Below, one piece after another: positions 1 to 64,000 of a DNA stretch of 64,000 nt. A program made the position numbers and the translations under genes. The stretch spans positions 124,001 to 188,000 of the forward strand of contig JAMAHW010000044.1 of assembly GCA_023627715.1 (NCBI GenBank). Direction: 5' to 3'. This DNA is from Periconia sp. R9002. Lineage: Eukaryota; Ascomycota; Dothideomycetes; Pleosporales; Periconiaceae. How positions within the stretch are numbered: the first letter of the stretch is position 1; every line of letters starts with the position of its first letter. The notes beneath the pieces are model-generated. The model saw nothing but the letters and a program-made list of their open reading frames with translations. It was not told the DNA's origin and made no database searches.

Positions 1-1
1 T

Positions 2-1287
2 CAAGCTATTGCCAAAACCGCTAAGCCTTCAAGTGATCCGTCTTCATCTGATTCAGAGGGTCCATCCTTCCACGACTCAGCCATTGGAACGCCAAAGGAA
101 GAAAAAGCCGCTTTTGTAGAGGGAAATTCAGCTTTTGTCTTTGAGAAGGCTAGAAAGATCATTGCTGAGGAAAGCGGAATTGCCGAAGACGATCTAACTG
201 ATGATACAACTTTTGCAGATGCAGGAGTCGATTCATTATGCTCTCTTGTCATTACTAGTCGTCTTCGTGAGGAGCTCGAGCTGGATTTGGACCCGGATTT
301 CTCTCTCTTCGAATCCGTCACTACCGTTGGCGACCTTCGCACAATGTTCAATGGCGACGAGAAAAATGCTGTCGATACATCCGAAGCCAAACCTTCGGCA
401 CCCGCTGTAGTAGAGATCAGTGAAAAACCGCTCGAGCTCGTGCCATTCTGCCGACCGACAAAATCGGTGATCCTGCAGGGCACGCCAAAGCATGCTCGTA
501 GAACGCTGTTCCTGCTCCCAGATGGAAGTGGATCTGCAACTTCCTACACCGGCATTCCCAGAGTATCCTCGGACATTGCCCTCGTTGGTCTAATCTGCCC
601 ATACAGTCGAGATGCTGAGAACATGAACTGCACCTATGACTCTATGATGGAGAGCTTCGTAAACGAGATTCGGCGTCGTCAGCCACATGGGCCGTATCAT
701 GTTGGCGGCTGGTCTTCTGGAGGAGCATTTGCGTTCATGGTAGCTGAGCTCCTGATCAACAAGGGAGAGGAGGTTCACTCCATTGTTGTAATCGATGCTC
801 CAGTTCCACAGCCTATGGAGAAATTACCTCTTGAATTCTACGAGTATTGCAATTCTCTGGGTCTTTTCCCTCAACAACCCGGAGAGTCAGCAGAGCCCAA
901 TGCACCGGACTACTTGATACCTCACTTCATCGCCGTTGTTGATGTGACCATGGGGTACAGGTCATCACCTCTGAAGACCCACCGTATGCCTAAGCTCGGC
1001 TTGATATGGGCTTCTGACACAGTCTTAGAGGAATCAAAAGCCCCGAAGATGAAGGGTATGCACTTTATGGTCAACAAACGTAGGGACTTTGGGCCTGATG
1101 GCTGGGACAAAGTGCTACCTGGTGGAGAGTATGATATCATTGTCGCCGAAGGTGCTAATCATTTCACTTTGATGGTAAGTAAATAGCAACGACTGCTAAA
1201 GCTCCTTTGCTAACATTCACACAGCGTCCACCTTACGTAGATCTCGTTCGAGAAATCATCAATCGCACTGTTGGAGAGCAAGACTGA
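2..1287 (+). CDS. Non-reducing polyketide synthase, C-terminal part (ACP-TE), 5' truncated by window edge
   Basis: Frame 2 is open from the window edge, so the KS, AT, PT and starter-loading domains lie to the left. The visible 411 residues are a Ser-rich linker, an acyl carrier protein with the phosphopantetheine serine in GVDSL (residue 78), a second linker and a thioesterase. The TE has the nucleophile motif GWSSGG (Ser 238) and a C-terminal histidine in ANHFTLM (residue 387), as in Claisen-cyclase thioesterases of NR-PKSs that close and release aromatic polyketides. One intron (1175-1224) separates the His motif from the last 20 codons; without it the frame stops at 1186. Only one ACP is visible. 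With the FAS pair at 25-36 kb, the missing N-terminus is predicted to carry a SAT domain accepting a fatty acyl starter. The domain call is secure; substrate and product are inferred. Confidence 0.93.
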
Positions 1288-2032
1288 GGAAGGCAGCTCA
1301 TGTGATAGGATTTCTCGGAGAACCGTTCGAACAAATTTTTTCATCTTCTGTTCTTGGTTCTAGTTAGCAAATTGAGTCTTTAAACTCTTTCCTTAGTGAT
1401 CTGTCTAAGTAAATATCAACTCACAGTGATCGCAAAACACACAATTGAGCCTTGTGAGATGTCAAAACAGTGTTACCAGCACCAAGGTTCGTACATATTC
1501 TTGGATAGCGGCGTGATCACATGGGTATCGTAGTTGAATATATGCACAGTCAATGCATACTCTATCTCCATAAGTTGAATATAGGACGAGAAGGCCTATT
1601 CTGATTTTCTTTGTACATGAATTGCTAATCATCTCACATTAAAGCTACTTAAGATTATCAGTAACGTTTTATTTGCGAAGCTATAAACGATGAGGAAGAT
1701 ATCTTTTATTTCAACATGAACGCAAGTAAATACTTCTGTAATGATAATTCACGGCAGATAATCTATGGCAACATCGAAATGAAGAGTGAGCGAGCAGGAA
1801 GATCCACATAGTTTTATTCCATAGTCTAGTAGAGCTTGGTATGCAAAGATCTTATCTCCCTCTATGTTTTTGCCACCATCAATCAACGGAAAAGAAAATA
1901 GCCATGAGCTCCGGCAACGGACTCAGTAACCACGTTCAAAGGCAAGCTCAGACTCCAAGATTGAAGCCCAGACTAGGCTAATTAACGGACCGATCGTGGT
2001 TTTATGCGCTCATGGTTGTGCCAGTGACAAGC
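1288..2032. other. Intergenic, convergent 3' ends
   Basis: AT-rich gap between the 3' ends of the PKS and the SDR. I see no ORF with family resemblance, no repeat and no RNA gene. Confidence 0.6.
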
Positions 2033-2794
2033 TTAATCCTTGAATGTAACCAACGCACCTAACCCGTCCCTCCATGCCTTTACCCTCTCACATGCAGGTC
2101 CAGCAGCGACTTCCTTAAGTTGCTTTGCCGGAATGTTGTCTAGCTGGCTGAATACCTCGTCCTCATACTCGTGTAGCGGCATTGCCCGAAGATTCTTGGG
2201 CGTCTGGTCCTTGTTTTTGCGGACATATTCGGTCTCCACATAAGGTGGCACAATCTCAATCACGCTCACCGGAGAGTCCTTAAGTTGCTGCCGCAGGGAG
2301 ACGAGAAAGTAATGAAGACCCGCTTTGCAAGCATTGTAAACCGGAAAGAAAGGAATTGGCACGTATCCCAGGCCAGACGTGGTGATGATGAAGTGCCCCT
2401 CGACGTTCTCTCCGCGCGCGAGGAATCGAGGAATCGTATGGCGTGCAATGATTGCAGCCGAAGTCAAATTGGTTTGCACTTCTAGCGTGAGATCGGCGTC
2501 AGTGCAGGAGTTGATGTCTTTGATTGAATAATGGGTTGCCATTCCACTGTTGATCCATACAGTGTCGATGTCGGGATAGGTCGTGAAGAGCTTGTCGAGA
2601 TGTTTTGGAAGTGCGAAAAGGTCGCTCACATCCATTGGATAGGTCTCGAAGCCTTCGGCCTTAAGCGCATCGAGGCGGGCTTGTCGCCGGCCAGTGATAA
2701 TTACTTTCTTGCCTTGCGCAAGGAGACGCTTAGCGGCAGACTCTCCGAGGCCGGATGTGGCGCCGATAAGAAGAATGGTGTTGAAAGGGGCCAT
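2033..2794 (-). CDS. Short-chain dehydrogenase/reductase
   Basis: Single-exon gene of 253 aa. The classical SDR layout is visible: cofactor loop GATSGLG (residues 11-17), NSG at 82-84 in the place of the usual NNAG, and the catalytic triad Ser140, Tyr153 and Lys157 in YNACK. An Arg after beta-2 (TGRR) suggests NADPH preference, which is inference. It probably reduces a keto group or oxidises an alcohol of a polyketide intermediate in the cytosol. It converges on the PKS and is followed on the same strand by a CMD-like gene. The start is the first ATG of the frame, directly preceding the dinucleotide-binding strand, so it is firm. It could also be an unrelated general SDR, but its position inside the cluster argues for a tailoring role. 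Confidence 0.9.
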   Translation of the reverse strand: MAPFNTILLIGATSGLGESAAKRLLAQGKKVIITGRRQARLDALKAEGFETYPMDVSDLFALPKHLDKLFTTYPDIDTVWINSGMATHYSIKDINSCTDADLTLEVQTNLTSAAIIARHTIPRFLARGENVEGHFIITTSGLGYVPIPFFPVYNACKAGLHYFLVSLRQQLKDSPVSVIEIVPPYVETEYVRKNKDQTPKNLRAMPLHEYEDEVFSQLDNIPAKQLKEVAAGPACERVKAWRDGLGALVTFKD

Positions 2795-3158
2795 GGTTGC
2801 GTTTCTGTGGTGGGATGCTGAATTTCACAACGGTGCTGTTGATCTTTAAATTCAGAGACTTCTTGGATGCCTACGCAATTACTGTGGACTTGGAAGTGCA
2901 GAAGTCGTCACCATGCAGAGCAGTCGTCACCTACAGAGCTCGGGGAATACGAATCTCATCACGTGATACATCTACCTGGTATCGGACATCAGGTTGATGT
3001 AGTCGGGAATAAGAAAATTGCATTTCAGCTTGGGTATTCACCCCAAACTGCCAAGCCATTTATTCGGAGGATTACGTACACATAAGATGCTACAATAATT
3101 GACCGACGTTCTTGTCACTGTACATCCGGACCCCGAGAAATCAACCAATCGCTTGCAA
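2795..3158. other. Intergenic, SDR upstream region
   Basis: Carries the SDR promoter and the 3' end of the CMD-like gene. No TCG(N5)CGA match was found. Nothing else recognised. Confidence 0.5.
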
Positions 3159-3689
3159 TTAATCCTCCTGCAATTCCTCCGTGCTGATCACCGGCGCATC
3201 AATAGCATTTGCAACTATGGAAGCTCCGATATGCAGACCAACGAGATGTATGATTCCGATGGTGCCATTTTTGCCCAATAGGTCGATACAATTTTCCCAA
3301 TACTGAGGCGGCAGTGGTCCTGGTATGGCTACCAGATACGTAACAGCATCATAGGCCGCGCGGCCCGCTGGACTGAGATCGTGCGGTTTCATGCCCTCGA
3401 TGATAGACTTGACTTGTGAAGGTGCCAAGGTTTTGATCTGGCGGGATAGCCAAGCAATTTCCCCCCTCGCTCCATAGTGAGCCGCCACTGCTAACTCCGC
3501 AGTTTCCTTGGCTTCCGCCGGGACCGGGAGGGTGTCGATCTCATCCGCGAGTTTTCTGTATGCGGGTGCGATTGTACCGTCTCGAATCAGGTATGGAAAC
3601 CCACCGACAGTTTTTGCCTTGTTTTGATCTGTCTGGGATCCAGATAGCCATCTCACATATCGGTCGAAGCGGTTCTCTGTTTGAGGCAT
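3159..3689 (-). CDS. Carboxymuconolactone-decarboxylase-like protein (CMD1)
   Basis: Single exon, 176 aa, all-helical AhpD/CMD-type protein. The central segment (AELAVAAHYGARGEIAW) resembles the conserved CMD helix in which Glu and His/Arg residues line the active site. There is no CxxC pair, so it is not an AhpD-type peroxidase. In bacteria the family decarboxylates a muconolactone in the beta-ketoadipate pathway; fungal cluster members have been linked to decarboxylation, isomerisation or cyclisation, so the exact reaction cannot be read from sequence. A second, diverged CMD-like gene lies at 6.6-7.2 kb. The family assignment is good and the function open. Confidence 0.8.
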   Translation of the reverse strand: MPQTENRFDRYVRWLSGSQTDQNKAKTVGGFPYLIRDGTIAPAYRKLADEIDTLPVPAEAKETAELAVAAHYGARGEIAWLSRQIKTLAPSQVKSIIEGMKPHDLSPAGRAAYDAVTYLVAIPGPLPPQYWENCIDLLGKNGTIGIIHLVGLHIGASIVANAIDAPVISTEELQED

Positions 3690-4660
3690 TGGAACTGAAA
3701 AATTGTTGGCTGACGACGTCTGTTATTGTCTTTTGGGATGATCCGGTGTCTCTTTCCTCGTACTGTTGTCTTATCATATGTCTTCACACTCTGCAAACTC
3801 GTGTAGTTGATGGTTATGCCGAGCCCCGAGCGTCGGCGATTTGCAACCGCTAGGTGAATGAATGAGAAGTCATTGCTAATCTCTCAATTTTGGAATGTTT
3901 GGATCCAGTCTTAGCGGGTACAATTTTCATTTTCTTAAAATAATTTAGATACATATGACGCGGAAATGCTAGCTAAGTGTCGCTATTAGAGAGGAAAATA
4001 TACAAGATATGAACAAGAAGACACATTTTGCAAAGTTCACTAGTCTAACGGTATTGCATGCGGCAGTAATCTAGTACTCATCTAAGTTCATCAATGCATG
4101 ACGCTCTACTTGGGACATCTCATCACTCTGGTGGCTGCGGCTGAGAAAACCGAAACTCTTTTGTGGTTTCTGTGTTTTTCATAAAACTTATTTATAACGA
4201 GGACAAACAAATATCTGGTATTCTCCATTCAGATTCTCGAGCAGGGCACCATCCACAAGCTTGGCACTTTCGGGTACTGTAAGAAACTACGTGTGGCTAT
4301 TTGAAAAAAGCCTTGAAAAGAAGGACGTGAACATAATCTTCTTGGCTTGCGTTCCAACGAGGTCCCGATTACGAGGAATGCGATGGAGAGTAAGAGTTGA
4401 GTATTACACGCATATTCTCATGAACAAACGAGAACAAAATTGAGAATGATTGGGGGACGAAGTTCTTGTTGAACCAAACCAACCAACTTGAAGGAAAGTT
4501 GAGGACGGGCTACATATTCGTTCACTCTTTAATACTTGCACTTTGTCGCATGAAAAGCATCTTGTCCCTTGGCGTAGACAACAAACAGTGCGACCAGTGC
4601 TGCTCTCCTCAATGACTTTTGCTTAGTTCCTTCATTGTTTTCTCTGCCACGTCTACGCAG
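3690..4660. other. Intergenic, about 970 bp
   Basis: Upstream region of CMD1 and 3' flank of the FAD monooxygenase. Mixed composition with A/T runs. A short ORF at 4261-4443 has no recognisable features. Nothing else seen. Confidence 0.5.
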
Positions 4661-6017
4661 TCATATGACCACATCCACTCCACGATGGCGGGCGGGCTCA
4701 CTGGCAACTGTCAGTGTAATGCATTTTTGGAGGCAAGATAGTGCTTTAGACTTACATTCGGGTAACTGATCTGGAGGCAGGACACTCCTCACAGCCGCCT
4801 GTAGCTGGGGCGAAACCTCAAACGCAGTAGAGTCACGGCGTGAGAGATACACCATGGCGCTAGCTCTCGGCTTGCGCAAGTTCTCCCAGACCTCTAAGCG
4901 GGATTGAATCTGTTGAGGATCATTGACGCCCCTCAACACTACGCCCAGCACGGCCGCATCCTCCATGGCGCTGGCAGCTCCCTGGCCATAGGAGGGCATC
5001 ATGGGGTGACAAGCATCGCCAAGCAAAACAAGCCTATTCTTGTGGAACTTGGGAAGTGGCTCGCGATGGGCCGTCTTGCGCAGGTAAAACGAATCTTCTG
5101 GGGCTGCTCGGATCAATTTGGGGATGGGCTCTTTGTATGTGTCGAGACATTCGAGCGCCAGCTGACGGATGTCTTCGTTGGTCCAAACCTTGGTGTCATC
5201 AACATGGCGGTAGACGTACACGCCGAAGTTTTGAATCTCATCACTGCAGCAGGTCGTCAGATCAATACTCTTATGCAAGTTCTTGTCTTTCTGCTTCGAT
5301 GTGTACTTACTGTCGGCAGGCCGAGCGGAAAAGGCCCACGGATTTGTCCTCGCCAAAATAATAGCTCATACGCCAAGGGCTCTCAAGGATCATCTTCATA
5401 CATTCTGGGTGGGCTTCCAGATCCTTGGTGGCGAAGACAAATCGAATACTGGCTGCCTTTGACGTCTCTGCTGGTCGTTCCTCTCCCACAACCGCAGCGT
5501 GAGCTATCGATCGCACACCATCTGCCGCGATGACCAAGTCTGCCGTGTACACCTGGCCAGTGACGGTCGACACGCTTGCATTAATTGCATCGAAGGAGCC
5601 CACTTTCACACCCTCGAATATCTTCACTGGCACGCCTATTCCCTCATTCGAGATGGCCAAATTCCACAAGGCTCGGTGGAGATCGGCTCGATGGATAAAC
5701 CCACTAGGGGATCCATAGCGGTCCTCGACGGTTCCTGGCGGTGGGACCCACAGTGATCTCCAGGCTGGTGTCGACGTATCTACGTCTCCCACGAAGCCGT
5801 CGATGCCCACCCATGGCGTAAAACCAGTCTTTTCGAGGTCAACACCAAGTTTGCGAAGGATTCTAGAGGCATTGGGCGTCGAGCTCAGAGCGTATCCATC
5901 TTCTGTCTTGCCGACGGCTCGCTCGAGAACAGTAACTCTGTGACCGCAACGGCGAAGCGCGATAGCAGCAGTGAGACCACCAATGCCGGCGCCCACAATG
6001 ATGATGTTCAATGGCAT
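4661..6017 (-). CDS. FAD-dependent aromatic monooxygenase, salicylate-hydroxylase type (FMO1)
   Basis: Three exons (6017-5311, 5243-4756, 4707-4661) joined by introns 5244-5310 (67 nt) and 4708-4755 (48 nt) give 413 aa, the usual size for class A flavoprotein hydroxylases. Visible motifs are the N-terminal FAD fingerprint GAGIGGL (residues 9-15), the DG motif in AADGVRS (Asp166-Gly167) and the C-terminal GD motif GDACHPMMPSYGQG, all diagnostic of NAD(P)H-dependent ring hydroxylases such as salicylate or 3-hydroxybenzoate hydroxylase. The first intron is obligatory because the frame stops without it; the second is inferred from a GTAAGT donor and could be read through. It likely hydroxylates, possibly with decarboxylation, an aromatic polyketide. 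It is divergent from CMD2 across about 560 bp. Confidence 0.92.
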
Positions 6018-6576
6018 GATGGGATGAGCAGTAACTATTCAGTTGTTGTGTGCCAGCCTCGTTTCAGCCTTATGTTGGTTGTCAAAGAAAGGTGACCACC
6101 CTTTACTTTGATAAGCACGAGCATCACAAAATTATTATACTTGAACCATAAAATACTCCTACATCAGAATTTCTATAGATAAGGCTAAAATTAGTGTACA
6201 TGTCTCAAATTTGTAAACGTAAAGTGAAAGATGACAACTATAGGTCGAGATCAGTAGTATTCGATCCAATCAAACATCACAGAGCCCTGTTAGGGTGCAT
6301 GTACTCAGAATCGCACTCCACTCGCAGCACAATTGGAGAGTCGTCAGCTGTATCTGAAATCCACCGATATCGCGTAGTACCAATGTTCAGGACCTGAACG
6401 GCACTCACTATCGGCCAGCTCGGTGTTGCGACATGTGTCGGGGAGTCAAAAAGTAAAGCCGGAGAGTTTCAGAGTCGGGTCTCGGTCCAAGCTGAAAAAT
6501 GCCAACTCTATCAAGCTGCGCATGGGAATGGTTTGCCATGCAGCAACCAGCAACATTGATCCCTACAATCACCAAC
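6018..6576. promoter_or_regulatory. Divergent promoter region FMO1 / CMD2
   Basis: About 560 bp between two divergently transcribed cluster genes. It contains near-misses to the AflR site (TCGGGTCTCGG near 6476 has CGG instead of CGA; another has spacing 6) but no perfect TCG(N5)CGA. Its role as a shared promoter is inferred from gene orientation. Confidence 0.4.
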
Positions 6577-7222
6577 ATGTCGCGAATCCCCCCTACCCCT
6601 CGCCACGAGCTCGACGCGGAGCAACAGAAGGTGCACGACCACTTTGCAGCCTTCACGTCGCGAGCGTACGGGGCGAATGGAGAAAAGTTCACCTACCAGG
6701 ACGAGCGGGGCGCCTTCATCGGCGGGTTTCCGCTGTACGTGCAGCACCCGCGCATCGCCTTGGCGCACAATCAGCTGGCGGTCGCCGTTAACCGTATCGC
6801 CATTCCCGAGCGGGTCAGGAACACGGTGACGCTGGCGGTGGCGGGGCGTTTCCAAGCCGCCAGCGAGATGTCGAGCCAGGGTAAGCGGTAAGCCAAGACC
6901 TATGTATACGACGAACACGCTCAGGGAATTCTTCGCTAATCCCGGTGGCGGTAGATATGTCAAAAATGGCGTTTTGACGGCGCCCGAGGCGCAGGCGTTG
7001 ATGGCTGGGAAAAAGCCCGAGTCGCTCGACGGTGCGTGCAGCGTGGCTTTCGATGTGACCACCCACCTCCTCTCCGCGTCGGGCCGGCTCCCAGATAGAT
7101 TGTGGGATTCGTGCATAGAGGCTGTAGGCGAGGAGGCGTTCTTTGGTCTTCTCCATGCTCTCGCTTTTTACGCTTGGCTGTGTGTTGGAGTTAATGCCCT
7201 TGATGTTCCCGTCCCCATGTGA
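6577..7222 (+). CDS. Carboxymuconolactone-decarboxylase-like protein (CMD2)
   Basis: Two exons (6577-6887 and 6955-7222; intron 6888-6954, 67 nt) encode 192 aa from the ATG beginning MSRIPP. The upstream in-frame ATG at 6499 would add 26 unrelated residues and is less likely. The layout matches fungal CMD-like proteins: an N-terminal Pro/Glu-rich start, a GGFPLY segment shared with CMD1 (GGFPYL), a VRNTVTLAVAGRFQAASE helix corresponding to the CMD signature, and a hydrophobic C-terminal helix. A donor at 6881 would break the frame, while 6888 keeps it. Base composition is clearly more GC-rich than the flanks. No catalytic CxxC is present. It is probably a diverged paralogue of CMD1 acting on a different intermediate; that is inference. 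Confidence 0.78.
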
Positions 7223-8516
7223 ATGTCAAGTACTATCTTTAGCCGTTATGGGATACATCATCCTTGCAATACAACAATCATTCGTCCTTTGAGATTCTAG
7301 TCACGAAGGCGGTTACATGTTCCGGTTAAAAGTAAATAGTAAAAAGTAAAAAGTGATTGTTATCAATAATTCAGTCATCTTGATGTTGATGTATAAACTT
7401 TGAGAATAGTTGCCGGTATGCTCATCTTGGCCGAGGACGTTACTGGGTGTTTTTTTTGCCTGCGTCGATACCCAGGTAGCAATACCCTGTGATGATCAAT
7501 TTACAATTCATCAACTTTCAAGGTTTCCATTTGTGACAACATCAAAAAGTCGACATGTATGGAATTGATCAAGGAAAAATTATGAAGTAAAACAACTAGT
7601 GGTTTACAAAGTAACTAATAGCTAGAAAAGCCGATTCATTATGGGGTTTGGTTCAGCTTAGAACAGAGTGTCAACCGCACTTTCCGCTTTGAAGTACTAT
7701 AAAACAGCCCTTTAACGTACCTTCTATATGCTGTTAATAGTTATTCTACATTTCAATTTCTGTTAGACAGCATCCCTAGGGTATGCCAAACCCTGTCATG
7801 TTGTCTTACAAGAAACGCATCTCACGTGATTGAATTAACAGCCGCGGCACTTTACCATCAATTGTAACAACTAGTTCAAAGGGCAGAAAAGAGCCGAACA
7901 CACAGAGATTCTTACTCAACATAGATGGAGAAAAGGAAAAAGGAAAACAAAGGAAGAAGGAAGAAAGAAAGACAACGTGAAGGGGAGAGACCCTAGTGAA
8001 CGTCTGGTAACGCCCAAGTATAATATTAAAAGAGATAAATAGAAATGATATCACCGCATAGTAGGAATGCTACTTGAAGCAACACCCTAACCCAAATCCC
8101 TCTCATGTGACCGAAGCTCCATCTTACACTCACTCAATCACCTCACGCAAAAGCAAAAACACCGCACCATTCACAAAGGCAGACTAGGTAGGATTCAATC
8201 ACGCGTATCTTTCACGGCTCCTCTAATCTACACCACATCCCCAACACCATCAGAGGAAAGAAGAAAAAGCCGGACCAACCCAAAACATCGATTCAGCTCT
8301 CTCTCCTCTCTCACTAGTCGAAAAACACGACACATCTCCCACCCTCTTCTCTTTTTCCCAAGTCGAAAAAAAGAAAAAGAAACTCCTCACCAAACTCCTC
8401 CAGCCGCACACACAGCCCAAACACCGCCAAGTCCCACCACCCCACCCCCAACCAGCTCGCCAAGCAGAGCTGACCTGCACATGCGCGAAAAAGCATCGCA
8501 GGCGGCTTTGAGCTTC
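7223..8516. other. Intergenic, about 1.3 kb
   Basis: Convergent 3' flanks of CMD2 and the Dabb gene. AT-rich to about 7.9 kb, then a strongly C/T-biased stretch on the plus strand at about 8.1-8.47 kb. No gene recognised. Confidence 0.5.
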
Positions 8517-9010
8517 TTACGCGGGAGTTTCGAAAACAATCGAGACGGTTTTCTCGGTTTCGCAGACTTGGGCGCAGAGTTCGCGGGGGCTGTATACAAG
8601 GCACATCAGAAGGAGTGAGTTAGTTTTTGGTTGAGAATAGAGGGGGGGGATGGGGGATTTTGAGGGGGAGAAAGAGAGGGGGATAATTACCGCTCGTGTT
8701 CGGGATGCTCGTGGAATTCCTTGGCGCTTTCGGGACCGTCGAGTTCGACGCAGGCGGCTAGGTCCCACCCTTTGGCCATGTGCTCGTACGGACCCAGTGG
8801 CACGCCGGCTTTGAGACTGCGGACGCCTGTATCCGGTCCCAGAATTGTCAGTGCGTGCTGGTGGGGAGTTTGGTGCTGGGTGGAGCGAGGGGTGGGAAAC
8901 TCACAAGGGACCTTCGCGGGCATGGTCTTGCTGAGGTCGAGCCACTCCTGGATGATGGCTGGATCGGCATCAGGCTTGAACTTGAAGAAGGCGACTTGGA
9001 AGATAGGCAT
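8517..9010 (-). CDS. Stress-responsive A/B-barrel (Dabb) / EthD-like small protein
   Basis: Three exons (9010-8905, 8826-8691, 8589-8517; introns 8827-8904 and 8590-8690) encode 104 aa. The N-terminus MPIFQVAFFKFKPDAD, the central RSLKAG strand and the ELDGPESAKEF-HPEH segment match the dimeric alpha/beta-barrel Dabb pattern. All three exon junctions keep phase and are needed to restore the C-terminal strand SIVFET. Small barrel proteins of this clan occur in aromatic polyketide clusters, where they act as cyclases, decarboxylases or cofactor-less oxygenases; EthD-type members occur in anthraquinone and aflatoxin-type clusters. Which reaction applies here cannot be told. It is divergent from the AflS-like regulator, with an AflR-type site between them. 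Confidence 0.85.
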
Positions 9011-10091
9011 CTTGGAATACGGTGTAAATGCAATGAGAAGGATTTCTGTGTGGTTGTTGTTGGTGGTGGTGAGAGCTGATTGTGATTGCGTGATTGTGAT
9101 GGAGTTTGAGGTTGATATCTATGTACCCTTTTCAACGCTGGTATCTCAACGCCGTGAAGGGGTAAGCAGTGAGCTCGGTGCTCGGGTACCGACTGTCGTC
9201 GCGTTTCTCACGATGCGCAGAATGCCATCCTATGCGTCGTGGTTGCGTGTCTTCCTTTTCCCAAAGGGTAGCACTGCTGTGCTATTCTTGGCACGAGCGA
9301 CTCGAGTTCGGCCTCTACGTCTCAACATGCGAGAGAAAATTCCAGACAATATCGGGCACTGCGAGAGGTTTTCGTGGAGCTCGCCTCATTATGGACGCAA
9401 ACCGGAGCATTTGGTCCAATGGCTGAATACGGTGGAAAGCGAAAACTGCGAAAGAGAGAAAGGCTTGGCAATGCCGAATGCAGCGGTCTCGCTTTCAACT
9501 TTCCGGTCGAGACACTGCTGCATCGAGCCCGAGCTGGTAGGCTAGCTCTCGGTCAGTGTGTAACGTCGTACGTGTGTGTGTATGTGTGTATACATTGATA
9601 CATACGCACCCCCCGACCATGGTAAGCATAGTAAGACCTCGATATGTATAACGTGCAACCAAACTCACTCTCTACCCCTCACTCGCAGCGTACCCCGCAG
9701 AAATCGAGTGGTTACAATTCGGTAAGCGTCGTCAGCGACTGGCGTAAGCAGGCCCCAACCTTACCTCTCATCTCATCCTTGTACGCCTGTGTTTGCTAGC
9801 CAAGGCCGTACCGTTTCGTGGCGAGCTTGAAAAGGTTAGGAGTATGCACTTTCTCAAACCCGCTGCAAATCTGAGTGGATACCGGCGGAGCGGTACCAAG
9901 AGAAAGATACGCGTTAGTACGGAGGATCATCCGCTGTGTGTTAAGATAGAAGCAAAGCACAGAGGCGTCGAAAATTCTAGCTCGTAAACATATATAGGAT
10001 ACATGATGTGTTAAGTGTTTCGTGCCAATTGATTGATATTTTGACGTTATCCTGAGGAGACCGTCCTGAATTTGTTTCTCTAAGATTTCCA
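9011..10091. promoter_or_regulatory. Divergent promoter region Dabb / AflS-like gene
   Basis: About 1.1 kb between divergently transcribed cluster genes. Contains one perfect TCG(N5)CGA element (separate entry) and a GT-rich microsatellite near 9570-9592. Small ORFs here have no family features. Confidence 0.45.
9182..9192. promoter_or_regulatory. Candidate AflR-type binding site TCGGGTACCGA
   Basis: Fully palindromic match to TCG(N5)CGA, the element known to be bound by AflR-family Zn2Cys6 dimers. It lies 172 bp upstream of the Dabb start codon and 0.9 kb upstream of the AflS-like gene. A random match is expected about every 4.1 kb, so position rather than the motif alone supports it. Confidence 0.5.
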
Positions 10092-11372
10092 ATGAGAATT
10101 ATGGAGGAAGAACCCATCGCCAATGGAAGAACCACAGATCCTGAGATATGGATGCGCCACCTCGTTCGCAACGCAAGTACAAACCACACCAACACACCCA
10201 CACACACTCCCGCGCATGCGTGCGAGTCCTCAAGCCTCCATTTTTTCTTTAGGCTAACAGTAGACCTCGAGCCAGATCCAAACAGTAGCCTGTCTCCGTT
10301 GGCTGTGCGAGTTCAACATCTTACCCTGCATCCCTGAGCAGCAGCCCGTTTCGTACGAAGACTTGTCGCAACTCGCGCTCGTGCCCGAAGGACACTTGCG
10401 CAGGATATGCCGCATGCTGATCGCCGCCGAGTTCTTGGAAGAGACGGGATCGACGCATGTCGGGCATACGGCCTTATCGTATGCATTCGTCAACAACTTC
10501 GCGCTGTCGGACGGCCTTGCGTTCTTGACTGAAACAATTGTTCCGGCGTCATTGAACATGGTGGAAGCTAGTAAATCATCCGACAAGGGTCATGGGTCGC
10601 CTTACAGTGCTGCGTTTGGTGCCTCGACGTCCTTCGCAGATCAGGCCGTGCCTCATGGGAGATTATCGCGTCAATTCGATCATTTCATGCGGTGTATTGC
10701 GAACGATGCTGGGGATGGCCTGGTTAGCGTTTTGTCGCGGTTGATTATCAGCGGAGGCACAGATGCGCTAGTTGTGGACGTGAGCGGGAACTGCTTCCTG
10801 ACGTTGTCACTGTATTCATGTGCTGATGGTTTGTGCAGGTTGAGTGTACTTCCCTCGCCATTATTCGAACGCTTGCTGCTCTGCATCCGCGGCTGTCATT
10901 CGTGGCTCAGTTTGTTAATGAGCGCCCGCCAACGGACAGCAAAGCGCTGCCTGAATCCATCGCTCCACGCATTCAATGCTGCCGCCAACCAAATCCTGAC
11001 AAACAGCCCATACGTAACGCATCCGCCTACATCTTGTTTTTGCAGTCCATGAACACAGACGACGCAGCCGATCGAGCGCGTCGCCTGGCCAACTGCATAC
11101 AGGCGCATGCTGACATACTACGGGGCAACGGCGATTCGAAGCTAGTAATCCTGGCAGCGACGAGCCCTGCAGCTGAGGTGGACTGGCATAAGCATGTAGC
11201 TCACCTGTGTCGGTTTCAGTTGTCTCATGGTGTACCGCTGGACAGCCGTGAGCTGCGTGGCATACTCGACGAAGCTCTGCGAGACGTCATCGGACTGTCC
11301 CTGACAGGCATGACTCTGTCGGAGAATGGCGATTTTTGCTCATATGAGATAGCTTCTCAAGTTCTTGCATAG
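10092..11372 (+). CDS. AflS/AflJ-like pathway co-regulator, degenerate O-methyltransferase fold
   Basis: Probable exons are 10092-10172, 10264-10779 and 10839-11372. The second intron (10780-10838) is a clear GTGAGC..CAG that keeps phase. The first is less certain: the best fit is a GC-AG intron with donor GCAAGT at 10173 and acceptor at 10263 or 10275. After it comes the hallmark helix VACLRWLCEF, then a winged-helix-like region (LSQLALVPEGHLRRICRML) and a Rossmann-like part. Where true methyltransferases have the glycine-rich SAM loop (VDVGGG), this protein reads VVDVECTS, so SAM binding is probably lost. This is the architecture of AflS/AflJ, which assists the Zn2Cys6 activator AflR in sterigmatocystin and aflatoxin-type clusters. 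Unlike those clusters, it is in tandem with the AflR-like gene, not divergent. The N-terminal exon is the weakest part. Confidence 0.82.
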
Positions 11373-13765
11373 TCCTCAACCGCGAGTATCATCATGCATT
11401 TGACAATCGGCAGGGAATCTTATCTTACTGGGCGAAAATGCAGAGGGAAAATGCAACCTATTAATTGAAAGTTAGATTGAGTAATCAAACCCTCGTAAAA
11501 CTCACATGATTCATCTGACAACCAATATGCCTGTGGCTTCAAATCACGACGAATCTAACCATCGACAATAGGTCTTATCGAAGCACCACTAAGCTCATCG
11601 GTCTAGAGACTAACATTGCAACCTGAAGCCCTGGTGGGCCCAACCGAGGAATTCATTTCGGCCCCAACTACATCCGTTGGTGAAATGGACTGGCTACTGG
11701 CTCTCCATCACAGCCATCTGCACCGAGCACCCTGGTCTCGGACGCGGTGACGCCGGAGCCGAAAAGGTGTTTTGTGCTCCCTCGCGTCGTCAGATCAAAC
11801 ATCGCCAATGAGAACTACCATGGGTAAAAGGCTGAACCCTTGCTGGAACATGGCGCAATCGACAAATTCTGCAACTGGATTGAATCATCGCCGTTTGTCT
11901 ACACACCCTTATCTGATCTGTTGCCTTCCTCGAACACATAACCGATGAAGCAATTGGACAAGATCCAGAACATGGCAGGCCTTGTGATGACGAGTTCTAA
12001 TTCGGAGTTACTCGGCGTGAATTCCTCTTTTTTTGGTAAGTGTTGAAAAGTGCTACACCAGCCAAGAAATGGGAGGAGTGGTTCCGAAAATATATGGTAG
12101 CGTTTAGCGAAGCGATCATCAATGAAGCGCTCATCTATCTCGGATTACCAGACTGGGGTATGGCATTTTATGAATGCCGTCAAAGGTGCCGGTCACATTT
12201 GGGCAAGAACCCTCAACGGGTCTATACATTATCAGATGCATGTACATAACTCGCTCGTACCTGTCGCACTCGGGGATAAGGCCAAGTCGTTTTTCGCGAA
12301 AATCCTGGAGAAACTACCAAGCTGTTAGCCTACTACTGCTAATTTGTAAAAAGCGACTGTACAAATCTGTACCTGGCGTGCCAATACTTCACGTGACTCG
12401 CCAGATGGCACTTGTTTTGTCATGGGTACGAGACGAAATAGGCTTGGTGGAATCACAACAGCAGCTAGGTGCGCGAATACGTGTAGCTTACGAGAAAACT
12501 CGCAGCATGCAGCACGTACACGGTTGGTTAATATGGCCGCGACGGGCCATTGCCATGCTCTTTTCCAGCATCCCGGTGAGTACGGATACGGGTATATTGC
12601 CAAGGAAGACCAAGGAGCAGTGAGAGTGGCGATACCAGGGCGTGAACAAGGTGTGGACCGTCAATCGCCCGGGTAATCGTCGACGTTGCATGCCCGTCAG
12701 CCCACGTACGCATCTATCGCACTCACACGTGAGATAAGAGCGACAACCATGTGGCATCCTGTGTTGTAAGCAGGCAACTATTCTAGAACAAGCTCCTTCG
12801 AGCTGGAGTGCATCCTTCCTTGCTCGTGTTGGGTAGGCCTAGCATCTGACGGTAGGCCTGTGCAGAGTGCAGCGTTCAACCAAGCAAGTAGGCCTAAGTA
12901 GGCACTCATTCTCTATCCACGCTTTGGCAGACTCGCTCTGCTTTGGCTTGAGAGTTCCACTCGTTGACGTGCAAAATTTGACCGAGGGTGCGGGAGATCT
13001 GGGAGGGGGGCGCGCGGCTGGCGGACGGACTGGATTGCGAGCTCGTATCAAGAAAGATTATGTATGGATAGATAGATAGATGGGTGTTCCTTTTGACAAT
13101 GTGGAGTAATCGCGTGTTAGAGTGGGGTTGAGAGTGCCAAGACCGGGGGCTTGCGGCCCGAGCGTAGACCATTCCAGATCCGGATAGGCGCAGGGGCTAG
13201 GGCACCGCGACGATCCGAAAGGGTCCAACGCTGATCATACCTCACCTCATCCATCACCTCACCTCACCTCAATCTAGGTATAGATCCATCAGATAATCCT
13301 GCAACCTGCTCACTTCAAGCCGCTTCTCAATCGCTACACTCGACGACAATGGGAAGCACTCTGACCGTTTACTTTTCACTCCTGACTTAGTTGCCATTCA
13401 TCTGCGTCTTCCGTCCATGCTTTTTCGCCCGTAATCGAAGCGCAAATTTCAGTCAGGGATCCTTCGTACATCGTACCTGTTGGTCCGTGGCAAACATGAG
13501 GTTGCCTGATACGAACGGCTAGGCTTGTCGGCCACCGTTTGGTGGGGTTTCTGTAAGCGGAGTTGGACCCTCAGGTAAATCCGTATTTGATCCCTGCGTC
13601 CAGCTGTACCATGTACGGGCGCTTAGATGTTTGTAACAAATGGGCTCACGGTGGTGGGTCTCGCCAGCTGCTGTCGAAACCTTCGAAAACATAGATCATC
13701 AGCTCAAAGTTGCCTGCTTTCCTTGTAGACCGCTGATTCTCCCCTCACTCTATGTTATGTTGACC
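11373..13765. other. Gene-poor 2.4-kb gap between AflS-like and AflR-like genes
   Basis: No intact gene recognised. ORFs at 12040-12249 and 12122-12328 overlap in different frames and could be remnants of a decayed gene, but I cannot assign a family. A GATA tetranucleotide run lies at 13066-13083 and a CTCAC-type repeat at 13240-13271. The last few hundred bases should contain the promoter of the AflR-like gene. I found only near-misses to TCG(N5)CGA (for example TCGTACATCGT near 13466). Confidence 0.45.
13240..13271. repeat. Short CTCAC(C) pentamer-like repeat
   Basis: About 32 bp of imperfect tandem ACCTC/CTCAC units roughly 500 bp upstream of the AflR-like start codon. It could be a simple sequence repeat or a cluster of sites for a CTCAC-recognising factor. 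Confidence 0.5.
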
Positions 13766-15100
13766 ATGGTGGTGGAAGACATTCGTACGTCACCCGGCCC
13801 GCAGCTTCAACAGCAACAGCAACCACGACCGTTTCGAGAGTCCTGTCAAAACTGCGCAGACTCAAAGGTCCGATGCAGTAAAGACAAACCTACCTGCGCA
13901 CGTTGTGCTCGTCGAGGCACGCCCTGTGTCTACCAACAATCCAGGCGTGCTGGAAGAAAGGTCTCGTCGTCTGCACACGCCAAACATGCTCGCCGAGCTA
14001 CTGCCGAAGCCCTCAACGACGTTTCTCCCCCAGACACATGGGCACCGTCCAATGTCGACAGCAATAGTTCCATGCTATCGCCCCTAGGATCTGAGATCCT
14101 ATCCACCGTCCTCCCCGATCAAGGGGCTCCTGTTGACAATCAAGCACGCCCCGATGACTTGTCGACCTTGGACCCTGTTTCCGATCTTTCCGACCCAGCA
14201 GCGTGGTGGTCCAATGAGCTTTTCAAAGCCCTCTGCACAGAACCCGGCCCGTTCCTCAACGGTGACGATGCCGATTTCCTCACAAACGTCTCCCACGACC
14301 TGGGGTCCTTGGAGGATGATTCTATGGTCTTGGGGGATGCAGGAAGCGTGGCGGCATTGTTTGATGACCCAAGCCTCGCGTCTCTCAACTTGCCATCTAC
14401 GAGGCTAGACGCGGCAGTAACTACCCCCGCAGCAGGCTACCAGTCCGGAGGAGAAACCACGTCGTCTAGCAGCTTGGCCTGCACCGAATGCTGCCCTGCA
14501 GTCATTTCTCGGCTAATTCCAGAGTTGTTCTTATCCTGCGGCAGGACATGTGAACGCAACCAAGCGCAGATCGCAGATCCGCAGAGGGAATCCTTGGCCG
14601 ATATCATCGCCAGGAACAAAAGAATATCCGAGGCCATGGATGCCATGGTCGAATGCGCATGCAGTCAGGATATCCATGTCCTGTTCCTCGTCGGCCTATG
14701 CACCTCAAAAGTCATGTCGTACTATCTCGTGGCCACGCAACGCGAGCATCAATTTCTGAAGAGTGCCCAACGATCTGGCGACTCGTTCAACACCAATGAA
14801 TACCAGCAGTCTCAGCCAGAGTGGGAGGATGACGACACGGAAGCCAAGATCATGTCAGCTCGCATGGTTCTTGGCGAGCTTCATCGCATCCAACGACTTT
14901 TGGCACGTTTCTCGGACCGCCTGAAAAGGAAAGAGCCAAAAGGGGATCTGACCAATAGTTCAACCGATCTGGCAGATTCCTCGAAAAACGGGATGGAGAC
15001 TCCATTCACTCGCTTAATGCTCGAGCAGCTGGATCACAGCTTGCGAGCTCACCTTCGCTACGTTTTCAAGTGCATGTCTCTCGTGGCTCAGCGTGCGTAA
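13766..15100 (+). CDS. AflR-like Zn2Cys6 transcription activator
   Basis: Single exon, 444 aa from the ATG at 13766 (another ATG lies 9 nt upstream; the far longer reading from 13640 is unlikely). A poly-Gln stretch precedes the zinc cluster, with cysteines at 27, 30, 37, 44, 47 and 54, giving the spacing C-x2-C-x6-C-x6-C-x2-C-x6-C and the core DSKVRCSKDKPTCARC. This spacing and core are those of AflR proteins, followed by a basic linker (RRAGRK). The C-terminal half has an acidic/Ser region and the helical AflR-type domain around DIHVLFLVGLCTSKVMSYY, ending in LRAHLRYVFK. It should bind TCG(N5)CGA and activate the cluster. Candidate sites lie upstream of the Dabb/AflS-like pair, the VOC gene and the FAS pair. 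Confidence 0.93.
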   Translation: MVVEDIRTSPGPQLQQQQQPRPFRESCQNCADSKVRCSKDKPTCARCARRGTPCVYQQSRRAGRKVSSSAHAKHARRATAEALNDVSPPDTWAPSNVDSNSSMLSPLGSEILSTVLPDQGAPVDNQARPDDLSTLDPVSDLSDPAAWWSNELFKALCTEPGPFLNGDDADFLTNVSHDLGSLEDDSMVLGDAGSVAALFDDPSLASLNLPSTRLDAAVTTPAAGYQSGGETTSSSSLACTECCPAVISRLIPELFLSCGRTCERNQAQIADPQRESLADIIARNKRISEAMDAMVECACSQDIHVLFLVGLCTSKVMSYYLVATQREHQFLKSAQRSGDSFNTNEYQQSQPEWEDDDTEAKIMSARMVLGELHRIQRLLARFSDRLKRKEPKGDLTNSSTDLADSSKNGMETPFTRLMLEQLDHSLRAHLRYVFKCMSLVAQRA

Positions 15101-15606
15101 TGCTGGTACCCACCACCCCGTCGATGCGGAAGGCATGAAGGAATGCAGTGTTGGCTGCACGTTGACGATACGATGATATAACTATCTCTTTTTTGCACGG
15201 GATTTGATAGATTACGGAATAGCTTCAGAAGCTCATATACTACGCCCTCTCTATAGTTCGGTTCTTTCACGCAAATGACTTTCGTCTTTTACAAAAAAGG
15301 GAGGATTACACTCGATAGTGACAAATCTGAAACAGACAGATCATTCCTTAACAAACATGTACTGTACGTCTGGTGTTGGAAGAAATGATGCTCTCGGTGT
15401 TCAGTGAACCGAATGGGTCCGACGCAGAGGCCCGAGTGAGGCGAACAGCGTCGGGACTAACACCAATCAGCTCCGACGTGTCCTAGCAACCAAAGTCGGG
15501 GCAATGCACGTGCAAGGCCCGAGTGGATCGATTCTACTAACGCCTTTTTTTCTATTGAATATGAAATCACATCTGCTGCGATGTTTGCAAATCAAACCAC
15601 TTCGCC
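15101..15606. other. Intergenic, FMO2 upstream region
   Basis: About 500 bp holding the 3' flank of the AflR-like gene and the FMO2 promoter. No perfect TCG(N5)CGA seen and no other feature. Confidence 0.5.
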
Positions 15607-16936
15607 ATGGCAGATACTTCCGACAATCCCCACGTCCTCATCATTGGAGCAGGCCTTGCTGGTCTCGCTCTGGCACAAGCACTAAGAGCCCGAAACTACA
15701 CCTTCCAAGTTTTTGATCGAGATGTCTCTGAAGCGACTCGATCGCAGGGATGGTGCATAACTCTGCACGGCGAGTACGATTGTCCAGCCTGAAAAATTAC
15801 CATTTACAACATCTAACGATGGCCTCATAGTTTGCTTGACAGTTTCACCCAGTACTTTTCCAGCGACATACCAGACTTAGATCCAGTGGACCACCTCTAC
15901 GGCACAGGCAACGTAACCAGCAGCGCAGTCTACCACGCCTCAAGGCACCACCTCAAAGAACTTGTCCGCTTTGGCGCCAAGCTCGGACACAGGCAAATTC
16001 GGGCCAACCGTGGTAAACTCCGGAACTGGCTAATGACCAATGTACCGGTGCAATGGGGGAAACAGTTCGTCCGGTACGAAGAAGACTCCAATGGAGTCAC
16101 TGCATTTTTCCAAGACGGATCTCAATTCCACGGCGACATCATCGTCGGTGCAGACGGGATCCACAGTCGCGTGCGAGCACAGCTCGTCCCGGAAGTCCAT
16201 CCTAGCTTTCTCCCCATGGGCGTCATCTGCGGCGAGCTCGAGGCCTCCAAAGAGCAATACGAGCGCTGGATGGAGTTGGGCACGTCTTGGGTATCCGCCT
16301 TCTCCGACGACTTGCGAGTCACGTACCTCGTAAGCAGTATCGCGGACGACAGACAGACAGCCAAGTTGTATTGGCTCTTTGGCTGGCAGGACGAGGACGC
16401 TCTGAAGGAAGAATACTGGACAGCGAAAGCGTCGCGTAAAGATATGCATGCGTTTGTCCAGTCCCAGCTGCCCAAGTTGCACCCGCAGATCATCGAGCCC
16501 TACCAGGCCACGCCTGTCGAAGGCATGGTGCTCCCCCCGCTCCGTCTCTGCGATATGCTGCCCCCGGTACTTCCACCCGGTCGGGTCACCCTAATCGGAG
16601 ACGCAGTCCACTCTATGACACCTTGTAAGTCTCCCTCCTATCCCGTACTATGTTTCAACCTTCCCCCCTCCCCCTCACTCTCCCCGCGTCTGCATACATA
16701 CATATGTAGCTAACACACGCTCGTGCGCAGTCCGTGGACAGGGAGGCAATGTCGCCATGGCCGATGGCATCAGCCTAGCGCGGTTGCTGCATGAAAACAA
16801 AGCAAGTCGGAGTTTATCAGATGTGTTGAGGCTTTACGAAGACGAGATGCGGCCCCGTGCCACGGCTGCGGTGCTGGAATCCCGCGGGGGGGCTTACGAG
16901 GCGAATGCGAAGAAGACGAAGACTGGGACATTGTGA
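15607..16936 (+). CDS. FAD-dependent aromatic monooxygenase (FMO2)
   Basis: Three exons (15607-15773, 15831-16624, 16731-16936; introns 15774-15830 and 16625-16730) give 388 aa. The FAD fingerprint GAGLAGL follows a short N-terminus, the DG motif is in GADGIHSRVR, and the GD motif GDAVHSMTP continues across the second intron into RGQGGNVAMADG. Splitting the GD motif with an intron is independent evidence for the junction. Class A flavin hydroxylase, expected to add a hydroxyl to an activated aromatic ring using NAD(P)H and O2. It differs from FMO1 in length and motif detail, so the two probably act on different positions or intermediates. It lies immediately downstream of the AflR-like gene. 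Confidence 0.92.
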
Positions 16937-17580
16937 CTTGTCTTTGGCAGCATTTGTAGCTTGCAATAGATTTGATCGTATCTGATAATCGGTTGTTACT
17001 TGTGAGAGGCACTTGTTTATCGAGGTGAATTGGAACATCCGGAGTGCTTTATGATATGTCATGTGATCATGTCACGTGGGTGTTTGTAGTGACTTTCAAA
17101 TGTTCAACTGTCGCAAATCTCTTTTGGATATTCCACAAGTAGTTGCACGTGTTGGGAAATACGGTCTCACTTTCATTTGTACTAATTTACGCTTTTTTTT
17201 TTTCGAACTACCTTTACGGCACTCTACAAATGAACACTTAGTCGCCCCAGATACAATGCATTGATCAATTACACTCAAGTCTAGATATGTTCGATCAAAG
17301 TGTACTCTACCCTTCAGTCAAGCATCTTTTCCTTCTGCCTTTTAGTTAGTGGTCACGGTACGTTTCAATCAATACCACCAACAATCAGTAAACTCCTTTT
17401 CCTAACTATGTATGAATGGTCCCCACACTTAATACACAATTTAATCCCTTCAACATCCCTTCATAACGCTCCCACGTGTATGCTCTTACTACATCAATGC
17501 GAACCATTCCCCACTTATCTACCTATCCCCTACCAACACCCCCTTCCCCCTCCCACCCACACTCCCACCCCGCCATCCAC
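16937..17580. other. Intergenic, convergent 3' ends
   Basis: AT-rich, then strongly C-rich on the plus strand from about 17.5 kb (Pro/Thr-coding shadow). No gene recognised. Confidence 0.5.
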
Positions 17581-18154
17581 TCACCCCAAAACCCCACAAA
17601 CAGTCCCCAACCCCAACAAAGCCCCGACAACCGGAAACCCCGTCCTCGCAACATTCAACGTCCTCCACCTCCCCACCAACCCCTTCACCTTCTCCAACTC
17701 GACCTCCCCACCCGCTTTCTCCTTCTCAATCTCAATAAACAACCTACTATTCGTCTTCAAAATAAACATCCACGTAAACGGCACCATGCCCATAGTGAGC
17801 GCGCCGGAGACAGCGTACAGCGTGATGATTTTGGCGCCGCGCTCGCGCGCCGCCCATGCGGTGGCGAAGTAGATGAGGCCGCTGGCGATGGCGAGTTTGG
17901 GGCCGATTTTGTGGCCCGAGTGGTAGATGAAGGACCATTGGCGCAGGAGGAGGGGTGCGGAGGGGGGTGCGGTGGAGAGGATTAGGGGGACCGCGAGGGT
18001 GGAGACGAGGTTCATTCCGCCTGGTGGGGATGTGGGTGAGTTGAAAGTGAGGATGGTGGGTTGAATGTGTGTGTGCGCGCAGTTACTTACCTGCGAGGAA
18101 AGCGGATATGAAGGCCGCGATAGGGGCGAGCGTGGATTCTAATGTTGGTGACAT
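17581..18154 (-). CDS. DUF1772 membrane protein, anthrone-oxygenase-like
   Basis: Two exons (18154-18091 and 18020-17581; intron 18021-18090) encode 167 aa. Typical DUF1772 layout: N-terminal hydrophobic helix with a glycine-rich end (FISAFLAGGMN), a WSFIYHSGHKIGPKLA segment with the family's aromatic/His residues, two further hydrophobic helices (LAIASGLIYFATAWAA and VSGALTMGMVPFTWMFI), then the conserved RWRTLNVARTGFPVVGALLG end. Family members include the anthrone oxygenases that turn norsolorinic acid anthrone or emodin anthrone into the anthraquinone without cofactor; HypC is the aflatoxin-cluster member. Presence here predicts that the PKS product passes through an anthrone. Membrane location follows from the helices. 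Confidence 0.88.
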
Positions 18155-19348
18155 GATGGGAGAGAGGACTACGAAGGCGTAGTGTAGGCGTAGGGTGATG
18201 ATTTGGTTGCTTGGTGGCTAATGTGAAGGATGAGCGGCAAACGTGTGTTGATTGTAACGCAACGCAACATAAATCATGAAACAACGAATATGTGCGCTCG
18301 AATTCTTCCCATTCAACCAACGTGGATTGTTGAATCGGTGGTTGGATATCGGGACATTGGGTGCGTCGGTGGTGTGATGTCGGACATAGAGTATCCATCT
18401 CGGCGTATTCAGCAGTATCCCGACATCGCCGACCTCCTACCTGTCGCCGAGCTCATTGTGCCTGCCGATCATTTGAAATCAACGTGCGTCTTATGTGCGT
18501 GATTTCCAGCTGGGTTGGGACTTGTAAGGCTTCCCGGGTTTGTTGGGTTGGGTTTGTCAGATTATGCGTGTGGTGCATGTGCATGGGTACCTGATGATCT
18601 TACATGGACATGGTTACCTGACAATCCTTTACATGGGCCTGGTTAGCTGATGATCATGAACATGGTAGCATTGAGACACAGGGTTGACCTTGTCGGTCCA
18701 CGTGTAGTGAGCCGACGTATGGGTCTGTTGTTGTGATACATTTTTATTGGCTGGGATGGAACTCATGTTTTCGTTACTAATTCTTCTTTCTAAAAGTGAT
18801 TGTTGCATATTCTCGCCTGACAAACTCAATTCAGTCTTGTGCTTTTAGCAAAGTCCAGGAAGAATTGATGAAATGATAAATCACCTGCAAAAATGTAACT
18901 ACTATGCTACATGCCGAATAGAATGATGACACAGCAGAGTTGCAAGGCATAGTTGCGTGTTGTAGTGTTACGTTTTCCTGCGGTGCGACGTGCACATCGT
19001 AGCCAAAGCAAGCACCATATGTCATGCTCTGGGTCTTGGATGACGTGGCACTTAACATTCTGCGTACGCTTTCAAAATCTTGCTAGCGCAAATATAACAC
19101 TATTGAATGGGCTATAGGCAACTATCCAAAAAGAAATACACTTATTTCCAGCAGCTCAGTTAGAGCCATCGCGGTAATCAAATTTGTAGAATAGGTGATT
19201 GCAAAATTGAATGCTGTCCACAGCAGGATGCCAGATTTTAAAACTGAGTTTCAAAAAAACTGCAACTTTATTTAGAGCGTTATGTGAATCTCTTGGAGCA
19301 ACTCTGAACTTATATATTCTGAAACAGCCATCACTTGAACGCACATAC
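18155..19348. other. Intergenic, about 1.2 kb
   Basis: Promoter of the DUF1772 gene and 3' flank of the MDR gene. No TCG(N5)CGA match found by eye. Small ORFs lack family features. Confidence 0.5.
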
Positions 19349-20577
19349 TTAGGCTACCGAGTATACCAGCTTGGCACCGCTAACTAAACCCTTACGAAGT
19401 TGATCGATGCCATCCAACACACCTTCCCATCCACCTTGTCCAATCTGTATAGGATGCGGCTTAATCATTCCATTCTCCACCAGTTTCTCCGTCAGCTCGA
19501 AAATCTTCCTCGCAAATGCCACATCCTCCGGCTTAACGGGGGTGTGTACACCAAACTTAGTAAAAGCCTCTCCAAAAACAGTGTAACCCGAGAGTTTCTT
19601 GCTCTTAATGTCTGGCCGGGAATACTTCACTGGCAGGACGCACGCAATTGCGCCACCGTGACTAGAAATGCAGCCCTCACAGATTGCGGCACTTGCTTTC
19701 GAGCTAATGCAGTCAAATACGTGCTGTAGGCTGTCAGAAGTATAATCACGAATGTCCTGCGCGCATGAGGGGCTGCGGTAGTCGAACGCCTTCTCGGCGC
19801 CGCGCGAGGCAACCAGGTCGAAATTATGTGGGGAGCAGATCGCGATAACCCGGAACCCTGACAGTCGAGCGAATTGAATTGCAAGAGTGCCTGTAGAAGT
19901 ACTTGCACCGTATATCAGAACCCATCGAGGGGGACTCAAAGCTGGAGGAATCACTGTAATCGACGGGTCAGGCAGGGGAAGGTCGAGAAATTGATATAGT
20001 CCTTGGCCGCACGTGTTCACGGCCTGTGGAAGTGCCACAGCTTCCGTATCGCTAAGGGATGGCGGGACTCGCAGACCCAGATCTCCTTTAGAAAGCGCAT
20101 AGTCACCAAAGGCACCTGGTGAAGATTTCCGGATTAGCTTGTGACGAAGATAAGAGCAGCTGTGTTGAATTTGGAACTTACCGTCTTCATGCCGATCGGC
20201 GTTGCCACCGTGTGAAAGTGTGGTTATGCGATCCCCTTTCTTCCATGGCCTACCGACAGTGCGGCCAACTTCTTCTATGGTACCGCCTGGAGGGAGCAGT
20301 CAGTCTTGATAATACAAGTATAAAGGCATTTAACAAAGTGGCTTACAAAGATCGATCCCCACTGTCTCGCCTCCACTAGCCAACCGATCGATATGTTTTC
20401 TGCCAGCAGTGTAAGACGCCAATCAAGAAAAGAGATTCCGGACTTTGGAACTCACGCATCGCTCGGATTAACTGCCACAGCTTTGACTCGGATCAATAGA
20501 CTATCATCTCGCACCTTCGGAATCGAGGTTTCTTGCACCTCTGCTGTGTGGTTGGGAAGTATCTTGATTGCTTTCAT
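19349..20577 (-). CDS. MDR-family zinc-independent reductase, trans-enoyl-reductase-like
   Basis: Four exons (20577-20456, 20399-20347, 20286-20182, 20115-19349) with introns of 56, 60 and 66 nt give 348 aa. The N-terminal GroES-like domain begins MKAIKILPNH, contains VAVNPSDAKHID and GIDLCGTIEEVG, and lacks the zinc-ligand cysteine cluster. The nucleotide loop is GASTSTG (residues 163-169) and the C-terminal half carries GEAFTKFG. This is the pattern of stand-alone enoyl reductases that work with reducing PKSs (LovC type) and of related quinone oxidoreductases. The visible PKS is non-reducing and the FAS has its own ER, so the substrate here is unclear; it may reduce a tailored intermediate. 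Divergent from the O-methyltransferase. Confidence 0.88.
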
Positions 20578-21554
20578 CGTTGCCATTATCCTCTTGACTT
20601 TGGCTCTGGCTCTCCTGGGGTATCATATTGCCTCGAAATGGACCGAGGTGTAGCAACACCGACGCTCGTACCGAGCACACATACCCCTGTTCCGACCAAC
20701 CTTGACACTGGGGACCTTCCGGCGATCTCGCTTTGTATTTTCAGTTGGGTCGACCGTAAAGCTAAGACGATGCTGCATGTTTAATTTTCTCGGTGCGAGA
20801 AGCGCGAGAGCAGTGGACGCGGGCTGGAGTGGTGCTCGGGCGCTTGTCAGAGTTAGCCGAAGACGGGATCGGGTCGCTTCACCAGGAACATCTAAGATTA
20901 ACAATGGAGGCAATTTTTTGCATGAGAGAACGGGAATGTGAATTTTTCTTGGGGGGAAATGGAACAATAGGTGGGAGCTGAATGAGCCGCATCGCAGCTT
21001 TGGACAGAATTGTAGCTCTAGACGGAGAAGAGGAGGGCGAAATCAATACTACATAGTATCACACAAACTTCAGCGACAACTGTACGTATGTGTGTTAACG
21101 AGTGAATTTGGCCCATATGTTGTCATATAAAATCTTCTAATTTTAGTTGATGCTTGTTGTGCATTTCCATCGCTTCTGCAATTGATAACATTTATCCTAA
21201 TGATACTTGTATTCACAGCTGACTTTGCCTGGTCGGGCGTTCACCACGTGACTATGAATTAATGCTGCACACGATGGCTAGAAAAAACAGTTTGTCCCTG
21301 AACACCAAAACAAAAATCAGGCCCCAAACAGAACGCGAAGCTGATTGCAGGAAACCCGCAACGCACAAGTCGTGATTGTGCCAGCACCGAGACCAGGCCC
21401 AATTATGCCGAAGTCTGAGCGAATACGGAACTCCGACATAACAAACGGCGATGCTATGACCGGAACTGTACGATTTCTCACCCTATCTAAAGGACTCCCA
21501 TCTACAGTGTGTTTTTGGCAAGAGTTGACATCACCATCAACACATCAAATCAAA
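20578..21554. promoter_or_regulatory. Divergent promoter region MDR reductase / O-methyltransferase
   Basis: About 980 bp between divergently transcribed cluster genes. No perfect TCG(N5)CGA; half-sites with spacing 3 occur (TCGTACCGA and TCGGTGCGA at about 20.67 and 20.79 kb). Shared-promoter role is inferred from orientation. Confidence 0.4.
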
Positions 21555-22904
21555 ATGGCGCAATCAATTACCGCAGACTCCCTCCTCGAACTGGCTGAGA
21601 ATCCCCCTCATGATTCTCGGGAACGATTCGCCCTCTATGAAGCAGCCCGACGACTCATGTTGTCCGTTGAGGACCCGATGAGCGTCGGCTCTCGAGTCCA
21701 ATTCAATGCATGATACTCCTTCGCCAAGCTGATGTCATAAACATACTGGCTAACAGTAATCTTTAGGTGACGGCAGCTGCGGTATCCCAAGTGGCAATCG
21801 ACCTCAAAATCTTCGAGCTGTTGGCCAACAATCCAAGCAAGCACTGGTCGGTCGACGACTTGGAGAAGCACACAGGTGCACAGGCGAGTCTTCTGGGTAT
21901 GTTCTCTGTCTATCGTCCGCAAAGTACAAATCTCTGATCAATAGTAGATCGCCTCATGCGCAACCTTGCGGTGAACAACTTAGTTCTTGAGGTCGCCCAT
22001 TCTACGTACTCCGCTTCTCACCTCACCGCACGCTGTGCATCTGCAGCGTTCAGAGCCGGTTTGGCACACAGGTTAGTGGTTCATACTGTAGTTTGTAGGT
22101 CTATCAGACTGATGTTTGCTTAGCAAGAACTTGATCTGGCCAGGCCTTCAGGTGTTACCTACGTTCTTGGCTGAAAACGGATACCGAAATCCCAATGACC
22201 ATGTGCGATCGGCCTGCATGAGAGGTTTGGGCTTTGCTGGCGATGTGATGGCTTATTTGAAAGAGAACCCCGAGAAAGCGGCAGCCAGCTACCTCTTCAT
22301 GGCCGAGAACAAAAAGGAGGCTCCAAAGTGGGTGGATGGCAAAGTTCCAACAACTGACCTCAAACTCAGCAACGATGAGCTTGCCGACAACCGAGTCATG
22401 TTTGTTGACGTCGGCGGTGGCAGCGGGCACCAGTGTGAAGCCATTCGCAAAGCCTACCCCCAATTGAAAGGTCGCGTCCTGGTAGAAGACCTCCCCTTCA
22501 TGGTCAACAGAATCGACAAAGAGCACGCTCGCACAATCGACTTTGAAGTTCTAGCGCACGATTTCTTCCAGCCTCAACCTATTCGCGGAGCCAAGGTCTA
22601 TTACATGCGCAATGTCATCCACGATTGGGACGACCAGCGAGCCTCCTCTATCCTGCAACACACCCGCGAAGCCATGACCAAGGATTCCGTTCTGTTCATC
22701 GATGAGATTATCCTGCCATTGACCGGCGCTTCGAGTAGGCAGGTACATATGGATTTGGCTGTCATGGTTTTTGCTGGAGCCATGGAGAGGACAGATGGGC
22801 AGTGGAAGACCTTGTTGGCGAGCAATGGTTTCCGGATCCGCGATGTGTGGGTCTACGATGAGCAGCTTGGTGCTGCTGTAATTGCTGCTGTGCCCTCTGA
22901 ATAG
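21555..22904 (+). CDS. SAM-dependent O-methyltransferase, plant-type fold
   Basis: Four exons. The start MAQSITADSLLELAENPP matches the N-terminus of fungal cluster O-methyltransferases. Exon 1 ends at 21707 (GC donor) or 21695 (weak GT donor); exon 2 is 21767-21896, exon 3 starts at 21945 or 21948 and ends at 22071, exon 4 is 22124-22904. The N-terminal part is a winged-helix dimerisation domain (VSQVAIDLKIFELL and LLDRLMRNLAVNN). The catalytic domain has the SAM loop VDVGGGSGH, the acidic VEDLPFMV segment and the catalytic His in NVIHDWDD with the partner helix LFIDEIILP. It methylates a phenol of the polyketide or a later intermediate, in the cytosol. Unlike the AflS-like protein, its SAM motif is intact. 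Exon 1-2 joining is the uncertain point. Confidence 0.88.
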
Positions 22905-23483
22905 ATAGATTTGTTAGTATTTTAACAATGCGAACATGGTTTGAAAGCTTGAAATGCCACATTCTTTTATGTCATATATGCGGTGTTTGGTACTCATGTT
23001 GACTGACTTCCCAGCTAATCGATATGAAAAAACGTGAACATTCTCTCCCGGATCTAGTCAGCAGTATGCCTTTTCATACAGAGATCTTGTATTGTCATGT
23101 TCTTCTTCTACCTTTCTCTCTTTTTCTTGTTTTTTTCCCCACGGTGGAGGGGGAAGGTTCGAAATTCGGTATTTGTCAGTAGGTATACACAACTTCGAAA
23201 AATAGAAGGTACATAATGAACAGATCGACTACAAAAATTCACATAGATGGATATGGACAATCAACCTCATTCATCACAACACACCAATAGTTCTACCTTT
23301 AACATTTTTTATGGGATATCAATGCATAACAGGTGGATTGGTGTATATCACTGGATTTCAAGCATCTTCCATAAATTGATCTCAAAAAAAAACAAGCTTT
23401 CATTCTAGCTTTGCAAAATATATGTACTCAACAACTGCACCATCTCACCCCACTATACCCGACCCAACCCTCGCACACCTCCC
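22905..23483. other. Intergenic, convergent 3' ends
   Basis: AT-rich, with T-runs near 23.1 kb and an A-run near 23.38 kb. Nothing recognised. Confidence 0.5.
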
Positions 23484-24704
23484 CTAATTCGACTTAATTG
23501 CCTGCGTCTGGGCCTGCACCGCACTCGGCGGCCTAATCCCATCCCTAATAACATGATCCAAGCTCGTCAACGCAGGCCCATTCGACTGCGGCTTAACCGC
23601 ATCTTCCGGACGCCCCGTGAAGAACGCCAACGGGATGCTCGGACCCCAGATCTTGATCGAGTCGGGTTGAACCTCCTCGTAGGTAGGTGGGGTGTCGGAG
23701 TTAACGAGATCGCCGTCCGTGTAGTGCTCGATGATGTTGCCTGAGGCGTCGAACCTGCGCGCACAAGGGGTTGTTAGCGGGGTGGTTGGCGTTGTGGGAA
23801 GGGAGGGGAGGGGAGGAGGGTTTACCAGTAATCGAAGATGTGGCTTCCGTATTTGTGGCGCCCGATGCCGTAGCAGTTTGTCCAGCCTTTGGAGAGGAGC
23901 CAGTCGTGCCCGAGTTGTTGGGTGTCGTAGCTATCGGTTTCGAAGCTGCAGTGGTGCGGGGTTGCTTCTGGGAGGGGTTTCATTGCGCGGGAGAGGAAGA
24001 TTGTCTGAATTACTCGTCAGTAGGTGTGCGAAGAGTAGTAGGTGAGCGCATACATGATGGTCGACGAACTCCTTGCCCTTGTCGAGGTGCAAGAACATAA
24101 ACGCCGGCCTCCCATCTTTGAGCTGCAAACAGCTTGACAACTTGAGATTGAACGTATTCATGTACCAATCCACCGACTCCTCGAACTTAGAAGAGTCGAC
24201 CCTCAATCCATAGTGTCCACAATTCGCGACCAGCGACGGTCCGCGCTCGAAGGAGTGAAGGCTCTTCCGCGGATGAACAGTGCCGGAGTTGAAGACAAGC
24301 GGCACAGGCGCTTTCTCCTTAACTTCAGCTTCCGCTCGCAACTTCGCGCCATGCACGACCGTGACCTTCATCCCAACGGGATCCGTCAGCACGACTTGCT
24401 TTCCCCCACTGAGCGAGTGCGACGCCTCGATGCTGGATGCACCCGGCACGCGGGCGGCGCGCTCGAGATCATCTGCGGATTCTACCGCGAGGATCCCGCC
24501 GACGAAGTGCTTCCTCTCATCTGGCGACTTCTCGGCGATATAGATGTAGCTCTCTGGCCCAAAGCCGCGGTAGTACGTCCTGGTTTCTTCGCGCTTGGCG
24601 ACTATCAGGCCGAAGTCTACCAGGAATCTTTCGATGGCGTCGAGGTTGGGATGCTGGTAGTGTACTGCCATAAGACGGCTGAGTTGCACCTTTGGGTAAG
24701 CCAT
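23484..24704 (-). CDS. VOC-superfamily extradiol-type dioxygenase-like protein
   Basis: Three exons (24704-24054, 24004-23826, 23754-23484; introns 24005-24053 and 23755-23825) give 366 aa with two glyoxalase-fold modules. The first starts SRLMAVHYQHPN, the second NCGHYGLRV. The three metal ligands of type I extradiol (catechol 2,3-) dioxygenases can be matched: His164 in NCGHYGL, His235 in HHCSFE and Glu286 in GNIIEHY, with the usual GRHKYGSHIFDYW stretch before the last. An Fe(II)-dependent ring-opening, or at least O2-using, reaction is therefore plausible. Several fungal relatives annotated this way have no tested activity, so the substrate is inferred: a catechol made by FMO1 or FMO2. 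A candidate AflR site lies 190 bp upstream of the start. Confidence 0.85.
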
Positions 24705-25480
24705 GTTTGTTGTTGGGTATGGGGAGTTGCGTTTGCTGTCTGTGCTGCGCAATGTGTATATGGTAACGTCTTGTGTGGCGCTTTCTTTTACACTCTTAAC
24801 TCTTTAGTGACATACAGCATTCCCGACTACCGATCGGTCCACGTACAACATACCTATACAAGACTAACGACTAGTGGTGACCATACACCGATGTCGTGTA
24901 CCGAGCTCGCTAGTCGGCTCTCCCAGCACAGACATGCCCGAACGGCGAGATCGGGCCAAAATACAGCGAAATGTACACGCACACCAATTTTTTCTGTAGA
25001 TGGCCTTGAGCGGCTTGGTCTGTGGCTGGGATATTTCTGTGGTAGACGCTGTCATCAATACTGAGCAAGTAATCATCGCATGACAGCCTAAATAAGCATA
25101 TGAAATCGCCTAAAAAATTGCTTTGAATACTACCAATCAGATGCTCAAGCAGAAAAAAATAGTCGATTATTATATTATTGCAATGATGTTTCTAAACGAA
25201 TTGTTCGCGTTGGTTGGTATGTTGTGTCTGCATAAATATTCTATCGACGTGAGGAGCTCACAGAGACTTCTGTATTACAAAAATGTCCTATTTGGACAGT
25301 AGAGTTCAGGAAACAAATTCAGTGTTATATTTGAAGCCTCTCCCTGCAAGTCAAAGCTCTCTCATAAACAGTGAAACAGAACAACAGAATCAAACATGCA
25401 TCAGTGGCGACAGCTTTGTAATAACAATCTTTCTATGCAAAACTACACGTACGTTATCGAATCAACTTAAACCAAACCCT
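24705..25480. other. Intergenic, VOC promoter and FAS alpha 3' flank
   Basis: About 780 bp containing the candidate AflR-type site at 24894-24904. Otherwise AT-rich with no gene. Confidence 0.5.
24894..24904. promoter_or_regulatory. Candidate AflR-type binding site TCGTGTACCGA
   Basis: Perfect TCG(N5)CGA element 190 bp upstream of the VOC gene start codon. Same caveat on chance matches as for the other sites. Confidence 0.5.
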
Positions 25481-28400
25481 CTACTCCCTAAAACAAAACC
25501 GCCAAGTCTCCGCCGCAACATCATAAGACGCACGCGCAGATGGGTCCAACAAAATCTTGTCAGCGTCCTCAGCATCATACGGCGCATGGTCAAGGATCCT
25601 AACAATCTTATTCTCCATGACAGCGCGAGCATATTTCCTATCGGTGCGCTCCATGCGCTGTAGAGCTCGTGCGCGGTAGGCCGAGTATTCGTGCTCGCTG
25701 AGCATTGCGTAGAGGTACTTTGGTGCCACGCCGACCAATTCTCCGCTCTTCTGGCCAAAGCCAAAGGATGTGAGGAGAAAGGCTTTGGGATCCGGTAGAG
25801 GTATGGATTCCTTTGGAATTACCAACGTGGAGAATGGCTGCAGGGCTGGGTCTATGTTATCTGCGTTGCGTTGAGGAGGGATTGTTTTATCTCTCATGAT
25901 TTGCAGACAGCCATTCAGCATCCAAGAGGCGGCTGGGGCTTTCGGATGGCCGGTTAGGGCCTTTTGGCACACTGTCCAGATTGGTCTATGGGCATTGCGA
26001 GATAGATGGTGCAGCTGTTTGGAAAGCACTTTGAATTCGTTCAGGTCGCCAGACTTGGTGGAGGTGCCATGGAGAGAAGCAAAATCCACGTCATCTATGG
26101 TGAGATGATGTTCAGCGAGTGAGGCACGCATGGGAGATAGTAGTGTTTCGCTTTGACAAGGAACACTCCATACGAAATTGTCAAGGTCTTGATCCTCCAA
26201 GCCAGGCGTAGGCACCACGCCCACCATACTTGATGTATCAGATCCACTTGAATTGTGCAGTAATTTGGAGTTTTCCCTAACAAAGGTAAGAAGTCCTTGC
26301 CCGGGAGCGGGTACTGAACGGCCAATGGTGTCGGCGGCCATTGTAGAGCTGGCGATGACTCCGTAGATGGGAAGCCCCATCTCGATCGCTACACTGGCGC
26401 GACAAATCAACTGAACTCCGCAACCATGTGCCTCAACAAATCCGCCTCGACTTTCAGTCAGTGGTCTTGACATTTCGTGTGGCAGACGGCCTCTTGCCGC
26501 TTCCTCAGCCGTGTTGATTGTTGCCTTAAGCATTGAGAATCCGTATGATTCGTCTTCCTGGAGGTCATCGTAACCACCCACAACGCACATCTTTGTCTTC
26601 CCAGATCGTATTGAGTCAATGGCAGAGTCGATTGATTCAATACCCGTCGCACAAGCACCGGATGGTGTTTTGATTGGACCTGAGGCTCCAAGGAGTAGCA
26701 TGTTCACCCAGGCAGCGGGTGTATTGGCAAAGGAGTCAGCGAGGGTATCACTCGCCATGGGACGATCGAGGAACGCATCGCGATACAAGCTCTTCACTTT
26801 AGAACTACCTCCCATCAATGTGCCGAGGAAATTACCAAATTCAGCAACGTGCATGTGGGCAAAGATCTCTGTTGGGTCGGATAGCCCCGCACTGTAGAAT
26901 GCCTCTGCTACACAGCAAAGCGTGAATAAAGTGCTGGGCTCAAGGACTTGCGCAAGATCCGCCGGTACTCCATATGTTTGAGCGTTCCAGCCTTTAGGTA
27001 TAAGTCCTGCCACGACACCGGCTTGGAACGGAACCTCTTTTGCAACTGCAATGCTTGTGCCTCGCTTGATCCGAACGAAACATGTCTCGCCGTTGGACGT
27101 TTGTCTAATGACGACGTTGTCGCCGTGCTTACTCTTCAGGGCCTCCGCCGAGGCTCGTGCAACTTCAAACTCAGGCAAGTCTTGTGTGAGGACTGTTTCC
27201 TCTAACACTTGTTTCTTAGCTGGATCCCACTCTGGTATGTCGTCTGGGGCTAAGCGTCGCACACCTGTGTGCTCTTGAATATAGGCCCCATACTTTTCCT
27301 CAATCTCCTGATCTGCGATCGGTGCACCTGTCTTGGAATCGCACCAACCGACATAGAAACTACCATCGGTGCGGCGCTCATTGTAATGTCGAATGAGACC
27401 CATCAACCACGCCATCTCGACTAGGCCAGAAAGACTCAATTGGTTTTGAGATTCGATCTCCCATCTCGTACGTGCGCTGCCCTGAGGTCCAAGCTCCGAA
27501 AAGCCGACCACTACGATCTGATCAGCGGGATCCGCTGCTTTGAAGCCGAACTGGGTGGAGAGCGTATCTTCATTAGACAGAGGTAGATTAGGGAACCCAA
27601 CTCGAAGTGTGGCCCTCTGGTCGATGGAAGATTGCCGCGCCTCGGGAGCTTTGCCGTGAACTAATTCGTGCTCCCGGGTTCTTTCCTTGTAAGTCGCTTG
27701 CCTGATGCTTGAAACGGACTGGATCTCTCGACGTGCTCGGGACATGACTTCAGAACAGTCTGTCAGGCATTCGAGAGCGCCTCCAAAATCTGCCAATACT
27801 GGCTGTGTCTCACAGACTTCAACCATGGCTGGATCTAACATAGCAACCACATTGATGGCCATCTCTTCCGCGGAGAAGGTTAACACGCCACGTGACTCTA
27901 TTGACTCGGCAACTATATCGTTCGCTCGCATGAGCCGAGTTGACCGTGTCCATCCGATTATGGTACCACACACGGAAATATAGTCCCCTCCCCAGGATTC
28001 AGATTCGGCACGGTATAGCAGGGATTCGAGGCCAAGTTTAGATTCGGAGTAAAGGCCGTCTCCACCAAAAGTTCCTCTATTCGGTGAGAGAGGCACGATT
28101 ACTTGCGTAGGGTGACAATCTACACCACGCTCCTTCTGGCTTTGAATCAGGCGACCAAGGAGACGGTAAATATTCACGAGCATCATCCTGTGTGCCAACT
28201 CGTTCATGGCACCGATTTGTTCAATCTCAGCACTGGGCTCCATGGCCGCAGCGAACGGGATGACGGCATCTAGTTCGCAATCCATGACGGTATGGATATA
28301 GTCGATCACATGCTGGCAATCTTGAGCGCTGGACAGATTGGCCTGAACGACCCTCAGCTCCGAGCCAGCCGATCCATGCGCGTGGTAAAGTTGTTGATAC

Positions 28401-29086
28401 AAGGCGGCTGCCTCAGCGGGTGTTTGTCGCGTGGTTACAATGACTTTGGCTCCACTATGAAGCAACAAACGTGCTACTGCCAAGGCGATCGATCCGGGCC
28501 CAGCACCTGTGAGAAGCACGGCTCGTCCCGTGAATGAAAAGCCGCTCTCGAGGCCTCGCGCCATGACAGAAAAGAATGTCGACGTCAACTCGGCGTCCAT
28601 CGCCCACGAAGAGCCTCCTTTGGTTAGCAAACTGACGAGCTGGCCGAGCGCAGGCCGCGAGTTGACGTATTCACTTTGAATCGTCTCTAAATAACTTTGA
28701 TTTCGTTCAGCCTCGGTATAGACAATGTTCCCCTCACGGTCGACTCTTGTTTGGGGGCGGCATGTTTTCAGCACGTGTCCAATGCCAACGTCTTGTCGTT
28801 TTCGTTGGGTAATGGGAATGTCGGATGTGGCAAGACGCACGCGGTCCGCATTCCACCAGTCATTGTACCGCCTCACCCGCCTAGCATCGAAGAGGGGAAG
28901 AGCTCCGCTCAAGTACTCGCTGGAGAATTCGGCGTCCAACGCGTCCAACTTCGCCTGCAAATCTGCAACTTGCGCGGAGGACTCTTCGACATGACTCGCA
29001 CAGTCGCAATCACGTGTCAGGCTTGATGGGTGGTCGGACGATGTTGCCACAGTTTCTCTGGCAGGCTGTTGGGGTGTTGGTGGTGT

Positions 29087-29124
<38 letters not shown>

Positions 29125-30176
29125 CACGAACGGTCAATGCGAGGCCACACCATGTAGCATACTGTTGTGTGGCATCGTCAATGAGCTGAAGTGCCTCTTT
29201 TGCTGACGTAAGCCGGACAGTCGGCTCCGAGGCGAGGGCGCTAACCAAAACGGCCGTCTGCCGGCCCGGGCCGAATCCCCACTTGGCCGCCACGTGTGAT
29301 CGCAGAAACGCAGCATTGCAGCCGACGGGCATCTTGTTCGATACCAGCCTGCCCACAAGGGCTCCCGATATTTTGCCCAAGTTGGCCATGGTCCCAAAGA
29401 GCTTGTCCAGCTCGCTCAGAGCCATGTCCTCGGCTCGATCGGGCACCCGTTGTTCACCAAATTCGGCCACCAGATCGCTCACCATTTCGTTTTGCACAAT
29501 CGACTTGCCCCCGCTGAGGTCTCGAATGCTTGTCGAAGATGGGATCTGAGCGAGAGTCCGTTTTAACCGCCTGGCAATCAGCATCCGAAGTACCAAAGAA
29601 CCAGGTAACGGACAGTCTGGCACCGCTGCCGTCGAGTTTGATGCCTCCGACCCAGACGATCGAGTAGCCTCCGCTGCAATGATGGATTTGTCCTGAGACT
29701 GCTTCTCCTCTGGTTTATTCTTTACATTTTCCTCCTCCCCCTTCTTCTCCTCTCCCGATTCCTCTTTTGCTACCGCCTGTCGCTCTCCCGTTTCCTCTGT
29801 CCTGGGCTCGACCTCTTCCTCCGTGGCCGGTTCGTACTCGTACCACAGCTTGGGATCGTCCGACGAGCCTGTGTAAGAGAGAAACTCCACTGAAGCTGCT
29901 GCTGATCGGCGGCCGTTTGCAACTAGGCGGGATGTTTGTTTCTTCGCCATACTAGTCAATGTGGCCGAAGGACCCAACTCAATCAGGCGAGAAACCGGGT
30001 CGCTACCAGAGAGCAAAGCATTTTGAGTGTCTGTCCATCGCACTGGGAATGCAAACTGATGGCTTCAATAATGTTAGACGATTCCTATCCCAGGAACCAC
30101 AATGAACTTACGCTAAGAGCTCCACTAACAACCTATGAGCCACGGTTTGCTCATTGAGAGTGAAAGGCTGCGCCAT
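25481..30176 (-). CDS. Dedicated fatty acid synthase alpha subunit (HexA/StcJ type): ACP-KR-KS
   Basis: Two exons (30176-30112 and 30062-25481; intron 30063-30111, 49 nt) give 1548 aa. The junction restores LLVELLAHQFAFPVRW, the conserved N-terminus of fungal FAS alpha. Order: a Glu/Lys-rich linker; ACP with phosphopantetheine Ser209 in GGKSIVQNE; a 12-Gln tract (336-347); the ketoreductase with TGAGPGS (540-546); and the ketosynthase with Cys1159 in SGACATG, His1353 in HGTSTKSG and His1394 in TGHPKAPA. The protein ends soon after the KS tail, so the C-terminal phosphopantetheinyl transferase domain of housekeeping FAS2 (about 1880 aa) is missing and the ACP must be primed in trans. With the beta subunit it should make a short acyl starter, probably hexanoyl, for the PKS at the left edge; chain length is inferred from the family. 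Confidence 0.95.
29087..29122 (-). repeat. In-frame CAG/CAA microsatellite (12 Gln) in FAS alpha
   Basis: Eleven CAG codons and one CAA, in the linker between the ACP region and the KR domain of FAS alpha. Slippage-prone, so its length may vary between strains; it keeps the reading frame. Confidence 0.95.
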
Positions 30177-30420
30177 CGCGGTAACAGCACTGTGGCGCTA
30201 TGGAAAATTAGTCGGATCTGTCCCTTCATCAGTATGTATATCTAGGGCCATCCTCGGCGTATTGCCGGTCGTGTCCGGCATACTGGTTGTGGCATAACCA
30301 ATCCCGAGCCGAGACAGCCCCCCATGCGAGCCTTCAGCCTCGGTCGGGGTCCGAGCATAACATGCCAGTGTCAGAATCTGAATACGCTCATATTCATCTT
30401 TCCAAATTCCAGTGCTCAAC
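30177..30420. promoter_or_regulatory. Bidirectional promoter of the FAS alpha and beta genes
   Basis: Only 244 bp separate the two divergent start codons, so both subunits must share control elements, which would keep alpha and beta expression balanced. It contains one perfect TCG(N5)CGA site. Confidence 0.75.
30344..30354. promoter_or_regulatory. Candidate AflR-type binding site TCGGGGTCCGA in FAS promoter
   Basis: Perfect TCG(N5)CGA, 67 bp upstream of the FAS beta ATG and 168 bp upstream of the FAS alpha ATG. The best placed of the three sites found. Confidence 0.6.
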
Positions 30421-33400
30421 ATGGCCATTCGACAAAACTACGACATGCCTTTGTCACAATCGACACCAGCAGAAAAGACTCGAGTGGCCGCTGTGTTTGG
30501 GGGCCAAGGCGATGGCAACCTCACTTCATTGGAGGAGATCAGGTCTCTCTACCACCACAGTCACACATCAATCGATGCACTGATAGAACGAGCAACTGGG
30601 ACGCTGGAAAGGCTGCTCCATCAGAACTCCGACAGCTTCCACGATGCAGCCAACTTCAATCTTAAAGGATGGCTTGACGGCAATCAAACGAGCCCAATAC
30701 CAGAGGTTCTTGCTGAACCGATTTTCAGTATACCAATCAACACTGTTTTGGCTTTTGCGCAAGTCATCATAGTTTGCAAAAGTTACAACTTGACACCAGG
30801 AGAATTTGCAGCATCATTATGCTCAGTATCCGGTCGATCGGAAGGCATGCTACTTGCCCTGGCGCTTGCGCAGGCAGCCGATTGGGCATCTTTCTACTCC
30901 TTGACTGACGCCTACATTGAGCTTTCGTTCTGGGTAGGCCTTAGTGTGCACGAAGCGAGGCCACGCGCAACTGTTACCTCTGCCCAAGTTCACGAGTGCC
31001 TAGACGTAGCCGAAAGCAAACCGTCTAACGTGCTGCGGGTTCGAGGGTTACCACGAGCCACGGTAGAGACAGCAATACACTTAGAGAACAAAACGACATC
31101 TTCCAGCGAGCGCGATCGTATATATTTGGCATCTTTAGACTCTCACCGTCAGTTCATCGTGGCTGGCCCGACCGACTCTCTGATTGGCGTGTGCACGCGT
31201 TTTCACAAAGGGAATTCGGCATTGACAAAACCCAAAGAAGGGGTGCACCTACAATTCTTGCCCGTTTCCACTCCACTAAATACACCGATTATGACTCCTG
31301 TGCTGGGCCGTCTGTTGAGCATGGCGTCGACAATGCCAATTCTCAGTCAGGAGCTCCGAATACCCATAATTTTACCCCAGGGTGGCAGTGTTGTGCAAGA
31401 TAGTAACGTGACAGCTATCAAAGTTCTCTACAATGTCATGGAGTCGTTGCTCAGGTGTATGGATTGGCCGGTCGCATTGGAGGCCCTCCGGGCTCATCGC
31501 ATCTTGGCCTTTGGTCCTGCTCAAACAGCTGCCTGGATACGGGAGGCAACAGTGGGCGTTGGTGTGGACGTGATTGATCTGGCTGATGACGTCGTGATAC
31601 GCCATTGCAAAAATCATGAGCACTTATTCCACCTGAGGCCCTCAAGCTCATCTTGGCAGGAAACCTTTGGACCACGCATTATTCGTGACTCTAGAGGCCA
31701 CTCCTCTCTCCACACAAACATGACTGCACGATTCAAAGTGCCACCACTCATGGTTGCGGGTATGACTCCCACCACAGTCCCATGGGACGTAGTCGCTGCT
31801 ATCGCAAACGCCGGCTACCACGCAGAATTAGCCGGCGGTGGCTATCATCGACCCGAGTCTTTCGAACTTGCTGTGCGGAAATTGGCAGCGGCTGTACCGG
31901 CACACCGTGGAGTCACTTGCAATTTGCTATACATAAACCCTAAAGTTACTGGCTGGCAGATCGATGTGTTGAAGAAGTTGACCGAAGAAGGCCTTCCCAT
32001 TCGCGGAATCACGATAGGAGCTGGCGTCCCCTCTCCTGAGGTGATCAAAGAATGGACCGCATCTTTAAAGTTGGACCACATATCATTCAAGCCCGGCAGC
32101 CCTGTAGCGATTGATCAAGTTATTGACCTTGCCAAGATTTATCCAGACCTCACCATCGGTCTACAGTGGACTGGCGGTAGGGCTGGAGGACATCATTCTA
32201 TGGAAGAGTTTGAGCCACCTATACTTGAAAGTTACAACCGGATAAGAGAGTGCGAAAACATTGTTCTTATTGCCGGGAGCGGTTTTGGCGATGCAGAGAA
32301 CTCAATCGCATATATAACTGGGCAGTGGTCTCGTGCATTTGGGCGCCCGCCAATGCCATTTGACGGAATCCTTCTCGGTAGCCGAGTTATGGTTGCTAAG
32401 GAGGCACATACAGCACGGGAAGCAAAATCTCTGATATGTCAAACACCTGGTGTGGATGCTTGTAAGTGGCGCGATTCACTCGACAAAGGAGCGGGCGGTG
32501 TCATCACGATTCATTCCGAATTCGGGTACCTCATACACGTTCTAGCTACCCGTGGGGCATTGCTCTGGAAATCCTTCGACGACCGCATATTCTGCATCAA
32601 GGATGTACACAAGAGGCTACAATATATGCGCAAACATCGAGACTGGATCCTCTCCGCCCTGAACTCTGACTACGTTCGGCCGTGGTTGGCTGTAGACGCG
32701 AAAGGCAACAACATCGAGGTTGAAGAAATGAAGTACTCGGAGTTGGTGAGCCGTCTATGTCTACTCATGTCGACCAGGTCGCGACGAACGTGGATCGATC
32801 CGTCATATTGCCGTCTTGTCATGGATTTCATTCGGCAGGTTGGATACCGTTTATCAATTTCTGTCACTGGTTTTAGTGAAGATCCAGCAACTCTCCCTGG
32901 CGAGTTCGAGGCTGCATTCGGCCACTGGGCTGCGACGAGCCTATATCCCGAGGACTCCATGATTCTCATGGCTCTTTTCCAGCGGCAGGGAGTCAAACCG
33001 ATACCTTTCATCCCATGTTTGGATCAAAACTTTGAAAAATGGTTCAAGAAAGACACCCTCTGGCAATCGGAGAGTATTGATTCCGTGTTCGATGGCGACG
33101 TCCAGCGAGTTCTTGTGATCCATGGACCTGTCGCTGCCCGTTTCTCTACTACAGTGGACGAGCCTGTGAAAACTATCTTGGATCACATCTGTGATGACTA
33201 TGTCAAATTTCTCAAGCAGAACGGATATCAACCGAAGAATAATAGCGAAACTGATGTCTTACAGTCCCTTCCTGAAATGCAGATCGGCCAAGAGGTGCAT
33301 GCATTCCCGAACGGTAGAATGATCAGGTTTACTTATATGCCTGGTCGTGCTGCCCCTGAGATTGATTCTCTCATCGAAGGGCTTGCTCGATCGGGACAGT

Positions 33401-36233
33401 TGGGTTTGATACTTCGATCGCGGTGGTCCATTTACGGGGGCCGTGTGGTCGAGAACCCAATCAAAGCGGCAATTCAGCCTCGTAACGGGGACACCTTGGA
33501 GGTTTTCGTCGACAACAAAGACGAATTCCAAGTATTCACATTCACTCAGCACAGACATGAGAATGCGAAGATGAGTTGGAGCAGTTTTTCACTGAGACTT
33601 CAGGGTCCTTCAGGTTTTGTAATTCAACTCAAAGTGCCAAAATGCGCGACGAATGAAGTCCGCTCCACGTATTTCCAGTTTGAAATACGGGAGGCAGCAA
33701 GTTCTGTAGTGATACGCGAAAACACTTTCAATCGTACAGCATCTATTCGAAACCTGTATCGCGCTCTTTGGTTTGACAAACACCAACTTCTTCGCCAACG
33801 AGATACCGACCTCCGCGCGCGGTACTACAGCGCAGAACAAACAATAACGAGGGCCAGCGTCCAATCATTTGCGAGTCTAGAACGCTCCTCGCCTACCGAA
33901 CTTCGCGATTGGAGCCCCCAGAGCTCAACAGTGCCACTGGACATGTGTGTGGTCATCGCCTGGCAATCACTTCTAGAGCCTCTCACGCATCCTGACCTTG
34001 ATTGCGACTTGCTACAACTGCTGCACCGATCTATCACTTTCAGGTACAAAGCGAAGACTTCACCTCTCCGCATCGGACAGACAGTTGCAATCGAGTCGCA
34101 AATCACCCGTCGAGAATGGCTTCCTACCGGGCAGAATATTGAGGTGACGGCGCTCATCAAGAGAGGCCAGGAGCAAGTTGTTGTTGTCAAGTCGGAGTTC
34201 TTCATACGAAGCTCAACCCAAGCATCTGGCGAATCCTTCGCTGTCGTACATGAACCCGACATGGTCGTTGGTGTCGATAACGAGATTTTAGAAGCGATCA
34301 TCAGGGATAAAGACTGGTTGCAATTGCACGAGCCACAACTGGAGCTCCTGCATGAAAACCTCATCTTCCGAACCACATCACACACTGAATATGTCGGCGA
34401 CGGTAGCTCGAAGATCCTCAAAGTTAAAGGCCGGGTGTACGTCGAGGACTGTTCTGGTACCCGAAAAGAGGTTGGACTGGTGCATTTCGAGGAACGCGCG
34501 TGTCGGGAGAACCCAGTAATGGGCTTTCTTCGTCGGCGGGGCACTCTTCAACGCCCGAGAGAGGAACTTCCACTCCCAGGCTGGTCTCATGGCGCCAGTA
34601 TTGAAGTAAGCGTGCCATCGGACAGCGCTACATATGCTCGTGTGTCTGGAGACGAAAACCCAATTCATGTCAGCGACCTTTTCGCCCGCTGGGCTGGCCT
34701 TCCAAGCAAAATTGTTCACGGGATGCACACATCTCTCATTGCCAGACGCTTCGTCGAGTGGGCAATTGGCGACAATAGTCGCACAAGATTCAGGCACTGG
34801 CGGGCTACTTTCCACGGCATGGTGTTTCATGGTTCCCGGCTCAAGATGCACATCCAGCACACAATGATGACGGGCGGAGAAATGCTACTTCATGTGGAGG
34901 TATGCAATTCGAACGATGGCACGCGTGTAATGTCTGCAGAGGCGATAGTAACGCAGCTCAGCACTGCATATACATTTACAGGCCAGGGTAGTCAAAAGCC
35001 TGGTATGGGGATGAACTTGTATGCCGCCAACAGCGAAATCAAGTATGTCTGGGACCGAGCAGAAGCATACCTGCAACGGCAATTCGGTAAGTACTTCTTC
35101 GCCAGGAAGCTAAATTTCTGCTAATATACTATAGGGTTTTCGTTGTTGAAGATAGTGCGCGAAAATCCGAAGACATTGACCGTTCATTTCAGAGGAAATC
35201 GCGGCCGAGGGGTGCGGGAGAATTACCTTACCATGATTGGTGAACTGAAAGATCCTAGTCTTTTGGGGACTACTTTGAATCGTCGTTCAACGTCGTACAC
35301 GTTCCACCATGCACAGGGTCTACTCTACTCGACCCAATTCGCGCAGCCTGCTTTAGTTGTTATGGAGATGGCTCAGTTCCAGCATCTCGGGGCCCGGGGA
35401 ATGATTCAACACGATGCTCGCTTTGCGGGACACTCACTTGGCGAGTACTCTGCCCTTGGTTCTCGCACAACCTTTATGGGTTTCGAAGCACTTCTGGACC
35501 TCGTTTTCCATCGCGCGTTCACTATGCAGAACGCGCTGGCTAGAGACGCGAATGGTGAAACGGGCTACTCAATGATGGCGGTAGATCCATCACGAATCAA
35601 CAAATGTAAGCAATAGAATTCCTCGCTGTGCTAAGTCGCTGACCTTGGGAACTCTAGCCTTTGGAGAGGCGGATCTGCAGCGCCTAGTCCAGCTCATCCA
35701 AGAATCCGCCCAGATTTTTGTCGAAATCGTGAATTACAACGTCAGCAGTCAACAATACGTTTGTGCGGGCCATGTAAGTAACGCTAGCAACCATTACTTA
35801 TCTCACATCCCCCACTAACCTCCCTCAGATCAAAGCCCTGGCGATCCTAAGCAGCGTATGCGACGACCTCGCGTCGCTCGAAACTCCCCACCTCCTCGAC
35901 CGCACTAAACTAAACACCATCATCGCAACACACGCCCGTCGCATCCTCTGTTCCGACCACATCAGCCTCGACAAAAACGGAAAGGCAACGATCCCCCTCC
36001 GAGGCATCGACATCCCTTTCCATTCCCGCCTGCTGCACACGCACATTGACGATTACCGCCGTTATTTAGAGCGCAAGATCCGCGTCGAGGACGTGGTACC
36101 TGAACAGTTGGTCGGCCGCTGGCTGCCGAATGTCATGGGTACACCTTTCGCGATTGATCGCGCGTATGTGGAGGAGGCGCAGAAACGCATGGAGAGTAAG
36201 CAGTTGGCTGAACTTCTTGAGTCTTCGTTTTAG
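30421..36233 (+). CDS. Dedicated fatty acid synthase beta subunit (HexB/StcK type): AT-ER-DH-MPT
   Basis: Four exons (30421-35086, 35135-35605, 35658-35773, 35829-36233; introns of 48, 52 and 55 nt) give 1885 aa, shorter than housekeeping FAS1 (about 2050-2080 aa) and close to cluster-type subunits. Order: acetyltransferase region (to about 400), FMN enoyl reductase from [14 protein letters not shown] (about 445) with [14 protein letters not shown], the dehydratase hot-dog region with [12 protein letters not shown] and KIVHGMHTS, then malonyl/palmitoyl transferase from [12 protein letters not shown] with GHSLGEY (Ser1656) and the partner IPFHSRLL. The MPT motifs are intact. In the AT the nucleophile elbow reads GRSEG (Ser140) and the usual PFHS reads PLNT, so its catalytic His seems lost. 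It forms the cytosolic synthase with FAS alpha and should supply the PKS starter. Confidence 0.95.
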
Positions 36234-37271
36234 GGGTTCATGTTTGGATTTGGTTCCCTGTTTGGATATTGTATGAGATTGTTTCTAGATGAGAGTTGTT
36301 GCTTTTTTACGTTCTTGTTTATGTTCTTTTCTTTGGTATACATTCTCTGATCTATATATACATATACATTCTTACTCCCAGTACCTCACTCTTCGCCCCC
36401 TCGTACAACACATGTGAACCCATAAACCCGTAACAAAACGCTCAAATCCTCACATATCTAACAAAACAAACCCTTAAAACCACAAACACCTTACACGCCC
36501 GTCCTTCCCAAAACTCAGTCGGATGAAACGTGTGCTCAGCGTTACATTATCAAGCCTAGCTACATATCTTACGGTGCTATTCTAATTCACCTGTGTTCAC
36601 GCGCTTATATCTGCGGTCATTCTTATAACGTTCTATTCCATCAACCCCAAACCAAGGAATATCGGGCCGTTAAGTGAATGACGAATTCAATCGACGCTAG
36701 AATGCCGACTTGAGAACATCACAGATATCACCTATTAATGATGTTATGGAAAGCTGGTACGATGACCTGTATATCCATCCGAGCTGAGGACGTTATTGTC
36801 CTTTCTACCTGCGTCAACACACACCGCGAGGATAGCCGATCTGCCTTTCTATTGTGAAATTTTTATCCAGATCTTTTTAAACACCTTTTTTTTTTGAAAT
36901 GGAACTAGACAGCTTGGTTGTATTCGTACTGTTCATATCAATAGCCTAAAACTCAACACCGCGAGTCGTATGATACTCTACGATGGCGGTTTTTATACTT
37001 TTCATAGAAAGGTAGTAAAACATACTATGTGATATTTTCCGGGTTGAGGATAGACTGCAGAGTCTTGACGAGGACAGGCTACGATTAATGATGGAAAATT
37101 GATGTACGAACCACCCTGCACATCACAACAAACAAGAACATCACCACAGCAAAGACGATATACATAGGGCGTTAAAAATTATCATATTAACCATCGCGAG
37201 ACAGTCTCAGCGATGCATGTATACCATAAAGAGCGTATATCGCGTCCATGCATTACTTCCCCTACATCATT
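36234..37271. other. Intergenic, about 1 kb; right flank of the core cluster
   Basis: Convergent 3' flanks of FAS beta and the peptidase gene. AT-rich, with a T-run near 36.88 kb. No gene or repeat family recognised. Likely right edge of the co-regulated core. Confidence 0.5.
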
Positions 37272-39515
37272 TTACTCTCCAATCGGCACAGAATCCAAAG
37301 GCGTACCCTTAGAATAATGATTAATCCAATTGAAAATCTCCGTATGCCAAACCAAGCTATTCTCCTGCTTCAACACCCAATGATTCTCATCGGGGAAGTT
37401 CAAGAACCTCGATGGCACGCCCTTAGTCTGCAAGACGTTGAACAGACCGATGCCGTCGGATTCAGGGAGACGGTAGTCGAGCGTGTTGTGCACGATGAAC
37501 TGCGGGGTGGAGAAGTTGGCGATGTGGTTGAAGGGGTTCCACTTGTCGTAGGTGGCGGCGGGGTCGAGGATGGAGCCGTTGTAGTCGTGGCGGATGAACC
37601 AGAGTTCTTCGGTTGAGTAGGCGGCTTCGGTTTGCGAGATGCCGTCGTGGGTGACGATGGCTTTGAATTTGCGGCCGAGGTCGTGGCCTTGGATCCAGTT
37701 GGACATGTAGCCGCCGTAGGACGCGCCGGCCATGATGCCGTGGTCGGTGTTTACGTCTTTGAGGTTGTCGTGCACGTATTGCCAGCCGTTGACGACTTCT
37801 TCGTAGGGGTAGCCGCCCCACTGGCCTTGAATTCCGTCGATGAGCTTTTGGCCGAAACCGGTGCTGCCTGTGGGGTTGGGTGCAACGACGATGTAGCCTT
37901 GGTCGGCCCACACCTGGAAGTTCCATCGCGTGGACCAGGTGTTGGCGTTGGAGCCTTGAGGGCCGCCGTGCACAATGTAGGCGAGAGGGTAGGTGGCGTT
38001 GGCTGAGTAGTTGCTTGGCTTGACGACTACTGCGTGGAGTTTCTCGTCGTAGCCGGGGAGGGCGGCGTCGAAGTAGATCTCCGAGAAGGTGTGTGGTCCC
38101 AAACCAGCAAGCTCCTTGTCAGCTTTGGTGGCGGAGAAGAGTGGGCTGGTCTTGCCTGAAGAGGAGAGCGTGTAGTAGTCTCGCGACGACCAGATGCTGT
38201 TGCCGGAAACCAGAAGGGTCGAGTCGGGGAGGACCTCGAAATCGGACACGTAAGACGTGTTCGGTGATAGGCTGGTGGGCTGGTAGTCGGCGCTAGCGTT
38301 CAGAGGGATGTTGAAGACGCGGACGAGAGCACGATCCTCGGCGGTGATGAAGACGGACTTGCTATCGGGGGCCCAGTGAGGGGTCGATACCCACCGATCG
38401 AAGTTTGGTGTAAGAGATCGCCAGTTCACAACAGAGACGCCGGTATCATTACCCTTGGTAAAGTCCACCGCGTAAAGAACGACCCGATCGGACTCGTAGT
38501 AGTCCTGGTCTTGTTGGGTGAACACGAGGCTTGAGCCATCGGGCGAGAATCGGGGAGATCCAGATGCACCTTGATGGCCGGCCTTGTAAGCTTCACTATC
38601 TGGGCCATTGATAGCCTTAGCAGGTTCAGTTCCATTAAAGAGTCCGGCGTAGATGTAGCTCGCCGTGAAATTGGCCTTGTTCAGCTGAGGTGCTTTGCTC
38701 AAAAAGGCATAGATTTCGCCGGTGGGGCTGATGTCGTAGTCTCCCAGGTCCCCAAAGGGCTGAACAGGCGATTCCGGCCTGGTGGTTGTGAATTCAATGT
38801 CCTTGAGGAGATTGCGAAGACCACCCGAAGCAAGAGCGTAGTTTGAGCTGGCCGACAAACTTCCGGCGAAGACGGCATAACGTTGCTTGTCAACCCATGT
38901 ATCCCAATGACGCACATAGTTGGTGTCGTAGAAGCGGGCGGTGCTTTTAGGCTTGACAGCTGTCTCTGGGTTGTACGCAGTGCCGTTCTCGTAAGCTTTG
39001 GCGTTGACGAGGAAGTGCAAGTCGCCGCTGGAAGTGTTGGCAACTTTGAGACCTGAGTAAGGCGCATCCAGCGACGCGACCAACTTGCTGCTTGACGGCG
39101 ATTTGATATCGCCTATCCAGAGCGTTACTCCGCCCGGCACATCGTCATTGGTGCCATTGATATAGAGGATACCCGTCTCAGTACCGGGTATCCATACAAT
39201 TTCACTGACATCGCTCGCACTGATCCCGGAGTCGGTGATGTTACCCGTCTTCAAGTCCAGCAGGTGCCACGCGTGGGCATTGGACCCTTTTTCGAAAGAA
39301 TACTTCGAGTAGGAGAGGACAGCAAGGTCCCCAGACGGATTCGGTGATGCTACACCCCGACGAGGTGCACTGAGCATCTGCCTTGTTTGTGTCAGTGGCC
39401 ATGGCAAATTTCGGATATTCTCGGCGCAGGCACCAATGTAGAAAACTTACTCTGGTGTGATGGCATGGGCACCAGTAGCTACCAATGCAGCTACAGTGGC
39501 AAAGAAACGTGCCAT
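37272..39515 (-). CDS. Secreted dipeptidyl-peptidase 5-like serine peptidase (S9 family)
   Basis: Two exons (39515-39451 and 39381-37272; intron 39382-39450) give 724 aa, the usual size of fungal DppV. Exon 1 encodes a signal peptide (MARFFATVAALVATGAHA) and the junction restores ITPEQMLSAPRR, the conserved mature N-terminus. An N-terminal beta-propeller is followed by an alpha/beta-hydrolase domain with the catalytic set Ser576 in GASYGGYM, Asp657 in HNTLDYRLPE and His689 in DENHWV. Many N-x-S/T sequons agree with secretion. It removes dipeptides from peptide N-termini outside the cell and has no obvious role in the polyketide pathway, so it marks a likely border. The shortened 3'SS (AAG) is inferred from phase. 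Confidence 0.94.
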
Positions 39516-41415
39516 GATGTCCTCTGTTCCTGGCGGAAAGCTTCAATTGGCGAACGACGGCTACTTTGTGACGGAGCGGATGCGCGCAACCAGGTACATG
39601 GTGCCTGTCCAACGGGTATTTGTACCTGACGGGCACGCAGCTTTGGGTCGCGCGTCATTTTACACCTTTCTGGATAGCTTCAGTGTGAACTTACTCTCCT
39701 TCCTCATTAGGAAAGGTGGAAACTAGGCTTGGGTAGGAGAATGCCCATATGCGGTTAGCCTCGGTGAAGCCTACTGGCTTATCGAGATTAAGCAATGCTT
39801 GGCCTACCGGGCTCTATCTCCTCAGATGCTTACCTGGGCCCGCCCCAGTGGCCATTAATGTTGGTAGCCTCGGCTGTTGAAGAAAGGGAAGGCTTGCATA
39901 AAAGAGCTTTTGAACCATTCGATTACCTCAAAGACTTCGCAAGCAGTTATTTTCATTGTGTGATGCTTGTGGCAGCTGTAGCAGCCATGACAGCCGTGCG
40001 GCGAAGAAACGAATTAAGGTTTGTCTCCGCGATAGTAATCAAATTACTGATGGTAGTGGCGTTGGAACAAAAACCGTTCAGGAAACCAGCGAGGTACCCC
40101 TCATCTGCAATACGAGCCGTGCTTACATCAGTTGACACTTCCTGTTGGTGGCAACTGATAGCGCCATTCCCGTCAGATATCCCGTGATTCAAGAAAGAAC
40201 CCAAAGAATATCCCGTTTTGAATACAAACAAATGGCCACATCTTCTATAGCGTCGAAGTCAGCTTTCGATATGCACCGGACGAGGGTCGCGATTTTAGGG
40301 CAGGTGTCGACACTAACTCGACCTCCCTGGTAATTTACCGCGACAATCCTTCATTCATGCAAACACGAGCCTTGTATTACATGTTGCCAGCCACATCCAA
40401 CGCCTTTCGGGATTCTCCGACTTGCAACTCTCGCCAAAACATTCCTGATGGCTACGAGCAGATCTGCATGGCTTCATCGACGACAGCGCGAACACAAATA
40501 TGCTTCTAGGAAGCGGGCGGACCACATTCACTTTCAAACTTCCAAGTGCTACGCTTCACGGAATGTCATGGATGTCGCTGGGCATGAGGATAGTGAACTG
40601 CCTTATTTGACCATCATCAATAGCAGCCAATGCGTGTGTCAGCGCGCCTGATCGACTATTGCCATCAATAATGAGATATCCGAAGCTTGTCTTGCACGAA
40701 TGCATCCAAGTCCTGCTCTCCCTTCAACACGCCGCACGAGCTCATCATATTCGCCATCCACAAGTATTTGTAGACAGCAATTCCTTCCATACAGTTCTGT
40801 GTGTCCGCTTTGAATATCCCGAAGACTATGAGGATGCGTTGGGGCTGGGAAAACCTTTCTTCGGTCGCGTGTGAGCGTGGAGGCCTCGTAAAGTTCGACG
40901 ATGGCGAAATGAATTGATTGCTTGTCGCGTTCGGCGCACGACAGTGCACTATTACAATGGACGGTGGAGATCACGTACCGACGATAACTACGAGGTTGTA
41001 GCACCAGGGTGGCCTACGTTGATTAATCGATGAGGTGCGATGGCGTCAATGTTTTTAAGATCAACACTAGAAGAAGCCGCAAAGTGGCCGGTTAATTGTC
41101 GGAGTAGCTGACTTAGCAGCTGGTGGGCTTTTTGTCAAGTCACGTGACAATACAGCACAGATTAATCAATGAATGATCGCCATCTGTCGAACCACATATA
41201 TCCAGTCGACAAGATTGAAATCCGAACAAACGGCGCTGTCATCTTTTATAAGTAAGATGCATTACATAGGTATGCTTACTACAGTGCGCCAATCATTTCA
41301 ATCAACACCAGACTTGAATTTTCATTTAAAATTGATGGTAAAGCTTCTCGAACGCAACAAAACCATATCGTTCACCCATCCTTTTTCAAGAAAGCTCCAG
41401 TCATTGGTCTAGTAG
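39516..41415. other. Intergenic, about 1.9 kb
   Basis: Peptidase promoter and 3' flank of the P450. Several overlapping ORFs of 60-130 codons on both strands (for example 40639-41004 minus) have no family features and no consistent exon structure. Nothing supportable. Confidence 0.45.
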
Positions 41416-43243
41416 CTACTGCAGATCCATGACCGCACACTCGCGCGGCGTGAATGTAAGATAAGGCCCGTCATGACTTGAAATGAACGAGTCGAAAGTT
41501 TGAAACTCGTCAACTCGATCACGTCCAGTTTTATCCCCCGGTGTACCGCCCCCAATCTTAGCCAACTCGGGATCTTGAGGTACCTCGAAATCAAAGTACC
41601 ACATCGTGGACGCCAAAGTAAGACTAGCTTCCATATAAGCCATACTTTTGCCAATACACGACCTCGAGCCAACACTAAATGGACTGAAAACTTCGCGCTG
41701 CATTTTGCGGGTCGCTAAATCGTGATTTCCATCTCCTTCATCCAGCCATCTCTCGGGTCGGAATTCAAATGGCTGCGGGAAAATTTCCTCGTTATGGTGG
41801 ATTGTATACATGTTGACGCCAACCCAAGTCCCAGCGGGAACCAAGTGGCCATCTACAACTAGAGGCTCGGATCCTGCCTCTGCGATTGGCAATTCCCGCC
41901 AGAGCGTACCTGGTGTTGGGGGGCAAATTCGTAGCGCTTCATCAATGACCGCGCGTAAATATACACAACTGGATAGAAGCGGGCCGGAGTGAATCTCGCT
42001 GCCTGATGAAAACGTACTTCGAATCTCGGACACAGCTTTCTGATAGCAGGAAGGGTTGCGCGAGAGGTAGAAAAAGACGGCGGTAATTGTCGTTGCTGTT
42101 GTGTCTCCCCCTGCGCACATTAGCTTTCGTCCACAGAATGTCGAAGTAAAATAGATGTGTGTCCACTCACCAGCAGGGAAAAAGAAAATCGCTTCAGAAA
42201 CAAGTTCAGCAACCCGAATCTTCGTCCCAGTCTCAGGATCTTTAGCGTCCATAGCATACGAGAACAAATCCTCCTTCCCCGTCTTCCCTTCCGCTAATCG
42301 ATCCTTCACCATTTTCTTCAGGAGAAGATAATACTTCATTCTCAAGGCAAAAAGCTTTGGGAAGAAGTATTGTAATCCGAAGTATTTTACCATGGGTGCT
42401 TGCGTATACACGTTACCTCTGTAGCTTGCACCTTTCAAACCCGGAATGACGAAATCATGTTTACTGTCCGTTTGTAGGTGTAGAAAGTAGCCGAAACCAA
42501 AGCGGCCGATGATATCAAGCCCCAAGCGCTTGCATCGATCCGATAGGTTGACTGGCTCGTTGCGGTTGTTGGAAGATTTCAAAATTTGTTTCAGAAATAT
42601 GTTGATATGTTCAAGCATAAGAGGCTCGAATTGACGCATCTTTTGCTCAGAGAGGGCTTTGCCAATCATGCGGCGTTTGATCTTATGAAGTCTTTTGTCG
42701 ATGCAATTAAAGACGCTGAAGACATTGGCTTTGATTTGTGAAGTATTGTACGAATGGACTTTGTTTGTGCGTTCGCTTTGGTAAATGTCTTTCCTTGTTG
42801 TGAGCATACTGTAGAGCGACTTCTGATTGTCAAATGTTACGTACCCTGGAGTGCCCTGTAAGAGTTAAAGATTAATTTGTTCGGTCCATGCCGGATAACA
42901 GTACCTGGCCACGTGTTAGCCAATGCTTGACATAGGCAGCATTGATGGAGCATTATACCATATTTCTGGTGGTCGTGGTAAGTAACCAGGTGCAAGCGGC
43001 TCTTCAAAGCATAATATGCCGTGTACCAATCACTGATGGCAGCCAGCTTCGGCCCAGGGTATTTGCTAAGAGGGTGCAAAGTTATGTGGTAACTGCAGAT
43101 GGCAAGCAACTAGAAGATCATGTCAATGCTTCCACCTACGACATGCTTTGTATGTAGTGACTCACCGGCAACAACACGAGAATCATCAGGTATTGTCCAT
43201 AGTCCACCACCGGGCCTACGAACTTCCAAATCATTTCGATCAT
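41416..43243 (-). CDS. Cytochrome P450 monooxygenase
   Basis: Five exons (43243-43166, 43109-42959, 42904-42845, 42788-42171, 42110-41416) give 533 aa. The N-terminal membrane anchor (YLMILVLLPLLAICSYHI) leads to the hinge HPLSKYPGPKL. The I-helix AGGDTTATT is completed by splicing intron 42111-42170; the ExxR motif is EALR (360-363), the PERF region FRPERW, and the heme loop FSPFSVGSRSCIG has Cys454 as iron ligand. Intron 42789-42844 was chosen because it gives ALQDIYQSER, a common P450 segment, with a 56-nt intron; alternatives give introns of 32-36 nt, too short for fungi. ER-membrane enzyme, substrate unknown. It could oxidise the cluster's product, but an unrelated peptidase lies between. 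Confidence 0.9.
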
Positions 43244-43922
43244 GACTTATTTCAGAATAAACTACAGTATGTGTATATTTCAAAGAAGAGAGCTCTGGCG
43301 TAGTTTTACGCAGGGTAGAGGAGATGGAAAAACTGGGAGAAGAGAAGGGTTTACAGGAGAGAAACAATAGGGCAGAGCTGAACCTTATTGAACGTCATGT
43401 TACGCAGATGGTTGATTTAAATTAAACCAAGCATCTGTCACACCGTTATCAGTCTGAGCAACGCCGCCAGAGTACGTTCTATCTGCCTGCTGCAGTGCGC
43501 CGCCGCCGCCGCCTAGCAACGCCAAGACAGTGGAACCCGCTTGTAGCATATATCCATCAAAAACTGTGCCGTCCCGATGTGGAAGGCATCAGTCGAACTT
43601 CGTCAACTGGTGAACGTGTCAGCTGCGGATTGAAAGGACTATCCACTTCCCCAACTTTCCGTGCTGTGCCGCACTCGCGTAGTCAGTTTATCCAAGAGCG
43701 GGGGCTTATGGTCGCTGTGAAATTTGTCACTCTCCAACACACACTGTGCCTCATGCTCGGTTGCAAATAAATTAGCTTCCTTCTCCCATACGCTGCATCA
43801 TTGCTAGGCGCAGCTTCATGTGTTATATCAATTCCAAGTCGGCTCCCAAGTCCTCCTCATATGGACTCTTCCTCGCCATCTTGATATCGTCGTAAGCCAT
43901 TTTCACAACAATATCTGTCAAA
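43244..43922. promoter_or_regulatory. Divergent promoter region P450 / aldo-keto reductase
   Basis: About 680 bp between divergent genes. A CCG-rich run near 43.5 kb and one near-miss to the AflR site (TCGAACTTCGT at about 43.59 kb). Nothing else seen. Confidence 0.35.
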
Positions 43923-45001
43923 ATGCCTATTGAACTCGTAATCGGGGCCGGAAATTGGGGTGTTACAAATGGAGACGATATGAACAGACTCATCGCCTCG
44001 ATCCGAGAGCACAAGTCTATCATGAAGACTGTTGACACCGCCGCCCTGTACCCCTTCCCCGCCCCTGGTGTCTCTGAAAAGGTTGTTGGAAATGCTGGGT
44101 TGGCGCAAGATGGATTTCTGGTGAACACCAAAGCACTGTTTCATCCAGAAGGTGGTTGTCACACCCACGATGGCGTTCAAAATTCAGTTGCGAAGAGCTT
44201 ACAATCACTGAATTTGTCTAAGGTGAGTGTGTTACATCCTTTCTTACTTACTACTGCTCACATGATACTTCAGGTCAACGTTCTCTACGCCCATGCACCA
44301 GATAGGAAAACGCCTGTACTTGAGCAGGCGGCTGGATTCAACGAAGCATTCAAGAATGGCCATTGCAAATCACTTGGCGTTGCAAATTTGGATGCGGAAA
44401 TGCTGCAAGAATGGATAACAGCTGCCGATCAAAATGGTTTCCTCAAACCGGCCACCTATCAGGGTACATTGCCATGCAGTGATATAACTTTAAAGTCCAG
44501 CTAAGCTGATAACATACAGGTCATTATAATTTACTCTGCCGTGCTCATGAGGAGTCTATATTTCCTCTCATCCGCCAGAACGGCATGAAATACATGGCTT
44601 ATAGTCCCATTGCGGGTGGATTCCTCTCTGGCATACCTACATTTGCATCTTCAGCAGAACTGGTCGGGACTCGTTTCGAAGATACTGAGAATAATGCCAA
44701 GTACGGGCCTTTTTACCGTTTCTGGTACGATAAAGACTCCATGCACACTGCAATCAGGTATCTCAAGGTCAATGCGGATCGCCACGGTCTGTCGCTGCCT
44801 ATGATCGCGATTCGATGGCTTATGCATCACTCTATGTTACGAGATGGTGATGGTATCATCATAGGACCAGAAACGGTGGATGAATTAGAGGAATGCGTGA
44901 ATGCGTATAATGCGGGACCCTTGCCGAACGATCTGGTTGCAATGATTGAGGAAGTGAGGGATCTTGTAAAAGAAGACGCAAAGACTATAGTCCAATTCTG
45001 A
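43923..45001 (+). CDS. Aldo-keto reductase, aflatoxin-aldehyde-reductase (AKR7)-like
   Basis: Three exons (43923-44222, 44274-44463, 44520-45001; introns of 51 and 56 nt) give 323 aa. The AKR tetrad can be read as Asp38 and Tyr43 in VDTAALYP, Lys70 in VNTKA and His107 in LYAHAPD. The second junction restores QGHYNLLCRAHEE, typical of the AKR7/aryl-alcohol-dehydrogenase-like branch, followed by YSPIAGGFLSG and a C-terminal cofactor-binding part with IIIGPETVDELEECV. NADPH-dependent reduction of an aldehyde or ketone in the cytosol. The N-terminus is slightly short for the family, starting directly at the first barrel strand. It may protect against or finish a reactive aldehyde product; pathway membership is not shown. 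Confidence 0.88.
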
Positions 45002-45145
45002 TGGAGTGGGGGTCCGAGGATCGTGTAGCGTCACAATGTTTTTGGGCTGGCTATTGGGCTGGCTATGTTTCAGCGTCTGAGATAGATGATGTAGTACTGT
45101 AACTGAATTGAACATAGGTACGTGAAGAAAGGCCATGTTCTCACA

Positions 45146-47122
45146 CTACCATATCTCAATTTCCTCCGTATAGATTAAGCTTGCTTCTATCATCTGTTTG
45201 CATTTCGAGCACCAGCGATATCTCGTCAAAGCCCTGTGCGCCAAAGCACTATGTAAATGACATGTTCCTATAACAACAAAATGATGGTCTATCTTCCTTA
45301 GAATAAGCGCGACTTCCATAGTATCCAGAGGCCATACTTCATCACCCTCAGTCATACTGAGAGGCCCCAGTCCAAGAGAATAACTTGTGGCGAACAGCGT
45401 TCTTCCACGAGAGTAGAGTTGAATCTGTTCAATGAAAGCTGACATATCCTCTTCTCTATAATGAACATGCGGCTCAGACTGGGTTTGACAAACAGTACAG
45501 AGGCCTCCAAATGCTGGAGGGACATTGTGGTCCCTAAGGCTAGACGTTGCATTGCTCAATTTAGCCGACAGAGCCGTTTTATAAATAGTCATCCAGAACT
45601 CTCTTTCCTTGGCGCAACACATCGATGCATGGCCAAAGTTTCGAATACTGCTACTCGGCATAATGGCGGATGAGGCACGGCCTAGATGATGCCCTCGGGT
45701 AATTATCCGAGATGGAAGAGTGCCCAAATTCGTGTTCAATGTGATATCAAAGCGAGGGTTTTTTGTGTCATCATACCGTGTTGCAACTCGCAGATCAGCG
45801 GGCAGATCTCGTACAATACCATCGCCAATTCTCGGAGTGTTTAAACTGGCGTTTCTCTTGTCTTGAAAACTCCAGTTGGACATTGTCTCCAGTTCGGGTT
45901 TTTCGAATTGAGCTCGTAATGGCTCCTCGTTAATTGGAAGACTCCAGTTTGGTACCCACGAAGGTAAACTATGAAGGCTCGTTCCCGGCTCTCTCATCGA
46001 ATACCGGTGGCCGTTGTTGCTTCTAACATGGGACAGAATATTCAGAGACTGATCATGCAATATTATTTGTACAGCAACATGTGTGAAGAGCCAATCGACC
46101 GTTTTGGTGTAATCTGGTTGGATGTCGTATCGTTTCTCTTCGCTGACCAAACTGAGGATCGCATAGACATTATCGCGGGGGTCTTTGCACTCTGCATTTC
46201 GAGCTGCCTCCAGAAGATCAAGCATGCGCGGGTTTCCTTTGTACAGGTTACCCTCCAAAAGGAGAGCACTGGGTGTGAAGTCTCCATATGTTTGGCTGAA
46301 AAGGCCACCTTCTCCGAGTCGCTCGACAGCAAAGAAGGCCCAGTCTAAGGACTGGGCGCCACACAGAACCGTGGCCTTTCTTGCCAATCCAACTTCCTGC
46401 AAAACCCATACACGGTGGAACCACCTCCGGGACAGAAATCGCTTCATTCTATCCGGGTGTGGAACGTCTTGGTCTCTAGGATACCCAATCATTATCGATC
46501 CGTTCTGTCTTATAATGATCGCTTTAGTGAGGTAATCAAAAATCTCTTTACTGTCGAAGCTCTCCTCTCCCAGATAAACTAACACTTGTTCGGCTGAAGA
46601 GTAAATGTTTCCCATCTGCCTAACCTGATGGTTGCGCTCTTGAAGATTACTTTGTTCTATGCAGATAGAGTCAACCCATATCGTTTTCATCCTTGTCTGA
46701 GAGCGTAATCGTCGAAGCGCCGCATCGCAGTTGGCGGTGATTTTAATCTTGCAACCGCCTATGGCACAAATGATGTGACATGAAAGTGAATCGTCGCCAT
46801 TTTCGTCCGCCCATGTATACGAAAGGGCTGCATATCTGGGGTTGTCTAATAGGTTTGCGTGGACAATCTCACAGACAAGCGGATCCGAATAATGACCAGG
46901 TTTGAGTTGAATAAGTCTGATTTCTTGCCCAAGCTCGTAGTTAAGCTGCCTATAGTGACAATCGATATATCTCTTGTGCTCGGCAGAGTTGTCCGTTGGG
47001 GCTGATTTGGATGTCGCACTCGGCAATAACGAGATGGTAAAACCGCAAGACATGCAGCATCGAAGGTCGTCAAATACACGGATGTCAGGATGACGGCACA
47101 CATTAGGTTTGGATGGATCCAT
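45146..47122 (-). CDS. Heterokaryon-incompatibility (HET) domain protein
   Basis: Single exon, 658 aa from the ATG giving MDPSKPNVC; the frame stays open 40 codons further upstream but that part looks like leader. The N-terminus has a small Cys-rich motif (C-x-H..CCMSC). The HET domain shows its three blocks: YAALSYTWADENGD, IWVDSICIEQSNLQERNHQVRQM with VYLGE, and WFHRVWVLQEVGLA. The C-terminal region contains a CxxC pair (WCSKCKQM). HET proteins trigger incompatibility or cell death on non-self recognition. The partner is unknown. The convergent AKR gene ends only 144 bp away. Confident family call; biological role inferred. Confidence 0.9.
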   Translation of the reverse strand: MDPSKPNVCRHPDIRVFDDLRCCMSCGFTISLLPSATSKSAPTDNSAEHKRYIDCHYRQLNYELGQEIRLIQLKPGHYSDPLVCEIVHANLLDNPRYAALSYTWADENGDDSLSCHIICAIGGCKIKITANCDAALRRLRSQTRMKTIWVDSICIEQSNLQERNHQVRQMGNIYSSAEQVLVYLGEESFDSKEIFDYLTKAIIIRQNGSIMIGYPRDQDVPHPDRMKRFLSRRWFHRVWVLQEVGLARKATVLCGAQSLDWAFFAVERLGEGGLFSQTYGDFTPSALLLEGNLYKGNPRMLDLLEAARNAECKDPRDNVYAILSLVSEEKRYDIQPDYTKTVDWLFTHVAVQIILHDQSLNILSHVRSNNGHRYSMREPGTSLHSLPSWVPNWSLPINEEPLRAQFEKPELETMSNWSFQDKRNASLNTPRIGDGIVRDLPADLRVATRYDDTKNPRFDITLNTNLGTLPSRIITRGHHLGRASSAIMPSSSIRNFGHASMCCAKEREFWMTIYKTALSAKLSNATSSLRDHNVPPAFGGLCTVCQTQSEPHVHYREEDMSAFIEQIQLYSRGRTLFATSYSLGLGPLSMTEGDEVWPLDTMEVALILRKIDHHFVVIGTCHLHSALAHRALTRYRWCSKCKQMIEASLIYTEEIEIW

Positions 47123-47692
47123 GACAAATATTCTGAGGCCAAATTTCGCAAAATCCACACCCAGAGTTGGCTGAAAAGTAGGGAAGTGGTTCACTGCGGT
47201 CTCATTCGCTAATACGCCAAGACACAGCCACCCTAATCTCACCGGTGAGGGGCACCAGGATATGGCAGCAGCACAACTCTGCTCCCAAAGTCACAGAAGG
47301 TCATACACAATATTAGCGCCCAGTCAGCCTCCGTGCCTCACTAAACCAACTAGACCCCGGCTGATTCAAGACGGCGTAGCTCGCCAAAACCTCCAGCACT
47401 TCACCATGACCACTCGTTTTGGCTAATATTTTCACGCTTGTCCACTTTGAAGTCGTATTCAAACTCCACGCCTTATCTCTAAAGTGCCCGTCTATTCTGA
47501 TTTGTGAAGAACGCCTGGCACATTATATACCTAATGTGCCATTACGGCGTGTCACCTCCCTATATTTCACTTGGTAGGCAACAACGCCCCATAAGTAGCC
47601 TTGCCTTCGTCGCTCATCGCCTTGAATTTTTTTCTCCCGTTACACACATTTTATCTACCTTTCATCTCCCAGACAGACGAAAATTCCTGAAA
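47123..47692. promoter_or_regulatory. Divergent promoter region HET / RNase III-like gene
   Basis: About 570 bp of mixed composition between divergent genes. No specific element recognised. Confidence 0.3.
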
Positions 47693-48228
47693 ATGAACGT
47701 CGGAAGCAGGATTGCGAACGTATCCGAAATGTTTGGATACGTCTTCCACAACAAAGCAAAGTGCGCCGAAGCACTCCAGATGGATACTAGGCCTTTGATT
47801 ATAAACGGTGCTTGGCTAGACGTTCCAAAGAACAACCGTCTTGCAATTCTCGGAGACGCCATTCTGGACGCGACATTGTGCAAAATATGGTATCGTTGTT
47901 CCGATGCGAACGGTACGTTTTTCACACAATAGGACAACGATATATATTGACAAATCGTTAAGAACCCAGCCCTGCCAAGAAGTGGACCACAGTACGCGAA
48001 GACGTCTTAGGCAACAAGGCCTTATATGTCCGAGGTGAATCACTCGGCTTAGGACCACTGATCTTGGTCAATGCTGGGCAATGGGGTCTGCCAGTTTCCG
48101 AAAAAATGATGGCGACCACGTTCGAAGCCATGATTGGCGCCATCTATGAGGATGGTGGCGAGGAGGCGGTTCTACAGAGCTTCAAGCATCTGGGCATGGA
48201 TAACCACCCTTTCCTCACGGGAACGTGA
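47693..48228 (+). CDS. Small single-domain RNase III-fold protein with degenerate active site
   Basis: Two exons (47693-47912 and 47963-48228; intron 47913-47962, 50 nt) give 161 aa. The RNase III domain is recognisable from MFGYVFHNKAKCAEAL, the signature-helix equivalent NNRLAILGDAILDATL and the last helix ATTFEAMIGAIYEDGG. In active enzymes the signature is NERLEFLGDA; here both acidic residues before the conserved GD are replaced (N and A), and the later Asp before FEA is Thr, leaving one Asp and one Glu of the usual four metal ligands. No dsRNA-binding domain follows. It may bind structured RNA without cutting, or be a divergent ribosome-associated member. Function unknown. Confidence 0.8.
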
Positions 48229-49480
48229 AATGTCCCGCTCCCATACACCTAGGAAAAGACGACCCTTCTACTCAATTAACATGAGGCTTTATAGTTCCCT
48301 GACATGAGGGAGGCTGAGAAACCCCGCGATGCCGTACAGGCCCTTCTTCCTGAGGACAAGTTTTAGTTGACTTGAGTATTCCATGTTGCAATGTGAATTG
48401 CTGCATTTGAGCACAAGTACGTCTTGCCTTCGGGAATTGATGGGCTGGTTGTGCCGTGTCGCGGGGTGTCTTGGGCGCCCTCATGCCGGCCCGGAACGAC
48501 AAAATCGCATGTCGAATTGTCTTCCGGGTTATCATTTTCCAAATCTCGAATTTTTGGAATCACGGTCATTGTCAGTCGGTCTACACGTACGGGTTGGGGG
48601 ATTCGAAATGCAAGGGGAGATGTCTCCCTGCGAAGGATATTTTGGAGAGAACTTTGTTTTATCGGCCGGAGGAGTATCTTACAGTCGCTACCGCTCAGTT
48701 TTTCTATTTCCAATGCACATGACATTGTGATCTTTATGTCGGTGTCGCGAAGATGTGTAAACGTCGCTCCACGTGGCCCGCTCGCAATACCACAAGTAGT
48801 CGTTGCGTGATCAACAATTTGTTTGACATATCACCCATCTGCATTATCCAGGCTGCATCTTGACCAATGTGTTAGTTTATCGTACACATGTTATTGTCGA
48901 TAGTAATGCTCCTAGTTTTACATCCTGAATGCGGCATTGACATGTCAGAAATGAATCTTGAGTATCGATCGTACAAAATCGAAGCAGTGATTGCGAGTCA
49001 GGAGCAACCCTTCTGTTTCCCTTGCAGGTGCTTGTTAATTACAAGGGTTTCTGATGTTCAACTGTTGTGATCATAGAATAATGTGAAAAACATTGCAAGT
49101 GCTCATCGAGTGTATTCACTTGCAATTAGATCAAACAAATCAGAACGCCAGCGCTTCTAATGTTTATTTAGAGATAGTATGCAAACCTCTACAGGAGTAT
49201 TTACTCTGTTCATGAATCATAGGAATAATTTCGTGCATACAGAACATAGCCTTCGTGAGGGAATCACAAGTTTTGGTAACTTGAACCCACTACAACGACT
49301 AATTCACTATAGTGTGGTTGTGAGTCCTCGCACGTGATCGAATGGGCGAATGATCTAGTTAAATGGTTAACAATCGGCTTCACTGCGTTTGCTCCCTCAG
49401 TAGGAGTATATAAATTCGTTCTCCTCTCAGTATACCTCCCTCCCTATCAGTCAATCCAGACAATTTATACTCAACCCACA
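48229..49480. other. Intergenic, about 1.25 kb
   Basis: Overlapping ORFs of 80-130 codons at 48.3-48.8 kb on both strands have no recognisable features. The last part contains a TATA box for the next ORF. No repeat or RNA gene seen. Confidence 0.4.
49407..49414 (+). promoter_or_regulatory. TATA box (TATATAAA)
   Basis: Good TATA match 67 bp upstream of the ATG at 49481, in a C/T-rich leader typical of fungal promoters. It supports the downstream start. Confidence 0.55.
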
Positions 49481-50323
49481 ATGCCACGTCAAAAGCAACC
49501 GATTATAAACTTCAATAACCACCAAGTCCCGGACAATACTTTCGACATAACGCCAATGGCTGCTGTTGACGAAGATCTATCACTCAACAGGCCGCATGCA
49601 GTGAGCAATATTCACTCCCCGTATTATCTTTTGGATAATGTGGATGGTCCGTACTTTACAAATCTGCAACCTTCTGTTGAGCCAGATACTTCTCCTCCGG
49701 GTACTCCTCCTCCGATCACTACTCCTCCAGTTACTCCTCCTTCGGCTACTCCTCCGGTTACTCCTCTTCTGGTTACCCCTAATCCGATTGACAACGAGCA
49801 TGCCTCTTGCACGGATACCCAAGGCTACGACGTACCTACGCTGATAATAGCTGGGCCTAAAATAACGGCAGCTCCTACCTATCTCACCCAAAACAGTTCC
49901 TACAGCGAGAACCCTGCTACGAACGCAAGCACCCTGGACCAGATACCACCCACAAATCCCGCACTGACGCGTCAAATCCTCGAACGAGATCTACAAATCG
50001 TCACGGTTAGTTCGATTAAAAAGCATATGCTTCACATACTCGAGGCTTCGGATGCGCGAGATAGGCTTGGGGATCGGATGTTCACTACAGCCTCCGAACG
50101 CGATTCTGGATTACGATACTGGGATGTATCAGCCTCGGGCCGGCAAACCCTTTTGCGACATTGGTTTTGGATACTGAAAAAGGTTCCTGTTTATCTCTCT
50201 GTCGCTCCGAACGAAGTTAAAGCAGCGTTTGGTGTGGAGAAAACTGCGGAGCGAGAAAAAAAGCGGGAAGGAGAGCGAAAGCGATACGCGGAAAACAAGG
50301 ATAGAGACCGGGCTACGGCTTAG
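49481..50323 (+). CDS. Hypothetical protein with Pro/Thr repeats and charged C-terminus
   Basis: Uninterrupted frame of 280 aa from MPRQKQPII; the frame is also open 49 codons upstream, but the TATA box and C/T-rich leader sit inside that extension. Residues about 70-100 are a low-complexity run of TPP/TPPV/TPPSA units. A middle region carries SSIKKHMLHILEASDARDRLGDRMF and SGRQTLLRHWFWILKKVPVYL, which looks folded and amphipathic, and the end is a Lys/Arg/Glu coiled-coil-like tail. I recognise no family. No signal peptide or membrane helix. It could be a lineage-specific gene; presence of a long open frame and a promoter supports it moderately. Confidence 0.55.
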   Translation: MPRQKQPIINFNNHQVPDNTFDITPMAAVDEDLSLNRPHAVSNIHSPYYLLDNVDGPYFTNLQPSVEPDTSPPGTPPPITTPPVTPPSATPPVTPLLVTPNPIDNEHASCTDTQGYDVPTLIIAGPKITAAPTYLTQNSSYSENPATNASTLDQIPPTNPALTRQILERDLQIVTVSSIKKHMLHILEASDARDRLGDRMFTTASERDSGLRYWDVSASGRQTLLRHWFWILKKVPVYLSVAPNEVKAAFGVEKTAEREKKREGERKRYAENKDRDRATA

Positions 50324-51075
50324 CACAAGAGCAATGCTCCGATATCGTTTCCCACATATGTCAATGACGATATCTCTCAGGGCCGCAGAGCTTGGGAGAC
50401 GAGCATGAGGAGGGGTCGTGGGGCGAAGGAGGTTCTCTAAATGATCAAGATGTTGAGGATTCGCCTAGATGATATCCTCCAGTTCATAGGAACTACTTGG
50501 TAGGTGGCACCACCTATCCACGCGTTTTCTCGCACAATGCTCATTCGGTCGAGGAAAAACGTACCAGTTTCAAACCAGGTGAGATTGGTAATGATGGGGA
50601 AGAACTAGTTGATGCCGAGGTATAGTTGACATCGAGGGTCATTGGCCTCTATCTTATGAGATCAGAGGTCAGTTTCATTGTCTAGTTAAATACGATGTAC
50701 CCCACTATATGAATGTCTTCAGAAATCGATCACCATCAATTCGACATGGATGATGGACTCACAAGCTGTGTCGAACAATACAAAACTGTATATCATGAAT
50801 GGAACCTGCCACAAAGAAACTACGTTGAGTAAGTGAGATGAATGATAATACCGTGTAATACGATGTGGCATGTTGAACAGATACAAGTAGCACTATCATG
50901 TCTGTATGAGGAATCTGCCAAGAGTTCAGTGTAAGGTCGATTTTAGATTTAGCGCCCTTCGTAGTTTAAATGGAATACTCAACCCCGCTTCTCCTCACCC
51001 CCACACCTTATAGTCGATACGACTCCATTCCCGATTTCCAAGCTCCTTTGCTTGATCAAAATCTCGGTCTTCACC
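50324..51075. other. Intergenic, about 750 bp
   Basis: No gene recognised. Contains the promoter of the F-box gene; a C-rich stretch precedes its ATG. Confidence 0.45.
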
Positions 51076-52511
51076 ATGGTCGCCTCCTTGCCGTCACTGC
51101 CTCCTGAGTTGCTGCATAATGTTGCGTTGTACATTTCACCCCCCGATCTCCTGGCCTTGACGGCAACTTGTGTGTCGCTCCGCACCTCACTCAACGACAG
51201 CATTGTGTTTAAACAAGCATTCATAGACAATGTAAGTCATAGGTAAATTACGAAACATGTGATGATGCTTAGGACCTAATCCGACAGGTTCCTTTGGTGT
51301 ATTCACGCTCGATCGACAGCAAAGAAGCTTTGGCTGGTCACATCACTCAGCAATTGAACAACGATGAAAAAGTGGCCAACTCGAGTCAATTGAATCAGCA
51401 AGCGTTAATGTGGAAATGTCTCGCCCTCTCAGCTATGCGTTTACCACGAATTCAGGACCGATTGGATAGCTTGACTGGAAGCATATCCGCCCCATCCTTC
51501 ATGGAGATGGCCACTAATGAAACGGGGTATTCCAAGCGTAAAAATATGTTGCGCAATATTCTGGAACTTTTGAATATATCAGTTGTTTGGGGCTGTGAGT
51601 GTCTAAATGCGACTATTGTGCTCAGCTGCTGATGGATTCAAGGCGAGTCGGTTTGCAACGGTACCACCTCGAATCTGCTGGGCAAGCTGTGCTCACGGAT
51701 ATACACGACAGAAAGACTACAATCCTATGTCGTCGGACCGGAAACTGAACTTTCCTTTTGTTTTTCGATTTGCTGCATCCAACGAACAACTCGAGATGTT
51801 GGCAAACTCTATGGCATCGCCCGCCATCGGACTCAATTTGAAGTCGCCAGACACTGCATGCATGACTTCCCCTACCTCCAAAGAAACCAACCTCCCAGAC
51901 GCTTTCCACAGGACTTGGCACTTTTAATGTGTGCAACGGCGGGGCTTGCTTGCAATGACCCACTTTCAGCATCCCGGTGGGCACCACCTCGTCCGGATGA
52001 AATTGAGTTTCTATCCAAAGGATTAAGAGAAAGGGAAACCATCCCTCTACCTGCGGCTCGGTTGGGGTCATTCTCCCAGGAAGACACGTACGATTCTCTT
52101 TTCGCCACTAGCACTTGGAATTCATGGTACGACGCTCGCAGTAAAGCAATTATGAACACCATCGATGAGAGCGAATGGCAGGGATGTTATACGTATGAAT
52201 TTGACCCCCACTCCCGCGTGGACCCTTTAATGGAACATATTCGTTTCCGAAAAGTGAGTGAAGAGAATAATGTTGTCAAACTTGCGGCAGAGGATTGTAG
52301 CGACAACGTAGGCTCTTTTAGCTTGGATGGGTCTCTCTACTTGGATACGTGCAGCTTCGTGTTTACGAAAAAGTACATTGGAGCTCACTCGTTTGGCTGG
52401 AAAGGCGCCATAACACCAATGGGTATTGCGGGCTACTACTATGAGGCGAATCGGCCTGAGCGCGCATTGGGGGCCTTTTGGCTATGGAAGTGTGAGTGGA
52501 AGGACGATTAA
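51076..52511 (+). CDS. F-box domain protein
   Basis: Three exons (51076-51231, 51288-51594, 51643-52511; introns 51232-51287 and 51595-51642) give 443 aa. The N-terminal F-box is LPSLPPELLHNVALYISPPDLLALTATCVSLRTSL with the usual LP..L, and later Leu positions. The second intron uses donor GTGAGT and acceptor TTCAAG; the earlier CTCAG acceptor would lead to a stop at 51927, so the later one is chosen. The remainder resembles the long, poorly conserved C-terminal part of fungal F-box proteins, with a lipocalin-like ending (GWKGAITPMGIAGYYY, WLWKCEW) rather than LRR or WD repeats. Probably an SCF ubiquitin-ligase adaptor; target unknown. Confidence 0.82.
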
Positions 52512-54234
52512 TGGGATGGCGATGTGCAATTTCTCCATGTAACTACCATCACTCTGGATATAACATGCAGATTTCCAATTTTGAATAACAAGAGATCAAA
52601 GATTGCAAGTCCCCCTAGATTTCAAATGTCCTCCCAAATTGATAATCCAAATGCGCAACAGACACTAACACGCTCGAGGCAACCCAAGAAAGTCTCATCA
52701 AACAGCATCCCTGGCAACTCGAACGAAAATCCCAACGGGAACTCGCCTGCCGCCCACGTACAGATGCAAAAAGAAGCCCCTGTGAAGCTAAAGTTGTAGT
52801 TTCCCGCCGAGAACGTGCCGAACCGCGACTCAATTTCCCGTTCTGCACGCCCATTTGCAGCGAATCTTAACCGAATTCGCCGCATACACTAAGCCAAGTA
52901 TATTTTCTAAGAGAAACCACGCGAGGCGCACTTACTACACAGTAGACACTGCTGAACGGCGAACAGAAAAGGCCCTTTTGTCGCGATCGGCAAACCGACC
53001 CGTCCTACGAACCGGTTTAGTGAAAAGACTTCCCTCCGAACGCATTGATTCAAGGACACCTACGACATGTAATCACGTTCCACTACCGCTTGTTGGTCGA
53101 GCAGCCAAGAGTACAGTGTAAGCTGCCTTTTCCGTAAAAGTGAAGCGTTTCTCGTGTTGCATGTGCTCCACCAACAATAAGGAAAACTTGCTATGGCGGT
53201 CACGCCACGCGCTACGTGATACGATGTTACACGGGTTCTTGTGATTGCATTCAGAAAAGGAGGCCCACGTCTTCAGCCGTTCCTGTGCTACGGTAGGTTC
53301 AGGTAGTCGAATAAGGGGTTGCGCAGCCTAGTAGGGTAGGTTGTTTTGGCATTCGCTTAAACTGAGACTTTTAATATATTGCATGAGGTATATATAACGA
53401 GTTTCGCACGACGTATAGTGGAGGGGTGAAGGCGCAAACGGTGATTGGGTTATGCCAGCGCATGCAACACGAGGTTTTTGCTGAGGAGTGCATGTGTCAT
53501 TCGTGTTCGGGAAGTTTGTTTTGCATGCATTACACGTAAATATTGCTCCGGTGAGAATGATTTTTCTGAGAGTTTACTAGGAAGCACAGGACCACTTTTA
53601 TAACAGGATATCCCGAGTTGATGTTACTTTTGAACGCAGTGCTCAGCTGCCTCATGAGACAGACGATACAACGGTCAACGTCCGCCATGAAACTCTATCG
53701 GGCTCTTTGATGTCCAATCACGTTAATAGTAATAACGGTGCAGCCTCATTCAGGTATTTGTTTTTCTGCGTACAGTTTTCGCCTGCATATCAAACATGCC
53801 GGTATAAAACGTCTCGTCTAATTTAAAACGAAAAATGAAAAGAAAGGAGTCCACGACCTCGCAGATTAACTCGACAGGACGAGCAGGCACAACACAGTGT
53901 GTATGAATTATAGGGAGGTTGCAATTTTTCAATTTCGGTTATGTTACAGGACTGCCTCTAACATATCATACTAATGTGAACAGAGTAAATATATGTACAA
54001 TTATAGGAGCTGCAGATAGACGCTCATAATAAAAAGGGTATGGAATTTTTGGTTTGAGGCACAAAAGGAAAGTAAATAGCGGCCGTCATTTTGAAAGGTG
54101 GTAAATACCGTTGGATCGATCCGAGCATATTGGTGAGACTGTTCCTGATAGGTAAGTCATATACCGGATTCTTGTCCCCGACACGCGACAGTTCCGTGAC
54201 CATTCGCGGTGTATCTGTCTAGCAAGGCATCTCT
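52512..54234. other. Intergenic, about 1.7 kb
   Basis: Two opposed ORFs overlap at 52.6-52.9 kb (a plus-strand 58-codon Asn/Ser/Gln-rich frame from ATG 52626 and a minus-strand 87-codon frame); neither can be supported. The rest, to 54.2 kb, shows no gene, RNA or repeat family. Confidence 0.4.
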
Positions 54235-56025
54235 CTAGTCGACTCTGGCTGCCCTGATATCCGCAACCGGTCCCTTGTAGACCTTTCTTCCCTGAACAAT
54301 ATACATGACCAAGGAGATGATGAAAACGCCCACGAAAAGCACAACCGACCAGTTGAAGTTCTCGAGGGTGACAGGCGTCTCATTTGGCCAGAAGGCCCAG
54401 AAAAACGAGAAGGTGGAGTAGGAAAGACCAACAATATTGACGGGGATGCCCCATTTACCCAAACTCCATCGTGCAGTGGGGACGAGTTCAGGGTGTCTGA
54501 TGCGTCGGTAGAGGACGCATGAAATAGAAACGGCGTAAGTGCTGAACAAGGCGACGACTTGCAGGGAGATGATGGCGTTGAATGCTACGGTCGATCCGAT
54601 GTTGATGAGCGACAGCAACATGGTACACACACAGGTGACGATGATGGCATTAGCAGGAACCTCCTGTCGGGGGTTGACGTGACTAAGCCATTTGCTGAAG
54701 GGCAGACCTTTGTCACGAGCGAAGGCGAACGTTTGACGGGCTGTCGATGCGTTGAAGGAAATGTTGGCGGCAATGATAAGCAGCAGAACGAGAATCGTCA
54801 GCGCGTTAACACCGGCCGTGCTAACGGCGCTCTTGAAAACATAGATAAATGGGTAACCAGAAGGATCGTCGAGCGCGGCCTCAATGTTGTCAATGCTGAA
54901 GAGATAGGTGATAAGGAGAATGATGGCCATAGCGCCATTCCCGATGTAAGACCAGAAGAGTGAGATTGGGACGTAGCGTCCGGCATCGCGCACCTCCTCT
55001 GACATATGCGCTGTCGCGTCACTTCCTGATTATTGGTATCAGCAACGTTTGCAGGGCATTGGGGACATGACCAGATCGCTTACCCAGCATAGCATAAAGA
55101 GCAGTGATCTGCCCCACCATCAAACTTAATCCCATCGTTGGCCACCCTCCTGAATTCGTGAACTCGGTGAAGACGGCTTTCGCGCTCTGATGAGGCGCGA
55201 GAACCCAAAGAGTGATGATGACCGCCAGGAAAACGATGATGTGGATGATCAAGAGACCATTCTGGATCGATGCCCAAATCTCGGAGCCCCAAATATTCAC
55301 TACGCACAAAACGATCACCATGGCAAACACAAACAATGTGCCTTGCCATCGCTGCGGTTCGTAATCCGGGTAGTTGACGACCAGGAGGGCTTGGATAATG
55401 GTGCCCGTCAAAAACGACCCTGACGCATTTCCGGCTTGCCAGGATAGAGTCGACATCCATCCTACGACGTACGAGAGGAATTGTTGTAGGTTTGGTGGCG
55501 CAAACTCAGATACCCAGTGGTATTGCCCGCCGGAGATGGGGGCCATTGATGCCATCTCTGCTAGACTGAGTTCCACGAAGCCAAAACCGACAAATGTCCA
55601 GATATACGACCAGAACACGCCGGCAAGACCTCCATCGATGAGACCCTGGGTGTTTGCGACGAGGAGAAACTCCCATACTGCGGTCAAGATGACTGCGAAA
55701 CTGAGCGCAGACAGTGGACGGTAACTTCTCTAAAGTTATGTCAGCATTGAAGTAAGGTTTGCGCAGGTGCGCGGCACAGCTGTGTTTATTCCAATGTTCA
55801 CTTTTTGGAATACAGTTGCTGACAAGAACTTACCTTCAATTCTTGCACCTTGCCCATCCGCCACATGTCCTTCTGGTCAGACTTGGTGAAGCCTGGCCTG
55901 GCCGGGTTGGCTCTGGAGTAGACATCATCTGCATCGCCGTCTTCCATACCGTCAAGCGTGTATTCGGCCTGTTTATCTGCTATCGCAGAGTTCTGAGCTT
56001 CTGCGCTATCGTTATGCTGCACCAT
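54235..56025 (-). CDS. Amino acid/choline (APC-superfamily) permease
   Basis: Three exons (56025-55834, 55729-55084, 55025-54235; introns 55730-55833 and 55026-55083) give 542 aa. The hydrophilic N-terminus (about 70 aa) ends in WRMGKVQELKRSY, followed by about 12 hydrophobic segments. Family landmarks of fungal GABA/choline-type permeases are SLAEMASMAPISGGQYHWVSEFAPP near helix 2 and MLGSDATAHMSEEVRDA, which is restored only by the second splice. The plasma-membrane location follows from the family. Substrate within amino acids, GABA or choline cannot be decided. Not obviously tied to the cluster. Confidence 0.92.
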
Positions 56026-57675
56026 GGCGATAACCTCCCCTGTGCAGATAAAATCTAAGATCCAATTGCTCCTGGGAGGAACGAAAAAAACGCGACAGGG
56101 AGACGAATGACAGGAAGAAAGAATGGAGGTAGGCTGGCAGCACAGTACCGGTTACTTGGGACTCCCATGCATTTCAATAATCACAGATTTCAAACGCAAT
56201 CCTCGGCATGCAGCAACCCTCTCGCCACGGCCCACGCTCTCGCCTCGAACTACTTTGACGCTCGACCCTGGTATTACCTCACAACAAGCAATTACGCTTA
56301 TTCGTCAAGCGCGCGGGATGAATCCCTCATTGCATATGTCTATACGAAGCGAAGACCGACAAGAGTGGGGAAACGTCGGGATGAAAGTTTGGACGTACAG
56401 TACTGGCTAAGACTACCTCGTACGCTTCCCCGCCAATCATTGCGTTTGCTGTACAAGCGCGACAATCCTTCCACTTCCCGTTATCGGCAAACAAGGACAG
56501 TCGGACTCAGGTTTCAACAGAAATGGAAAACAGTACTTTACGCTTCGTATAGACAAACTCGGCATTCTCATGAATCGCCTACAAAGCTAGTAATCTTCCC
56601 CCGACCCTCATGTTCCCAAGGAATTTAAGCTCCAGACTACTAGTTTGGTGGCCGTCCCATCACGAATATCCACTTGGCCACCGGGCTACACCGTTATACC
56701 CCAGCAAATTCGCTAAGTAGTGCGGATGTTTTACCCAAAACTACCAAGTGGGGTGATACTTCCACCATCAGCAACCGGATCAAGCGTACAGAAACGCATA
56801 AGCGCGTTGCGATATTTTCTTTAGCAATGTACCTTTGTAACTCGAGATGAAAAAGCTTCTCGGCTCTTCCGCCTTGGCTCCGTCCCTCAGAAACCCGGAC
56901 GAAATGATCGGATCAGATGAATGCCGGAGCTTTAAGTGTTTTATTGTTACTGTACTTAACTTAGGCGAAAGGGAGTGGAAACTTGATGCATCCGACATGC
57001 GGGTGACGCCCGAATGATTCATGTACAATCAGCCACGGAACCGCTTTATCGGTCCCGATTACGAGTCGTGAAGAACCTGTCTAAACCCTGATTTAGTATA
57101 TAATTCGTAAAAAAGAGCAGATGTTCGTAACGGCTACGTTGCAACGCGAGAAAAAAAAATCAACCACTGTCTTCCGGAAAGGATTAGTGCAATCAATTGT
57201 ACGCTCCAATCATGATACCAACCTCGTACAATATGCGCCACGGCGTAATTGTTTGCTACAAGGATCCACGAGCACATAAACCACCCAACGTGTGGGACCA
57301 CTACTCAGCTTACGTCTCCCTCCCGCCCGCCCGCGTGTCCGTTTGCCCACTTGCTAGCTCACCTCCTGAAGCTTGCAAAAGACCCTGGGCTGTTCTCTTT
57401 GCTCTTGCCTAGTTGGTCGAAAGGCATGCGATCACCTTTCTGGAACCTGTTGCAGGTTGACTGCCGGTCATCTTACCGGCCAAGCGAAATGCTTTTTCTG
57501 ATTCATCATGCCACGCGCGCACGCTTACCCTCGCATCCCACTCTGAGGCTGGGCATGGAGCCTCACTCCTCCACTAGCCCTTTAAACCTGCACTAGTCCC
57601 CGTACCCACATCATTACTGAACACCCAAACTATTCAGCTTGGCGACTACTCTATGGTAGTGTATGAGGGGACGGC
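56026..57675. other. Intergenic, about 1.65 kb
   Basis: Promoters of the divergent permease and rhodopsin-like genes. A plus-strand frame at 56107-56628 (173 codons, Arg/Ser/Tyr-rich) has no family or domain features and lies within the permease promoter, so it is not called. Nothing else seen. Confidence 0.4.
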
Positions 57676-59168
57676 ATGCCTCAGGAGGATACCTCCACCC
57701 CAACAGGCTTGCCAGAAGGCATTTCGAAGCCACTGGCGAGCATAAATGCCCGCGATCAAAGCGGACTGATCGCCATCTTGACGGCATTTGCGCTCGGCCT
57801 GGTTCTGTTGTCGGTTGCGACGCGAATTTACGCAAGGCACGACTTCCGTTTGTATCGGATTGACGACTTCATCTTTTTCGCTGCTACAGTGCGTATATCC
57901 TCGGGTTATTGTATGAATGTGATGCTGAGTGCGGTAGGGTTTTGCAATCGTTCAGTTTTCACTGGTCTTCGAGCAACTTCGACAAGGCTTGGGAAAGTCG
58001 GAGGATCAAATCTCTCCGACGGCTGTTCCCAAGACACAAAAAGTACATGAGTTTGGTAATCTTCACCTAGAAAAGTATGGGCATTGACTTTTTCTGTAGC
58101 TGGGTTTCGCCGCCGACCTCTTCTACCTTACAGTGCTTTTCCTCTCGAAATGCTGCGTATCGTTCCTTTTCCTGAACCTCACTCCGGGAAGCGCCCATAT
58201 GCGCGCAATCTGGACCACAGTTGCAGCTTCATCGACCTGGTTTATTACCTCAATACTCCTAGAGGCCATCCGCTGTAATCCCTCTCATCCCTGGACCGAT
58301 GATGTGACGACATGCACCAACGCCTTTGTGCGATGGGCCGTCATCGCTGCATTGGACGCCGCCATAGAACTTGCACTCGTCGCCAATGCCATCTACATAG
58401 TCTTCGATCTGCAGATGGCGCTCAAGAGTAAATTCATTGTGATAATGGCGTTTTCATGGCGAATACCGTAATTCCTTGCCCAGTCACCCTCTCGTACAAT
58501 AGCGCTCTAGCTAATTATTCCATAGGAACATTGCCTTCACAATCACCCGTACCGTTTTTCTCAGCCAACCCCTCGAACCCTCTTCCTCACATATCTGGAA
58601 CTCGCGCGTCGTGAGCGCTACGGAACTCTCCATCGGCTACACAATTCTTGCTACCGTAGTCCCTTACCTCAAGCCGTTCATGATGGCGTACGAGCGCCCT
58701 GTGACATCACACCCGTCGAATTATCCATCATCTAACAGTACACGTTTTAAACTCTCCAAAATCGACGCAAATAACTCCCAAAGAACGAGTTCAGCGCTGA
58801 GGACTATGGATCTGGAAGACGAAGGTGCCCTTATAGAGGATCATCAGGTGACACTAGTCCCCAGTGTCCCACAAGTCAAGAAAAGAAGACGGTCAGCAGT
58901 AAAATTAGGAAGACTGAGGCCGGAGCGAACAAAATATGAAGTCTCAGCGTCAGCTTCGGCGGCGGGAGACAAGGGACACGAGAGGAGTGAACATGGAAGC
59001 CAGGATAGCGAGCAGATGATCATCACAAAGGGAGTTGAATGGAGCGTGAAATACCACAACGATGATAGGGCAGCGAAAGACGGGCGCCATAGTGTGGCTG
59101 AGACGGAAGAAAGTGTGGTAGCAACGCAGGGTCCGGATGATATTACCACCGTACGATCCCAGCTTTAG
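57676..59168 (+). CDS. Rhodopsin-like seven-helix integral membrane protein
   Basis: Four exons (57676-57888, 57938-58042, 58100-58467, 58526-59168; introns of 49, 57 and 58 nt) give 442 aa. Seven hydrophobic helices can be followed: AILTAFALGLVLLSVATRIY, the DDFIFFAATGFAIVQF helix with its Asp pair after R-x-Y-R-I, LFYLTVLFLSKCCVSFLFL, the TTVAASSTWFITSILL helix, VIAALDAAIELALVANAIY, the FIVIMAFSWRIPNIAFTI helix and ELSIGYTILATVVPYLKPF. The 120-residue cytoplasmic tail is charged and Ser-rich. This is the layout of the large fungal family of unknown function related to PTH11-like receptors, without the CFEM domain. Role in sensing is only a family-level guess. Confidence 0.88.
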
Positions 59169-59546
59169 ACACGCAGGTGAGAAAAGGCTCTCCCTGTTTA
59201 TTTGCTATCTATAACGGTGTTATGTTTCATTGCAAGCGTTCGAGCGTTAGGTAGCATTTAGATTCACGAATAGAGAAAAGTATTTCGTTTGCGTTTCCTG
59301 GCGAGAGTTCAGGGATCGTTTGTACGACATAGAGTCAGAGGCTGCTATGTATCCATAGAAAGGTGGCGCAGCGTCCCCCCGCATCCAAATGAACAATGAA
59401 ATTCCTGGCATACAGAAAGACATTTGTATATATTACCCCTTCTCGCTGACCCTCGAATTACCGAATCCACATTATCGAGTAGTGTACAATTTATTGCATC
59501 GATCGAGAAAACAGCCGAGCCTCTCCAGTTACGTCTGCCGCAAAAC
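59169..59546. other. Short intergenic stretch
   Basis: 3' flank of the membrane-protein gene and leader of the next ORF. Nothing specific seen. Confidence 0.4.
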
Positions 59547-60212
59547 ATGTTGGCCGCAGTCGCGTGCTGTACGCGTGTCAGACCGGTCTTACACCGTGGT
59601 CTTTCTTTTGCGATTTTCCGTTATAAAACACCCAGTACCTTATCTCACCCAGCATCAAATGCATCCAGGGTCTCGATCCAAGGACAAGCCTTCCACACCA
59701 ATCGCGAGAATCCACTTCTAAAGCACGTTGGCGTTCCAACCGGCAACCGCTTCATCACTCAGAAATGCCGGGGTCTCGCGCAAAACCGGACTCTCGTTTG
59801 CAATCTCAAGACTGGCAACAACCTAGATCGGCGGGTCCGGGGATATTACATCCCCACTGACGTGTACGCGAACGTTAAGCAAGAATACGAAACGAAAAGA
59901 GCGGAAGTCGAACAATGGCTGTGGAACACCATTGGTAAGAAATACCCGAGCATCCAGCCTGGCGTGAAGAAAAGGTTTTACTGTTATATCCTGAAGGAAA
60001 AAGACGCGTGCGTTGGAAGGTCAACATTGATACCTAGCGAGGAGGTGGCACTTGACTTCATACGTGATAACTACACGTCCTACAGACACGAGATGCATTA
60101 TAGGAGCAAGAAAAGATTGAGAAGGAGCGAAAGGGAGCGCAGGAAGACTGATCGAATTCTGGCCACATGGCATGGGAAGAGTATGGGCAAGAGCTTGAAA
60201 GAACCATGTTAG
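59547..60212 (+). CDS. Hypothetical basic protein with possible mitochondrial presequence
   Basis: Single exon of 221 aa from MLAAVACCTRVRPVLHRG; the frame is open 41 codons further upstream. The chosen start gives an Arg-rich, acid-free, amphipathic N-terminus typical of a mitochondrial targeting peptide. The middle part (YYIPTDVYANVKQEYETKRAEVEQWLWNTIGKKYP) looks folded, and the end is very basic (KKRLRRSERERRKTDRIL), suggesting RNA or ribosome contact. I do not recognise a family. It could be a divergent mitochondrial ribosomal or RNA-binding protein; that is a guess from composition. Confidence 0.5.
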   Translation: MLAAVACCTRVRPVLHRGLSFAIFRYKTPSTLSHPASNASRVSIQGQAFHTNRENPLLKHVGVPTGNRFITQKCRGLAQNRTLVCNLKTGNNLDRRVRGYYIPTDVYANVKQEYETKRAEVEQWLWNTIGKKYPSIQPGVKKRFYCYILKEKDACVGRSTLIPSEEVALDFIRDNYTSYRHEMHYRSKKRLRRSERERRKTDRILATWHGKSMGKSLKEPC

Positions 60213-61041
60213 AAGATAGTTCGTAACTGATAGAGGTATTCATTGGTACAGCTGCGCTGCCAATCGAGAGGGAATATTTCTTTCTGTAGTCATGATAAAT
60301 ATGAACAGGTTTTCCATCAATGTTGTGAGAACGCGCCATCGACACAAAGCTACCTTTCTTCAATAGCAATCTTGAATAAGCCTAATAAGAAGCGGTCCTA
60401 TATACATTGCTCAAGTCAGAATGAATATAGACGACTTGTCTAAATATAAATCTACTAGATGACTATCACCCTGTACAATCACAGACAGAAGCTAATCCCA
60501 GGATCCGTGTCACAAAACATACCCGGCTCACTCACCTTACATCACCCACCCAACGGACAATTCTGCACAGTCCACTCTCCGCAAACCGACGTTACATTAC
60601 CACCATTGAAGACACATTAGTGCGTAATGGCCTTCAGAGGGCTTCGAAATGTTTGGAGGGGTTAAAGTTCCGGGACGGCAGGGTGCATTGCCTACGCCGC
60701 AGACGAGCGTCTGTCCGGAGTACTCTTTAATTTACCGGCTAAAGGGGCCCATACTTCTGGAAAACGATGAGTTTAGGGCGTTTCGTCATTGAATGAATGG
60801 AAATATGAAGTTGAAAGCGTAGTATGGAAGGGGGAACCGGATACCTGTCGGTCTGCCTTTGTCCTTAATAGTGGCACAGCTTAGCATCGAAGAGCGCACC
60901 CACTCCAGAACTCTGCTTCTGCGCTCGATCTCTTTACCTCAGATCTTCTCTCTGCTTGTTGAAACGTTCTTGTCAGGATAAGGGTAAGGTTTATTGATGC
61001 CAACCTGGCTTTATTGTGTTTGAGAGAAGCTATATTTCGCG
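60213..61041. other. Intergenic, about 830 bp
   Basis: AT-rich first half, then mixed; promoter of the sulfotransferase-like gene. No other feature recognised. Confidence 0.45.
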
Positions 61042-62061
61042 ATGACTTCGCAACCGAGACTCATCGATACTCTTCCCCCGGCGAACAGGCAGAAGCCAAT
61101 GGAGATACTGGCTTTGGGATTCAGTAGAACTGGTTGGTCCCCCTTTTTGCGTTAACAAATCGTTCGCTGACCCCTACCAGGAACGATGTGTACGTCCCGG
61201 TGCCCTTGGCATTGAAATTGAAGCTGATGTCGGAAGCTCTGAAGAGAGCACTCGAAAAGCTTGGATATAGTGTATATCATATGGAAGAGTGTGTCACTAG
61301 ATGGCAGGAAAAGCACATACACCTCTTCGAGGAAGCCACGAGAGCGAAGTTGCTAGGCCAGGGCAAACTGTGGACTGGTGCTGAACTTGATAAAGTCCTT
61401 CAGAACTACACGGTCAGTATGACTAACCTGGAAAAGCTCCATTGATAACTCGTTTTTTCTCTAGGCGATTGAAGATATCCCTTGTCTCCACTTTGTCGAC
61501 GAGCTCCTAGAGTATTATCCGGAAGCGAAGGTCATACTGACCACACGAGACATCGACTCTTGGCAGAAGTCGGTAGAGAAGTCGATCTTCGCGATCGTCA
61601 AAATGCGAATACTTCCATTTATGAGCGCCATCGACCCGGTAAGATCTCTATACTTGGACTCCAGATTCATCGCCACTCACTTCGTTGTGCGACAGCTTCT
61701 ATGGCGACCATACTTCTTCCTTCTCAAGTCGAGCGTGGATGCATGGACAGATGGTGACATGTCCAACACGGAGGCTTTGCGACGCACCTACACAGAGCAC
61801 TACGCAAATGTACGTTCGAAGGTACCCTCAGAAAAATTACTCAACTTTCACCCCAAAGACGGCTGGGCGCCGCTTTGCGATTTTCTAGGAAAAGAGGCCC
61901 CGAAAGACGAGCCGTTCCCACGGGTTAATGAGGCTGCGTCGACGGTGAACCTACACTACTTCATTGTGGTCTTGAGGCTATGGCAAATTGGACAGAAGTA
62001 CCTTGGAATGGTTGCTGCCGTGGGTATCGCGTATGGACTAGCACGCTGGTCAAGGAATTAA
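61042..62061 (+). CDS. Sulfotransferase-family P-loop protein (Sulfotransfer_4-like)
   Basis: Four exons: 61042-61132, a 9-nt micro-exon 61181-61189, 61237-61412 and 61465-62061, giving 290 aa. Only with the micro-exon does the P-loop read LGFSRTGTMSLKRALEKLGY, the family's PAPS-binding motif (GxxRTGTxSLK). Introns are 48, 47 and 52 nt, each with GT..AG ends. Further family blocks are YHMEE, the FVDELLEYYPEAKVILTTRD strand with the 3'-phosphate-binding region, and EKLLNFHPKDGWAPLCDFLG. A C-terminal hydrophobic stretch (MVAAVGIAYGLARW) suggests membrane association. Fungal members are common and mostly uncharacterised; transfer of sulfate is not proven for this branch. No link to the cluster is visible. 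Confidence 0.85.
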
Positions 62062-64000
62062 AATGGAAGCTTCGTTATGTAATTATGAAATGGCATTTCA
62101 CGGCGGCGAGCAAGACCGGAGAATAGTGAATCGAGACTTTGGCTGAGAGTGTCGAATCAGCAGCGAAGATAATATTCCGATGTCACTCCTCAGAGAGTTG
62201 ATGCTTCACTATTGAGAACTTTGGTATAAGCGCTAAAAGGAGATGGAGCAAGCTGTTTGCCTTGTTATCGCACATGAATCCGACGCACAGAGATCCGCCG
62301 AGCTACAGTGAACTCTGCCTTTCCTGGCCTGCCCTTGGGTTCCCGACACGTAAGGCAAACTTCTAGATCTGATTCTAGGTAACGGAAAATGCAATGCACA
62401 TCATGGAATGTCCAACAAACAGTTTAGCCTAAATAATGAAGTCCTCGTGGTGGATTCAGACACACCTGACTTGAATCAGCCATTGCCCTATGCTTGCCAC
62501 TCATCCCATTGTAGTTGCGGCACAGTTGCATGCTTGTGTGAGATGACGAGTTTGATTCGCAAAACAATATTAGGTCCATGCCAGGATAGTCATCCCAAAG
62601 GTCCCTTGCAGATCTTGTGTTCAATGTTGAAACAATATCTAGCAGTTTTTAGACAGATACACTCATATAAATATGGTTTTGCAGTATGAACAATACCAAC
62701 ACTGAATTTGCTTCCCAGTATATTCCAAAATTTTCCGTATGAAATTACGAACCACGTGACCCGTCCCGGGTATTCCTCGGCTTGTTCAATCAAATCGCGA
62801 ACAATTTGAACCGAAGCTCTCGTCATCTCCCTCCATCCTCACGTACCCGAACCTTTGCCCATTGGCTTCGCGGTGGCTATGTTCTCTGCGATATATTTGG
62901 TCTTGCGACGATAATGTAACGCGTTCATTCACAGTATTCATCAATGCGTCGAAGAAACCTGTGTGATCAATTGATCTCAAGTGCTCTCTGCATTCAACAC
63001 ATCTCCGATCCGTCTTGTCAAACGTCGCGCTATACAGTTATACGCGTCCTATTTGCCTTACCCTATACCAGCATCCCATTGAAACAGGGAAATGTCAAAA
63101 TAGTTCTCGAAACCTGATATTGCAATGCCCTACGCGGTTCGTTCACCAGCCGGGCTAGATGCAGAGGACTCGACTATTGTGAGGTGATAGCTTTCCCGTC
63201 AGACGAAGGGCAAGCCCTCAATGGGTAAGTCATCTTAACTTTGGTAGCTGAAGTTCGTTGTAGATATCGGTCCAGTTGTACCTCCACTTGCCCTTCTGTA
63301 GTGGCAACCCAGTTTGAAACAAGACTACTTCCACGCACACCAACAAGCCGGCTGCGACGACGCTGTTACCGTAAATCATATACATGAGTTAGAGTACAGA
63401 ATTCCGAGCGTCGACGAGATATATCGTATCCTATTTATCTGCGACAAGATGGCATGGAACACATATGAGCGTAGGATGATGGACAATGCGCACCACATCG
63501 CTGCGGAACACGTTAAGGGGGGAAAATAAGCAGGAGAAACACTGTGGAATAGATCAGATTATGCGATTGGAAGGATTTCACAATCTATCAAAGCTGCGCT
63601 TCCAGCATTTGCATCAAGAAAGGGACCCGCTCAAGTCCTACCTGAAAGCTCGGTCTCGCCGTCAGAAGACTCTACGGATGCGTGCTCTTGGGTGAAATTT
63701 CACCGCCATCACCACCTGCATCGGTATTGGAACTCAGGGAACAAAACCTTAATTGAATTATTCCACATGAATGAAGTAGTATACCTTGGCAGAATAAATT
63801 CCACGTTAGCAACTCCCTCCAGAACATCGGAACATCGAAAGATGCCCATGTGAAGCTTGACTCCCACTCAGATCACTAGCTTGCGAGTTCATCGTGCTCT
63901 TAGCCCCACTCTACGCGCTTTAGATTTGTAGAAATTGAATAGTTACTCTCATATTGAGCAAAGTTTTATGATATTGTGTTAGGATGCGTTATGGAACGAA
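62062..64000. other. Right end of window, no supported gene
   Basis: About 1.9 kb. A plus-strand frame at 63314-63529 without ATG (contains NHIHELEYRIPSVDEIYRIL) could be an exon of an unrecognised gene starting near 63123, but splice sites and family are unclear. A minus-strand and a plus-strand ORF at 62.4-62.8 kb have no features. Confidence 0.35.

Follow-up and report, generated by a model that had tools for sequence, protein, structure and literature searches.

A norsolorinic-type polyketide synthase gene cluster of Periconia sp. R9002 with a predicted extradiol dioxygenase and an aminotransferase: a candidate azaanthraquinone pathway

Genes and promoter elements at the locus

The window analyzed here is a stretch of 64,000 nt from Periconia sp. 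R9002 (GCA_023627715.1, contig JAMAHW010000044.1, positions 124,001-188,000, forward strand). Negative coordinates denote positions to the left of its first base, and C44 denotes contig numbering. The window holds part of a polyketide gene cluster (Table 1), which extends leftward past base 1, at least to coordinate -8692 (C44:115308); its left limit is perhaps the ABC transporter gene. The gene types named in an initial annotation of the window were confirmed at or near their positions, except for two labels, CMD-like and AflS-like. Pfam profiles bear out the families it had given to two FAD hydroxylases, a Dabb protein, an MDR reductase, and an O-methyltransferase (OMT). An SDR reductase gene was missing from its list. 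A third FAD hydroxylase (FAD3) adjoins the PKS gene left of the window, bringing the total of FAD monooxygenases to three. The nearest PDB entries to FAD1 are 8x38, 8r2t, and 8gsm, while those to FAD2 are 4hb9 and AbsH3, with TetX-type enzymes further down the list.

Reading frames, splice sites, and homologues guided the manual modelling of the cluster genes; for the MDR and FAS alpha genes, the exons are those of an ab initio finder. Ab initio finding with home-made hexamer models gave poor gene models, which retraining worsened, and the models in the flanks are unrefined. In the OMT model, the donor of the first intron is weak.

Table 1. Features of the cluster, in window coordinates (C44, contig numbering)
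Feature	Position	Strand	Evidence and remarks
ABC transporter	-14837..-10584 (C44:109163-113416)	-	membership uncertain
AAT, aspartate-aminotransferase family, 423 aa	-8692..-7313 (C44:115308-116687)	-	PF00155, E 8.8e-71
FAD3 monooxygenase, 419 aa	-6899..-5526 (C44:117101-118474)	-	Pfam and PDB matches
NR-PKS, 2079 aa, 4 exons	from -5124 (C44:118876-125287); 3' part in window 1..1287	+	SAT-KS-AT-PT-ACP-TE
SDR reductase, 253 aa	2033..2794	-	adh_short, E 9.3e-30
CMD1 orphan protein, 176 aa	3159..3689	-	no Pfam family
FAD1 monooxygenase, near decarboxylative phenol hydroxylases	4661..6017	-	FAD_binding_3, E 1.2e-22; 3' end uncertain
CMD2 orphan protein, 192 aa	6577..7222	+	relative of CMD1
Dabb-domain protein, 104 aa, 3 exons	8515..9010	-	PF07876, E 1.7e-11
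AflS-like co-regulator, 3' part	10276..11372	+	assigned by eye
AflR-like Zn2Cys6 activator	13637..15100	+	PF00172, E 2.8e-8; PF08493, E 1.5e-15; start codon not fixed
FAD2 FAD-dependent monooxygenase, 388 aa, 3 exons	15607..16936	+	FAD_binding_3, E 5.8e-26
Anthrone oxygenase (AOX; HypC/StcM-like), 167 aa	17581..18154	-	PF08592 (Anthrone_oxy), E 2.9e-22, on frame of longer exon
MDR-type enoyl reductase-like protein, 348 aa, 4 exons	19349..20577	-	ADH_N, ADH_zinc_N
O-methyltransferase (OMT), 392 aa, 4 exons	21555..22904	+	Methyltransf_2, E 1.2e-23; Dimerisation
VOC, predicted ring-cleaving extradiol dioxygenase (type I), 366 aa, 3 exons	23484..24704	-	PF00903 (Glyoxalase)
FAS alpha (HexA-like), 1574 aa	25481..30358	-	Fas_alpha_ACP, E 2.3e-43; FAS_I_H; KR- and KS-type matches
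FAS beta (HexB-like), 1885 aa, 4 exons	30421..36233	+	Fas1-AflB-like, E 1.2e-146; MaoC, acyl transferase, other FAS-beta domains
TCGGN3TCGG, exact promoter copies	3819, 6475, 9175, 24823		post hoc, tentative

Two of the genes resemble regulators of the aflatoxin type. The AflR-like activator matched both the Zn_clus and the AflR domains, as had been proposed. The AflS-like call is weakly supported: the 5' open reading frame reached 16.2 bits with the Dimerisation profile (cut-off 25.6), and the joined piece matched no Pfam family. TCGN5CGA, the canonical site of AflR, occurs at 4 of 17 genes versus 3.88 in shuffles and so shows no enrichment, with the starts of the AflS- and AflR-like genes assumed. 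The AflR-like factor here may recognize another site. A tentative promoter element of the cluster is TCGGN3TCGG, which ranked top post hoc among 1496 patterns, although others came close (z of 6.85 versus 5.77). Besides the exact copies in promoters, one more lies at 22384 within the OMT gene, and one-mismatch copies precede AAT, SDR, FAD2, AOX, and MDR/OMT; the element is absent from the scanned FAD3/PKS, AflR, and FAS alpha/FAS beta stretches. The control regions were hand-picked and include the stretch upstream of the ABC transporter, which could be part of the cluster. Three one-mismatch sites are present within 1 kb upstream of the transporter gene.

Starter supply, dioxygenase, aminotransferase, and orphan proteins

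The initial annotation had proposed an NR-PKS of the norsolorinic acid line that is primed with a fatty acyl group, ends in ACP-TE, and is served by a dedicated FAS pair, and had suggested a search for the SAT domain to the left of the window. The gene starts 5.1 kb left of the window, and its spliced model matches SAT (E 1.3e-63), ketoacyl synthase, acyl transferase, one PP-binding domain, and Thioesterase; the product-template region gives only a weak PS-DH match. The active-site motifs GVCGG, DTACSSS, GHSLG, GHIVD/HPAHVD, GVDSL, and GWSSGG are all present. In a quick tree of 33 rows, the PKS falls in a clade of five members (SH-aLRT 100) that is nested with Cercospora, Dothistroma, Fulvia, and Lecanosticta, and this grouping is sister to the aflatoxin/sterigmatocystin group. 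The clade is a separate one within the norsolorinic acid synthases. Identity to the synthases of the aflatoxin, sterigmatocystin, and dothistromin lines is 58-61% in aligned columns. The FAS alpha and FAS beta genes are divergent, with modelled start codons 62 bp apart, and no phosphopantetheinyl transferase domain was matched by Pfam in the 1574-aa FAS alpha model. The pair lies in the PKS cluster and differs from the remaining FAS of the genome, where two further FAS-beta-like loci show 41% and 37% identity to the first 817 aa of FAS beta. Because a SAT domain is present, the PKS is nested in the norsolorinic clade, and a dedicated FAS pair accompanies it, the assignment to an acyl-primed PKS of that line is supported. 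Against four reference SATs, the SAT domain shows 45-52% identity, and the starter may be either C6 or C4. The anthrone-oxygenase-like gene of the initial annotation is likewise upheld by its Anthrone_oxy match.

The protein described earlier as VOC dioxygenase-like does belong to that family, and a ring-cleaving extradiol active site had been overlooked. The residues H164, H235, and E286, together with H217 and H267, are kept in 31 of 31 alignment rows and were aligned to BphC/HPCD; we take the first three to be the His-His-Glu metal triad and the latter two to be the acid-base histidines, as in the equivalent enzymes. The two-domain type I extradiol fold is seen in the predicted structure of the 86% orthologue P0121, which stands in for the window protein. 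Judged from its sequence and from the fold of this orthologue, VOC is a type I extradiol dioxygenase complete in both domains and with these residues intact, and it may cleave a catechol anthraquinone ring. It is the only copy found in the genome.

The AAT, which sits between the ABC transporter and FAD3/PKS, contains an Aminotran_1_2 domain with the catalytic Lys; it matches PDB entry 6jpk (E 3e-120). Three further AAT-like loci of the genome are 54%, 51%, and 47% identical to it, and so the cluster copy is extra and diverged.

CMD1 and CMD2 are related to each other (31% identity over 141 columns). Neither has a Pfam family above cut-off, including the CMD profile, or a convincing PDB structure match. 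Consequently, the "CMD-like" label given to both lacks profile or structure support. The predicted structure of CMD1 is poor (pLDDT 45), too poor for a structure search.

Co-occurrence of the cluster genes across fungi is partial. Homologue lists cover the PKS, VOC, and CMD1; the PKS query was an earlier model with one intron kept in frame and the last exon missing. Close orthologues of VOC are few (5 of 95) and occur in some fungi carrying the PKS or CMD1, and of 249 candidates for CMD1, seven are homologues at E up to 0.001. None of the homologues in the three lists is 100% identical to its query. Among the matches listed, no species is named in all three lists: A. lentis and Bisporella do not appear by name for VOC, where the organism names of the best and third matches are truncated, nor do Lojkania and Bisporella for CMD1. 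The only named Periconia PKS among the matches listed is 44% identical.

Proposed pathway and alternatives

The ring-cleaving active site of VOC together with the aminotransferase points to a product that is ring-cleaved and probably contains nitrogen, rather than simply another anthraquinone. In the pathway proposed here, the FAS pair would provide the norsolorinic-type NR-PKS with a short acyl starter, either C4 or, as in aflatoxin, C6, from which the PKS would make an acyl noranthrone that the anthrone oxygenase would convert to a 2-acyl-1,3,6,8-tetrahydroxyanthraquinone. One FAD monooxygenase would then hydroxylate C-4 beside the 3-OH, creating a catechol in the acyl-bearing ring. Cutting of the C4-C4a bond by VOC would generate a 2-oxo acid whose two ketones are 1,5 apart, and nitrogen brought in by the aminotransferase, or as free ammonia, would allow ring closure to a 1-azaanthraquinone-2-carboxylic acid with an alkyl chain at C-3 and an OH at C-4. 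Removal of the side-chain ketone would fall to the SDR and MDR enzymes, hydroxylation of the other ring to a further FAD monooxygenase, and a single methylation to the OMT. CMD1, CMD2, and the Dabb protein have no assigned step. With a C4 starter the steps sum to C19H17NO8, presumably the formula of phomazarin, which we take to be a fungal 1-aza-anthraquinone of Pyrenochaeta terrestris. A C4 starter would need to replace the usual C6, which counts against the phomazarin-type pathway. Also weighing against it are the closeness of the AAT to ordinary cytosolic enzymes, the unenriched AflR site, the patchy and post hoc promoter element, the lack of a species named in all three homologue lists, the missing steps for CMD1, CMD2, and Dabb, and the role other than ring cleavage given to DoxI of the alternariol cluster. 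The odds that this sequence of acyl anthraquinone, catechol, cleavage of the acyl ring, and nitrogen entry leads to a phomazarin-type 1-azaanthraquinone-2-carboxylic acid are about even. The fuller reading, in which the cluster makes phomazarin or a chain-length homologue by an extradiol cut, forms the pyridine with nitrogen supplied by its own AAT, and draws on the assistance of CMD1/CMD2, is put forward tentatively, at somewhat less than an even chance.

Ring cleavage might also proceed without nitrogen. VOC would again open the catechol ring, and the seco-acid would re-close to a lactone, a pyrone, or a xanthone-like product, leaving the AAT as an unrelated neighbour. VOC, the FAD hydroxylases, and the PKS are well supported, and the AAT, which is close to ordinary cytosolic housekeeping enzymes and lies at the cluster edge, may be a mere neighbour. 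However, the AAT copy is extra and diverged, given the three other AAT-like loci, and its place between the ABC transporter and FAD3/PKS comes with matches to the promoter element. This alternative is rather unlikely. Aromatic catabolism typically uses salicylate/vanillate-type hydroxylases and extradiol dioxygenases, and the presence of such enzymes here would suit two adjoining units, an ordinary hexanoyl anthraquinone cluster and an aromatic-degradation set (FAD hydroxylases, VOC, CMD-like, and Dabb) that degrades phenolics or the product of the cluster. Yet these genes do not fall into two blocks but are mixed with those for AflR, anthrone oxygenase, OMT, and FAS, and CMD1 homologues and close VOC orthologues are scarce; such an arrangement is improbable. 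Still more doubtful is a norsolorinic/averantin-type or dothistromin-like anthraquinone with a non-cleaving VOC, which fits the PKS, FAS, AflR, and anthrone oxygenase but not the full metal and acid-base set that VOC retains, nor the lack of a P450 match in the cluster among the 92 of 318 candidates scored.

If the azaanthraquinone proposal is correct, it provides genes for a fungal aza-anthraquinone class that has no gene cluster in the literature searched, a catabolic-type extradiol enzyme joins the tailoring of norsolorinic-type anthraquinones, and the orphan CMD1/CMD2 family gains a pathway. Few fungal pathways have been studied as well as the first half of this one, and so the diversion to ring cleavage and nitrogen insertion is testable gene by gene.

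Comparison with known clusters

With the aflatoxin, sterigmatocystin, and dothistromin clusters the locus shares a SAT-KS-AT-PT-ACP-TE NR-PKS of the wider clade, a FAS pair, an AflR-type activator, and a HypC-type anthrone oxygenase. Unlike them, it has its own PKS clade, an extradiol dioxygenase, an aminotransferase, three FAD monooxygenases, and CMD1/CMD2; the canonical AflR site shows no enrichment, and no P450 was seen among its genes, with no match in C44:115308-160233 (92 of 318 candidates scored) and none among the Pfam-tested cluster models. The earlier view that the tailoring genes do not match the known enzyme sets of these clusters stands, and no characterized cluster with the same gene set was found in the literature searched. 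An aflatoxin-like product was rejected for the same misfit of the tailoring set. In a term search, the main text of an aflatoxin cluster gene review has neither "dioxygenase" nor "aminotransferase" (PMC3202775).

If the starter is C4, the predicted product resembles phomazarin in skeleton, oxidation level, O-methyl count, and pyridine-2-carboxylate. Neither genes for phomazarin nor a gene cluster for a phomazarin-type azaanthraquinone were found in the literature searched, which lay mostly outside subscription journals. The bostrycoidin/fusarubin clusters are built around another core, of PKS3 type, and involve neither FAS nor ring cleavage. Bostrycoidin/fusarubin of Fusarium are, like the predicted product, fungal polyketide aza-anthraquinone pigments, and their cluster is known (portions of PMC7589453).

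The alternariol cluster of Alternaria (PksI, OmtI, MoxI, SdrI, and DoxI) likewise joins an NR-PKS with an FAD monooxygenase, an SDR, an OMT, and an extradiol-type dioxygenase, DoxI being likened to VOC by enzyme type (sections of PMC8878860). The product differs in being an acetyl-primed heptaketide, those sections name no aminotransferase or FAS, and DoxI is credited with ring rotation and lactonization, not ring cleavage. Rubrolone of Streptomyces offers a parallel for the last steps, since its pyridine ring arises from a polyketide 1,5-dione and an amine. In this bacterial case, however, according to parts of the same report, the rubrolone cluster itself is without a suitable aminotransferase and the pyridine forms non-enzymatically (PMC5059770).

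Extent and gene content

The cluster is real and extended; it belongs to the noranthrone line and carries an unusual tailoring set. Within the assembly (42.9 Mb, 267 contigs), the left flank examined comprised positions 84001-124000 of contig JAMAHW010000044.1 (C44), and gene models were built mostly by hand. The P450 gene to the right probably lies outside the cluster.

Features of the cluster and its flanks in window coordinates (negative, left of the window; contig position = window coordinate + 124000)
Feature	Position	Remarks
ABC transporter	-14837..-10584	left of window
Aspartate-aminotransferase-family gene (AAT)	-8692..-7313	423 aa; between ABC transporter and PKS
Third FAD monooxygenase (FAD3)	-6899..-5526	between ABC transporter and PKS
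NR-PKS	-5124 to 1287	2079 aa
S9 peptidase	37272-39515	between FAS pair and P450 gene
Cytochrome P450	41416-43549	right of FAS pair; PF00067, E 1.9e-58
Heterokaryon-incompatibility-like	45146-47304	right flank, by eye
Amino-acid-permease-like	54235-56025	right flank, by eye

Pfam profiles support the gene types that the initial annotation assigned within the window (Dabb, O-methyltransferase (OMT), MDR reductase, two FAD monooxygenases and anthrone oxygenase) and likewise an SDR reductase. The proposed AflR-like activator matches both the Zn_clus and AflR domains; its AflS-like partner is recognisable by eye but lacks profile support. The CMD-like label given to the orphan proteins CMD1 and CMD2 is not confirmed: neither has a Pfam match above the cut-off, to CMD or to any other family, or a convincing match to a solved structure. 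The two are kin (31% over 141 columns, probability 99), and seven proteins match CMD1 at E up to 0.001, four of them nameless as to source and the others from Periconia macrospinosa, Plenodomus lingam and A. lentis; the pair seem to represent a small cluster-associated family.

Synthases and aminotransferase

As had been read from the window, the NR-PKS ends in one carrier domain followed by a thioesterase (Pfam), and the SAT domain sought to the left is present (E 1.3e-63). Ketoacyl synthase and acyl transferase domains are also matched, with active-site motifs intact, and the product-template region gives a weak dehydratase-type match. A homologue search scored 7985 candidates, 1453 with E up to 1e-20, the best 120 of which were listed. 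Among these, the closest are four sequences at 80-85% identity (Bisporella sp., Lojkania enalia, one nameless and Ascochyta lentis); further full-length matches are at most 59% identical (Dothistroma, Fulvia, Aspergillus and others), with up to 64% for partial sequences. A quick tree of 33 rows (the window protein and 32 of the 120, hand-picked to span groups) places the PKS and these four relatives in one clade (SH-aLRT support 100, stem 0.69). This clade is nested among norsolorinic acid synthases, with those of Cercospora, Dothistroma and Fulvia as neighbours. Because of this nesting, the core is expected to fold as in norsolorinic acid. The Bisporella PKS (P0001), about 86% identical to the window PKS, sits on an 11 kb contig; Bisporella belongs to Helotiales and the other named members to Pleosporales, and horizontal transfer or contamination may explain its presence. 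Two Ascochyta lentis database entries are named noranthrone synthase (P0004, P0031), of which only P0004 falls inside the clade.

The FAS pair is extra to two other FAS-beta-like loci in the genome, which are 41% and 37% identical over the 817 residues compared. The two genes of the pair are transcribed divergently, their modelled start codons 62 bp apart. FAS alpha has acyl-carrier, helical, KR-type and KS-type Pfam matches and none to a phosphopantetheinyl transferase domain; in FAS beta, Pfam recognises Fas1-AflB-like (E 1.2e-146), MaoC, meander and acyl transferase domains. Near its N-terminus FAS beta is in addition hit by the SAT profile (E 1.6e-11; residues 25-265; window 30493-31218, C44:154493-155218), so that SAT matches alone overcount PKSs in this genome.

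AAT keeps the catalytic-Lys motif SFSK (Lys at 262). Judged by sequence, it is an additional copy, since three other aminotransferase loci (54, 51 and 47% identity) occur elsewhere in the genome; in the 47% locus, two stop codons interrupt the frame that matches. On another contig, a second divergent FAS-beta-like frame (C55:155098-157539, L021; 1895 aa, 37% to cluster FAS beta) lies ~22 kb from the 54% aminotransferase locus (C55:179752-181039, L014 and beyond).

Promoter motifs and co-occurrence in other fungi

The canonical AflR site, given as TCGN5CGA (PMC3202775), is not enriched in the cluster (4 of 17 genes against a shuffled expectation of 3.88; 290 of the 500 shuffles equalled or exceeded the observed count). 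A direct repeat found post hoc, TCGGN3TCGG, ranks top of 1496 patterns (z 6.85 versus 5.77 for the next). With up to one mismatch it has 18 matches in 7.3 kb of cluster promoters versus 18 in a hand-chosen control of 33.9 kb of intergenic DNA from the flanks; exact copies number 4 versus 0. Nine of the 12 promoter stretches contain the repeat, those of AAT and VOC (a type I extradiol ring-cleavage dioxygenase) among them. No such site lies within 1 kb upstream of the flanking S9 peptidase, P450 and MFS genes, but the repeat also precedes the ABC transporter. It is taken as no more than a hint of a cluster promoter element.

In Lojkania enalia the PKS and VOC matches are each on a contig sized 127,988, and the best VOC match listed and the Periconia macrospinosa CMD1 match are each on one sized 206,931; from the equal sizes we infer shared contigs. 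Ascochyta lentis carries both PKS and CMD1, which does not imply a single contig. Against such co-occurrence, no species is named among the matches listed for all of PKS, VOC and CMD1; this could reflect truncated organism names (as for the best VOC match), gaps in annotation or genuine losses.

Proposed pathway and product

We infer all chemical steps of the following pathway. From an assumed 2-acyl-1,3,6,8-tetrahydroxyanthraquinone core, C-4 hydroxylation would give a 3,4-catechol, and extradiol cleavage at C4-C4a would convert C4 to a carboxylate and leave the C3 and C4a ketones standing 1,5. VOC is well supported as a ring-cleaving enzyme at the protein level. As described for rubrolone, 1,5-diones of this kind react with amines to form pyridines (PMC5059770). 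The aminotransferase could set nitrogen at the 2-oxo acid, a plausible insertion, and ring closure would yield a 1-azaanthraquinone with 2-COOH, 3-alkyl and 4-OH groups. One side-chain deoxygenation by SDR and MDR, one more ring hydroxylation by a FAD monooxygenase and one O-methylation by OMT would also take place. Summed by hand, a C4-primed core taken through all steps would be C19H17NO8; with a C6 starter, the hexyl homologue would be expected. C19H17NO8 is the formula of phomazarin, which serves as a lead to the possible product; the 2-carboxy-3-butyl-4-hydroxy pattern of phomazarin also agrees with the predicted closure product.
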